The notes beneath the pieces are model-generated. The model was not told where the DNA came from, searched no databases, and was given only the letters and a program-made list of their open reading frames with translations. 64,000 nt of DNA from Pezizomycotina sp. ARF18 (taxonomy: Eukaryota > Ascomycota). The position numbers and the translations under genes were made by a program. Below, in pieces: positions 1 to 64,000 of the stretch. Every line of letters begins with the position of its first letter. Position 1 is the first letter of the stretch. The stretch spans positions 1 through 64,000 of the forward strand of contig AZLU01000218.1 in the NCBI GenBank assembly GCA_002224055.1. The letters are read 5' to 3'.

Positions 1-3000
1 TAGCTCCGGCTTATTTAAGTAATAATAAATAATAGTTTTAGAACGTTTTAGTCTAGTAAGTTTATATATTTTTTAAATACTATTAGGTAAGAGATTTTAT
101 AAAATATCTAACTATTATCTACTAGTTCTTTTATAAGTAAGGTTAAATTTTTTATCTATATAATCTTAGAGCGTAAATAATTTAATATTCTAAGCTTTTA
201 TCTTTATTAATTACTAGGGTTTTTATTAGAGTAATAGCTACTTAATTATTCTTCTATAGAGTTAGTAGTTTTATATAATCTTAAATACTAAACTTATATC
301 CTAATAGAGCTAATTTAATTAGATTTTTAGCTATATTACTATCCTCTACTACTTAATTAGCTATAATTATTTCTACTATTATACTTAATATAGTAATAAC
401 CTTTTAAAGTACGCTTTTCTACGTAATATACTATTATAGAGGTTTAGGTAAATTCTATTATTAATCTTTTAGAGTAGTAAATAGCTTCTCTAATTAGTAT
501 TAGTAAAGCCTTTAGAAAGAAGGTACTTCTATTATATTAATATTAGATTAGGTTATTACTAGATAGCTATACGTATAGTATATTATATCTAGTATTCTTT
601 ATTAGAGGATATTTTAGTAATATCTATACTAATTAACTATATAAAGCGAGATTAGGTCTATTCTAGAGCTAAATAAAGATATATTTAATATCCTTTATAG
701 ATTTAGAGAGCTTTTTATTAAGTTTAGCTAGATTTTTTTTTTTATATATTTCTTTTCTAGATATAAGCTAGGTATTTTAGAGTTTATATCGCTTTAACGA
801 TATTTATACTTAATCTTAGATAATCTTCTTTATATATAGATCTAATCTAATCTTATATATAATTTATTTATCTCTAGTAAGCTTAATTTTAAAAATTTTT
901 AGCCTTATCTAGATTCTTTATTTTATATTTTTTATTAGTACCTTTTTAACTCTTTTAATTAGTTTAAGATTTAATAAAAAAATAATAAATCGTCGATATA
1001 TACTATAATTATTATATTTTACTAATATATAAGCTCTTATTATTTTTAATTTAATAAGCTTAATTAGAAAGTTATCTAAGGTAAAAGTCTTATATAGTTT
1101 TTTATTTAAAGTTTAGGTACTTAGTAAAGGCTATATAAGCTCTTTAGTAAAGAAAAATAATTTTATTACTTAGCTTTTAATATCTATCTAGAATCTTTAT
1201 ATAGACTCTTACTTTTAATAAGATAGAGTTAAGAAACGTAGTCTTAAAGTCTACTTAGTAAATATATAATTATAATAGCTACTATTAGTAGTACCTTATT
1301 ATCTCTAGGTTAATAACTAGGGTATAGATTTTATATAGTATATACTATACCTCTACTTAAATTTCTTATTACTAGTCTTACTTATATAATCCGTTAGTTT
1401 TCTTTATAAATACTAATAATACTATAATTTTAACTAAGTAGTATCTTATCTACTTCTATAAAATCTTATTTTTAGCGAGGCTATAACCTTTACTAATATA
1501 GCCTTAAGCTATTTTTCTTTTTTAAATATCTTTATAGCTTTAATAAAGACTTTAGAGCGCCGGTAAAAATATCTTTTATTATCTTTAATATTTTTTAACT
1601 CTATTTATAAAGAACTTTTTCTTTCGATAAGTCTATAGATTAATATAAATATAATTTTTAAACTATTATTAAATCTACTAATTCTTATCTTCTTTTTACT
1701 ATTTAAAGCGCGTTCACCTTTAAAGTTTTTAGTAATTATTTAACTTTAAAAAAACGCTCTCTAAGCTTTATAATTTATTTTAGAATTCTATTTAGAGTTT
1801 TTTAGAGGCCTTTTCTACTTTTTAAAAAAAAAATTTCTTATAACTTAGTAAAAATAATTACTTTAAAATAAAAATAATACCTTAGTCTTTTTTAGTAAAT
1901 TTATTTATCTACCTTAGCTTTTTTAAAAAGTTAGTTTTTATATATTACCTCTAGCTAATTCTATTTATTTTTTAACTAATTTTATCTTTAGTTATATAAC
2001 TTAAAAGACGTATATTTAATAAGATTAGTTAACTAATCTTTAATATATATATTTTCTTTTTTATTTTATAGTAATTTTCTTTTTTTAAGGTAGATTAATA
2101 AAAGGTATCTTTAGTTTTAAACTAGATATAATATTTATCTCTATAGAAAAATAGCTATTAAAGATTATAATATCTCTTATTACTTATATAGATTAAGATT
2201 TTAGATTCTATACTTAGTAGAGTTTTTATTTTTATATAGCCTATAAAGATACTTTATAGGCTTTTAGCTTACTAAGTACTTTTTTAGCTATACTTTTTTA
2301 GGCGGTATATAATATATATAACGCTATTAAAGATATAAAAATTCTTATATTAGCTTAGTTTTTATAAATCTTTTATAAGAGTTATTACCTTTATCTACTT
2401 AGCTTTAGTACTTTAGGTTATCTTTATTAGTAAGGGTAGCGATTTTTATATAAACTACTACTAATTAAGCCTAGCCTAAACGTCTCTAAAAGACTAGACT
2501 TAATAAGTATAGTTTAGCTATATTTAAATAGTTCTAAGAGCTCTTTTACTCTTTTATTTACTTATAAAGATAAGCCGCTAAGTATTTAACGAATACTTTT
2601 AACTATAGTAAGCTATTATATCTTTTAATAAACTTAAAAGCTCTATTAAGCTTATTTTAATAATATCTTCTTTTTTTTTTTATTTATTTAAAGAAGTAGA
2701 TAAGCCTATCGCGAAAGCCCGCTCTATCTTTAAAAATATATACTAAGTATACCTAAATAATTATTACTATAATTATTAAGTATTTAGATAATAAAGAGAA
2801 TTAATTTCTCTAAATCTACTATAAGTAAGGCTATTTTTAGTTTATTAATATCTTATATAAAAGTTTAAGATTTAGTAGCTTTCTAAGTTACCTATTTTTA
2901 TTTAGAGATAGAGTTATTTTATATAGATATAGTTTTTATACTACTATATACTTCTAATTAATATCTTTTATCTATTCTCTAATCCTCTTATTTTCTTAAT

Positions 3001-5477
3001 TTTTAAGATCTTAATAATAGCCTCTAGATATAGATATTTAATTTATAGTAAAGTTAATTACTTTCTTTATAGACGGATACCTTATTTATTACTAACTAAT
3101 ATATTAGTAAAGGATTTTAATAGACTTATAAAATTATTATTAAGTTAGTAAAGTAACTATATTAAGCCTAGCTTACTAGTTTTAATTACTTTAGTATTAA
3201 TTAATATAAGTTTATATTATTATTTATCTTTAAGATTATAATTAGCTCCTTTCTTATACTAAATTAGTATTTAGGTTATTATAATCCCTTTAGTTTCTAG
3301 AAACTAAGTTAAAGCCTTTTCTCTATAATCTCTATAAACTTATTAGGTTTACTATAAGGTTAGAGTATATAAGATATAAATAGTAAACGTCTTTAATAAT
3401 ATTTAGAGTTTTACTTTACTATATTAATATATTAATATATAAGTTATTAGCTATATAAATTAGCCTTATTTAATAAACTTATTATATATTATAAAGACGA
3501 TTTAGTATTAAAGATATAGTCTATTATATTAAAATTAATATATACTTTCTCTTTTATCTTAAGCTTTAAACTAAATATTATTACTATACTAGTAATACTA
3601 TAATATCGTTTAGTAATAACCTTACCGTAAAGTAAGCGTTAATCTAGTTATTATTATTATTATTAATATAACTTTTCTTATAGTAGTTACTATAGCCTTT
3701 TATTAGATTTAGCCTTATTTTCTTTAAATATTCTTAATATTTCTTTATTTTATAATAGTTAATAATATTATAGCTAGTCTTTTTATAAAAGCTATACTTA
3801 CCGCTAGTAGAATCCGCTAGTCTTTATAAACTTATTCCTATTAACTATTCTTCTTATCTTTTTATTACTATTAATATTAGTCTTAAGTAGCTTTACTCTT
3901 AGCTAACTATTAAGTTATCTAACGCCTTACGCTTATTACTACTAGAGTTAATAATAGTAGCCTTTATACTAAAATCTTTATTATCTTACTTTAGTTATTA
4001 TTATATAGTAGAGTTATTCTTACTAATAAGGTAATAAGTTATATTCTTATACTTAAAATACTAACTTAAGTATTTTCTTATTTTCTTAATATTAAAATAT
4101 AATTCTTACTAGCCTTAATAGCCTTTATATAGCTATTAGACTAATAGAGTTTTACCTAAGTTTAATCTTCTAGTTATAGCCTTACTAAGCCTTAAATTAG
4201 ACTTTAATATTTTTTTTTAAAATATTTACTATCTAGAATTATCTTATTCTCTAAATATCGTTAATACTTTTAAAGAAATTAACGATAAGGCTATATATCG
4301 CCTTTAGACTTTACCTTATATTTTATAAACGAAATAAGCTTATTATAGCTATAGAGTCTACTTCTAAACTTATCTTAAGATATTTTAGGCGCGGTAAGGG
4401 CTTTTATTCTTAATCTACTATAGATAAAAAGAAATACTTTCTTAATTCTAAATATATTATATTCTTTATAAGTTTCTAGTTTTATAATTCTTCTTTATTA
4501 TTATTTTAGTAATAGTTATTAAGAAGGGCTAAGCGTCTACTAGATAAGTTTTTTTTATTAATCTATATTTAGCTCTACTATCGCTAAGCCTATTAATCTA
4601 AAAGAAGCTATATACTTAGGTTAATAAGGTATTTTTTTTTAAAGGCCTTAGCCTTTATTAATATATTTTTATATTTTAACTTTAAAAAACTTAAGTTTTA
4701 TCTATAAATTTATATTTTTTATTCAGAGTATTATTTTTAATCGGATACTCTTAGTTTATCTTTACCGCTCTAAGGGTAGCTATTACTTATATTACTAAAA
4801 AAAATAGTATTAGTAGGAGTAAAATTTTTACTAAAAAGCTACGATTATTTTTAGTAGTATTTACGTTTAAGATAAAACTTACTAAGTATATAGTCTTTTT
4901 TTTCTTTAGTTTTAAAGTAGTCTATAAGGTTAGGATAGTTAAAATAGTTTTTTCTATCTTAAGCGAGAATAGGATTACTAGTTTTAGACGAGGTTATAAA
5001 TATTTATCTCTTATTAAATTTAAATCCGCTACGCGCTTTTATTAGTTATTCTTAGTAATAAAAAACTAATTTTAATAAGTAATACTAAAATTCTATAGAG
5101 TCTATAGAAAGAAATATAGACCTATAGAGTTTTTAGTAAATTTTATACGGGGTAAGCGAATTTTTTATATAGAGTAGGTAAGATAACCTTATAGATTCTA
5201 TAAGGAGTAGATTAAATTTTAGTAATAATAATATCTATTAAAAATAAATATTTTCTAATAGATATAGCTCGTTTATCTTAAGTTATAGAGTTACTAGGAC
5301 TTTTAATCTATTATTAATAAAAAGGTTATATAGGTAGAATCTATCTTACTAAGTAATTCTTCTCTATTAAGTATTAAAAGCGCTAGAGAATAACTAAAGT
5401 ATTATATAGTAATCTAATAGGGTAAGATATAATATATAAACTTAGATATAAATTAACTCTAAGTCTTTACCGAGGTT
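1..5477. repeat. RIP-degraded AT-rich repeat block, T-rich strand, class unresolved
   Basis: Very AT-rich DNA in which CpA and TpG dinucleotides are almost absent while TpA is abundant and some CpG survives. This is the signature of repeat-induced point mutation, a fungal process that attacks duplicated DNA. The plus strand is T-rich here and A-rich after 5.77 kb, so the fossil here probably lies in minus orientation. No reading frame survives and I could not assign a transposon family. It is an old, heavily broken element or nest of elements that continues off the left edge. Confidence 0.85.
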
Positions 5478-5768
5478 ATTGCCCGGCCAGTTGAGGCCTT
5501 GAACGTCCTCACTCCAACAACAAAATTATATATATATAAAATAATTTTTAAATCGATATAAAAATACGAAAAGTATATAAAATTATAAATAAATATATAC
5601 GTATAATATTATTTTTTAGGTTTTAGCGGTTTGGCGGGTAACCGACCCTAATTAGGTTAGGTATGGGCTACCCGCCTATTTAAAAAATCTTAAAACCGCC
5701 CGAACCCGACCCGGAGCCAAAACCGAACGGGCCGGGTTAGGATACCCGGGCCCGATATCGACACTACT
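5478..5768. other. GC-retaining island inside the RIP block, with a possible hAT-type transposon end
   Basis: Two stretches (5478-5520 and about 5625-5768) keep normal GC content inside otherwise AT-rich DNA. The second is dense in CGGG/CCCG words. Read on the minus strand it begins TAGTGTCGATATCGGGCC, which resembles the ends and GC-rich subterminal repeats of hAT-superfamily DNA transposons. I found no matching inverted end, so the hAT reading is tentative. Escape from RIP suggests the stretch was single-copy, or too short, when RIP acted. Confidence 0.4.
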
Positions 5769-6440
5769 TAGCTATATACGTATTTTAATAAAATAGTATA
5801 CTAAAAAGCTTAATTAGATTCTTATTAATAGATTAAAGGTAATATTAACCGCGTTAGAATTACCGCTATAGCTATAAGTAGAGGCGGTAAATTATTATAA
5901 TTTAATTTATAACTATACGCTATTAAGGCCGCTTAAGATACTAAAAATAGTAAATAGATAATACCGTAGAGAAGATAGAAAGATAAAACTTTTAATATCT
6001 TAAACTTAGAATATTTAATAAACTATATTACGTATATATTAATAGTAAACTTTAAAAAAAGCTAGATAATATTATTAAGAAATAATTTTATAGGTTTAAA
6101 GGCTTATAATATATATTTAAGTTCTAGGATCTTACTATCCGTAAAGTACTAATTATAAAGATATTAATTCTTAATTAAATTAACCTTTAAAGTACGTAAC
6201 TTTATAAAGAATAATAAAAATCCTCTTAAGTATATTAAAGATATCTTAGAATAGATTTAGTCTAAAGATAAAATAGCGCAGCGTTAGATTATAATTAAAA
6301 CTAACTTCTAATCGTTAATTAGATATCTATAAGATAATTACGCTAGAGTAGCCTAATTAGCTAGATTATAAGAATAAAAGCGAAGATCTTAATAACGCTA
6401 GCCTATAGTTAAAATCTTAAGAATACTTACTCTTATAGAG

Positions 6441-8480
6441 AAAGTTATATAAATATTATAAGATAGATCTACGACGATTAATTAAAGATAATAGACGTAT
6501 TTTTAAAATCGCTAAAGATAAGATTTAGTAGTTAACTATAAAGTTATTCTATAGGCTAGATACGTTAGTAAAGATCTAATAGTTATACGCCTTAGAAAAA
6601 AGGCTATAAAGGATTAATAGTATATATTAATAACTAGAGCTATTTACCTATAAAAGGCTATAAGCTTTATAAACTATAAAGGATAGCGTATATTAATAGA
6701 TCGAGAACTATCTTTAATTAAAGAAATAAGACGTATAGAAATTTATAGATTTTTAAGATCTTTTTTAGAAGATAATATCGTCGATAGTAAATAGGTATTT
6801 AAATATAAGTATATATATTAGTTAGATTATAATACTTTAAGTTAAGATAGTTACTCGAGGTTTTATATAAAAGTAAGGAATTAATTATAACGAGATATAT
6901 ATACTAGTAGCTAAGATATTAATAGTAAGGCTATTCTTTATATTAATGGCCTAGCTAATCTAGAATAAAGTAGATAGATATAATAATAGCCTTCCTGATA
7001 CTAACCAAAGTAGAGAATTAGTTAGGCTCTAAAAAAAAGTAAGAATTAATAGATTAGTTTAGTTATAAAGATTTTATATAGCTTTAAATAGTACCTCGAG
7101 AATAATAAGAGAACTTATTTAGTTTTAATAATTAAAGTTTAAAGTTTATTAGCTTAATAATAGCTTATTTATTAGTAAGGATTATTAACTAATATAAATC
7201 TATATTAATAATCTTATTAATAGCTAGATTTAATAAATATAAGTCGAGATACTTAAGCGAAATTTAATTATACTTTAAAATAAAAGCATATAGGGCTAAT
7301 AATCTTTTTTAGGTATTATGGTAAAATAACTAGTTTAAAGAATAACGCCGCCTATACATATTAGTCTATATATTATATAATCGTTTTTAAGAGATTTAGA
7401 CTTAAAGATATTTTAAGATTAATACTTCTATAGAAAGAAGAGGTATTTTTTAAAATAGAGGATTAAGATATTATATCGGTAGTATATATTAATAGATAGT
7501 AAGAAGTTTAATCTATATTCTATTTATTAGCTAATTAATACCTTTATTATCTTAACTTTAGAATAATATATTAATAAATAAACTAAACTTATAAAAAGAT
7601 AATAAAAAAATATTTTAATATTAGAAAGGATTCTTTAATCGTATATTTACGTATTATATTTATAAGAAGAGGATAAATATATCTAAATAACTATGTAGAC
7701 GTCGACTAGACTGATATAAAGTTATTTATTAGATTATTACCGGTTATATAATAACGTTTAATAGAAATAGCTATCTTATATTTTAAAGAAATAATATATT
7801 ATAGTTAACGAGTAAGTAAGGTAATATATAACTAAAAAAAGGCTTACGGGAACTTCTTAGGTATTTTAGATATAAAAGATATATAGTAAGCCTTTAAGTT
7901 AAGGCTTTTAATAGTATTAAGATATATATAAATAATTAAAGTACTATTAGTATTATAAAGAATCTAAATACATATAGTAACTAAGTATATTAATATATAA
8001 ATATTTATAAGGAATTAGTTTAAGAAGAAACTATCGACTTTAATATATAAGATTAAAAAATAATATTGTAGATATACTTATTAAACTACTTATAAAGATA
8101 TTTTATAATAATATTATAAAGGCTATAGGTATAAGAAGATAGGATAAAGATTATTAGTATTATTAATAAGGGAGGTCTGCTATTAAGTAAGATTAAAAAG
8201 TATAATAATTCTATAGGATTGAGGTAATACTTATATAGCTAAGGAATAAGGAACTTTAGCTAGAGATATTAAGATCTTAGCTAAAGAATTAAGGAGATTA
8301 TATAATAAAGGTTCTATAAGCCGTCGAGTAGATATATATTATATTAAGATTATAGTATTATTAGTTTATTATATATAGTATCGTGTATTCCCTTAGTTAG
8401 TCTAGTTAGTTTATAGTTAAATCTATAAGTTCGATCCTATCCATATTATTAGAATATATACCATACATCTGCGCTAGCAG
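6441..8480 (+). repeat. Tandem unit, copy 1 of the Copia-like fossil (about 2.04 kb)
   Basis: This unit starts at AAAGTTA and ends just after a CCATACATCTGCGCTAGCAG tract. Its whole length aligns by eye with the next unit. Shared landmarks include the AGATAGATCT stretch near its start, the RT box at about 7201, and the ATAGTATCGT...CCCTTAGTTAGTCTAGTTAGT tail near 8.39 kb. The offset between matching landmarks is close to 2040 bases. Both copies are heavily RIP-mutated and differ at many positions. Confidence 0.7.
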
Positions 8481-10521
8481 AAAGTTAATATAGATATTAT
8501 AAGATAGATCTATAATAATTAACTAACTTATTAAGCGTATTTTTAGAATATTAAAGATAAGATCTAGTAGTTAAACTATAAGAACTTTATAGGCTAGAAT
8601 ATATTAATAAAGATTTAATAGCTATACGTCTTAAAAAAGACCTATAAAAGATTAATAATATAATACGATAAATTAAAGCTATTTATCTAAAAAAGGCTAT
8701 AAGCTCTATAAAACATAAAAGATAGCGAATATTAATAAATTAAAAAATATTCTTAATTAAGAAATAAAATGTATAAAATCTATAGTTCTAAAAATCTCTT
8801 CTAAAATAATATCGCGATAGTAAATAAATCTTTAAGTATAAGCGCGATACTATAATTGAATTATAATATTTAAGTCGAGATTATTACTTAAGACTTATAT
8901 AAAAAATAAAAAATTAATTATAATAAGATATACGCTCTAAATACTAAGATATTAATAATAAAACTATCTTTATATAATAGCCAACTTGATCTTAAATATA
9001 AGTAAAAAATATAATAATAGCCTTTTTAACCTAAACTAAAAAATAAAAAATTATTATTAAGCTTTAAAAGAGAGTAAAATTAATAGATTAGTTTAGTTAT
9101 TAAAGAACTCTATATAGCCTTAAAAATTATCTAAAATAAATAAAAAACTTATCTTAGTTTTTAAATTACAAAGTTTAAAGTTTATTAGCTTAATAATAGC
9201 TTATTTATTAATAAATTATTAGCTAGTAATACTTATCTATATTAATAATCTATAATAGCTAAATCTAATAAATCTAAAGTTAAAATACTTAAGTAAGATC
9301 TTAATTTATATTTAAGATAAAGAATATAAAGCTAATAACCTACTTTAGATATATAAATAGAAAGACTAGATCTAGTAGATAATACTATCTTATTCTATAT
9401 TAAACTATATAATATAATCGCTTCTTAAAAAGATTTAGGCTTAAAGATACTTCTAAAATTAATATTCCTATAAAAAAGAAAAATATCTCTTAAATAAAAA
9501 ATTAAAATACATACTAGCGGTATAATATTAATAATAATAAAAGGTTTAATCTATACTCTATTTCTAGACTAATTAATACCTTCGCTATCTTAATATTAGA
9601 AAACGTTAATAAGATAAACTAAATTTAAAAAAAATAATAAAAAAGTATTTTGAATATTAAAGAAAATTCTTTAATTATACGCTTATATACTATACTTATA
9701 AGATAAAAGATAAAATATTAAAATTTAATATCTATATAACGCTAATTAAGCTAGATATAACTTATTATAAACTACTACTACTAATAGTAATATTAATAGA
9801 ATAACTATCTTAATATATTAAGAAATAATATACTATAGCTATTAAATATAAAATAAATATACTATAAAAGAGGCTTTATAAGAAGTTCTTTAGGTACTTT
9901 TATATATTAAAGAATATATAGCGAGCTTTTAGTTTAAGGTTTCTAATAATATTAAATATATATAGATAATTAAAGCGCTATTAATATTATAAAGGATCCT
10001 AAATACTATAGTAAAATTAAGTATATCGACGTATAAATTACTTTAAATAAAAAAACTAGTTCGAGAAAAAACTATCGAGCTTTAATATATAAGATTAAAG
10101 AATAATATCGCGGATATACTTATTAAACCGCTTATAAAGATATCTATGATAGCGCTATAAAGATTATAGGTATAAGGAGATAGGATAAAGATTATAAGTA
10201 TTATCGATAAGAGAAAGTACTAGCATTAAGTATACTAAAGAGGTATAATAAATCTATAGGTATTAAAGTAAACTTATATAGAAGAAATAAGAAACTTTTA
10301 GTTAGAAAGAAACTTTAGTTAGAGATATTAAGAGATTATAAACGATAAGGCTCTGCGAGCCGTCGAGGTAGACTATATATATTAATTAAGAGTAGTATCG
10401 TTAGTTTATTATATATAGTATCGTAATATTCCCTTAGTTAGTCTAGTTAGTTCTGTAGATCAAATCTATAAGTTCGACCCTCCTATATTTATTAGATATT
10501 GTACCATACATCTCGCCAGCA
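8481..10521 (+). repeat. Tandem unit, copy 2 of the Copia-like fossil (about 2.04 kb)
   Basis: Directly follows copy 1 with no spacer and ends at the CCATACATCTCGCCAGCA tract at about 10503-10521, which mirrors the end of copy 1. The RT box is at about 9238. Many differences from copy 1 show that the two have diverged since duplication, mostly by transitions of RIP type. Confidence 0.7.
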
Positions 10522-10974
10522 AGTAATAATGATCATCCTTGCATGCATGTGCTTGTAGTGGATAGACTTAACTCATTGAAGTGTAGTAATTTAAGTTGAA
10601 TGTTGTGTATAGTAAAACACGCATACGAAGCTTTCTTGGTAAGCTATTACGGAAGCAGCTAGCAACTAGAAGATCCCACCCAACCTTTCTCACTTGATGA
10701 TCCCATAGCTTCTTGTCGCTTCATTACAGTCTACCTGTTCAGGCCCTCGGTCCCAATCTCGGTCAAGAGCTCTATCTCAGCGACATTCTCTGCTCGCATA
10801 GGTACCATATCTCGCCCATTCGTGAACTATGAACGAACCCACGAGAGCCTTCACCGGTATTTCCGGTTGAAGGTCACCATTTTCTCCGCGTGCACAATAA
10901 TCGCATGTTCGCGCAACGGATCCACCGATAGCAACTCCCTTTATCATCGGGCAACAATTGCAGTTTATACCTCC

Positions 10975-13333
10975 TTATTGGCTGGTGCGGGTTGTATTTT
11001 GACTTGATTCCAAGATGATGCTTGTTTCCAGGCCCAGGCGGCTCCCGCGGATTCCTGTGATCCCAGGATAATGGCAGTACAGTGATTTCATTTCCTTCGA
11101 GTAATTACCCTCTTCGAACGACTCGTGTCCGATGCCCTCAGGCATATCCACGGCCTCCCTCGAGCAGCGACCGAGGCGCCCACCGCATACCTTCCTGTGG
11201 CATACGCTCGCACTCGTGGAAAATAATCGCCTTACCGAAACCTTCAACCTCTCCGAAAAACCACTCCATGCGGCGGTCGGCGAGCTCGTCTCCCGTTCCA
11301 GGAATATCAAGCAGCTTCTTGACATCCATGTGCATTAAGGTTGCCAAACAGAGAGTTTCGTCAGCCCGCCGCGTGGTATGCCTGTGGTGCGCCGAAGGCA
11401 TGCGAAACTTGAAAGTCTGGTACGCCGGCCAGTTACCCGGCTTGTCGTGAGTGCTGAGGACTCTTCCGATCCCGGAATCATCGAAATTATCTGTGACCGA
11501 ATTGACAACCATGTTCGGAAAGTTCAACGAATATCCCCGCTTCGTCTTTGACTCGCCGAAACTATAGGCCCTATCATATACCCTCCAAAACGGCAGCGCT
11601 TGTCCTGGAACTGAATGTATGGCACACGGGTAAGGCAGCCTTCTTGGAGGGTCCAGAGGCGCTTGTTCCATTCGCACAAGAATGTCCGCAGTGCGATCTC
11701 CGTGATAGGCGCGTCGCTCGGCAATTCGCATAGCCAGGAGTCAAGCACGAGAACCTTGTTTGCGTCGTGGTAAATGGAGCTCATCTGGAGTATTGTCTTC
11801 TTTCTCCACTGCACATTGTACTCCTGCACGGAATACAAAGCGTATCCATCCAGAACGCCCCATAGTGAGGAACCTTCTCCAGCGAGTTTTCAGGCGGATT
11901 TTCCCCGCCTGGTTCTGAAGCCGATTCTGGGCCGATTTTGAACTAGATGACTTTTTTTGTGGTTCAGGTTCGTCGTACAAGCAGTTCACTCGGGACTGGA
12001 TGTCGCGAAGTACGCAAACTGGTAGCGCATTGTCATCCGGATTACCCATACCATCCGACCATCTGTGGCGAATTAGCTTCTCGTCTCTTTCCTTTTAACC
12101 TTGCTGGCCCTCACAAAAGTTGATACGGCAAACTTACACATTGAGAAAGGGCAACATAATTGTCCTTTTTAGGTATCCAGGGCACAGACCTCAATACGGC
12201 CGCCCCCATCTTTCTCCACCAATCTCACTCCGGGTAGCTTCCCCTCTAATAACAGACACAACCTCCTCGACATGCACGCCGATAAACTGGCATTTTTGAT
12301 CGCATCCCGCTTCGTGCTTGAACAGGTAGCTCTCGACGTAGAGATCACCCGCCTTGCACCTACGCTCTGTGCATGCGTCATGGCTCAGCCGCGAACGGAC
12401 CGTGTTCTTCTGGGCGTCCATCGCAACGCCGGTGTAGTAAATGGCCTCCAAGTCTATATGATCCGCAAGCCTTCCAATATCCATCCGGCAGAAGCCTTTC
12501 CCGACCATCATATCGGTGAGGCACTTCGGCGTCTTCCATCTGTTCCTGTTGACTGGCCGGTAAGCTTCAATTACGAACGCGCTCAAAAGGTGATCGCGCA
12601 GCGTATAACCTAGGCATTCCATCGATGCGATAATCTCCCATGGAACAGGGAACAGCGCAGAAGTACTCGGATCAAACTGAACTTGCCACCGACAAGGTGC
12701 TTTTCGATAGTAGTGTGCAGGTACGTGAGAATCCGCTCGACGCGCTGAATCCGGGCTGGTTGATTGATGCTCGTTGTCGCCTTCAACCCTGCGTACTCCG
12801 CAGCATCGTGCGGGTACTTCTCCGTCTTCTTCAGCGACTTGATTTTCTTTCTATTTTTCAATTTGCTTCTTGTCCTCATCAACCGACAGCTTCTCGAGCT
12901 GGTGTTCCAACTCGCGAATGTCTTTCTCCTTATTCTCCTTCAATTCTTTCTTCAAATCCCTTATTTCAGCCTTGCGCTTGTCCTTCAGTGTCGTTCCCAT
13001 CGGCGGATATAACGACGCAACCGCCGTAGTGATTATACCGTTTTCTTTGTCTACGAATTTTCTCCAGGTCGACTTCGACGTCACCCACGCGGAAGAACTC
13101 GACGAGGACGCCAAAGTACAACCAGGACTGGAGAAACTCCCGGATCTCCTGAGGCGAAAGCGTTCCGTACTTCTCATCCGCGACATCGATCCCGGCGTCT
13201 TGGTCCCATCCCTTCATGGCGGTATATCTGCTTGGATATTCGAAGAACCCATCACCGGAATACGGGGGATCGACGGAGCATATGAATGGACTTTCATATG
13301 TTCTGTTCCCTCTGGTACATAGATATGCTCCAT
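10975..13333 (-). CDS. HET-domain (heterokaryon incompatibility) protein, frame-interrupted
   Basis: HET proteins act in fungal non-self recognition and can trigger cell death when unlike strains fuse. The start at 13333 gives MEHIYVPEGTEHMKVHSYAP. A region near 13.2-13.0 kb reads EIREFLQSWLYFGVLVEFFR. A KHEAGCDQKCQFIGV stretch lies near 12.3 kb. The HET core follows: GMGNPDDNALPVC near 12.03 kb, QMSSIYHDANKVLVLDS near 11.78 kb and KRLWTLQEG near 11.67 kb. These match the conserved order of the family (GLGNP-NALP, then A-KVLVLD, then RLWTLQE). The full span would be about 750 residues, normal for large HET proteins. Frame changes several times (near 13.27, 13.05, 12.85, 12.62, 12.2, 12.0 and 11.2 kb), so it is either a pseudogene or hit by sequence errors. 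The C-terminal end is approximate. Confidence 0.8.
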
Positions 13334-13950
13334 AGCGACTTCAATGGGTGTGACTGGAGAGATTTACGTGGAGAGAAAAATAAGAGGTGCTACTATATCT
13401 CTAGAACTCGAGTTCTCCTTGGTTTCTCAGTTCAAGCCGTTCAATTTTTGTCCTGTTATATAGTTCACTGAGGAGAGGCGCGGAAGCCCCTCCTCACGAA
13501 AACTCCCACACCTCGAAATATTTAGATTGGGGCTCTAGCTCTGCAGAATCTAGAGCGCTGAGGGTGCGGGGAATCTCAGCATTTCTATCAGCCGCGTTGA
13601 GCTCCACCAACAGCCTGCGGGACACACACTTAACTAAGGGTACGCCTACATTCTCAAATAAGATGATCCTGCTCTTCGTGGCTACCATTAACTGCATATT
13701 AACATTACAATACTATGTAAGATTAACCAGTATTCTTTCTTCCGTGTGAAAGATCAGTAATCCTGTTGTTGTTCTTGACTCCAACTCGGAGCCTCACCCT
13801 CGGGCTGTTTTCTTAAGCCCCTTCTCGCCAAGTCTCTGGACGATACTCTGTATTATCACCGGTGAACCTTTCCGTTAACACTAATCTCCCATTTTAACTA
13901 TTACATGTAAACATATACAGAAATGCAACAAAGAACAACGAAAACGACAA
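13334..13950. other. Intergenic, no gene seen
   Basis: This stretch lies between the HET start and the lactate dehydrogenase stop and should hold the HET promoter. Short open frames occur but none resembles a protein family. Confidence 0.5.
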
Positions 13951-14905
13951 CTAAATCCTCCGCGCCCTCCTCTTCCACGTCCTCCTCCTTCGCCGGCGGT
14001 TTATCGGCTCCAAACCCTGAATAACCTTCGAAATCGTCTGCACCGCCTCCTGATTACTTCTCTTTCTCCAGCTCGTCCAACCTAATACACAGCAACCTCT
14101 CAACCCCTTTCGCCCCAATATCGCCGGGTGGCTAATATAACACTGCACTCCTCATTAAAACACGTCACCGAAACGTTCTCCTCGAATCATGCACCACCGC
14201 CTGCGCGAGCGCCGCGACCGCCGCCCCAATCCCGTAATACGTCGACCCCTTCCTCGCGATGATCGCGTAGGCTTTATATGCCGTCTGCCTCGCCAAAAAA
14301 TTCCTATCGACGCCTTTCATCCGGAAAGTCGAGTAAGGGGGCACCGCCGACTTCGGCGCCGGACCAACAGACGAATTGTCCGTCGCCATGTTCTCCCAGG
14401 ACGTGACAGTGGATGGATCCCTCGTGTACGCCGACGATCTTGGATAATTCCGACCGCAAAGCGTGCGGAGTCCAAGTACGTACCCGCGCCGAATACCTGC
14501 GCCGCGGTAATCCGGACAGCTGCTGCGCCAGATGACATAGCGCCTCGACGGGGTTCGCCACAATCAAAATAATCGCGTTGGGGTTGAGCGGTTGCATGCC
14601 GGACATAATGGAGGTCATGATTTCCCTGTTCCTCACCAACAAGTTTCTACGTGTTTCGCCGGCTTTTTGTTTGACGCCGGCGGTGAGACGATCATGTCGG
14701 CTTGACCGGCATCCTTTATAGATCCCGTTGCGACGGAGGTGTCAGTGTCCAGCGTGCAGTCTTGTAGATCATAGCTTCGCCTTCGGCGCGGAGGTATCGA
14801 CGTCGTGGAGGAGGATGGCGATGGGAGACGGTGGAGGACGAGGGCGTAGGCGATCGTGGAGCCCACGGATCCGGCGCCGATGATCGCGAGCTTGAAGCGG
14901 GGCAT
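13951..14905 (-). CDS. L-lactate dehydrogenase (lactate/malate dehydrogenase family), frame-interrupted
   Basis: The enzyme interconverts pyruvate and L-lactate with NAD(H) in the cytosol. The start at 14905 gives MPRFKLAIIGAGSVGSTIAY, with the Rossmann GxGxxG-type motif GAGSVGS. It is followed by YDLQDCT, VRNREIMTSI (family NR-I region), NAIILIVANPVEAL (the conserved NP step before substrate binding) and LGEHGDGQF with the catalytic histidine. Near the end GVERLLCIRLDELEKEK matches the family's C-terminal helix. The span of about 318 codons fits fungal LDH length. At least four or five one-base frame changes split it, near 14.82, 14.76, 14.69, 14.48 and 14.12 kb. Malate dehydrogenase is less likely, because fungal LDHs carry this GEHGD context. 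Confidence 0.85.
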
Positions 14906-15669
14906 GATGAAGGTAGCCTTGTTGGGACTATGAGATAGTGAGATCGAATTGAGGGTTGTAGCTAAAGGATGTGATGTGAATAGAATTTGACGTCGGTTGC
15001 TTGAACCTCTTTGTCGGTATTAGCAGGGAAGTGGGGTAACCTTGAGCTATTAAGTAGCTAGTAGCTAGTGGGGAAGAAAACTTTTCCAGCCAGGTCTTTC
15101 ATCTGATAGTTGAAGAACCTGCAGCCAAGCCCAAGTCCAAAGGGCTGGATTCAGGTCGTCTCTGCGTCACAGTCACCTGCCTTTCAGAGGTAGCGAGAGT
15201 TGGGTGAGGGGGTTTTTCGAATCATGCCATAAATAATTCTCTACTCGCGGAAGAGACCGAGACATCCCCGCCACGCAGTCACTACCACCATCAACCGAGC
15301 CCGAGAGTGAAATCATAGGGTCGTTAATATTTCATGGTAGCTCAATCATAGTGCCATTAATATCTCCACGGTAGCTCAGCGAAATCAATATCTAGAAGAG
15401 AAACATTGGTTGACGGTCAAGTGTTATCAAGTATTATGACGTATTCATTATTACCATTACTATTCGGTGGAGTAACTACTGAGCTATCGGAAATGACCAC
15501 AAGAATTAGAAACTGATAAAACTAATAAGATGGAAGAAGAAACTTTTGGTATCTAAAATTCGAAGCCAGTGTTCTCGTCTCCTATGAAAACAGATATGTC
15601 AGCAATAGATCAAGAAGGATCACTCCGCCTTTAATGTGAGGGTCGGTCAACTTACTCTCCGGCCACCAC
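14906..15669. other. Intergenic, likely promoter of the lactate dehydrogenase
   Basis: No gene seen. It contains a near-repeat, with TCATGGTAGCTCA and TCCACGGTAGCTCA about 45 bases apart near 15.33-15.38 kb, each next to an 'ATTAATATxTC' word. No TATA box stands out. Confidence 0.4.
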
Positions 15670-16171
15670 TTCATCTCCGGCCCGCGATGTAATCCACCAC
15701 GGCGGCACTCCAGCTCTTTCTTCTTTCCGCCGCAGGCTTCTCAGTATCCGCGTGAGATTCCTTCTCGGCACCCTCTTTCTCAACAGCCTTATGCGTCGAG
15801 TCATGAGTATGAGGATGAGGGTGCGGGTGCGCCTTCGACGTCGGCGTGTGATGTGCTTGCGCCTTGTGAGAGGTTGCTCCATGGGTAGGATGCGAATGAG
15901 CGTGCTCATGATGATCTTCTATATGCGCATGTTCATGATGATCCGGGTTCGCAATATAAGAAGGGAACCGCCTCTCGTCAGAGTGGTTCTTCGCGTGCGT
16001 GCGTGGTGAGAGTGAGGGTGCTGCTCGTGCTTCTGGTGAGGCTGAGGGGAAACCTCGATGAAGGATGCGACGTGGAGGTCCCGGTCGTGGGCGGTTGCAG
16101 CGGCTTTGGAGGTCTCTTCGGACTCCCAGGCTTTGGTTGCTGATTCTTGGGTGTTTGATGCTGATGACATG
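15670..16171 (-). CDS. Histidine-rich small protein, unknown function
   Basis: The start at 16171 gives MSSASNTQESATKAWESEET, followed by a short helical part ending DLHVASFIEVSPQPHQKHEQ. The rest is strikingly rich in His, with runs such as HEHAH, HHEHAHSHPTHG and HPHPHPHTHDSTH, and an acidic/basic tail with KSWSAAVVDYIAG before the stop at 15670. One frame change near 15.99 kb separates the halves; the His-rich half continues in the next frame. About 165 residues. His-rich tracts often bind Zn, Cu or Ni, but I do not recognise a named family and infer no function. A short fungal intron cannot be excluded but is not needed. Confidence 0.6.
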
Positions 16172-16596
16172 GTCTGTTTATGATTTGTTTGTTTGTGAAG
16201 TTGCTTTGATGTTTGATGGATGTGTATGGATAAGAGATACTTACGAGAGGCTGATGAAGACGAATTAAATACTCTACTTTGTTTTCGCCCTCGGTTGGAT
16301 AGCTTCAAAAAGTTGTCAGATGTTCTTGTTTTCATGATTTGGGTGTTGTTCCCTCTTGATGTTTCTTGATGGTGTGATTTTGTGGTATGATAAATTTATT
16401 CCCTCCATGTAAGTAAGGGTTCCAGATCGATCCTTTTTTCTGGGTTTGAATCGGTGGGGGTGTTCACTGCGAGATTTTCCGAGGCAGAACCGAAAAAACC
16501 ACACCACGCGTCGGTGGCTGCCACCGACCGATAAAGAGACCCTGGAGACCCTGAGTTAGAACAAGAACAAGGCGCCTAGAACCCCAGAGCTAGCAC

Positions 16597-16627
<31 letters not shown>
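16597..16627. repeat. T13/A18 homopolymer palindrome
   Basis: Thirteen T followed directly by eighteen A, able to form a perfect AT hairpin. It lies between the His-rich gene and the hydrolase gene. Confidence 0.9.
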
Positions 16628-16734
16628 GTCTGCAGTCTGCATGTGCAATCTGCTAGCTGCTTTCACGACGTGACATGATAGAAATGTATCATTTACATTT
16701 TGTATCACTCAATTCTTCTCCCCCGCCTCCCTCC

Positions 16735-17521
16735 TCAAATCTCCGCCAGCTCCTCCGCCGACTAACCATCGGCGTATGAGAACTATCAATCTCAGCGACC
16801 TTCTCATCCTATGATCGTCCGTCGCCTCGCCAGATTCAACATGCCGCGAAACCTCTCAACGCGTGCGAATTCGTGCATAGAATGCACGTCGTCGGGATCT
16901 TTCTCCACGCAGCAGACGTCTACTCCAAAACGGCCCTAAACTCTGCGGCTTGAGGTCCGACGCTAGCACTTCGGCCACGTCCGGTTCGATGTCGTTGTAG
17001 AATGCTTGTTTGGCGCCTTCGTGGTCGCAGGTTACGATTCCTTTCTACACGATACAAATAGTTCATTCTACAAATCAGCCTTCCGAGGCGTCAGGTGGTG
17101 GTAGTGGCTTTTCCTTACCGCTCCATCAACGATTAAAAACCGGTCCATATCCGGCAACACCCCCTTCGGAGTATACTGAAAGCCCTACGGCACCAAAAAC
17201 ACGTTCAAATAATCAGCTTCACGACCGCGCTTTTCTCCCCGCTTGCTTCCTACTCTCAACGTCCAGGCCGTCGAGTGCCGTCCTAACGCATGCCCGCGTA
17301 CGAATGCGCAAGAACAATAGCATCCTCGCCTTTCTCCAGAAGCTGCAAGACCGTCCTCCGAATAAGGTAATATCCGGCTCGAAAGTCTGCAACGGAGGAT
17401 CACCGCCGCTGGACGGTAGGTGCGGCGTAACGATCTCGTAGCCGTGCTGCGTGAGGAGGAACGAATTTGCCCATACCTTTGGCGTGTGCCAGGCACCACG
17501 TAGGAGAACGAACGCGGGCAT
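16735..17521 (-). CDS. Alpha/beta hydrolase (esterase-like), frame-interrupted
   Basis: The start at 17521 gives MPAFVLLRGAWHTPKVW, the typical opening of small esterase-like alpha/beta hydrolases (AB hydrolase_6, methyl/salicylate-esterase-like fungal proteins). HGYEIVTPHLPSSGG follows. Near 17.31 kb a shifted frame reads AIVLAHSYAGM, where the Ser in HSYAG matches the nucleophile elbow. Near 16.78 kb SHTPMVSR then EELAEI gives the usual 'H-PMLS-P-ELA' end that carries the catalytic His. The stop is at 16735. Catalytic Ser and His are visible; the Asp is not certain. At least three frame changes and possibly one intron (about 17.15-17.04 kb) lie between. Confidence 0.7.
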
Positions 17522-17965
17522 TGTTAGTTTTGCGATCCAGGACATGAATTGAAGACTTAAGTCTCCTTGGCCATTTCGAGAGTGGATAAATGTTTTATCG
17601 CCAGCTTGCGCTTTTATAATATGATCGCATTAGAAAGCTCAACGCGACCTTTCGCAGGACATCCGGCCGAAAATCCGCGTTGATTCCTCCCATTGACGCG
17701 TCCTCTGCGGAAGTGTCGTATTACGATCTCGGTGTGCGCAGTTATAATACAATTTCAAAGCTCTCTGAGTCAGTTAAGAATTAGATCCACGGCTATCAAC
17801 AAAGTCCGATCGATTATTCTTCGCATTCGTGCTCGAGCTCCCCGTCATCGAGGATGCGAACTTGCCGATGAAAGCAGTTTGAACTTTTGAAAGATCACCT
17901 CTCCCTCAAAAATTCGCCTCGCCCATTGATCGCTCTTCATGACTACTTAGTATACTTATACCTCT

Positions 17966-18181
17966 TTAGTCCATAATTCGTCCATAATAAAGGCGTGCGG
18001 GTTCCTTGTTCTTCAACCGCAGATCGCGATCAAACAAGCTAGCTTTTAGCTTCTTTCCCGAGCTGTTAGGATCAATGTATTCCGGAAGATTCCCCGGCCT
18101 TCCGGCGCCATGAACCTCCAGAGGATCATATACCTGATTTAACCGCGAATCCAGAAATCGATATACCTTTTTATCCACCAC
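17966..18181 (-). CDS. Short open frame (71 codons), unknown
   Basis: An intact frame of 71 residues beginning MVDKKVYRFLDSRLNQVYDP and containing GAGRPGNLPEYIDP. The composition looks protein-like, but I recognise no family. It could be the end of a decayed gene. It lies head-to-head with the aminopeptidase gene 346 bases away. Confidence 0.3.
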   Translation of the reverse strand: MVDKKVYRFLDSRLNQVYDPLEVHGAGRPGNLPEYIDPNSSGKKLKASLFDRDLRLKNKEPARLYYGRIMD

Positions 18182-18477
18182 GGTTGCCGTCCTTCTTTCC
18201 TAAAGCAATTCTATGTGAATATCAAGCCTGAAAGAAGCATGTCCCTAGTACCGGTATACCACTAGGTCGTTGCAACTTTCCTTTCCGGCGTTCCTCTTCT
18301 TGGCAAGCTTATTAAAACAGCCCGCGTCCCGCTGCAAAAAAAAACCCCGCAGTCTCAGCTCGAAATTCCACGGCGGAAAACTTTTTCCGGGTGAAAAACA
18401 AACAAACCAAACACTCAACCCCACCATTCCGTTCCCTATTTCAACAAACAACATCCTCCCACGAGCTACTATCACCA

Positions 18478-18520
18478 CTTCAACAGCATCAACAGCATCA
18501 ACATCATCATCATCAACAAC
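18478..18520 (+). repeat. CAACAGCAT/CATCAA microsatellite in the aminopeptidase 5' leader
   Basis: Repeated CAACAGCATCAACA-CATCAT words lie directly before the start codon. This unstructured CA-rich leader is common in well-translated fungal genes. Confidence 0.6.
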
Positions 18521-18527
18521 CGCAATC

Positions 18528-20574
18528 ATGCACGTCAAAGATCCCAACACGCTGTCCAATTACTACGCCTTCGCTCCGGAGCACGTAGATGTCAGTTTGA
18601 CCATCGACTTCGACAAGAAAGTATGCTCCGGCGACGTTATCACGACGTTCAAGTGCGTCAAGGAGGACGAACATGAGATCCACCTCGACACGAGCGGGTA
18701 GACGTCAAAGACGTGCACATCGTCGAGGGCGGCAGTCTCAAGATTGGTCACTCGGCGCTGAGGCACCAAAGGGAATACGGCAGGCAGCTCAAGATTAGCC
18801 TGACCCACAGCGTCCGGAAGGAGGCCAAGATCGTCGTCAAGGTAGTTCAAGCTCAAAAACGCAAACATAACCCAAAGTAGATAGAAGTGTATTCTCTAGA
18901 GGCTAACATTAAGAGCAGACCAACTTCGCCACGACACACTCCAGCGCCGCCCTCCAATGGCTCTCCCCGGAGCAGACGACGAACGGCAAGCACCCCTACG
19001 TTTTCTCCCAGTGCGAACCGACGTACTGCCGCACCATCTTCCCCTGCATGGACACCCCTGCCGTCAAGTCGACCTTCAGCTTCAGCATCCGCTCCCCTCT
19101 GCCAGTGCTCTGCTCCGGTCTGCAAACCTCCATCGGGCCCCACGACGCCGCAACGAATACGCGCCTTTACAAGTACGAACAAAAGGTCCCATCCCGGCTT
19201 ACCTGTTCGCGCTGGCCTCGGGAGATATCAAGGATGCCAAGATCGGTCCCCGAAGCTCCGTGTGGGTGCCGCTGAGGAGCTGGAAAAGTTCAAGAAGGAG
19301 ATGGACGGTGAGGTCGAGAAGTTCATCAAGGCCGCGGAGAAGATCACGGAGTCCGAGTATGCGTGGGGCCAGTACAACGTCTTGTAAGTTATATTCTCTC
19401 CATTTCATCAGTGTGGTTGAGAACAGTAGCTAATGGTCTTTTTTTTGATTTGACAGATCCTCCCCGCGAGTTTCCCGTTCGGCGGCATGGAGAACCCCGT
19501 CTTCACCTACGCCACGCCTTCGATCATCAGCGGCGACAAGCAGAACATCGACGTTATCGCGCACGAGCTCGCGCACAGCTGGAGTGTCAGTCATTCTCGT
19601 ACCCAACCCTCCTCCCTCTCTAATCGCCTACTAACTCCACATCGTCTTACAGGGCAACCTCGTCACCAACGCCACCTTCCAGGACTTCTGGCTCAACGAA
19701 GGCTGGACCGTCTACCTCGAACGGCGCATCGGCGCCGCCATCCACGGCGAAAAATTCTTCGACTTCTCCTCCGTCATCGGCTGGAAATCCCTCGAGGAAT
19801 CCGTTAACGCGTACGGGAAAGACCACGAGTTCACAAAGCTAGTCCCGGACCTAACAGACCAAGACCCAACGACTCCTTCTCCACCGTCCCTACGAAAAGG
19901 GCTTCACTTTCCTCCGGAAGCTAGATAACCTCCTGGGCGTAACCGCTGGGATAAGTTCATCCCGCACTACTTCAAAACGTTCAAAGGGAAATCATTAACG
20001 TCGAACGACTTTATCACCGAGCTTATAACCTTTTTCAGGAGCGACGCCGAAGCGTATGAAATACTAACAAAAAATGTAAACTGGGACGCCGAATTCTACA
20101 CCCCCGGCCTCCCCGAAAAGCCCAAATTCGACACGAGCATGGCAGACGTCTGCTACGACCTCGCGAAAGAATGGAAAACCTCCTCTCATCCTCTCAAACC
20201 TTCAAACCCTCCACGAACGACGTCCACGACTGGCTCGCGAACCAGAAAGTAGTCTTTTTAGACGAACTACAACAGATCGACGGGTTTAAGCCTGAACACG
20301 TCGATTTGCTGGCGCAGACGTATAAATTTGCGGAGAGCGGGAATATGGAGATTGTTTATAGGTTTTATATTCTTGCGTTGAAGGCGAAGCATACGAAGTA
20401 TTATAAGACTGCGGCAGAGTGGTGCAGCATATCGGAAGGATGAAGTACGTTAGGCCGGTTTATAAGCAGCTTAATCATTGTGATAGGGAGTTGGCGGTGG
20501 GCACGTTTAAGAAGAGGAAGAGCTGGTACCATCCTGTTTGCCAGACTATGGTAGCGAAGGACTTAGGACTTTGA
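18528..20574 (+). CDS. Leukotriene A4 hydrolase / M1 zinc aminopeptidase, frame-interrupted
   Basis: A cytosolic/nuclear M1-family metallo-aminopeptidase, which in fungi has weak or no epoxide hydrolase activity. The start at 18528 gives [15 protein letters not shown]. Then come [20 protein letters not shown] (family QWL-PEQT-GK-PY-F-QC), [14 protein letters not shown] with the GxMEN substrate motif near 19.48 kb, the zinc site HELAHSWS near 19.56 kb, and the third ligand in [11 protein letters not shown] near 19.70 kb. [10 protein letters not shown] near 20.44 kb matches the C-terminal helical domain. Introns are visible at about 18841-18896, 19384-19456 and 19584-19652. At least seven one-base losses break the frame (near 18.70, 19.19, 19.27, 19.87, 19.90, 19.94, 20.18 and 20.43 kb), all without loss of conserved residues. 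Span and order fit the usual length of about 610 residues. Confidence 0.9.
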
Positions 20575-21007
20575 GCTAGTAGGCACCTGTTCTTCTTTCT
20601 TTTTCTATCGGCTTTTATTTCTTTTTAGTAGACTAAGGTGGAGGAAACCGCGGTATGATTTTCTATAACCTGCAGCAAATGTCATATAGCTAGAGGGTTT
20701 TCAAGTCATTTCCCTTGTAAAATAAGTTATATAAAAGTAAAACGCACGAACGTTCATATTTCACATGCTCACGATGGAGGAAACAGGTTTTTTTGAGTGA
20801 TTAATCTTCGGTTGTATCGATATAGATCATCGTCGATTCCCTTCACAATAGTTTCCGGTCAAGAAAGAAATATATCTTACAAACAAAATCACTCCCGCCT
20901 CATACGCGACGGGCACATTGAATAAAAACTCAGATCCGATCACAGTCAACTTGCATCGAACCCCCAAATCACCAAGTTTTACTCAGTAAGCATCATCAGG
21001 GTCAGGC

Positions 21008-21566
21008 TCAGCCGGCCTTAGCCTATTTTTCATCAAAGTCATGAGATGTCAGCACTCTGAAAGCTCCTATCGCGCGATTATTCAAAACGTTACACTTACC
21101 AGCTTCGGGGCAAGCTTCTTCTGCTCTTCCTTAGTGCTAGTCATGTAATCGAGACCCGGTGTCTTGTTCTCGAACTCCGTCTCGGTAATCTTCTTCACGC
21201 TCTCCGCAGCGTTTGTGATCGCCTTCTGCATCGCCTTCGGCAGCGGTGGGGCGGTATCCAGGATCTTCTGCGAGCTAGCGAGCCTGTCATTGACGCCGTT
21301 CATGATGTTGTCTCCTGTCTACAGCCACGACAATACGAATCGAAGTCAGTACTGATAGTAGAACCCATTTCTAAACCCGTTCGTCTACTTGAGATACGTG
21401 TTTCTTACCTCTTTGACGATGTTATGGATCCCAGTTCCCGCATTTTCCGCCCATTTCTTCAGCTCCCCTCTCTTGGCTTCCGCTCCCCTCTCTTGGCTTC
21501 CGCTGGGGCCATGTTGTCCACCAGCTTGCCCATGTACTCCACGGTAGTTATGCCGGTCTTCAACAT
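21008..21566 (-). CDS. Small helical protein with two introns, unknown function, frame broken by a 20-bp duplication
   Basis: An upstream exon reads MLKTGITTVEYMGKLVDN from 21566, then AEAKRGELKKWAENAGTG. An intron (about 21319-21408, GTAAGA...CTGTAG) follows. Exon 2 (21100-21318) reads TGDNIMNGVNDRLASSQKI...KAITNAAESVKKITETEFEN. A second intron (21023-21099, GTAAGT...ATAG) precedes a last exon AKAG and a stop at 21008. The protein is helical and charged, with no signal peptide and no family I can name. Exon 1 contains a perfect 20-bp tandem duplication (21462-21501) that shifts the frame; with only one copy the two parts are in phase. The true N-terminus may be missing, because an AT-rich insert begins just upstream. 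Confidence 0.6.
21462..21501. repeat. Perfect 20-bp tandem duplication inside an exon
   Basis: The 20-base unit GCTCCCCTCTCTTGGCTTCC occurs twice in direct succession, 21462-21481 and 21482-21501. Because 20 is not a multiple of three it breaks the exon frame. Confidence 0.95.
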
Positions 21567-21576
21567 CAGAAATTAC

Positions 21577-21768
21577 AGGGTGGCCCATTCTGCCATTATA
21601 ATGTCTAGAATGGTTAGAATGGCAAAATGCGCACTCACCATACAGAGTAGGACGTTTTCTATGCCTCATTTATAATAAGCATACGTTTAATTAAGATGTT
21701 TATAATAGACATACGTATTATAATAGGCAGGACAAAAAATAAGCGAGATTAGATACTACTACTACTAC

Positions 21769-21805
<37 letters not shown>

Positions 21806-22190
21806 TATAAGTATATACTTAAAATTTATTAAATATATACTACACGTCAATATCACGTCTAATTTTTATTATTATTTAACCAACCATTAACTAATTAACT
21901 TATATATACTAACTATATATACTAATTATAAACTATAATACTATATTATAATAACTTTACTTCTACCTCTGCCTCTACCGGCCGGCCTACCTACCTACGT
22001 ATCTATGTAGTTAGTAGTTTAGTTAATAGTTTTTCGTCAAGAATTTCCCAGTCGAACGAGTCAGTACTAGTATATTATAGTACTCGTACTTAAAAAAAAT
22101 TGAAAATTAAATAAAAAATATTAAAAGAGTAAGAATCGATATTTATTATAAGTCATTTACGTACGTAATTATTTTAATTTTTTAATGCGA
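21577..22190. mobile_element. AT-rich insert with possible Tc1/mariner-like ends
   Basis: Composition changes abruptly at both sides. The left side starts TACAGGGTGGCCCATT, typical in style for Tc1/mariner ends (TA then CAGGG). The right side read on the minus strand starts TGCAGGGACTCGCATT and matches the left at about ten of fourteen bases after the first two. The inside is AT-rich and CpA-poor, with a (TAC)n(TAT)n microsatellite at about 21749-21804. No transposase frame remains. The end match is weak, so this may be two fragments rather than one element. Confidence 0.35.
21749..21804. repeat. (ACT)n(ATT)n microsatellite
   Basis: About five ACT triplets followed by about a dozen ATT triplets. 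Confidence 0.9.
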
Positions 22191-22723
22191 GTCCCTGCAG
22201 GCCGCGCTCCACTTGTCACATTCGCTGCCTGCCGGAATGGAATGCGAATGCGAGAAAAGCCTCGACTGCGCTACCAGTTCCAGGTCTTTTCGAGCACGTG
22301 GAGATATTTCTGGAGATGTGATAGTAGTATTCGACTTCCTGGTAAAGGCTGAATACCATGCTCGATCTGTTCGTTATGTATGAACAATTTTCTCAAAATC
22401 GTATGATAGTTGAGTTCACGGCCTATGTAAGAACCCTTCTTTGTTAATTATGGCCAAAGTTCTGATCAGACAAAGAAGTTGACTATCGAAGGCCTCTGGC
22501 CTTTGAGCTTGACTGATTCAACATACTAGAATGGCTTATAGTACAATTCACTGCCCGAGGTATAGCAAATCATAGCCTCGATCACTTTTATCCCCGTCCC
22601 TAACCTGTTCTGTGTTTCCGAATTCTCTAAATCATCCATCGAAAATAAAGAACACTGTCCTCCCTCACGCTACAAGCTTACTACCATTTCAAGCTTCCTT
22701 CATCATCTGATCCATTCATTAAA

Positions 22724-24753
22724 ATGAGCACTTCTCAGGAACTCGACCTTTTCTCTCAAACCTTGAAGCAGCTGACTAATTCACTGTCAGATCGCAAAGC
22801 CCAGCTCGAGGCGCAGCACCCGACCCCGAGTGACCTTCTCGGAGAAGCCTTTGACAACGTCACCATCCTTGCGAGGGAACTCACTTCCCCAAACTACACC
22901 AGGGTTCAATACCTGAACAAGGAGCAATGGGACAACCTCGCGAAGCTCCTGCCTCCCATCATCGCCGGCTTCAAGAAAGGCGAGGACGCCTATGCCGCCC
23001 TAGAGATAGCAACGGCGGCTTGCTGCAAGGTGTAGGTATCCTCGTTTTCTTACGCGGCTGCCCTATGGAGTGCGAAGTTTAACACGCGAACAACCAGGTT
23101 ACCTCGGATTTATCGGAGCTTTCCTGGCTGAAGAACCTTGATTCCTATAAGATGAGGTTAGAGGCCGATAAAGAAAATTACCAGAGAAGGGCAGGCGAGG
23201 CCAAGAGGCATAAAGCGGACTTACGAAGACAGAGGGACGATGTTAGCCAACAGAAGAGGAGATAGAGGAAGAATTCGAGGACGCCGACGAAGTGGTAAGT
23301 CAAACGTTGTACACATGCCTCTACTCTTATTTAGCCCGGAGGAGAAATGCTCACACATACTGCAGGTAAACCCTCCATCTCCCAAATCAGCTAAGACTGG
23401 TTCATGGAAATCGGTTGGAACCTCGCTCTAACTGATACCGGCGATGATCCTTTCGGCTGCATCCCAAATGACGCCGAGCAGATCCTGCAGTCCACCAGAA
23501 ACGCCCTAGACGTGTGCAAAGCGCGCATGAAGATCGTGGACAAGATGCTCAAGACCGTCAACTCCAGGATCTCCGAGGAAGGTCGTAAGCTGAACGAGGC
23601 CAAGAAGAACATCGGCCGAACCAATGATCTGATGTCCCCCGCAGAGAGGAACGTTGAGAAATATCGGACCCTGTTCATCGCTGATAACAAGCAATCCGAT
23701 GAGATTAGGGCGATCAGCAAGGAGCTTGGGAACTGGCATTCCGAGCTTGCCACCGCCCAGAGGGAAACTCAGACCCTGAGGATAGTCTAAGTGAAGAGCT
23801 TCACCCAGACGATCGCGAAGATTCTGCTGACGAGTCCCCTCGATGCTGGTTTGAAAATGAAAGCGAAGGCCACTTTTGAGACATTGAAGAGCGTTCTGAT
23901 TGAACATAGGGGTGAGAACCTCCAGTCTCTTGTTGATAAGACGCGACTGAGTTATCAAGGCGAACTGAAGGTAACCATAATTTGATTCAAAATACCTCGT
24001 ATGTTGTAGCTGCGCCTACTCTAATCCTGAGAAACGTGTTATTACTGATGTGAATGATCATACTATATAACTATCATTCACTTACCTTCGCCAGTTCCTG
24101 ATTCATCTTTACAAGTCATTGAATTCCGCTATACGACCATATCACGAAGAAGCCATGGCAAACGCTGTTCCTGGAAATTTTTCATCCTGAACTGAAGTAA
24201 GTTAAACTCGTTCTGGATCAATAGACCTGAGTTTTTGCTAATAGCACCCTGCTTTTACACTAGTGTTATCCTCAAATTTACCATCGGCATCGAAGGCAGA
24301 GACGCTGCTAATAACGCCATTTATGGAACTTGGCAACTCGGTGTCGGCGAGGATCTATGGTTCGCAATCAACCTCTACTGAACGGTGCTCCGAACACAAA
24401 CGGGCTAGCCGGCCTGGACTAATTCCTCCGGCGGGCTCAGAAGAACTACGGAAACTGGCTCCAAGGGTTCTGCGACAATCCTCAGGGCCAACTGCCGACT
24501 CTAAATACCGGCCACGCCGTATGCGTACAGCGGCCGAAATGCAGTCGGGGCCATCGTCCGATTCTCAGATGTGCTGGAAAAATCGTTCAAGGAGTCTTGT
24601 AAAGTAAAAATCCTGGTGAAGGGTCTGGAAAGCAAGGAGAGGACATTCACTAGTGGTCTAATCAAAGACTTTCCCGAATTCGCGAAGTTTTTGGTAACTG
24701 CGCTTCAGTTTTATGGCAAGAACAAGGTTCCGGTCCCTTCCACTGTTTCTTGA
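22724..24753 (+). CDS. Large helical / coiled-coil protein of unknown function, interrupted
   Basis: Several consecutive plus-strand coding stretches lie here: 22724-23035 (starting MSTSQELDLFSQTLKQLTNS), 23404-23985 and 24571-24753, with protein-like text in other frames between them. The middle part is rich in Lys, Glu, Arg and Leu with heptad-like spacing (for example ILQSTRNALDVCKARMKIVD), so a long coiled coil is likely. The last part reads LIKDFPEFAKFLVTALQFYG. No signal peptide is visible. I do not recognise the family. It is broken into at least four pieces by frame changes and perhaps introns. A TATA-like word was not evident; the ATG follows a pyrimidine-rich leader. Confidence 0.5.
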
Positions 24754-25973
24754 GTAATATAGCTCGATCCTAATAAACTTCAATTGTTCCTTAAGAGCAG
24801 AATAAAATTACAACACCCCCTTGTACCGATTTCTTGTTATGAACTCAATTGGTTTAGTTGTATAGATTGCTTCGTTGATGCCTTCAATACACCTCCGTCG
24901 CCTTGTGTTCATGTTCAGTGGAAGCCACCGAAGAAATTAATAAACGAGATACTATACACGTCGAAGTAATAGAGAACCACGGCTTTGATGGCCACAGCCC
25001 TCAAGAATCCATAAGAAAGCCCTAAGACAAATCAGGACTTAAGTACCGTATCTAAGCCTGGTACATCACAAATATTGAAAGTGTGGATACTGTCGAATCG
25101 GAATGACCTAGTCTTCGAGTTAACTAGATAGCCGACTTTTTGGCTGGTACATAGTAACGAGGCGATGCTGCGCTAAGATTAGGATAAAGCCTCATAGATT
25201 AGAGGAGTACTGCCAATGACTTTACTTAGCAGGATGCCTTGAAGTTATTCGGCGATTATTTTGCACTGTCTACCACGAGGGAGCCACATGGGATGATTAT
25301 TCCGTTTCTTAAAGATTGAAGCATTCTCACGATTTCAGAGGATCATGCAAGGGCCCCAACACTCGAGATTACATTAGTGAAAGGCTGAAAATGCTACCTC
25401 CTTTAGGCCCTACCGCTTCGAGTGTCCCCTACTAGGTATAGCGTCTCTCGTTAAAGTTCTGAGGGGCTGCAGGACTTCGCCCTTTGCTAGCGGCCCTCCC
25501 CATTGCTAAATTTATACTCGCGATCGGATCGCAAGTCCCATCCGCGGCGCCCTTTTTCTCGCAATACCAAACATCCTTAGGCACTCGACGCCATTTGCTT
25601 GGAACAGGACTTGGCAGGACAAATTCATTCCTGATTCGGTTTTGTGTTCCAGTTGGGCGTTGCTTCGCCATAATTCAGCGGTTTTCTAGTGAGTAAACAA
25701 AGAAACGGGCGCACGCTATTGAAACCAGTGTCACGATGTCCAACTACGAAGCGCTATGGGCTACTTACATGCTGTACTCTAAATGGATTGAATACAATGA
25801 AAATGTTCTATTTTCGTTCTCGAAGCTCGCGTGCAAGCTTCTTATATAAGTCTCAAGGATTGCCTCCCTAGAGATCATCCCAGAGCTTCAAGAGCGTCAG
25901 TCTAACATCCTCAAAACAGACCAAGAATACACATTCCCGTCCCATACTATATTACCAACTATCTTTCCTCATC
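24754..25973. other. Mostly gene-free stretch
   Basis: Nothing recognisable apart from one 79-codon minus-strand frame at 25432-25671 (MAKQRPTGTQNRIRNEFVLP, with KDVWYCEKKGAADGTCDP), which looks protein-like but matches no family I know and may be a gene remnant. The last 200 bases hold the promoter of the hemerythrin-like gene. Confidence 0.4.
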
Positions 25974-26768
25974 ATGTCGCAATCCGAAGCTCCATTCTCT
26001 TTGTGCGCCTATCCCACCAAGGTATCTAAGGTAAATCTCGGAATTGCAATCTCTACTAAACCACGCGATCCAGCAGTTCAGGCTAACAACATATTAGGAA
26101 CAATGCGATTTCTTCTACTGCGCCAGCAAGATGGTCACCATCCACAACGGCCTCCTCCGTCCACTAAACGCGATATACCAGCAAGCACCCTACATCAAAC
26201 CTGCAGACGTTCCTTCCTTCCTCCTCTACTGCGAAGCATGGTCGCACTCGCTGCACCACCACCACGGGATCGAAGAAACTATCTTCTTCCCAGATGTCGA
26301 GCGCGTCACCGGCGTCAAGGGCATCATGGACGGTAACATCCAGCAGCATCAGCTCTTTGAATCCGGCCTGGAGAGGTACGACGAGTACATCAAATCCCAG
26401 CAAAAGTCGCCTTCCGCGTTCGACGGCAAGGATCTTCGCAGGGTGATAGACTCCTTCGGTAACATTCTGCGTCAGCACCTCCAAGACGAGATCCCACGCT
26501 GCTCGCGCTTAAGCAGTATCAGGACAAACTAGATATTGCGCAGATGTTTCGAGACATCGACGCGAAGATTATGAAGGAGAGTTCGCTAGCTGACGCGGCG
26601 TACGTCGCTACGGCAGGTGCGGCAGAGCTTCTCGAAGGAGCCCCAGCTCCAATACGCGTCTTGATCGGTCTGATCGGAACGTGGAAGAGGTGGACCGGCT
26701 TCTTCAAGTTTGCACCGTGTACGGGCTTCGGTGTGCCGATCGAGCTGTACGCCAAACCTATTGCTTGA
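25974..26768 (+). CDS. Hemerythrin-like HHE cation-binding domain protein
   Basis: A fungal HHE-domain protein, an alpha-helical bundle that binds a di-iron centre through His and acidic residues. Exon 1 (25974-26021) encodes MSQSEAPFSLCAYPTK. A 76-nt GT-AG intron (26022-26097) follows. Exon 2 opens EQCDFFYCASKMVTIHNGLL and carries HN, SLHHHHGIEETIFFPDVE, and later ILRQHLQDEIP, which supply the H...HxxxE...H pattern of the family. After a one-base loss near 26.495 kb the protein continues in the next frame as LLALKQYQDKLDIAQMF and ends with PCTGFGVPIELYAKPIA at 26768. About 240 residues, normal for this fungal group. Possible roles are iron/oxygen sensing or stress resistance; this is inferred from the family only. 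Confidence 0.88.
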
Positions 26769-27646
26769 GCTGGTCGGAAACCGGTTTCAATTTTTGGCGG
26801 TTCAATAAAATTTTGTAAAGTAGATAGACGGTTCTTGCTATTATCGCCCAATAATTTTCCTTTCGGAGTTATACGGTTTTGGAAACTTTAATATGAGCGT
26901 AGTGCTTGTTTAGAAAATATAATTCATAGAGAATATATACAATTTACACCTCTACCCTACGAACCTTCCCCCATGATAATCGTGTCTGAAGACGGCAATG
27001 TTCTCTGCAACCCATGAAAAAGGGGATTGAAACATTCCGATCATGTTCGACATTACGGTTCGGATTTAAACATCGTCATCTGAAGTTTGCCTACCCATAC
27101 CCTATTTTATGGTTTTGGTTACTTTCCCCAACAATGTACAATCGGTCGCCCAGAAGCGGGAAGCAAGCCGAGCGAACCTGATCTGGAAATTGCAGACGTT
27201 CTCTAGAAAAGAAACGTCACTTCCAAAGGCATAGTTGACTCGCTAACTGGGACCAGACGGCGCCAGGACTTAATAGTAACCCTTGCGATAAGCTTTTTCT
27301 TCTCACGTAACTTCCAATCCTTGCCTTTTTAGGGTGGAGACGAGAAGGCTAGATGCTGGGCTTCATAATATAATCCCACGCGACGGCTGCAGTTCCGCGG
27401 TACTATCATACCACTTACATGCTATATGATCAGACATGTGCGGAGATTTTAAACTGATAACGGAGATGACAATAGCGCCTCGGGGAGAATTACTATCAAC
27501 TATGGAGACCCATTTCATCGCTTATACCCCCAAAAACATAGGGGCAAACGGGATCACAGCTTCGTGATGAGAGCTGGGCAATGTATCCAGAAAAAGGACC
27601 TAAACTCCGTACGGCGCAACTGTAAAATCGCCTTTTCGTTATGCTA
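26769..27646. other. Intergenic, no gene seen
   Basis: Normal composition with no convincing coding frame. It ends at the TA target site of a MITE. Confidence 0.5.
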
Positions 27647-28120
27647 CAGTTAGTTGACATAATTGTTGGACACTTACCTAAAACGGCAATTTCTTTAAGT
27701 TCCATAATATCTTAAATTATCGATAACTCACTTAATTATTATCCGATTTTTATAAAATTAAAAATTTATGTTCATTATATATATAATAATAACATACTAA
27801 AATTTTATAAAATTTTATCTAATATTAAATCTTATATTATTTTTTAAAATTTTTATATATAAAAAATCTATATTATTTTAAACTTATATTATAACGTTCA
27901 TATTTAATAAAAATTTATAAAATTAAATATATTATAGATTATATATTAATCTAATATATATTAAATTTAAAAATCTATATATATTATAACATATTCAAGT
28001 TTTAGCTAATTTTATTCAGTCGTTGTTGCGTTATTATTGATTGAAAAAGTGCAAAATCATACTTTTGTATGAGAAAACTGCCGTTTTAGAAAGTGTCCCA
28101 ACAATTATGTCAACTGACTG
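27647..28120. mobile_element. Tc1/mariner-type MITE, short copy (474 bp)
   Basis: The element is flanked by TA on both sides (27645-27646 and 28121-28122). Its left end reads CAGTTAGTTGACATAATTGT and its right end is the inverted complement of CAGTCAGTTGACATAATTGT. The inverted repeats run on for about 43 bases to the word AAAACGGCA. The interior is AT-rich and encodes nothing. TA target duplications and CAGT ends fit the Tc1/mariner superfamily; no transposase is present, so it is non-autonomous. A longer copy lies at 53887-54567 in the opposite orientation. Confidence 0.9.
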
Positions 28121-28460
28121 TACGTGACCTAGGTTCACTGAATACATAATACTAGTTTACAGTTCTAACTTAAGATTTGTTTCTTGAGCCAGGTTTAACC
28201 CGCCGAGAAAACAATATCCCCTTCTAAGAGAAGTTGTTCAAATGTTTGTACAGCCGCAGCCAGCACCTTAGGCTCGGAATCCTCCCCATAGTCTCACTCC
28301 TAGTATAAATTCCAACGGTCCCCCCGCTGATACCACCTTTCTCCATCCTATCTTTATAGAATTAGTCATATCCTCCCGCTTGAGATCTCACCAGGAAATA
28401 CTTACCTCATTAAACACCTCACCTTTTTAAACCTAGAAATCCAAGTCCCCTCAACTCAAC

Positions 28461-28651
28461 ATGGCGCTCCCACTAGCCATGGTTCACGAATACTTCACCC
28501 TGCTGATGTCCAAACTCGTCTTGAGCACACCACCCCCAGCCCTCTCCGCCGACACCGTGAAATTCTGCTACGAATGGCACTACAAGGGCAACAAAGGCGG
28601 GCCCACGTCGAGAACATCAACGGCGTGGACCTCGGCCACCTGATCATGTAG
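28461..28651 (+). CDS. Short hypothetical gene, frame-interrupted
   Basis: The ATG at 28461 follows a CT- and CAACTCAAC-rich leader typical of fungal starts. The protein begins MALPLAMVHEYFTLLMSKLV and continues LSADTVKFCYEWHYKGNKGG. After a one-base loss near 28.60 kb it continues AHVENINGVDLGHLIM and stops at 28651. Downstream in the same frame KGFWVENG...GQWWRWKGPWSRVPW looks protein-like, so the gene may once have run to about 28.79 kb. Family not recognised. Confidence 0.4.
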
Positions 28652-29548
28652 CCCGCGTCGGCGCCGCACAACGAGAGCTTGGCCTTCGAATCGAAGGGTT
28701 TCTGGGTTGAGAATGGCAAGGAGAAAGGGCAGTGGTGGAGATGGAAGGGTCCCTGGTCCCGCGTACCCTGGATCCTGTCTCGCCGGTGAAGGCGGGGACA
28801 CTGCTCCTCGGGGCAAAAATCGACTCCGCGGTCACCACTCGAAGTAACCAATCCTATACCGGATAGGTAAATCTTGAGAAGAAGCCGACCGTAGAGAGAG
28901 CCGACAGTAGAGAGGCCCGACTGCAAAGGATACCCCACTGCAAGGCAAACCTTGCGTTCTAAATTATGAGTTTCTACATACCCGTATCATCACCGCATTT
29001 GTATTTAGATTAGATCTTCAGTTGAGAATGCATTGATACTATTTATATTATATACTCTGTCTATCCTTTTTATCTATTTTGTAACGACATACCAGCACCT
29101 CGTAGTATTTCCTTTTTCCTGTGAGATCGCATATATAAAGTTCTATCTTGCAAGAACTTCCCGCGCCCACTCAGTCTAGCTGACTGTTGTATGAATCTAT
29201 ATGACTGTTTCAAGAAGGCTTCTGGATGTTTCACTTTCAGATTCAAGTTCTCTTAGAAGATCGGCGTATCGAGATTGAGTTCTCAAAGGTAACTACAGAA
29301 CATGACTCGGACCGATATCGAAAGAAACATAAGACTTTACAAAACAGGATATCGTGATGAATGGTGTATGTATATCGAAACAGAAACCCAAGTTCTATAT
29401 ATGTAACGTGTGACCCTCATCCCTCTAATACTTCCTCCATCATATTAATCTGTCTCCCTTGTCCACACCCCTTCGACACCCCATGCTCCTAGTTATTCTT
29501 CCGCTTCATCTCGTTGACCATTCGAGAAGCCTGCTACGAGAGAGAGGC
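28652..29548. other. Intergenic, no gene seen beyond the possible tail of the upstream gene
   Basis: A short direct repeat of the words CGACCGTAGAGAGAGC and CGACAGTAGAGAGGCC lies near 28.89-28.92 kb. Otherwise nothing recognisable. Confidence 0.4.
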
Positions 29549-29693
29549 TTACGCTCGAGAATTTGTTTGTTTAGTGCTAGAAGACATGCATGTTAGCTAA
29601 TGAGTTAACCACGGCCCTGGAAGCTTGAGGAACATACGAGCAGCACTTGCAGTCAGAGCAGTCAGAGCAGCCACAGCACTTGCAGGGATCCAT
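29549..29693 (-). CDS. Metallothionein-like Cys-rich micropeptide
   Basis: The ATG at 29693 gives MDPCKCCGCSDCSDCKCC: eight cysteines in eighteen residues arranged as CxCC, CxxC, CxxC and CxCC. Such packing is characteristic of metallothioneins, which chelate Cu, Zn or Cd in the cytosol; fungal ones are often only 22-30 residues. A 61-nt intron with a textbook fungal 5' site (GTATGT at 29637), GCTAAC branch site and TAG end (29577) would splice to a short tail STKQTNSRA and a stop at 29549. Other 3' sites nearby would change the tail. A TATATAAG box lies about 145 bases upstream on the same strand (29836-29844). No frame damage is seen. Confidence 0.65.
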
Positions 29694-29835
29694 TGTGATT
29701 GGTTTTTGTAGGGTTGGTTTCCTGGAAGAAGGGAGGTTTTCTAGATGTTTGGGATTGTTGGATACTGGAGGCTTTGTGCTCGATATCGGATGAACTGAAG
29801 GAGGAAAGAGAGTCTCGAGAAGGATATATCAGGGC

Positions 29836-29844
29836 CTTATATAA
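29836..29844 (-). promoter_or_regulatory. TATA box of the metallothionein-like gene
   Basis: TATATAAGG on the minus strand, about 145 bases before the ATG. Confidence 0.5.
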
Positions 29845-32800
29845 CTTGCAGCCCCATATGGAGATCAATCAGATTACATACACGCCCCTCAAGTGCCCCG
29901 CGTCTATTCCTGTTGCTGTTACGTATATGAATTATCATATCGTCCAGGTCGGAAAATTTTCGGTGTCTTATCTGATCGAGGTAGTCGAACAACACATCAA
30001 AAAAGAACGACGAACCACCCACAATCCTTCGTCGTGATCATGCGGACCAAAGCGCACGGACCCGTAATGGAATGATATTTCCGAAGCCAAATGAAATTCA
30101 CTCAAATAAGACAAAAATGAAGATCATGGAGGAACCCTCTGCAAGTCTTGATCCGGAGGATAACGAGGAGCACTGGTGTAAAATTTCAACAATCAGAATG
30201 AGGCAGCTGATATAATGCAGGATGTCTACCGTCGAGGTACGGTATCCAGAGAGGGAGAGAATTGCTTGGAGGTGTCTCACCCGATGCTGTGCGTCTTTTT
30301 AGCTTTGGCGAACGTGTAGAAATTGTGGGAACTCCTAGTTGTGGCGGTTTCAAACATGATTCGCGAAAAATGCAGCTGTTTCTGATCCTAAGGTTAGGGA
30401 CAGGAAGAGCTAGAAAACCTCGAGCTCTTGAAGCATCGACAGGAAGGAGGACGAACGATAGACAGCGAATGATATCGTTTCATTCCTACATGTCTAACGA
30501 AATCTTAGCCTAATGCCTGGCGGGAGCAGTCAAAGTCGAGCGACACTCTTTTTTTTCCGCTACGGAAGGAAAGCCAGTTCGCAACGTGCCATTAGGGCTT
30601 CTTTCCGGAAGAAAATTTTCCTTAAGACTTAACTAGGCAAAGCGTCTTCAGCTATTGTATAACCGTCCGTAGTAAATTCCTTCTTCAGTGTATCGAGCAG
30701 ACGTCGATGCCGAGTGCGCGAACGCGACGGTGAAATACCGAGAGACTGGGGGATTCAACTTCTCACGCCACGTACTCATGCTACATGCCCCTTGCGACGT
30801 AACGACAGGAAAATAAAATCTCAGCGCTTTACATATCGATATGACTAAGGATGCCTTACTATCAGTGGGGCATGCCAGGGTGCCTTCTAACCGTTCATTA
30901 CAGATAAGACGAAGAGGGCAGAGATCGCTGGAAACTTGGAGAAACTTGGGAAACCCATGGGAAGCTTCCAGCGATAAGTCTTTTTCCATCCTTGCGTGTA
31001 TAAAACTCCACCTACGGATAGTAAGAGTCGGAAGTTGGAGGGGGGGAGGGCACAGACCACTTTGTCGGGATTCTCCTCATATTCTAACCTCCTGAAAATA
31101 CTCAAGTCCCCTTTTCTGTGGAGGAAAAGTTCTTCGACGCCCAGGGCTCCTGTATGATTATACTCCCAAGTCGCTCAAATCGAACCCGCTGCAGCTATCT
31201 TGCTCTAGCGTTGCGAACAGGGTTGTATCGCATAGAAACGGGCTTTAGCGTCACTTCTTAAAAGCCAGAAGCATGCACGTAAAATCGCTTCCCCTTGTCC
31301 AGACTAGCTTGTCCAAGTTTTCTTTGTTTTTACAGAGAAATTATATCCCTAAGCTAAGCTTGCCTGACCCGATCTGCTACGAGCTCGAGTCTCAGCTCTA
31401 TCTTCGAAGAAAATTTCCTCGGCGCGAAAAGGGGTCCAGCGATATCTTGATGTTTTGGCTCACAGACCACGATCCAGAGAATATCGGATGATTTCGTTCT
31501 TAGTCGAGACGGACCGCGAAGCAAGACTATTATGAAACCTCCGAACGGGCCTTTCAAGAGCCCTAAATGAATTTTTACTTGGTTCTGCCTACGGCCCTAA
31601 GGCGTTTCCAAGCGCACAGACCTTCCTTCCTCCCCATCAATCCCCACCTCAAAATCCCGCAGCCGGGGATCACGGTCCAGCGTTAATGTGTAAAAGGCAC
31701 CGACCGTTTTCAAGGCGAACGCAACCGGTTCTATGTAGTGAATCCTCCATCATCCGATGGAAGAAGATAGGATGGAATTCCGGAAGTGATTTTCCATCGT
31801 ATGGGACGATATTCCAATCTCGACGACAGCGCTCGGATCTCTCTGAACCCAAGACTCTACGCCCCGGTTCGAGGGATTTTGGCCGTCGTTCGGATATTCC
31901 GCTGTAAATCAAGGACCGTTTTTTTGCTTCCTCTGGAAATATACCTGCGAATGATCCCCTTTGCCTCCCAAGGATGGATCTTTCAAGGCTGGAATTTTTC
32001 CAGTTCGATAGCGATAGAGATTTACCTAACGTGTCATCATAGCCTTGCCCGAAGGCTGGCATCCAACCTCCGATGTCAGGAACCAACAAGAATAATGATA
32101 ACCCTGTTTCGGAGAATCAGTCTTCGATATCAGGATTTTTGTCTCCTTTCAACCTACCGTCACTTGATCTCCTACATTCCGGAATTTACGTCTCCTTTCA
32201 ACTTGTCGTTGCTTGATCTCCTACGTTCCACGTCAAGAGAGACTTCAAGATTCCTACCATTGACCCCAGCATTGAAACAGAACCCCAACATTCAGACTCC
32301 ATAATCTTGATGCCTTCAAGTGGATACTTGGAGAACCCGGGGCTATTATCCAAAGTACCTATTTATATCTAGCGATAACGTTGGTAAAGCATGAAGTAGT
32401 ATTTACCCCCTAGAAGTTTGAAGATTTGTAACATCCGGAGCAACAAGGCCAGGCGCGTATTTATGAAATGTCACCCAGCCTGTCAACTCGAACTCGTCAG
32501 CTGGGTCAGGGTCTAAGTTTCGCGCCGACCGTTCACCATGAACGTACAATTCTACCCCGGAATAATCTCCCCGTCCCAGTTCCTCCAACGATTCACAAGG
32601 CGCTGTATTTTGTTTCACGCGGCGCAGCGGCGGTCGTCTCCGATGGTGATGCCCCTTTTTAGTCCCGGTGTCGCGTTGCAGTTTATAGCCGATCCCTGTT
32701 TATATATAATTTTACCGAGGCATGCAACCGCAACCGTTTTCTACCACAAAACCCTGTTTCGAACTTGGATAGTGGCAAAAGCCCCTAATGCAGACAGTGG

Positions 32801-34383
32801 GATAAGCTTAGAGAACGTTACGGTCGGAAGGCATGGGAGGGTAATTTGGCGACGTACTACTTTGATAACGCTGCTGGAGTTACGTGAACACGTGCCATGA
32901 AACCTTTCTTTACAACCATCGTCCAGCGAACGCGAAATCGAGACCACGTTTATAACGCTAACACCCTTGGAATGGCGACATGTAGGTATTTACATATAAA
33001 GGCGGAAGGACTGCATGCTCTTAGAATCTCGTCAGGGTATCTTTAATATCTTCCGCATTATCACACCTAAGGGTAAACATGCGCTATGGCAGCTTGTCGG
33101 GAGGAGAAAGGATGAATTAGAGGAGGAGAGGAAAAACCACGAGACGACTACGCGATGTGAAGACTACATCAATGAAGCAAGCCATGAAATCTCCACGCAA
33201 AAAAAGATTTGAAAGCAACGAACACACTCAAGTGCACTGAATGAAGCTAGCTTTCAATTCCGCAGAGCACGGATATTTCAGGTAATCCTTCGTTGTTATT
33301 TGGTCTTCACAGGATAGTTGTCGGTAGTTCTTTCCCCTCCTTCCTTGAGGCTTAGGATTGCAGTCAAGAGGAACAAACGCCTCGGGGATGAAATAAGGAG
33401 CTCGAAACGTTTCCAAATATAAGTTACTCTATTATTTAGCCATAAAAGAGATAGCTTTTTCTAGAGAAACATCTTCGCAGACCTTGGATCCCCGCGAGAT
33501 TGTTTAAGTATCCCTCGAATTTTTACCGCATTTTTACTCAAATTTGAGGATTCGTCAACGCCCATTTGTCAGGCTGTCGGTGTGATCGGTAACGTCGCTT
33601 CTCTTCTTTTCCGCCCCCTCTTCTCCCCTTCTTCCTCCCTCTCTCTCTGTCATAATCTCCAACTTCCCTTCTTATACTTTTTACACTACTTAAAGGACCG
33701 CAGTTATATTCCATCCATCTACCCACTAGGCTATTTACCGGCACGACTTGGCCATACGTAACCCGAACGGCGCCTCAGCTTGAAGATTGAATGGGAAAAT
33801 GGTGAAAAGGAAGAAGGGGATGGGGTTTTGCGGGAAGATGACGCTAGCTACGCCCTAATTAGTATGAAGGGACGACAATAGTGAACCGGCTATTGCCCTT
33901 CGGGCTCGCAGTAGATGTTTGCTGGAAAGCCCGAGGAACCTCAACGAATACGAGAGAAAATAAGTGGATAGATCGTTCTTCACAGGACGTTCGAACATAT
34001 TTCTCTGAGCGGAGACGAGATCGGAGGATGAGACGATTGACTAAGGGACTCGGAGTCGGAAATCATCGAAGTTGCTCCAGGCGAAAGATTTAATAGTCGT
34101 GACATGTTGTACTGCGAATAGTATGGATACGCTTAAACTTAGGCCTTCTTCATTATTACTTCCCTATTCCTTTGTTCCCTTGGTACAAAGTCCTCTTAAA
34201 CGCCTTGATCGCCGAAAGCGTCATCAATGGAAAATTTTGGTATCGACAAGAGAATAATGAAAGTACATCCGAAAGAACCAGAAAAGAAAGTTACCCCCGA
34301 TGCTTCATGCTTCATAAGAAAAAATCGACTTAAAGAAGAATCATTCCACCATGCTTCCATAGGATCGAATGAATCAATTTCCT
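29845..34383. other. Long gene-poor stretch
   Basis: About 4.5 kb of normal-GC DNA in which no protein family, RNA gene or transposon could be recognised. Open frames up to about 170 codons (for example 31786-32304) occur on both strands but have no convincing protein character. One diverged 40-bp direct repeat lies at 32141-32229. It may be a strongly decayed gene or repeat region. Confidence 0.45.
32141..32229. repeat. Diverged 40-bp direct repeat, 49-bp period
   Basis: The unit at 32141-32180 starts GTCTCCTTTCAACCTACCGT and recurs at 32190-32229 as GTCTCCTTTCAACTTGTCGT. The second halves share CTTGATCTCCTAC-TTCC. The differences are mostly transitions. Confidence 0.8.
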
Positions 34384-35198
34384 TCAACGCCCGCTCCCGA
34401 TCCTCTTCAGCTCCGCCACAGTCTCCTCCTCGTCTTCGATCTCCTGGCGCAGCTCGTCCCGCCTCTTCTGCATCCTCTCGAGCTCGCGACTCATCTCCGC
34501 CAGCTTCTCCTTCTTGTTGCGGACGGACGATTCGAGGTGGTTGATGGCGCCTATCTCTCGAGTCAGCTTCACCTCCTCCAGTTGATCAACGAACCCAACA
34601 ATGAGAGCAGGGAAAGAATGGAACAAGGAATGAACTTACGAGTGCGGCGCTCCCACTGCCCGATCATCTCCGTCGTATCACCCTGCATATTGCTGCGGCG
34701 TCGGCGCATCCACGAGCGAGCGATCATGCTGGACGGCCGCGGTAACGTTGCCGACCGGCGAAGGGGTATCTGGCATCCTGGTGGCGGGTTCAAGTTCTCC
34801 TTCGGGTTGACCGGGGTGTAATCTATCGAGGTGTCCAGAGTTACCATCAAACATCCTATCGGGGAGGGAAAAGGTTGCAATAGAAAAAGAAGACTGTTCT
34901 GATGGTGCTCACCCTCATCGGAAGAATCATCCTCAGCGAAGAAGTTGATGCCATGGCTAATCTTCGTCAGCCTGGGGTCTTCTTGGTAGTAGTACTCGTC
35001 GCCGGCGGTTTCGCGGTCGATGCTGGCGGGAAGACGTCGGCGAGGGAAGGGAAGGGGACGCTGTCGAGCGCGTCTTGCAGGGAGGTTCGGTTTCCGTTTC
35101 ATGTGGAGGATGGGGGATTGGTGGTTGCTGGTCTGTTCGGCGAGGCCGCCGCGCTTGGAGCGGTTACGCTTGACGGATTTGACGGGGGTGCGCTGCAT
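34384..35198 (-). CDS. Basic, acidic-patch and coiled-coil protein, probably nuclear, unknown
   Basis: The start at 35198 gives MQRTPVKSVKRNRSKRGGLA, a basic nuclear-localisation-like N-terminus, then DPRLTKISHGINFFAEDDSS followed by DEG. A 57-nt GTGAGC...ATAG intron (about 34.86-34.91 kb) and a second intron beginning GTAAGTTC near 34.64 kb are visible. The last exon is a strong coiled coil: EVKLTREIGAINHLESSV, then EKLAEMSRELERMQKRRDEL and DEEETVAELKRI, ending near 34384. The layout (basic head, DYTPVNP linker, coiled-coil tail) resembles chromosome- or kinetochore-associated proteins, but I cannot name the family. A frame ambiguity in the middle exon suggests one base may be missing. Confidence 0.55.
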
Positions 35199-35370
35199 GG
35201 TGACGCGACTGGGGTTTGTGGATTCTGTTTTAATTTTCGTGAACAGTTGAAGGTTGAAGATTTTTTCTTTGTTTGTTTGGTTAATTGATTTTTTACTAGT
35301 AGTAGTGGATTCTTTATTTTAGCAGAAGAGGAAGTAAAGACCACTCACTGGCAAAGCAATATTTACCAGG

Positions 35371-35371
<1 letters not shown>

Positions 35372-35406
<35 letters not shown>
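35372..35406. repeat. Poly(T) run of 35
   Basis: Uninterrupted T35 between the coiled-coil gene and the next intergenic stretch. It could be the tail of an old minus-strand retroposed copy, but no target-site duplication or body was recognised. Confidence 0.9.
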
Positions 35407-35409
<3 letters not shown>

Positions 35410-36098
35410 TTCTTATTTGATTCACTATGAATAAATATCACGTACTTCCTAGAAGAGCAAAGAAAAAAAGAGAATATTGAGGACCTTATTACATACCATA
35501 ATTAGCATAATTAGTCCGAACTGAAATTGCGAATTTGCTATGTTTAATCGAGTTTTAATAATATATGCATACGCTTTGCCGCGCTGGCACCAGTCTCCTT
35601 CACCTTGCTCAAGCTCTAGTTCATGAGCCTGCAAGCGAAGCCCTTTATGTAATCCGTCAGCTGGACGCACTCTTCGCGGTGTGATAATTATGGCAGTCAC
35701 ACTAAGATCATTGTGGTGAGAGGCATTTCGAACAGGATGCTTAAGATTGGAAATGGCTTTACCGCGTCGAAGCTCCATTCCGTGTCCTTATGATTTCACG
35801 TATTTAAAGAAGAGTCTTATCAAGGTAATACATCTATTTCACATTCATATCGAACATCGAACAACCCTTTTTCGACGATTATTTTATTTCAGCTAAGAAA
35901 GACTAAATAAAAATACATGAGATAACAGGCGAAAGACAGTGCCTGATCTTCCACCACTCCAATAATCCTTGCACGCAGGCCCCTGTTGGGTACCCGATCG
36001 ACAGTAACCGCGCAGAGAATTTCAAGGAGTCATCAAATACCACCGCTCCAGGTTGCGGGACTTTACGTCATCCTGCGGTTGGCTATTCATTTCGCGAA
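35407..36098. other. Intergenic, no gene seen
   Basis: Convergent space between two minus-strand genes. It contains no recognisable coding frame and probably carries the 3' end of the Grg1-like transcript at its right side. Confidence 0.4.
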
Positions 36099-36470
36099 TC
36101 AATCCATTAGCATTACGCCCTTATCCTCTACCGAAAAAGAGCTCGTAAACATCTTCAACAGCTCAAAACATTTAATTCAAAGAGGGAAGAGAATATTAGT
36201 CTATCTTACCTTCAGCGGCGTTATCATGCTTCTCCTCGTGCCACTTATCCTTGACGGCGTCCTTGCCAGCATCGGCGCGGTCGCCAATGGTGGCTCCGGG
36301 AACGTTACCCTTGAAGGTTTCCTTGTTGGCTTCCTTCGAGGCCTGAGCCTCGTTCTTCTTCATGGACTCCGAGACGCCCTGGGCGGCGTTCTGGATGGAG
36401 TGGCCGACTTTCTGGAAGATGTTGTCGTCGGGCTTGTCAGCCTTGGGAGGTCGGTGTTGTGTTGCGACAT
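36099..36470 (-). CDS. Grg1/LEA-like small hydrophilic stress protein
   Basis: The start at 36470 gives MSQHNTDLP. One base later in phase the protein reads KADKPDDNIFQKVGHSIQNA, then ASKEANKETFKGNVPGATIG and DRADAGKDAVKDKWHEEKHD. The 'SKEANK...GATIGDRA-AGKDAV-DK-EEKHD' pattern is that of fungal glucose-repressible/late-embryogenesis-like proteins (Grg1/ccg-1 type), abundant in starved or stressed cells. An 82-nt intron (36128-36209; GTAAGA...GGTAG) leads to a short exon ending GVMLMD at 36099. One base appears lost in the CCC run near 36.45 kb. About 100 residues, in the normal range. Confidence 0.7.
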
Positions 36471-38417
36471 GTTTGATAAATGTTTGTGTGCGTAGAAATG
36501 TTTAAGTGTTTTTGTAGGATTGTGTTTGTTTGTAGATTGCTTTGTGATCTGGTGAATAAGAAGGAACAGGAAAGTTGAGATGGATGGGGAGATGGGGGGT
36601 TATTTATGCTTCGATTGAAGCCGGTGATTGAACGAGGTTATGGAGGTGCGGAGGATTGAGGAAAGAGGGGTAAAGTTGGGTTAATGGCCAAACTATGACG
36701 ACACATGGATGTATAACCATGAGGTTGAATAAGAGCGTTAAAGTTCGACACATTGGCACAGAACGGATCCAGACAGAAGCGAACGCTAAAATTTCCAAGG
36801 AACAGGAATAAAACAACTAAACTTCAACAGATAAGTTCTGTACGTTTTCTGCCGGCAGTGTGAGCAAGGCAAAAAAGGCAGAATAGCTTGAATAGTGTCC
36901 ATTCATTAGCACCAATTGGTTAGAATACAAAAGGCAGATTCGTTTTAAGGCTGAATATGACGTGAGTTTCTGTGTCGCAAACGCGCCGAAGTTTAGCCGC
37001 GAGTGCTTTGAGCTTTGGTTTTGTTCTGAGGTGTAACCGTCTGAAGAAGCCATTTGATAGAGTGATGTCATCATTAGCGGTGTCAACTCGACTCCAGCCG
37101 AATCGAAAAGATCTCGGATATAGACTCCGCCAATCAACGATCGCCAAAATCAACCTCTAGGCCTGCCACATACTAATCTTGCCGTAGATTTGGGAACCCA
37201 GATTGCCTTCGAATTCCGCTTTCGGACTAATGTTTTTCTTCTTATATTCAAGTTTCGGTTATTGCCGTTTCTTTCCAATTCCGTCCCTTTAGCTTTGGAC
37301 GATAGAAATGACGGTTGAATCAACGTGTCCCCCGTGATAAACGTCGTCATAGCTTTTCAACGGTCCTGTCGTCCTTTTCCTGAACTTGATTACGTTACGT
37401 TTCAAACTGTTCCGGAGCAACGTCCTTCGTTCACCAGTAGAGTACTCTCGCCGAGTGTCCGATAACGAATTGTGAGACACCGTTGACGTACCTTGCATCC
37501 CCGATACCCCAGAAAGCTCAATGCGATACTACAGTATCGTCTACCAAAGGTGCTAGGGGAAATAACTTGAACGCAAGCGATAGCAATTACGACCACGTCG
37601 CCGACGCTCGTTGAGGCCACTGTGCGGTGTTTGCATCGAACTGCCGTATCTTCCTGCCCGTGTCATGATTCGTTCAGGGTGTGATGAGAAGACACGGCGT
37701 AAATTGATCGCTGGCGATGGCGAAGCGAACGGGGCGAGAAACCGGCGCATTCAATCTTGTCCGAGTATGCGAGCACCCGCGCAAGATGCCCCGGGAGTAA
37801 ACCCTCTCCTTTTGGCTCGGTAGTGAGAGGTACCCAAGACCTCACCCCCCCCCCCCCCCTCTTTCGAATCCAGGCACCATGTAGAAGCCGTTTCGGCGGC
37901 GTGGTGTTGACTTGAGTTGGATTTCCGGCGACAGTATCGCCACAAATGCGACCTGACCCGCCGCGGATCTCAGGCTCCTGAGAACGAAATTTTTTTTTTT
38001 TTTTTGGCTGTCGTCCCCCAACTATCGCCCTTCCACTTACGGCGCTCAATGGCTGTGGGAGATTTGGTGTCTTGACATGTTAGAAGAATCCCATACAGGC
38101 CGATACCATCCCCGAAAACGCGAAAAAGCCTGGCTACAAAAATTCTCTGGCTTTTGTCCTCGCTTGTTCAGCCGCAGAAGATCCCCCTGCTTATTTCTTC
38201 TCCGAACCAAAGCGGGGCGGGTTTTCAGCCAATTGTTCCCCGATGTCAACAATCGTACATAAGGCCCACTGGTTCCGAACGTTTAATTCATATCGTCGAC
38301 CCGAAGAACGCGTTCAAATCCCTACTAGTCAACCTGGCGGAATTGTACTCCTGAGAATCTTTCAATAACCGAAAACTCCCTTCTCTTTCGCGCTCTTTGC
38401 GATTTACGTTCAACACC
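36471..38417. other. Gene-poor stretch with long homopolymers
   Basis: No recognisable gene. The first part is the Grg1-like promoter. It contains a C15 run at 37845-37859 and a T16 run at 37990-38005. Short open frames around these are by-products of the runs. Confidence 0.45.
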
Positions 38418-39946
38418 ATGATCGATATCCTCTCCTTGCCCCGCGACATCGTCTTCGAAATATTCGACCACACCCCGACGCCCACCCTCCTCCTCCTCCG
38501 CCTCGCCTCCTCATCCCTCAACTCAACCGTAACCTCCTACCTAACCTCCAACAAGCTGACCTTCCACACCTCCGAATCCTCCCCCTCGAAAACTGCCAGC
38601 GGATGCTAGCCTACGGCACATCCGCCAACAAACCGTGGAAATCCAGCTTCGGCACTCTCGTCCTATACCAGGAAACCCTCCGGGTACATCGCACATGTTC
38701 CTCTCGCACTGCCTGAACGCCGAGCGGCTCGCGTTAGCATACCTCGCCGCCTTAATACCGTTCGTCGAAGACATCGGACCGCATTTACACTCCCTGAAGG
38801 TAATCTGCTCGGACGATTACACCTCAAACGACGCGAAGCTAATACAAGACCGCTTCTGCCGCGTAGTCTCCCTCCTTTTGCTACACTGCGACGCCTCCCT
38901 CCGCAACGTTACGAGCGTGTACATGCAGGTATGCATGGGACGGCTTTTGGGGTACTTCATGTCCTGCGTCTCCAATCTTACCAACCTCACCGCTCTCCTC
39001 CAATAATGCGACGAGGCGAAAAGTGGTTACAAGAATCCGACGTGCCGCTGTACATGACAGGAAAGCAATCTTCATACGCCATCGAAGATTGGGAACAACT
39101 ATACAACTGGAAACACCGCGACCCTTTACCGACGGAAATCCACCAGGAGAAACGACGCCAGTTGGTGCGGATGGTACGATAAAGGCTCCCCCGCTCGTGT
39201 ACCGTTACCGCTATTACAGCGTATAAAAGACTTCGAGATAGTAAACGACTACCCTCCGATCCGACGTTATACCGCTTCATCGACTTCGCGGAGAGTATGA
39301 AAAACCTGAAGAAATTCGCGTGGAACGCAGGATACAAAGACTCCGGCTTCGTCCGGGATTGCCAGCCCGTCCATCTCCCAAACCTCCAAGAGGTAAAAAT
39401 GACGCGCGCTCCCGTCTGCGGCGACGCCTTCCTCACAACCGTCTTAAAAAAACTGGGAGGATACGCTCACAAGTCTACACATCGACCACTGCACCATCCA
39501 CACCGAAACCGAGTCGGAGCGTAACGGTCGAGCTGCCTACGGCGGTATCGGTAAGTTTCTAGACAATCTCCTGACCACGCTACCGAAGCTAGTGAACCTA
39601 AAAATCGAGTGTCTGGGTATACCCGCTGGGACTTCACGGAGAAGGCGTTGCGGACCGCGAGTTCGCATAATCTTTCGCTCGACGACTGGAACGAGCCGTG
39701 GGGTTACCAGTACTCTATGGCTGCGTATACGGTCGGACCCATGGGAGGGACGGACGGGGACGGGGTATAAGAGGCCGGTGCTGTCGCCGTTCCAAGGCGA
39801 TCTGTGGGCGCTGAAGAGGGTGAGGAATGGGTATAGACAGCGGAGGTTGGAGAGGGGCTCGGGGTGGATGACTGGTTGAGGTTCCTGTGCGAGGAGAGGT
39901 GGGAGAATACGCTGTTTAGACGGTGGGGTTTGCGGAGATGCTGTGA
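38418..39946 (+). CDS. F-box protein, frame-interrupted
   Basis: F-box proteins recruit substrates to SCF ubiquitin ligases through Skp1. The start at 38418 gives MIDILSLPRDIVFEIFDHTP, then LLLLRLASSSLNSTVTSYL: the conserved 'L-LP-DI---I' and 'L--L-L-S--L' helices of the F-box at residues about 4-45. The following 450 codons read as leucine-rich text such as HCLNAERLALAYLAAL, FVEDIGPHLHSLKVICS and SLLLLHCDASLRNVTS, typical of the substrate-binding part in fungal F-box proteins. Frame changes near 38.57, 38.69, 39.0, 39.46 and 39.6 kb split it. The stop is uncertain; a frame ending GFAEML at 39946 is the best candidate. Confidence 0.7.
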
Positions 39947-41129
39947 AAAAGAGGGAAAGAAAAGATATATTTTCGATGGAACACTTTTGGACGTATAAAG
40001 CTGCTTGTAGCTGGGTCTATATCGAGATATTTAAACCATCCAGGAGGCAAGCCCTTATTAAAATGGACACCAATGGGATTTTATAATTTTCACCGTCAAC
40101 AAGGGAGAAAAACTCGCAGGAAACTACTTAAGTTAGCTAGAACTGAAGCGATAACACACAACGGCATCGATTCTCACTAGCGATCGATGTCTTCTACGTG
40201 CCATCGATATATTCTTTTGTTTTAGATGCATTGGTATGTACAAATGGTTTGACTGGTGCCATTGTAAAGCACTGAGACTGGCCGGATGTTCGTGCGTCAC
40301 CGCCAGGTTTAGGCGCGATGGTGTCCCCGGATATCGTACTTCCGTCCACCGCTGGTGGCATCATCCCCGCTAGCCACTAGCCGGGTAACGCTCATCCTGC
40401 TCGCCGTAGCATCAATAATGGAGTGTTACGCCTAGCTCGCAGATGTGATATCCATCCTACCCAATTTCGTCGAAGTTATGTAAGGCTGTTTCCCACCAGA
40501 TTCTACCACGTTTTCTTTCTCCTCGCCCTTCTTTTACGGGGATCGACTTCCCCTGACGATCAGGGCTCGCCGTCAGAAACTTATTTCGACGTAAACTCAT
40601 CCCAGAACATTTTCTCTCCCCGAATTCTACCGCTACGAAATATCAACCTAGCAGATGCGGTTTTCATGATGCTGAAAGGGTCGAATTTCTGATTGCCTTA
40701 ACGCGGGTTGGATTTTAGTCACAGCAGCGACATAGGCATCGTGGCGGCTTTGCAAGTTACGGGGTGCGCAAAACTCCTAGGCGGATTGGACTACGTCATC
40801 ACGACACAACACAACGACAGGCAACTTAGAGCACATGTAGCACGTTTCAAATAAAGCAAATTTGGAGCAAAGGATTATACGCGGATACCGGAGATTTACC
40901 AATTAAGGAATTAATTCAAGTTGCTTTGCTTGCAAACATGCCTATCTCATATGGGCTTCTTCATTATTATTGATCTCCAGTTTTTCCTAGCTAAGAACAT
41001 GAATGAAATTGAAAACGATTTCCCCCCTTGTCATGAAAGTAGAAAAAGACAAACTCCGTATGAATCCAATTTGTTCTGGTCATTAAAGTAGCAAGAAAAA
41101 AAAATCTTCCGCCTTCACAGGAATCCTTT
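39947..41129. other. Intergenic, no gene seen
   Basis: Open frames (for example 40423-40692) have no recognisable similarity. Nothing else stands out. Confidence 0.4.
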
Positions 41130-41799
41130 TTACCTGTTTTGCGAACCAGCCTGCTTCTGCAAATCGCCTCTACCCCCTCTGCCTCGTCTTCCCCTCATCG
41201 TGCAAATCCTGATACCTCTCCTGCTCAATTCTATCCCCGTCAACCCAGCAACGGCACTCCCGAACGCACCCTGGACCCTATCTCCGACGCCCCTTCCAAG
41301 ATCACTCATCTGTCCCTGCGCTTCTTGCCCTTTTCCCTCGGCGTTCTGACGCTGTCCTTCCTGCTTTAGCGATTCGCTACCGACGAGGCCGCCGACGGCT
41401 TCCTTGGCAGCGCCGACGGTTTGGTTCCACGAGCCGGCGGAGCGGTTGGGGTCGTCCTTTGTTATGGCGCCGGCGCGGAGGCGGTGAACGGCCTGCTTTT
41501 AGGGTTGCGTGGGAGAGGTCGTGCTCGCGCTGGGCTTGGTCCTGGCGGCTTGGCCTTGTGCCTGCATTTGAGATAGGGATGTTAGTCTTCTTGAGGTATC
41601 AGAAGGTGACGGAGACGGGAAGGAGAGGGATGAGTGGAGGGGAGGAGGAGAGGAGATGGGGAGTTTGTTGTTGTGGAGAGAGAGCTAACCTGATCAGCGG
41701 TGCTACCCGTGATGTTCCGATGGCGCTCTGGACGGCGCCGACGGCGGAGTCGACGTACGACTGGAAGGTGGAGGAGCTCTGCTTGTTATCGTCGGACAT
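41130..41799 (-). CDS. CsbD-like stress protein (annotated in fungi as mismatched-base/cruciform DNA recognition protein)
   Basis: The start at 41799 gives MSDDNKQSSSTFQSYVDSAV, then GAVQSAIG and ITGSTADQ, the standard opening of this abundant fungal hydrophilic protein family. An intron (GTTAGC near 41.69 kb to CAG near 41.57 kb) follows. The second exon has QREHDLSHATLKAG, KDDPNRSAGSWNQTVGAAKE, AVGGLVGSESLKQEG and GQEAQGQMSDLGRGVGDRVQ, then a tail QKQAGSQNR ending at 41130. About 165 residues, the normal family length. At least five one-base losses occur, several visibly in G runs (near 41.29 and 41.19 kb). The family has a CsbD-like fold and is tied to stress; a DNA-structure-binding role is claimed for a homologue only. 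Confidence 0.8.
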
Positions 41800-41901
41800 T
41801 GTGGATGATTGAGTTGATGTGGTTTTTTGTTTCAGTGGATTGTAGTAAGTATGTATGTGTGTGTGTGTAGAGCTTTTTTTTTTTTGTTTGAATGTTATTG
41901 G

Positions 41902-41902
41902 A

Positions 41903-41933
<31 letters not shown>
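41902..41933. repeat. (ATG/GAT)n microsatellite in the 5' leader of the CsbD-like gene
   Basis: About ten GAT triplets in a row, on the minus strand (ATC)n, between the TATA box and the start codon. Confidence 0.9.
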
Positions 41934-41936
<3 letters not shown>

Positions 41937-41974
41937 GAGGAGAAGATTAGCTTTGGGAGCAAGAGGAGGGAGCT

Positions 41975-41983
41975 TATTTTATA
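41975..41983 (-). promoter_or_regulatory. TATA box of the CsbD-like gene
   Basis: TATAAAATA on the minus strand about 176 bases before the ATG. Confidence 0.45.
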
Positions 41984-43392
41984 GTTAAGAGGGTTTGAAG
42001 GAAGAGAGGGGTTGAGGGAAGGTTCTGCCAGCTACGTCATTGTATTTTTTATTTTTTTTATTTTTTATTTTTTTATTTTTTGGATGAAGGGAATTTAAAG
42101 TTGGGTCGCACGGTCGCCGCTCGAGACTTCCCCTTTTTGCCAAGAATTGTCCGAATAGACTTTCTAGCAATGACGTCATGATGTCATTTCTACCAGCCGC
42201 ATGTGAAAGAAAAAAAGGGCAAACCATGATCTCGGGGCTTCACGAAAAAATAGCAGTTTTTTTGGTTATCTACAGCATTCTATTGGCTTCGAGATGGTTC
42301 GATGCTTGCGACTACTATCAAAAACTTAAAAGTATTTCCTTGGTGAGGCCATGATATAACGATATAACGGTATTGAAGCTGAGTTGAAAATTACTCCGAT
42401 GCGAATAGATGAGATGAGATGCAGACAGACATACACGGGCGTACATAGCTTAGTAGCTGGAAGAGCAAGCTAATCGCCGCAGTCAAGTAACCAAAAGCAA
42501 CATGGAAACACGAGAGAGACCATCTTGGTAGGGGGACGTTTATGTACTTAGTTTGTATCAGGTAACCAACAAATTGAATGGGAAGATGTTAGACACGAAA
42601 TTTTTTTTATCCCGGAAATAGAACATTGGAGCTTCAAGTCCGCCAGCTGCCTAAAAGACGGCCCCGTACCAAAGCTGCTCCTGCCGCTCCTCGCTTCTGT
42701 CAAAGCCCGGATCCGTTCCGGGCGTCGCCGCGTTCTTCCCTCGTAGACCTTGAGAGGTAACGGAAGCCAGGAGGGGCTTTCTCTCATAAAGTACCGACGT
42801 CCAGCGACGAGAGAGACAAGGGCAGTGTGGCATTTCTCCGTTGCCTATGCTCACTTCCCTCAGCCTCGTTACACACGATGGATGTCGTGCTCCTTCTAAT
42901 CCCAATCTTCTTGCCAATTGCACATACTTGCCATCTTCGAAGCCATCCGTACGCACTATCATGATGGTATATAGTTTATACCCAACCTCGAAGTGTGAGG
43001 GCACGTGGTAGGGAACCAAAAATATTAAGTAAGAAAAAAAAAATTTAAAAATAAAATGAAATGGCAACGGATCCACCCTTAGTTATGAAGTTCTCGAGCT
43101 AGCGCGCAAAAGGAATAAGATTATTACTTAAGTATGCCTGAATCAGTGGTGGTGGTAGGGCGAAGTGGGATTCGATCTAGTTTATTAAATGTTAGGCCTA
43201 AGTTATGATTCTAAGAACATGATGTTTCGAGATTCGAGGAGGACCCTTGAACCAACGAGGCTGGCTTCTACGAGGCGAAAGGAGGACTCTTAAGAGAACA
43301 CTAATTATATGATCTTCGATATTGAAGTAATGATCGAAAGTCCGGGAAGCCGGGCATAAAGTTGAGCCGAGTAAGGGATGTGAGAAGCCGAC
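41984..43392. other. Intergenic, no gene seen
   Basis: A T-rich low-complexity tract (ATTTTTT repeats) lies at about 42044-42080. Open frames near 42.5-43.1 kb lack recognisable similarity. Confidence 0.4.
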
Positions 43393-44108
43393 TTAATTAT
43401 CCGAATCTTCAGAGTACGCGTCCTCATTGTCCGACGACTCACCACTGCCTTCGGAATCAGTTCCTCTTGATCAGACCCTCGATCAGACTCTCCTCGATCA
43501 GAGTCTCTTCGACCAGAGTCTACTCGATCGATTCTCCTTTGTCAGAGTCTTCCTCGTCGAATTATCTTCATCTGAGCCCTCTTCTTTTCCAGGGTCCTCC
43601 TCTTCTTCAGAATCGCTCTACTCTTCTTCAGACGTCTCTGCATCAGATGTGCCTTCTTCGGAATCTTCTTAGTCAGAGTTCTCCTCGTCGCTAGTGTAAT
43701 CCATTTTGGACGTTGCTCTCTTGGGATGAGACATTGTGTCAGTAGAACGCGGATTGGTCGGTCCTTTCCTTTAGAGATCTGCTGCCCAGTAGCACGCCTC
43801 GGGGGCTGCAGCCTGCTTTTTAGACACTGAAGCGCGTGATTTCTTCATGTCAGCCTGTCCGCCATCGTCCTCCTCTTCTTCCTCCTCGCCTTCTTCCTTG
43901 TTGAGCTGTTGAAGCGCCTCGATTTCGACTTCCCCATCAATTCCTCGTCGTCGAGAGCAGCCTCAGCAGCAGCAGCGTCGGCATCAAGCTTCGCAGCGCT
44001 TTTCTTCATCCATCCCAAATATAATGTTAACAGCGTTATAACCTCTTTCCACACCTCATACGATTCTACCACACTATCAGACAGACAAGAGTCAGTCATT
44101 GTAGCCAT
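43393..44108 (-). pseudogene. Acidic low-complexity protein gene, broken by stops and a frame change
   Basis: The start at 44108 gives MATMTDSCLSDSVVESYEVW, followed by an intron-like or linker stretch and KLDADAAAAEAALDDEELMG. After a one-base loss near 43.92 kb it reads EVEIEALQQLNKEEG then EEEEEEDDGGQADMKKS. A long Ser/Asp/Glu tail follows (DYTSDEENSD, EDSEEGTSDAETSEEE, SDSEEEEDPG, ending ESSDNEDAYSEDSDN at 43393). At least four in-frame TAA/TAG codons occur in the tail (near 43.78, 43.67, 43.62 and 43.53 kb), each one C-to-T step from a Gln codon, which would fit mild RIP-type mutation. Acidic tails of this kind are common in nucleolar or chromatin proteins; the family is not identified. 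Confidence 0.45.
43475..43560. repeat. Imperfect 15-bp minisatellite in the acidic-tail coding region
   Basis: Repeated GATCAGACTCTCCTC-like units (about five, diverged) encode a repeated acidic/hydrophobic motif on the minus strand. Confidence 0.6.
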
Positions 44109-44368
44109 GAATAATGTCCATATCTGTATTTATTCATGTATAAATTGTCAGGGATGGAATAGGCTACGTTTTCAATGTGTTGTAAATAGTCATCTATTTA
44201 CAGTATGCTATTTAGCCAGATGCCTAGCTACTACTCAATATAATACATGCGTATAGAATTTATCTTTCCAGACCTAGCAGCCTAGCAGATATCTGCTCGT
44301 GCTAGGTCTTCCTCATCATGGCGGTTTACTGTCGAAATCACCCAGCGGGGACTTCACAGCTAGTCTCT

Positions 44369-45222
44369 TCAAGAACTAGGCGTAGAAGCAGGGATGCTCG
44401 GGTCGTCGGCGGTAACTGCGGTGCCCGCGGGAAGAACATTCTGACGGAAATACCTGGCGATCAACGTTTCCTGCGGGGGAATAGAGGCAGACGAGGTACC
44501 AGTCGTAGTTGTTACATCTCGGCTGAGTTGCGCTGCCAATAGCTACTGCGCATCCGAGATACTGCGTGCTCTTCCAAACGAGCTGAGTGAAAGTTCCCGC
44601 TCGTTGTTGCCATCCAGGGTTGTTCCAGTTGTAGTACTTGACAGACGCGTACCAACCCTCAGCGCTAGAAACAGCGGAGCTCGGGGTCAGCTGGTCGCCG
44701 CCGAACCAGGGAGTACCGTAACCACCGTTGTACGTAGGGGTAGATAGGGTTGTTATTGGTGCCGTCGGGGTAATACAAGCGTTCGCGACAGTTTGAGCCT
44801 TCTGAGCGAGGAAATCGCTCCACTGGAGATCTGGAGCGCCGTGGACCCTCCTGTGATTGTTGTGAACCGCCAATACTTGCGGTTGCCAATCTGTAGTCGG
44901 CGGCGGAGGTGTAGGCTGCTGAGGCTTGGTAGAAGGGTCAACGCAAACACCGAGCTGGCAAACGAGGTTGCCTATATACCACCAATACTTAGTAAATTTT
45001 CACATAACATGTATATATATACATGTATCAGAACAACAATCAACCAGGAGCAGGATTCAAACCGTTGCAAGCCGCCCAGTCGCCAGGGCAGCTAGAACCG
45101 GCCCTCCGGCCGCTACAACTTCGCGGACGGCTGCCTTGAAGCTCATTTTTTGCACCTGAGGTGAGGCGTGGATGCCGGCGGCCGCGAGAGCCGAAAAAAC
45201 GATCGTGTGGATAAGCATATTG
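44369..45222 (-). CDS. Secreted CAP/PR-1-like (SCP) protein
   Basis: CAP proteins are secreted sterol- or lipid-binding proteins, and in plant pathogens can act as virulence factors. The start at 45222 gives a signal peptide MLIHTIVFSALAAAGIHA. A Cys-containing linker follows (CPGDWAACNGLNPAPG), then an intron of about 85 nt (GTTGAT...TATAG), NLVCQLGVCVDPS and a Pro/Thr-rich stretch. The CAP domain begins VLAVHNNHRRVHGAPDLQWS and contains GTFTQLVWKSTQYLGCAVA and YLVCLYSPAGN. The signature box normally reads GHFTQ; here the His is Thr. After a one-base loss near 44.45 kb the tail reads RYFRQNVLPAGTAVTADDPS and stops at 44369. Another loss lies near 45.10 kb. Confidence 0.85.
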
Positions 45223-45325
45223 GGTTGAAGAACGAACGAATATAATGCAAAGAGAGGTCAAGACTAGCTCTATGAGCGACTGATAAGTGTCGGTGATGCG
45301 AGGAAGATGAGGTGCGGAGAATGGG

Positions 45326-45334
45326 ATTTTTATA
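45326..45334 (-). promoter_or_regulatory. TATA box of the CAP protein gene
   Basis: TATAAAAAT on the minus strand about 105 bases before the ATG. Confidence 0.5.
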
Positions 45335-47918
45335 GACTCATATCATCCCATATTTTTTGAAATTTATATGGTGGGACGCATCACGCCCAACAATTGCGAC
45401 ATGTTGTGAGGGGCTCATTCGAGCCTTCTAGCACCAGCATCTTCGCCAGTAAACAGTTCTTGAACCGATGATCACCTTCTCGAAGGAGGTCGCCCAGACC
45501 AGGGTTACACCGTTGTGGTAACAAAAAACATATCAAGAGGAGACGTTTTCGGAACGTTCCATTCATGAGCACTTACCAACATTGGCGATTGTTGTAAACG
45601 GGAATTCTAGGCTCTCAATGAGAACATCAAGTACCTTGTTATAGGATTTCATGAGGTATAAAGTGCTGTTCCGCGGGGGCCTCTCGAAAATATATGGCCT
45701 CACTTTGACGTTAAGTTATTAATAGACAAGACGAAATGCCCTTATCTGCCGAGGCTTCGAAAAAGCCCAGACCAACTTCCTGGTTAAGAAGCCTCCCTGG
45801 ATCTCCATCCGCAGCAGCAGGGTTACCAGGTTATCGAAAACAGGATGGCAGGAAAGTTGATAACGCAAGTGGCTGCTCGGTTAGAAATGTCAGTTTAACT
45901 TTTGCGGAGGCGAATCCGCTAATTGTACGAGAAATGTGCATCTCAATTCCGCGATGGAATACGAACGTTACCCGTGAATTTGCTGCTCGGAAAGAACTCC
46001 AGAGAAGGTCGATATGAACTTGAGCGCACTTCTGAAGGCATGTTCCTTGCAGCAACCCTGCTATATAACGGCTTGTCCGTCCTCTTCGAGGTCAAGGCAA
46101 TCAAGGATACAGAACGCCGCTACCAGACTTTTGCTAAGGATATTTAACGAAAAACGGATTCGCTTTGAGCGCCAGCGAGCGGTATCTAGTGCCGACGGTT
46201 ACGTCTATCAAGAGAAGTTCGTCAAGATGATTCGCATGCCCCCTCATGATCTGTCACCGCTTTCTAATTATCTAACTCTGATTTCAACTTCAAACGCTCA
46301 ATCGCACGGCAACTCCAAGGCTACTCTATCCCCGTACAATTTTAATACTACCTAAAGAACATGGGACGGCAAACTTTGACGGTTATGTTGCAGTATAATG
46401 CTTGGAAACCAAGCCCCTGAAAATTGCCATTCACGAAATCACAACTTCTTTCGGCGGATTACCTCCCCAGCCTTTCCTTTCTAATATCACTAGGCTGCGA
46501 TCCAAGGAAACTTCAATTTTCCTTCAATTGTTGAACATAGAGAAATGGGTATTCAGCATTGCAATCACTCCTCAAGAATCGTATTTTCCATATGAATCTT
46601 GTACATCCGACGTTGGTTTCTCCTCGTCTATCACAATCTTAACTCAATCTGCATGGTTACCCATGCTGTCCAAGACGCAGGACGTTACAAGTACCATGGT
46701 AGCAGTCGTGGACTTTTTACACATCCGAATCTTCACGAGCCAGCGTTTTAATTTAGTCTTTCTGTGCAGAACTTACTCTGGATTGAGTTCAAATTACGCC
46801 AGAGTCAGAATATCTCGCACAATCCATGTTTTCCATTGCTTGCATTTGACATTCGGGAGTTCATATGTCTTGCTCTAATCCTCCCGCATAATTGTCATTG
46901 ATATACCCGGCTATAGCTTTATCAGGATGGGTTGCGTAGGAGATTCTCGGCCCTTCGATGCTTCACCGATTGACTAGGCGTTCATGTTCGCTCCGACGCC
47001 AACCTCTAAGCTTCCACAAGCTTGTGCTTCACCTTTCTCGAACCCACCAATTTGTTAATTACCAGATTTATTGTATCCCTATCACCCTTTCCATGCAAGG
47101 TTACGCGATTTATTAAGGTTTCATCACCCATAATGGCATTCTTTCAAGCCTCATTGGCGCGAGAAAACGGCCGTGTAGCGACCGCTGAGGTTTTGCGGCA
47201 GAAAGGCCGCGATCAGTGACATCCCTAACTCGCTCGTAGCAGGCCTGATGTCCTCTGTCCCAGAAGTCTTCACCTCGCTCCAGCCGTTACTCATTCCCTC
47301 GGCTTTGTTAGATTCTCCCTCAAGTTCATCCGAGCAGTTGTGACCACACTTGGAGCTATCGCTACTGCCATGTCCATGCAGTAGCTAATCATCCACAATC
47401 GATGTCGCGATGATACTGCAACGCGAAGGAATGGGACATACGCGACACTTGAACGGATTCGTTCAGAAAGCGCGATAGCTTTAAATACAGGCGGTTAGTT
47501 CTCTAGGGGCAGTCTATCAAGGGCTACGCAGATTTGTTGTTTCATAGTAGGTCACGTTTTATGCAATACACTGCAGTATATGACTTTGCAGTAAATCTAA
47601 ATTGAAACTAAGGCTCGTGCACATCTATATCCAATATTTCCTGGGAACACCTTTGCCCAAGCTAGTCAGAGATACCTTGCAACTTTATGCTGGTATAACC
47701 CCAATTAACAACTACTCTACATTCTATTCCTACATCCTATCCTCCCCTATCAAGTCTAATCTATAAAACGAAGAGAGAAATCTGGAAAAGAAAAACAAAT
47801 ATATAGTCCTCATCCGGAATTCCCAACGCTCCCTAGATTTAAACTCCAGACTCAGATGATCTTCGTCTCAATCATCCCAAACCAGTTCTCAGGCTTGATA
47901 CTCAAGCCCTGAGACCCA
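45335..47918. other. Gene-poor stretch with a few unassigned open frames
   Basis: Plus-strand frames at 45736-46017 and 45923-46147 overlap in different phases and look partly protein-like (FLAATLLYNGLSVLFEVKAI). An uninterrupted 158-codon frame lies at 46402-46878 (METKPLKIAIHEITTSFGGL). None matches a family I know. They may be remnants of a decayed gene. Confidence 0.3.
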
Positions 47919-48245
47919 TTAATGGTGGCACCTGTGATCGTTTCCGTGTCCGTGCTGGCAGCACTGGTCGTTCCACCTGTCGTCCCGGCAGCATCGATCG
48001 TCCCAAGGGTGTCCGGGCCTTCCGTCGCAGAACTGGGGAGGGCAGCGCCTGTCTCCGGGGCGGGCGTTGCAGCACCTGTTGTCGTCCCAGCGGGAATCGC
48101 AGCAGCGGTCGTCCCACTTGGAGTCGCAGCAGCGTTCGCTCCAATGGTGAGGATCGCACTGATTGGGGCCGCCGTGCTGAGGGAGCGCAGCCGCGAGGCC
48201 GGTGAAGAGAGCGGCGGCGGCGATGAGGGTAGCGGAGAACTTCAT
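47919..48245 (-). CDS. Small secreted protein with paired-cysteine W/D repeats (effector-like)
   Basis: An intact 108-residue frame. Residues 1-20 form a clear signal peptide (MKFSATLIAAAALFTGLAAA). The mature part is built of imperfect 9-14-residue repeats around a Cys pair: HWSERCCDS, KWDDRCCDS, RWDDNRCCNA, then a variant RPGDRRCPPQFCDG, then WDDRCCRD and RWNDQCCQHG, with a His-rich end. The Cys pairs are evenly spaced and each is preceded by Trp plus acidic and basic residues. Small size, secretion signal and high Cys content are typical of fungal effectors or cell-surface proteins; paired Cys with His could also bind metal. I recognise no named family. A TATA box stands about 160 bases upstream. 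Confidence 0.85.
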   Translation of the reverse strand: MKFSATLIAAAALFTGLAAALPQHGGPNQCDPHHWSERCCDSKWDDRCCDSRWDDNRCCNARPGDRRCPPQFCDGRPGHPWDDRCCRDDRWNDQCCQHGHGNDHRCHH

Positions 48246-48405
48246 TTTTGATTCCCGTGGAAGGTGTATTTGAGGTATTTCTTGCTGAAAGATGTTTGCT
48301 GAAAGCTTCTTAGGGCGTTTGGTGAAGAGGCTTTGGAGATGTGAGTATTGAAGGGTGCTGTGATGAGTGAAGAAGAAAGCGAGTCTCTAGAGGAAGATTG
48401 TGGAT

Positions 48406-48414
48406 CTTTATATA
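48406..48414 (-). promoter_or_regulatory. TATA box of the paired-cysteine secreted protein gene
   Basis: TATATAAAG on the minus strand about 160 bases before the ATG. Confidence 0.6.
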
Positions 48415-50297
48415 CCTCGAAGTGCTAGTTGAGAATGTTTCGTCTCCTAAAATCCCACCCTATGGAACGGTAACTCAGCAGAACAGATTCCAATGAGATG
48501 AAATTTGAAGTCTGTGCCAACTTAAGGATCCATCACCACCGACCCTCGGTTCCTAACGTGGGATTCCTTGTGTAATCGAGGACGCGTATTCCAACATCGT
48601 GGAAGAAGGTTAGTATCTCGAAGGCGCCGGAATGCTCAGGAATGGATATCTCGATTCGAGCAGGTGTCAACTACAACGGCCAATTCGTACCAGCCTTCAG
48701 AGCGATCATTCTGCGTAAAATTAAACGATAGTACGATATAGTTTCATGGGAAAACAATATGCCTGCTACTTAGCATCTGCAATTTCCTGGCATTTAGGGA
48801 ATGTTTCCCTCCACGTTAGAAACCAGTTCGCAGCCACAGTGTGTCAGTGCCAGAACGCTTCCTCTCAATTAGTTTCAAGGCAAGATGCAGGACGGAGAAT
48901 ATCGAGAGCTTCCCGTTTAAGGATGCAGAATATCGGAACGGGCTTATTCGAAAATAATCCGGCAGACATATACCATTGGCCACAACTGGAAAATCCGCTC
49001 AAGTAATCATGCAAGAATAGCAGCTGAACGACATGCCTTAATGTTCCATACATTTTCGAGCTGCTGTCAAACGAACTTGGCCAATAGTAAGCATTCCAAG
49101 ATTAGGCTAACGGCTCGGAATACCGGCAGTTTCCAAGGGCTGGTATTAGCAGGCCTGTTTGAAATGCTTCTATTTCCTGGGCATAGGTAATTTTGGCAAC
49201 ACCCTGCCCGGTGCACACCTCCACAGCATCGCTTGCAGTTATATACGAACGGAAACAATGTAAGCTCCCTCTTAATGTTACTCAAAAGAACGGTGCTATG
49301 GTTGCACGAAAGGATAACGAAGCAGGCAAAAAGCTTGTTCCCCAAATTTCGGAACAGTTTCCGAGGAATATTTCGAGTCAAGAGGAAGAGGAAGGACGTT
49401 TTTACGCAATAGAGAGTCGGTCGGGGATCACCAGAGCATTTGAACCGTTTTAAAAACGGCAGAGCAAGGTGTCCCTTGAGAATATCCAACTTGTCTGAAG
49501 GCAGTGATAGCCCGGTCAAGAAATGGATTCTGCATCCGAGGATCTGGAAGAAAGAACGGTTTCGTGTCTTGGAAAAATAAAACCTGCGCAGAGGGTTGAA
49601 TACCAGTTACGTTTTCCAGAATGACAGAAGGGCTAAGCCAGATTGGCAGGTGCACAGACACGAGCCCCGAACGCTTCACGGAGTGGCGCCGGAGCTGCGG
49701 CACAATCTCCGCTGCGCCGACCACCGAACACTGAACAATCAACGCTACAAATAATCAACAGCAATGCTAACCCTATAGTAGATTCCATTCTACAAGGACC
49801 AAACACCGATATTGTTTCACCAAGATTAGTAAATCAACAGCGGATATTGCTTCACTAGATATTTAGCTATAGGTGCATGCCTTTTCGACTTAGCTTTCTC
49901 CGGAGCTGGATATCACCGTGATATATTTGTTTCTAGGATGACAGATCTAAAAAACGAACTCCCCGTCTATGTCCTAAGCGGTTTGCTTAAAATCACTAGT
50001 ATTAGTAAACAAAGTTTCAAGTTTTTTGACAAGATGTAGCAGGGACATTATTAAGACTCTAAGCGAATATATTGAAATCAAGTGCAGAGACTCCAAAGTA
50101 GTATTACAGAAACGCATGTTTTGAGTTGGTACGAAGATATCAGTTGCTTTGGAATCGATTTTCGAACGAATGGATTTCCAAGCCATAGCATCACTGATAT
50201 CCAATGTCCAGAAACGGGCTCATAAGAAGTTAGATTATAGATTACATTATACAAGAATACTACTATACAACCAGTGAATAAAAATCTTTGAAGTAAT
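48415..50297. other. Intergenic, no gene seen
   Basis: Open frames up to 150 codons (49067-49519 minus) exist but have no recognisable protein character. Confidence 0.4.
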
Positions 50298-51711
50298 CTA
50301 CAGATCCCTGATAACAACCGACGAAGCCTCCGAAATCTTCATAGACCTAATACTCATAGCATCCAAATCGAAATCCCAGCTGTTCGTGCGGTGGACACCG
50401 TTCGTCGTGTGGCCCATCCTCTCCGACGTCGACTGGAAGCTCCTGAAGCTCTTCCGCCCTGGGACTGCGTCCTAACCGGCCTCATCGGCGGCGCTACGCC
50501 GACGTTGCTGCTGTTCACGGCCACCGGCGTGCTGATGAACGAGTAACCCGTGGAAACGAAGGAGGCATGGCGGGCTCTCCGGCCGATACCCGGGCGGCGG
50601 AGGATTTGGAACGTAGATGCGATGATGAAGAGCGCCGTTACGCCTTCGGTGGTGAGGTGGGAGTAGACCATGGATGTGAAGGTCAGGCTCGGGAGTTGGC
50701 AAAGTGTACGTTCGCGATGGAACCAAGACAGGCGCTGTAAGCAGAATGTATTAGTAACTTTCTTCATCGTCATAAAAACCTAGGGAGATAGATGATTATA
50801 CATTACGCAGAAGAATCCCATCATCCGGCTGGGCCGGTTCAGGTTGCTGGGTTGCGAGTCTCCCAATTCTCTTTGGGCCCGGTCAGCAATGATGGTTACG
50901 ACGATCTCGGAGACGACGAGGATGTTCAGGAAACAGTCGGCGGCGGAGACACCGAGGCTGACGACCCGTCCGTTGCAGTGGTGCTTCGCCAGCTCCCAGA
51001 CGTTGAAGCCGGCCTGGATATTGGCCGGACCGCAGGCGAGAACCTTGGCGACGATGGCACTGAAGAAGTAGGCGACGCTCAAGCCGCAAAGGACCCAGCA
51101 GCAGATGCGGTTACCAGATGCGCTGAGACGTTCATTTGCTCGACGGCAGAAGATGAGCAGGTCGAGGCGGATCATCGTCAATGATGCCACAGATATGAGG
51201 GACGAAGCAACTGTAGGATGATGTCAGTCAATGCCGTCAAAGAAACACTAATCATGGATGTCTTGGTTGGGTGTATCTTACAAAGAATTGTCTGGGACTT
51301 CTCAACAGATTTGAGCGTCCAGTCCTGGCCGCGGAATCCCCACTGGAGAGCGCAGGCTCCGTAGATGCCGATCACAGAATACGCTGAGAAGAACATCACG
51401 GACAGGATGAGCAGCAGATCGTCAACAACGAAGAACATCCGCTGCGGCGATCCATACTGCAGGGCCGATCGCGTGTACCTAACGAGCGGTCGGGCATAAG
51501 TAAACGACAGGACGATGGTGAGAACGACCGCGTAGAAGACGCAGAAAGGTGTCTTGAAGTTCTTCGGAAGGTAATGGCGGTCGCTGAGCACAGGAGGAAC
51601 CGGCAGAGGGCCCGAGTTCGGGTTCATGAGCTTCTCCAGCCGGGAGAGTTGGTAGATATCCTCCGGCGTCTGACCTGTTGAGAAGACAGAGGGCAAATAA
51701 GGATCCGCCAT
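50298..51711 (-). CDS. Rhodopsin-domain integral membrane protein (fungal seven-helix, copy A)
   Basis: The start at 51711 gives MADPYLPSVFSTGQTPEDIY. Hydrophobic helices follow, such as FCVFYAVVLTIVLSF and VDDLLLILSVMFFSAYSVIG, with the family's 'DDLLL' box. A 71-nt intron (51211-51281) separates exon 1 from ASSLISVASLTMIRLDLLIF, then ICCWVLCGLSVAYFFSAIVA and a loop with two Cys. LGVSAADCFLNILVVSEIVV follows. A second intron begins near 50.80 kb (GTAATG; ACTAAT branch) and leads to LTTEGVTALFIIASTFQIL. The tail reads SFRSFQSTSERMGHTTNGVH and ends SSVVIRDL at 50298. Frame changes lie near 50.6-50.7 and 50.47 kb. These proteins sit in the plasma membrane and some are candidate PTH11-like receptors; the ligand is unknown. 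Confidence 0.75.
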
Positions 51712-53886
51712 TGTTTCTGTTTAGTCTGTCTTTTTCTGACCTTTTTGATAAGCCTTAGTTGGATATGAAAGAGTGTTGTGGCCTAAGGGGAACGTCGAAC
51801 TGCAAAGATGTAAATCATGACCGGGGAAGGCATGGAATATATATAATTAATAGCTCGTAGGGATTACGACGCATTGCCCATCACTTTGTACTATCTCGGC
51901 CGGCAGACGAATTTCAAATTAGGGTTTGTATCTTATTTTTCCGGGAATACATCTCCGGATTACTATCGTGAGATCTGTCTACATGGAAAGCGTTGCACTA
52001 AAGGGGGTACGGAAAACGCCACCACGTAAGCGAAAAACGATATTTTATATTGGAAATTATGAGGAAATATAGTAAATTTCGCTCTCTATTGGCCTTTTTC
52101 TTATATTTTCGATGGTCTAACTATACTGAAATTGGATTTTAGGCAGATCACATTCTCTTCGCGCAGTAATCAAAAAAGATCACGATCTTCCCAAGTTCGC
52201 TAACTTTTTTTCATGGTAAATATTAACTAAATTGCCAAGGTATTTCTCTCTTTAGGGTGAACTGATGATATTTAGACGCGTGCGTGCCATATATAGTTTG
52301 GTCGCGTTGACGATCACGGATCGACAGTGATTGGATCTGCATCCAAGCCTTTTTTTAACAGACTAGTCGAGCGACTGCAGGAACAACACCGAAAAAAAGG
52401 GATGAAAATACCAGTGACGAACAAAAACGGCCAGTACGAACCTATCAAGGCTCTTTCTGAGAATCTTTGTAGGATTCAATCGAGTTAGAAATAGATATTA
52501 GAAGGGTTTAAGGGGAACAACGCAATCGATATCTTGCTGACTGTCTTGACGAGGAAAACAGTCCCGAATCTGCTTATCGATCTGATACGAGACCCATGGT
52601 TCAATATCGCGTCTCTGGTTCTGAGGGTTAAATCTATCTAGCGATTTGAATCCTGCCCGATATTGACTTTCGTCGTTGAATGTCCATCACGGATGCTGTC
52701 ATCGAAGGCTTGAAGGCGCCCGGGTGTGGTGTTCTTCCAACATGCGGGTGCTCAACGGTAATCAAGCCACCAAATTTGCTGCCGGCGTTGAGGGAGTTTC
52801 TCTCTGTGCAAGTTGTTTATTTCACACGGATAATTTTTAGGCATCCCACATTTTAATCCCTCCCGTCTTCCCCCGGAGCGCCACTAACGTAAAAATGTGC
52901 TCGTATGAGGGAAAAAGGGGGCTTCCTTGGACTTCGAGTGTAATATTATTATCAATTTTCCGTTTGATAAACTGACTAAACAAAGAGTCCTCGATCACTG
53001 ATATTGAGGGCGGCCTAGCGGCGAGTGATACGTCCAGAGAAACAAACATTCGCTTTCTTATTGCCTAGCTTGGCTAGCTTGAAGCGCTGAGATGACAGAT
53101 ATATAAAAGTGTTAGTCTTGAGATCTCATTCGTCGAAGCTAACGTCAGGCTGTCAAGGCCTCCTACCGCCACCAAATATAGTTCGCTTCGTATATTGCGC
53201 ATTAATTTCGCTAAAAAAACCTCGGGCCTCCCCAGAGGATTTGAGCCCTACAGGCGGTTATTGGTAGGCTAGGGCTTTGGGGACCAGTAAACAAACATGC
53301 TGATCTCCCCAACTTTCGTTCAATGTTTCGATGTAAGTGATCGTTGGACTTGGTCCATTCGGAAGAGAGCTTGCAGTAATGTGATTACTGGCATTCCGTA
53401 GAATTAGATCCTTCGAAGTCCCGGTTAATCGTCTTTCTAAATTTCGCTGTTTGATCTCGTAAGATCAAAGGGCAGTGTCAAAGACGAGTACGATCAGGAC
53501 TATGTAAGTATTGAAATCAGGTTCGGTGAGTAGCATGACCAGCGACCTTGCGACCGCGTATGAATCAGAGAACAATATCAACAACCCAACGAGTTTAAGA
53601 CACGTCGAGAGCCTCAGTTTCTATTTTCCTTTTCGTAGTTTACATTTTGTAGAAAGCGACAGAGTTATAGATCTACATTAAGAGATTCACAGTAATATTC
53701 TAGATAAGTATGATTCAATACCGGTGCTCCTCTCCTTGAGACCGGAGATCGAGTCAGGTAGGTAGAACCCGCCATACAACTAGAATCTTGTAAAACGCAA
53801 ATCAACGTGATTCTCAAAATGGAATGTTCTCTTCCCGTGAGTATACAAATGAATAACGTCTCCGGTATCACACGACTCGGTTCTTA
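51712..53886. other. Intergenic, no gene seen
   Basis: Holds the promoter of the rhodopsin-domain gene. No recognisable coding frame; the right end is the TA target site of the long MITE copy. Confidence 0.45.
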
Positions 53887-54567
53887 CAGTCAGTTGACAT
53901 AATTGTTGGGACACTTTCCTAAAACGGCAGTCTTCCCATACAAAAGTATGATTTTTGCACTTTTTCAATCAATAATAACGCAACAACGACTAGATAAAAT
54001 TAGCTAAAACTTAAATATGTTATAATATATATTGTAAACTAATACATATTAAAATTTTAAAAAAATCCGTTAAAAGTTTATGACGTAATAATATTTAATA
54101 TTTTATATATTTTTAAAAACACGTACTTCACGCACTTTTTATATGTAAAATACGCGAAATTGCACAAAAATCGTGCGATTTTTAAACTAGTTAAAATTTA
54201 AAATAATATATATAACTTAATTTATGACGAATCTTTTTAAAATTTAAATATGTATTAGATTAATATTAATCTATAATATATTTTAATTTTATAAGTTTTT
54301 ATTAAATATTGACATTATAATATAAGTTTAAAAGTAATAATATAAATTTTTTTATATATAAAAATTTTAAAAAATAATATAAAATTTAATATTTGATAAA
54401 ATTTTATAAATTTTAGTATGTTATTATTATATATATAATAAACGTAAATTTCCAATTTTATAAAAATCGGATAATAATTGAGTGAGTTATCGATGATTTA
54501 AGATATTGTAGAACTTGAAGAAATTGCCGTTTTAGGTAAGTGTCCCAACAATTATGTCAACTGACTG
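53887..54567. mobile_element. Tc1/mariner-type MITE, long copy (681 bp)
   Basis: Flanked by TA (53885-53886 and 54568-54569). Left end CAGTCAGTTGACATAATTGT; the right end is its inverted complement. The inverted repeats extend to AAAACGGCA as in the copy at 27647-28120. The internal landmark (GTGCAAAATCATACTTTTGT in one copy, its complement in the other) lies at opposite ends of the two copies, so they are inverted relative to each other. This copy has about 200 extra internal bases, including a GC-richer patch near 54.12-54.18 kb. No coding capacity. Confidence 0.92.
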
Positions 54568-54583
54568 TATCAGAGATAACTTT

Positions 54584-55081
54584 TCACGCCTTGATATCTT
54601 GCTGCTTTAGGACATTACTTTCTCTACGGATATCAGCTAGGGGAGTCTTTAAAGTGAATGTCTTGCTGAACTTGACCGGTATATCTCCTGAGCCACGTTG
54701 GAGGGAGCTCTTGAACTTCACGTGATGCTCCAATGCGTATACGTCAACGAAAGGACCCTGGCTGAGGCTGGGTATCTCACTATTTACCACGTAGTATGAT
54801 ATTTGCCTCCACGGTATACGGGAATATATAGTGTAGCGCTGTCCATTACTGGCTGGAGAATATAAGTAACTCGGAGCGAAATCGCCTTGGAAGGGTTCGG
54901 CCTCCGTTGAGGTTGTTTCGTCAAGCGACTTGTCCAACGTTATTAAGTATCTTCGGCGTCGGTAGGGCGCAGGGAGGAATATTTCAGGGATCGGATACAA
55001 GCAATAACATGCCAGAAGTCTCTCGCCTCGAAATGCTCGGATAAGAAAGAATTTCCCGTTTTCCCGAGTCGTTAAGGACAT
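54584..55081 (-). CDS. Intact 165-codon open frame, unknown
   Basis: The start at 55081 gives MSLTTRENGKFFLIRAFRGE. The text looks protein-like throughout (for example ISYYVVNSEIPSLSQGPFVD and DVYALEHHVKFKSSLQ) and ends VLKQQDIKA at 54584, only 17 bases from the MITE end. Mixed beta-strand character, no signal peptide, no family recognised. It may be the 5' part of a longer gene cut by the MITE, or a short orphan gene. Confidence 0.4.
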   Translation of the reverse strand: MSLTTRENGKFFLIRAFRGERLLACYCLYPIPEIFLPAPYRRRRYLITLDKSLDETTSTEAEPFQGDFAPSYLYSPASNGQRYTIYSRIPWRQISYYVVNSEIPSLSQGPFVDVYALEHHVKFKSSLQRGSGDIPVKFSKTFTLKTPLADIRRESNVLKQQDIKA

Positions 55082-57994
55082 CTCCCAGTCTTCCTCCTTA
55101 ACCGCTTCAATCTGAATTCTGTTATGAACTTATGACCTTGTCATCGTACCACTCCAAAATTCAAGGCAGATGAAAAACTCAAGACAAAGAAACTTGAACC
55201 ACTTTTGGGCAAATTTCCAGAGATCTCTATTTCCGGCATTCCCAGCCGCCAGTCTATCAGGTTTTGTTTTACTATTGGCAGTGGTTGCACAAACGCTAAG
55301 GATTAACTTTTCCAACATCCCTGACTCTGCCTTAAGCTTAGCTTATTCTCCTAATTCTCGGCTACCCCTGAAAGCTGCGGTTAAGCTGAAGACGGCGAGC
55401 TAACCTTAGGCTGTTCATCGATTCTACTTTTGTTTTACCCGGTTGGCATCGAATCTGCTGCTTTTGGCTCGGCCGAGGACGTTGTAACCTGCAAGCGTAA
55501 GAAGGACTTGGGTATCCGACCAACAACTTGGTAACTGCAGCTGTACATCTATATATCTGATCCGATTGAGGGAACAATGGGCGTTACTTTTGCTTGATGC
55601 TTAGCAATGGTCGGGCGGGTAGATAAACATGGCTGCTACTTGAATTACATCATGGACATATGCGGAGCATTAGGGGAGACAGTAAACAGTTGCTGGAGGA
55701 TAATATCGTCGCTCAGGGACGCTTTAGAACGGATAATTCCGTTGGGGTCTTAGGAATGAGCTCGTTCTCTAGCTCCTTAGGATTTCAAGATTGGTGTCAC
55801 ACAATGTCCTGCCGCCCAGACGATTGCTCCTTCGAACACACTCTATAAGAATAAACAAACAAAACGGCAGCGGTTATAAGAACACTCTTGGTAGTACAAG
55901 ACACCCCCACGAATTCTATGCATGCAGCTCAATTGAACTCATCTTCAATGTTAGAGATAAATGAGATATGGGTCGATGGAATGGGTATATATCTCGCTTG
56001 TGCGCTCCATGGTTTCTCGAGATGGATAATTTGCGCGTATTACTTTCTCCTATGAAAGTAGGAAAGTCCTTCCCGATGGCTTCATCGTCTGACGCAGTAC
56101 TTCCCGTATCATGTTGCGAAAACGCCGTGCAATATCGGTGTCGCTTTGCTCCACATGCCCAATCTCCGGGGGCGCCAAGCCCCCCTCCCACCCTTTACGG
56201 CGACTCCTGCCTGATTTCTCCAAGGGGAATAGGCGTGGGCCTAAGCTAGACCTTATTATTATTATTATTATTACTATTTACTCTATTTTTTTATCGCTAC
56301 TATCTCCTGCCGCCGAAGCTATAATATTCTAAACAGGATTGTGGCTGTTATTTTGTGGCTGCGTAACTAAGCAGCGCTAACTCTTACTAACGTATATACC
56401 GCGGAATTAGCCGAATATTAAGTAAGTAGTCGAGGTGGAAGTTCCGTTTCCGCTTCCGTTAGTTTCTTCACTTCTGGATTTCCTTGAGGAACGTCCACAA
56501 TGAGCTGTACCCCTCTTTTTTCGAGGGTCAGTCGGCTAGGCTGGCGGCTACTCTCGTGTTTTAACAATAGTTTGACATGTACTGCACAGACGAATTTCCA
56601 TCGTGATTTTGGTGAGCTTTTGGATCATCTGAACGTTAAGCAAGCATTCAATGAGAAGGTCAGCAGAATGTAACGACTTGAAAGGTCCTGATCCCCCACA
56701 ATAGCTGATACACGTCGGAGATCTCAATCAGACATCGCTTCTCCTCAATGATATCACTTCAGGATCTCGTATGTTTCGGTTCGAGCTATAATCTCTCGCA
56801 AGATTTTCCGTAGGCATGCAGAATCCTCGTTCCAGACTCTTCCATTTCCTGCCAGAAAAGGACAGTGCCCCCTTTAGTTTTGAAGTCGGGCAACGTTAGA
56901 TGCCTATTTTTAAGGCGGTATATAAACGATTGCGTAAGGCTTTAGTCACCGTATTCATCCCGCCGCCTGCGCCTCCTCCTCCGCGATTTCGGAAATTCCC
57001 CCAAGGTATTTCCTTATATGGCACCTGCGAACCTACGCATAGCTTTAGGCATTTTGGGAGGGCTTGGGGGGCGTTTTCAGGCAGGCCAGATTTTCTGTCA
57101 GATTCAAAAGTGTCAGATTCAAAAGGAAACAAAGGAAAAGGGGGCAAAACTAGCGAGAAAGAACTCTTCTCTTTATCAAATCTTACACCCGTCGCGCCGT
57201 TTGTAGCGTAGCTGATAAAGTCCCGCTTTTCTGTAACAACACCAAAGAAACGTGAGCTGCTAGTCAAACTAGCGCGTGTTCCGAACAGATATTCTGGCAG
57301 AAGGACCCACTTTGCTATCGCCGAAATCGCTTGTCTTATTGGTCCTGAAACCGAAGGCAATAAGATCTATCCCCACCGGCACTCCCTAGCAATCCTTTCC
57401 TTGGGTATAAGATTTCAATGTCTAAAATAGTTAGTTGATGCGAGCGGGCATTTTTTAGCTCCTTGGACATTTCGAATTTTTATCCACACTATACGAACAA
57501 ACGCAATATATACATCTATCTCGATCTCAAAATAATATCGAGATACAAAGACTGAACAAAGAAATACGGCCACGTCTTGCAGGAGATCTAGTATATTTCG
57601 CCATGGATTGCGTTGCTTCTAGGAAGCCGAGTTCCTGAAGACGCATTCTCCCTAGCGGCTCTTGCGCTCCATTTCTCCCACACTTTGCCCTGGTAGGTAT
57701 GTCCGAGTCCGTACGTTATATCCATGTCAGATTTCAAAGGGCCTGAAGCCTTTAAAACCCAGTTGGCAATTATTTCGAGAAAAAGAAAGGAAAAATTTTC
57801 TTCCCCACCTTGCGTGCCAGAAAAAATTCCTTTATCATGGTTCAGACCCCCGGAAAACCTTGAGGAGCTTTCTTTTCTATTTCGTTCATCGTGTCAGTTC
57901 TAAAAAGCACAAGTTCCCCCACGTCTAGTTAGCATTGCTACTTAGCTAGCAAAGGAAAGGCTTCGGCCTTGAACGGACACCAAGAACGCCTACA
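55082..57994. other. Gene-poor stretch
   Basis: No family recognised. An (ATT)n microsatellite lies at about 56249-56272. Frames at 56896-57360 on both strands overlap each other and cannot both be real; neither matches a family. The promoter of the next rhodopsin-domain gene is at the right end. Confidence 0.4.
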
Positions 57995-59205
57995 ATGGCG
58001 GTCAAAGGCTATCAAGTCATCGTAAGTCCACTTGTGCTTTCCTTGTGTGAAGGTTACTGAAGAATGGATCCATGTAGATCTTCGAATGGTGCATGGTTAT
58101 CTATACACTGTTTCTCGTATACCTTCGACTGACCACGCGACTTACCCGCTCCTCGACGTCCCGTCCGCTGAACCTGACGTCCGACATCTTTGTTGTCCTA
58201 GCATGGCTCTCTTTCATCGCCCACGCGGGCTACTCGACGGCGATATGGAAAACGGGGTTCATGGAGGCGAATGTTGACCCGTCGGCGCCGGATATCCACG
58301 ACACGATACTTGCGCAGAAGCTGTTTTTCGTCAATAACCAACTCTACTTAAGTTCGTATACCCTTGATTAACCTCGGCTTTAGCTTTTCGTGGGCATCAT
58401 GCTAATAACTTCGTTGTGCTAGATTGCATGTACGCCGTCAAGTTCTCGATGCTCAGTCTCTCCTGGAGTTCTTCCACGGTACATGAAATGGACTCGGCGG
58501 TGGGTCATCATCACGATAATCTTCACCTTCGTGGCCTGGAATATTCAATTCTGGTTGGACCTGCTGTGGTGCTGCCGATTAGTCGGAATTGGTCTCTCGA
58601 TGGGAGCTTCTGTACCGCAGCGGTCAGCAAGACGTTATGGTCTGACATACGGCCCACATTACCTGTCGGATTTGATGAGTATGTTTTCACCATTTCAACT
58701 TGATATTTCAAACTATGTATGCGGCGAAAATTCGATTTTCTAACGTCTATGTTCACAGTTTACATTCTCCCCTTCCCCGTAATTCAATCTCGGCTCCCAA
58801 ACGACAGAAATCGGCCTGGCATTAACCTTCTCCGCCGATTCCTCTGCATTTTTTTCGCCGTCCTTGTCCTCGCTTCGATCTACTTTTCCGGCAAAACACC
58901 TGTAATATGGATAATGGCAGTTCTCGAGCAAACAAACGCAGTCATCGTCGTCTGCTCGCCGCAGTGAAGAGCTGGGCCGTCGACGGGAAGCGTATGAACG
59001 TCCTGCCGTGGAACTGGGCAAAAATAACGAAACGAGACAAGACGGCGAACCGCTGCGTGATCCCGAAGTTGGAGTTCTGGTGGTGGAGATGAGGAACGAC
59101 ATGCAGAGGCACACCAGCGGGCGGAAACCCAACTACAAGTGCGGCAGGGAGAGCATAGGGATGGTCTCGACTATCAGCGATTGCAAAAGTTTAAGCGTTG
59201 GATAG
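57995..59205 (+). CDS. Rhodopsin-domain integral membrane protein (copy B), frame-interrupted
   Basis: Exon 1 (57995-58021) encodes MAVKGYQVI. Intron 1 is 58022-58077. Exon 2 opens IFEWCMVIYTLFLVYLRLTT and has SDIFVVLAWLSFIAHAGYST, then a loop and FFVNNQLYL. Intron 2 is 58352-58422. Exon 3 has CMYAVKFSMLSL, WVIITIIFTFVAWNIQFWL and, one frame over, RPISRNWSLDGSFCTAAVSK, which matches the conserved 'CxP...NW...G.C' loop of fungal rhodopsin-domain proteins. A last hydrophobic part reads FLCIFFAVLVLASIYFSG and LEQTNAVIVVCSP, the family's final helix. The cytosolic tail runs to about 59.2 kb. Frame changes lie near 58.46, 58.59 and 58.96 kb. Confidence 0.7.
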
Positions 59206-60132
59206 CGTGCGCCTTGAAGGCCCCTTTGCGATATTTGATTTTTCTGCGATTTTTCAGTTCTTTGTTCAGGGTCAAGTCCAGATTTGGGACCCTTCACGCA
59301 TTTTTTCCTTATAGTTTTCTCTAATTTTTGTGTTATATACTACATATACATATGCACACACACATATAATTTTCGTCCACCATACTCGGAGTTGAGTATC
59401 ATGATGATAGCATAGCATACATAATATATATAACATCTCATATCAGCATATGAAAAAAGTATGCGAAAATTATTCCGAATCTAGGAAACGAATTTGACCG
59501 ATTGTTCAGCATATATAGATATCAAACGTATTTTTTGCGAATTCTGGTTTCGAGTCCAGTGCCAGTGATCCTCTCATCTATATTAACGTCCCCCTTTCTT
59601 CTGGGTCTATATGCTCGATACCAGTACATCAAAAGCCATCGCATTTTCAATCTTCCGGTCGAGCTGAGCAGACGGATGATTAGGTTCAGTTGTGCGTCCC
59701 TTTTTCACTAATCTGCAAAAAACGCAGTGCGTAAGTGGCGTGGAGAACGTGGTCCCCGCTTCATGTTCTAAGGTTCCTCGCTCGACGCAATTTTGAACTG
59801 CACCTCGAAACGGCAAATGAGGGGCACGCAAAGACGCTAGTAGGTCGAAAATAGTGCTAATAAGCAGTAGTAAGAGTAAAATATATTGAAAAAATTCTCA
59901 TCCGGCATTCCAATATAGGTTTGGTAAACTCAAGTACTTCAGTAAGGTTTGAATAAGTGGGGATCAAAAGTTCAAACCGAAGTTTTGCCCCTGACTGAAG
60001 ATGCCGTTGCCGGACAGTAGGCTTTCAAACCCTACGCCTCGTTAGGAAAGAGAGGGAAAAAAAAAAAAAAAAAAAAAAAACGAGCCGAAAAACTAGCTAC
60101 TCACGCTACTAGTAGATCAAAGACTAGCCGGT
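59206..60132. other. Intergenic between convergent rhodopsin-domain genes
   Basis: No gene seen. AT-rich with ATATAC repeats near 59.33-59.45 kb and an A24 run at about 60057-60080. Confidence 0.5.
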
Positions 60133-61468
60133 TTACTTTTTCTCCTGCCTAGTGACATCTACTGATCCGACTTTGAATCCGAAGCCGACTCCACCGGAGT
60201 CAAATCCGACGTTTTCGTCGATGCCATGTGCTAACCTCAACCTACACGTAGCGCCTTTACGCTAGCGGCTTTCATCTTCGCAGGTAAAGATAAAGCAACT
60301 ACTGCACCCCCGTCCTTATCGTGCGGAGGAAGAGCCGCCCCACAGCCACCGAACCTTTCTCTTCCGCAACTACCGGATCCGACGGCGCCGATTTCCCGAT
60401 TCTCGTCCATAAAGCCCGCATCTGCGGCATGCCACCACAATCGCGCCCGTCAAGTTCTGCACGACTTCCCAGGTAGAGGCACGCAGCATACAACGCTCTC
60501 TGGACGTCGCGGCTGCCTTTCCTCACGATGACGGCGGATCGGTAGAGCAAGCGATCAGCGCAGCGGCGGCGAGGACGTTGATGGAACCGACGAGGAACAT
60601 AGCTGCCGCGGAGAGCTTTTCGTTGGTGGACATGCGCGTCATTTTGTATATGATGGGCGCAGGGGATGGCGAACACGGCGACGTCGCTGACGATGTGCGG
60701 GAGGTACATGAAGTACGACATCGATAGGGATAAGTTACAGGAGGCGTATGGGATTGCCTTTATGTATTTATCATCGCTGCGTGTTAGCGATTTCCAACTT
60801 TAGTAGTTTACGAAAGAAGAGATGTAAATGGGATCAAGAAAATATTACTAACCATGAGTCGCTCAGCGGTCGGCACTGCAAGAAGCTGGATAATGAAATC
60901 ATCAAGCAGACGATGACAACGATCCACCGCCGAGCAGAGCTCCGAAAACTTGGGATGGTACGCCCGTGGTACTAGCACGTGGTAGAGAGTAGCAAGTCTA
61001 TCTTGTAAAGATACAGGGCGATGAAACTTATCAAGCTTCCGAAGAAGCTGATCTATCATAGACATTAGATCTGAAGAAGTACGAAGAACGGATATGGGGG
61101 GGGAGATGCGAGATGCGCACCTTCAGCATTTCGACCTGCACCTCTCGCGGCTGGTCATACCAGAACACCCTAGGATCGGCATTGTAAACACCCCAGTGGT
61201 GAATATTGAAGCGAAAATGGGATTAAGGACGACGCCCATCAGTGCTGCTGCGAGTATCATCACGTCGCGTATACAGGCACCTTTCGGTAACCCTTGCAAT
61301 CCGCATATATTCTTACAAGCGTTACGGCGAGGCCGATGACGCCTGCGATCCAATCGAAAATCTATGAGACAAAGGCAAAAGAAGTAAGAAGAAGAACAAG
61401 CCTGAGATGAAATCGGTACGTGGGGACTTACGACAAATCCATAACCCGTGAAACCATGCTTTGCGTTA
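60133..61468 (-). CDS. Rhodopsin-domain integral membrane protein (copy C), frame-interrupted
   Basis: Near the 5' end a GTAAGT...TCATAG intron (about 61.37-61.43 kb) leads to IFDWIAGVIGLAVTLVRIYA (first helix). DVMILAAALMGVVLNPIFAS and IFTTGVFTMPILG follow in another frame (second helix). Near 60.72 kb SYFMYLPHIVSDVAVFAIPC matches the family's fifth helix ('D--ILVLPIP'), then KMTRMSTNEKLSAAAMFLVG. VVQNLTGAIVVAC fits the final helix ('E---AIICACLP'). The tail contains GFGFKVGSVDV and a stop near 60133. At least four frame changes; the start is not fixed. It converges with copy B and is clearly diverged from copies A and B. Confidence 0.6.
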
Positions 61469-62737
61469 TCCTACGTTTTCTTCTATAATGAATGCGATAA
61501 CGGTCGATGAGGGACTCGGACGAGCTGGAGAGAGTTTGCCTTGTCTTCCTGATACTACTCGTCTAGTGAATCGTACTAGCTCAAACAAAACCACACATGA
61601 GAACGTAGGTACAAGGATGCTAGAAGTCAATTGCAAACGTTCATGAACCCCAACGGGAAAGGGATAATCTTATAATAACAAAGAAAGACCTCTCGACAAA
61701 ACCCTGGATGACAGGATCCGCTATTACCCCACGCCACGCGAAGGCCCCACTGGACAAACCGCGAGACCCGTATTCGCTCGAAAAAATGAAAAAGCCTCTC
61801 TGATCAATGGATCAGGTACTAACCTCTTGGCTTGAACGCACACTAATACCACTTGGTGGAGATTACCTTTTAGCAAGCGAATACGAGATGCAACAGTCCG
61901 TATTTCCTTTAGTATATCAACGCCCGCCGGGGGGAGAGGGGGAAGGAGAAGAGGCGCGCGTTCGAAATAAAAATTATCTAGCGAAGGAGATGAACTGCAA
62001 AGCGTCCGTACATGGGACGCGAAATTACGCATCACGGCGGGGACTACATCTAGGGACAACTGCCATGCTGGGGATGGCAATCGTGGCCCGCCTGTGGTTC
62101 GGAAACAAAGTTCCTGACACCGGAAAAGGTTGATATTATGAGAAAGAATTGATGAACCTATGAGGAAATTTAGTTTGACGATGGACCATATATTAACCTG
62201 ATGAACAAAGGACCTATAAATTTCTCGTTTTGAAAGACTGCTATATGCCGCTAATGTACCTTGTTTAAAAGAAGAAAAAAGCTCGTTAACAGTAGAGAAA
62301 AGCAGAAAGAGATACAAAGTAAGAAAAGAAAAACCTGGAAGAAGAAAAGCAGATCGAAACGAAAGTGCGAAACACATTAAAGAGAAAAAAAAAGAAAAAA
62401 AATAGCAGTACCTATGTCTCCTTGCTCTTGGTAGAAATTTCCGGCGATATAAAACGAAAACTCCATAAGTAATCGAAAGAAATAGAAAAGAAACGCCGGT
62501 CATATACGCCAATATATCAAAAGTCAATAAAACCCCATCATGCCGTCCGTTATATCCCTCCTAAAAGAAGAAAAACCTCTCCTCCCTCTTCAATGCCCTT
62601 CTCCTCTCCTTTTCCTCTTATTCTCCCCCTTCCATAATTGTTATTTATTCACTGAAGCTGCTTCCACGCCTTATAAAACCCTCGGCGCCAGCCTCTTCAC
62701 CTCTCCTCCTGCATAACCTTAACCTTCCCGTCGCTCC
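61469..62737. other. Intergenic with one long but doubtful open frame
   Basis: A 267-codon minus-strand frame at 61724-62527 (MTFDILAYMTGVSFLFLSIT) is rich in Phe/Leu because the plus strand has A-rich runs. It has no recognisable domain and is probably 3'-UTR or chance. Nothing else seen. Confidence 0.3.
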
Positions 62738-63633
62738 TCATCGAACTTGCAGCACCTCATAACTCCACCTCTCCTTCCCCATTCCCTTTACCACCGCCGT
62801 TCTATTACTGTTAACGGCAACACTGTTCAAAATAGTCTCGATGATCTCCGGTCCGTCCACGTCGATCTTACGCTTCTTCGTCGGCGTCTCTTTTTCGTCC
62901 CCGTTGGTAGTGATGTTATTGTTGGATGTCTGAGAAGCAGGATTCGAAATCGCGCGCTTCCTAGTACCGGTAGTAGTAATTGCGGAGACGAGTTTTTCGG
63001 AGCTCTGGGAGGGTTGGCGGGAGTGGTAACCCCTCCTCAAACCTCCCCCGCTCGGAGCAGTTCCTCTACCGATGCGGGAAGATTGCAACTGCTGCAGCAA
63101 CCTCGCCGAGCCCGTCTGCGGTGGTCGAGGTTGTTACGGCGGGTGGCGCTGGGAGCTGCTCTGGCTCTGACTGTTACCGTGAAATCTGGCTGCGTTATCG
63201 TTCGAGAACGCGCCGCGGGAGGAGTCGTCGGTGCCGTTGTCGGTCGAGAGTTCGGGGATGTTGTGCAGTGATGGTACGGCGCCTTCGTAATCGTCTTCGT
63301 CGCCGGCCGTAGTGATCCTCCTCCTCCCTCAGCGTCACGTCCATGTTACTCTGGTGTTGTCGGTAGCCGGAAGAATAACGCTGGTCTCCCTCGTCGTGGT
63401 AGTCTGAACTTGCAACACCAATGGCTGCGGCGAGGTAGGCGCGGCGACATCAGTCTTTGTTCCACCGTGGTAGCGGCGGCGATGTTGCTGCTGTTCCTGG
63501 AAGTCGCGGGGAGGGAGGCGAGCCAGTTGGAGACGTAGATGTGGTCGCGGTTGGAAGGGAGCTGAAGCTCTCCGCGCTGGGGAGCGGGGCGGCGTGGGGG
63601 GATGCGGACGGTTCGGGGGGGTGGGTCTGCCAT
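62738..63633 (-). CDS. Basic, probably nuclear protein of unknown function, frame-interrupted
   Basis: The start at 63633 gives MADPPPRTVRIPPRRPAPQR, followed by DHIYVSNWLASLPATSRN. The middle shifts frame more than once (near 63.44, 63.3 and 63.05 kb) through Arg/Thr/Gly-rich text. The last part (62738-63100) reads SEKLVSAITTTGTRKRAISN, TPTKKRKIDVDGPEIIETIL and KGMGKERWSYEVLQVR. KKRKID is a good nuclear localisation signal. No catalytic domain seen. The low-complexity basic composition fits a transcription-related or chromatin protein, but the family is not recognised. Confidence 0.5.
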
Positions 63634-64000
63634 TGGATTGAGTAGTGATGGTTGATGCGAGTAGCTAGAGGTGAAGGATCTTAGTGTAAGGAGATTGGAA
63701 CAGTGTAGGTAAACGCGACGGAGAGGGAAAAGTAGTATGTAGAAGGAAATAGCGAACTTGATACGGGGTAGATAGTACAGTAGTAGTTAGAAAAGGTAGT
63801 AGGAAGTAGTAGAGGCATTCCACTTGATTGTTGATGGGGTAGAGAGTGGATGGTGATGTTTGTGTTTGGTGGTTCGGAAAGATTTTGATTTGTGGTGAAA
63901 AAAAAAAAAAAAAAAAAAAAAAAATTGTTGGTGGGACGAAGAAGAAGAAAAAGCAGCGAAGGGAAAAAAAAAAAAAAAAAAAAAAAAAAACCGCCGTATT
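63634..64000. other. Likely promoter/5' leader with two A27 runs
   Basis: Upstream of the preceding minus-strand gene. Contains runs of 27 A at 63898-63924 and 63964-63990 (poly-T on the gene's strand), a common feature of fungal promoters. No gene seen before the window ends. Confidence 0.5.

Follow-up and report, generated by a model that had tools for sequence, protein, structure and literature searches.

The window, a stretch of 64,000 nucleotides, corresponds to contig C218 within a 46.4 Mb assembly of 408 contigs, from a fungus close to Orbilia and Arthrobotrys. It carries a leukotriene A4 hydrolase (LTA4H)-like aminopeptidase, pieces of a lactate/malate dehydrogenase (LDH), several smaller domains recognisable by Pfam and a number of stretches that a codon model marks as coding-like (Table 1), with an AT-rich, RIP-like 10 kb at one end. 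Past the first 10 kb, the Pfam searches read roughly 48 of 108 kb of strand in three frames; the rest of the window was covered through 74 of the 75 open reading frames reaching 120 aa. Among these 74 frames, there were weak matches to fungal rhodopsin in one (E 0.0013) and to Abhydrolase_6 in one (E 0.0073), and scans of the window for tRNAs and Rfam families returned no matches. The preliminary description of this DNA listed at least nine unrelated host genes as split by single-base losses. For the aminopeptidase and the LDH this stands, the frame change in the LDH C-terminal domain being confined to about 20 nt, but a HET domain was not found by Pfam in the window regions scanned and each of the CAP, HHE, CsbD and F-box domain matches can be read in a single frame. 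It is possible that breaks fall outside these single-frame domains and outside that of Grg1, which may itself not belong to the nine genes listed.

Table 1. Genes, domain matches and coding-like stretches located in the window
Feature	Position	Strand	Evidence and reading frame
Coding-like stretch, three direct frame switches	12260..13221	-	codon model only; no family match
Lactate/malate dehydrogenase (LDH) pieces	14057..14729	-	Ldh_1_N 61-138, Ldh_1_C 9-52, then Ldh_1_C 64-155 in another frame
LTA4H-like M1 aminopeptidase	18414..20571	+	homology; 10 breaks by one- or two-base losses
Hemerythrin HHE domain match, one frame	26131..26490	+	codon model: frame switch immediately after
Coding-like stretch, five direct frame switches	34399..35205	-	codon model only
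Grg1-like domain match, 3-63 of 67 positions, one frame	36211..36399	-	no break seen
F-box domain match, one frame	38427..38537	+	codon model: two downstream frame switches
CsbD-like domain match, one frame	41301..41441	-	codon model: one adjacent frame switch
CAP domain match, positions 1-117 of 117, one frame	44481..44873	-	no break seen
Coding-like stretch, four direct frame switches	62837..63610	-	codon model only

Aligned to the Arthrobotrys reference P0002, the LTA4H-like gene has three introns of 67-78 nt and, in 1,936 coding nt, nine one-base losses and one two-base loss, with neither frameshifting gains nor in-frame stops, and the break counts are identical with P0001 and P0003 as references. 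The alignments to all three (P0001-P0003) also show five to six missing residues and one to three in-frame insertions, which were excluded from the break count. The zinc-site motifs GGMEN (19481) and HELAH (19562) are retained in the same frame, with NEGW (19695) following in the next; the earlier description had HExxH, GxMEN and the third zinc ligand conserved despite at least seven breaks. Eight of the ten losses lie beside same-base runs of three or more (null 35%), the positions assigned by the aligner being good to a few bases. Three run-associated losses had been singled out previously; the codon model has a switch at 18,687, consistent with the one near 18.70 kb, and no matched domain reaches those near 41.29 and 36.45 kb. 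Very long runs survive in the window (T35 and two of A27), which counts against the error reading. In the 11.2 kb of the window that look coding, the codon model finds 38 direct frame switches, or 3.4 per kb, against a false-call rate of 0.74 per kb in known in-frame stretches (leave-one-out control), and it made no coding call at two of the eight core loci supplied. So many frame breaks, together with the strongly AT-rich end, might be taken to mean that the window is part of a decaying accessory chromosome and that its genes are truly pseudogenes. The aminopeptidase, however, is free of in-frame stops and keeps its catalytic motifs, and it is the only locus found in the genome with a Leuk-A4-hydro_C match, so that no intact twin was seen that could make it dispensable.

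A comparison with core genes elsewhere in the assembly, which the preliminary description had proposed as a check, points to error rather than decay. Four HSP70 genes, each from a different contig outside C218, hold 36 breaks in 6,429 coding nt, a rate of 5.6 per kb versus 5.2 per kb for the LTA4H-like gene of the window (p = 1.0). Leaving out the poorly alignable C208 gene, whose alignment at 37% identity lies under the range of our controls, gives 32 breaks in 5,272 nt (p = 0.73 versus LTA4H), and the mitochondrial HSP70 alone has 7 in 2,002 nt (p = 0.47). In those controls the aligner reported no breaks in any of seven intact pairs down to 54% identity, and introduced one false intron. The losses of the mitochondrial HSP70, unlike those of LTA4H, never lie beside runs of three or more (0 of 7, null 26%), with aligner placement accurate to plus or minus a few bases, and two of the HSP70 paralogues carry one in-frame stop each. 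With the unexplained DNA limited to 35 nt or less, a frame change is seen at five of seven HSP70 loci and at seven of eight loci of the CCT/TCP-1 chaperonin family, in the latter with no intron-sized gap; of the two other HSP70 loci, one has one unresolved gap and the other a lone unchainable match. Break rates are uneven between loci, ranging from none in about 900 nt of an M1 peptidase on C33 (an alignment at 26% identity, with the domain in a single frame) to 13 in 1,706 nt of the HSP70 gene on C70; at the C33 locus the codon model nonetheless calls three switches. Open-frame length was discarded as a measure of whether a gene is intact, since broken HSP70 frames stay open by chance. RNA polymerase genes and an M1 gene on C58 were also detected in the genome. 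Over the LTA4H-like gene and the four HSP70 genes there are 46 breaks in total, 45 of them losses and one a gain.

Because the draft appears to have dropped single bases widely, indispensable genes included, breaks in the window are no sign of regional decay. It may be that errors occur everywhere and that a minority of the window breaks, such as some close to the AT-rich end, is nevertheless real, given that the present data do not separate a true loss from an error at any single site and that positions 1-8 kb bear clear marks of RIP. Yet the LTA4H rate, the only one among the window genes to enter this comparison, is no higher than that of the core genes and so leaves no surplus of breaks to explain, and we regard such a mixture as unlikely. 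That a few window breaks are real, and that the part of the contig beside the strongly RIP-mutated end is a young decaying region masked by assembly faults, seems to us quite unlikely.

Losses are also found in DNA that is not translated. Across 11 copies of the 5S rRNA gene, retained from 15 matches after four were left out as divergent or truncated, there are 13 losses and one gain; seven of the 11 copies have a loss and 10 of the 13 losses lie in same-base runs, with the proviso that part of these differences may be natural variants. A further comparison is provided by contig C257, which contains one stretch of about 5.2 kb in two copies that align over 5,234 columns with no substitution. 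The first copy encodes an intact 865-aa protein that relatives match over its full length, whereas the second has 16 losses (14 of one base, two of two bases) and no gains. Runs of three or more make up 20% of the bases but contain 11 of the 14 one-base losses (p = 4e-6). Losses without any substitution indicate that decay did not produce them and, with essential genes on other contigs broken at the rate measured in the window, we consider a decaying accessory chromosome extremely improbable. The same data bear on the proposal that the breaks are real and that the organism overcomes them through programmed frameshifting or RNA editing across the genome, a proposal with which the resumption of frames past each break and the involvement of essential genes would agree. 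Losses in untranslated 5S rRNA genes and a pair of C257 copies of which one is intact and one broken make this barely conceivable. We know of no programmed genome-wide system of either kind in filamentous ascomycetes. C257 itself looks like an undescribed circular element of about 37 kb, carrying an RPB2-like polymerase subunit of its own and also encoding a DNA polymerase; a narrow literature search, which is no proof of absence in print, found neither a report of such an element nor a paper on long-read Orbilia genomes.

Taken together, a break rate in core genes elsewhere that matches that of the LTA4H-like gene, the 5S losses and the substitution-free C257 copies support the original reading of an unpolished assembly. 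We put at roughly 0.97 the probability that the single-base losses arose as consensus errors, in an assembly polished too little, and not as mutations; the gene breaks of the window are present in the letters but almost certainly not in the organism. In the nuclear genes measured, about 3-8 bases are lost per kb (0.3-0.8%), gains are almost absent and the losses lie frequently, but not invariably, within short same-base runs. The losses would have been introduced at consensus calling rather than by mutation, most likely from long reads of modest depth. DNA presumed to be of high copy number, namely the mitochondrial contig and probably most of C257, may then be cleaner as many reads would vote on each base. 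At 231 kb, the mitochondrial contig C50 falls within the 146-280 kb reported for the large, intron-rich mitogenomes of Orbiliaceae (PMC7174627); its GC content is 25-32% where it was read, and it has dozens of matches to homing endonucleases. In 80 kb sampled under code 4 it has at least 18 open frames that reach 250 aa, the longest of 672 aa; under the standard code the window has one such frame in the 54 kb that follow its first 10 kb. Adjacent LAGLIDADG matches lie in the same frame in 12 of 18 pairs, drawn from 59 of 99 matches, whereas a nuclear rate of loss would leave about one third in frame (p = 0.004); the six pairs that do change frame may reflect error or real decay. The mitochondrial contig thus seems to hold fewer errors than the nuclear DNA, which is what error limited by read depth would lead one to expect.

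Any tally drawn from this assembly, whether of pseudogenes, of gene losses or of frameshifts peculiar to the species, would be unreliable. If some 3-6 bases per kb were missing across 46 Mb, an extrapolation from few genes, roughly 140,000-280,000 bases would be absent, and loss at such a rate genome-wide, if true, would break most genes. The C257 copy pair offers a read-free truth set for the error type of this assembly. That indels of long-read assemblies can fake pseudogenes is an observation reportedly made by Watson and Warr. The errors seen here resemble known long-read errors in being short indels, mainly false deletions, through which intact genes seem to be frameshifted pseudogenes; the known errors are tied to same-base runs of two to eight, and those seen here lie in or beside runs in some genes but not in others. 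They differ in extent and kind from those of a published bacterial assembly, which has errors in less than 0.05% of bases, substitutions and insertions included; here they are about ten times more frequent, at 0.3-0.8% of nuclear-gene bases, and gains are nearly absent.

Our data support the view that the frameshifting breaks in the genes of this window are an assembly artefact, and the feature a non-biological one. Confidence in this derives from the condition of core genes elsewhere in the assembly (46.36 Mb in 408 contigs) and from another of its contigs, C257, on which one sequence was assembled twice. The preliminary description listed at least nine genes as split by single-base losses. 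Breaks were counted with a custom-written aligner tolerant of frameshifts and introns; across seven intact control pairs, reaching ~54% identity, it called no breaks and one false intron. Set against three intact relatives, the LTA4H-like aminopeptidase gene showed nine one-base losses and one two-base loss, no frameshifting gains, no in-frame stops and three introns of 67-78 nt. Its GGMEN, HELAH and NEGW motifs, which we take to be the zinc site, are retained but split between two frames, in agreement with the earlier claim of seven or more breaks with these motifs kept. Pfam matches place a frame change inside the C-terminal domain of LDH, whilst the CAP, HHE, CsbD, Grg1 and F-box matches occupy one frame apiece, and fungal rhodopsin and alpha/beta hydrolase gave weak matches only (74 of 75 window ORFs scanned). 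HET was absent from matches covering three frames over ~48 kb of strand, out of 108 kb past the first 10 kb, and ORFs of at least 120 aa elsewhere. The list of nine was thus borne out for the aminopeptidase and LDH, though not gene by gene; breaks in other listed genes may lie outside the matched domains. Pfam is biased towards stretches free of breaks, so intact domains make up more than their share of these finds. The codon-usage model alone called 38 direct frame switches in 11.2 kb of coding-like window sequence, against a false-switch rate of 0.74 per kb.

Features by contig and position (breaks are frameshifting losses or gains; C218 carries the window)
Feature	Contig	Position	Observation	Basis
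LTA4H-like gene	C218	18414-20571 (+)	10 breaks / 1,936 coding nt	aligner vs P0002, an intact Arthrobotrys relative
Mitochondrial HSP70	C49		7 breaks / 2,002 nt	aligner
HSP70	C70		13 breaks / 1,706 nt	aligner vs mitochondrial HSP70, 55% identity
HSP70	C208		4 breaks / 1,157 nt	aligner vs mitochondrial HSP70, 37% identity, under control range
HSP70	C3		12 breaks / 1,564 nt	aligner vs mitochondrial HSP70, 53% identity
Repeated stretch, copy 1	C257	14,000-19,233	865-aa protein	full-length alignment with relatives
Repeated stretch, copy 2	C257	51,322 to final base (56,537)	protein recovered as five pieces
Run of 35 T	C218	35372-35406	intact
Run of 27 A	C218	63898-63924	intact
Run of 27 A	C218	63964-63990	intact
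AT-rich end	C218	1-10000	~19-25% GC, boundary near 10 kb
Short element	C218	27668-28056	opposite orientation to next
Short element	C218	53885-54569	flanked by 45-base inverted repeats (98%)

A decaying accessory chromosome was the alternative raised earlier, and such local decay would leave core genes elsewhere whole. The proposed check of those genes was run, and they are not whole. Among CCT/TCP-1 family chaperonins (Pfam Cpn60_TCP1), chained HMM matches revealed a frame change in seven of eight loci, leaving no more than 35 nt of DNA unexplained, and such a change was also seen in five of seven HSP70 loci, the other two having too few matches to judge. Pooling four HSP70 genes gave 36 breaks in 6,429 nt, or 5.6 per kb, compared with 5.2 per kb for the LTA4H-like gene (p = 1.0); excluding the C208 gene, the rate was 6.1 per kb (p = 0.73). 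Losses account for 45 of the 46 breaks in these five genes, and the C70, C208 and C3 genes contain two in-frame stops in total. Accessory-chromosome decay is therefore not supported. Breakage of the main chaperones would be lethal to a fungus, so the breaks should exist in the sequence letters only, although a small admixture of genuine breaks may lie among the errors.

The two C257 copies give a direct view of the assembly's error process, which is one of losses without substitutions: over 5,234 columns there are no substitutions, and copy 2 carries 16 losses (14 single, two double) and no gains. Eleven of the 14 single losses fall within runs of at least three identical bases (p = 4e-6), and losses are denser near the contig end (11 of 16 inside the final 1.7 kb). 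Together with the chaperone genes, this upholds the original attribution of the single-base losses to uncorrected assembly error. One could also suppose that real frameshifts are compensated at the ribosome, but losses occur in untranslated 5S rRNA too, which argues against such readings. After four of 15 matches were set aside as divergent or truncated, seven of 11 copies were short by one to four bases. Across 1,308 nt the 11 copies show 13 losses, 10 of which sit in runs of at least three bases, and a single gain. Natural variation may explain part of these differences, as more than one substitution type is present among the copies.

Unpolished long reads, proposed in the preliminary description and for which PMC12007338 describes such errors, fit best as the technology. 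Other technologies are conceivable because mitochondrial HSP70 losses show no run preference (0 of 7 at runs), long runs survive in the window whilst short runs elsewhere lose bases, and the rate varies, with the C70 HSP70 at the upper end (7.6 breaks per kb). At the lower end, the aligner found no breaks in ~900 nt of an M1 gene on contig C33, at 26% identity, yet the codon model calls three switches there.

The AT-rich end of the window has, by the look of it, undergone extreme repeat-induced point mutation, a genuine decay of a different kind; CpA/TpG is nearly missing from the first 8 kb ((CA+TG)/(AC+GT) 0.00-0.08) and TpA/ApT is ~1.5-1.6. The short element present twice, ~26 kb apart and 91-96% complementary, is possibly a small inverted-repeat transposon.

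C257 looks like an undescribed fungal virus-like or plasmid-like element, worth separate study. Its sequence starts over after ~37.3 kb, the pattern expected of a circular or concatemeric element, with 33.5% GC in one locus of the contig (L060). Its 865-aa protein is an intact, divergent RPB2-like RNA polymerase subunit (Rpb2 domain 6 matched, domain 7 under cut-off; no Rpb1_5 match on the contig). A 721-aa family B DNA polymerase is also encoded, as are two ORFs whose F-box matches reach the cut-off or fall slightly under it. Among 44 protein relatives listed, 28 show 43-53% identity at 95-100% query coverage, the longest contig carrying one is 39.5 kb, and one shorter relative comes from Hirsutella minnesotensis. 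IMG/VR pattern scans with either polymerase returned no relative, and plasmids gave only weak rpoB-like matches.

Consensus error limited by depth would predict cleaner high-copy DNA, and the mitochondrial contig C50 seems to be cleaner. Its sampled stretches, 80 kb read under code 4, had 18 open frames of at least 250 aa among those listed, the longest of 672 aa, compared with one (278 aa) in the window's 54 kb past 10 kb under the standard code; two of eight 10-kb stretches of C50 held zero or one long open frame. Neighbouring strong LAGLIDADG matches share a frame in 12 of 18 pairs (p = 0.004 against one third, the share that a Poisson model predicts when breaks occur at the nuclear rate). 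All 99 LAGLIDADG_1 matches listed lie on C50, and its cox1 matches spread across ~70 kb. ARF18 itself is placed in or near Orbiliaceae (nematode-trapping fungi and kin) because of the relatives of two genes. The top relatives of the LTA4H-like gene are Orbilia oligospora, Arthrobotrys entomopaga and Orbilia brochopaga (71-74% identical across the portion searched with); for mitochondrial HSP70, Dactylella and Arthrobotrys come next, at 86-87%, after a top-ranked match labelled bacterial (Tardiphaga MAG, 70%). At 231,088 bases, C50 falls inside the 146-280 kb given for Orbiliaceae mitogenomes in PMC7174627.
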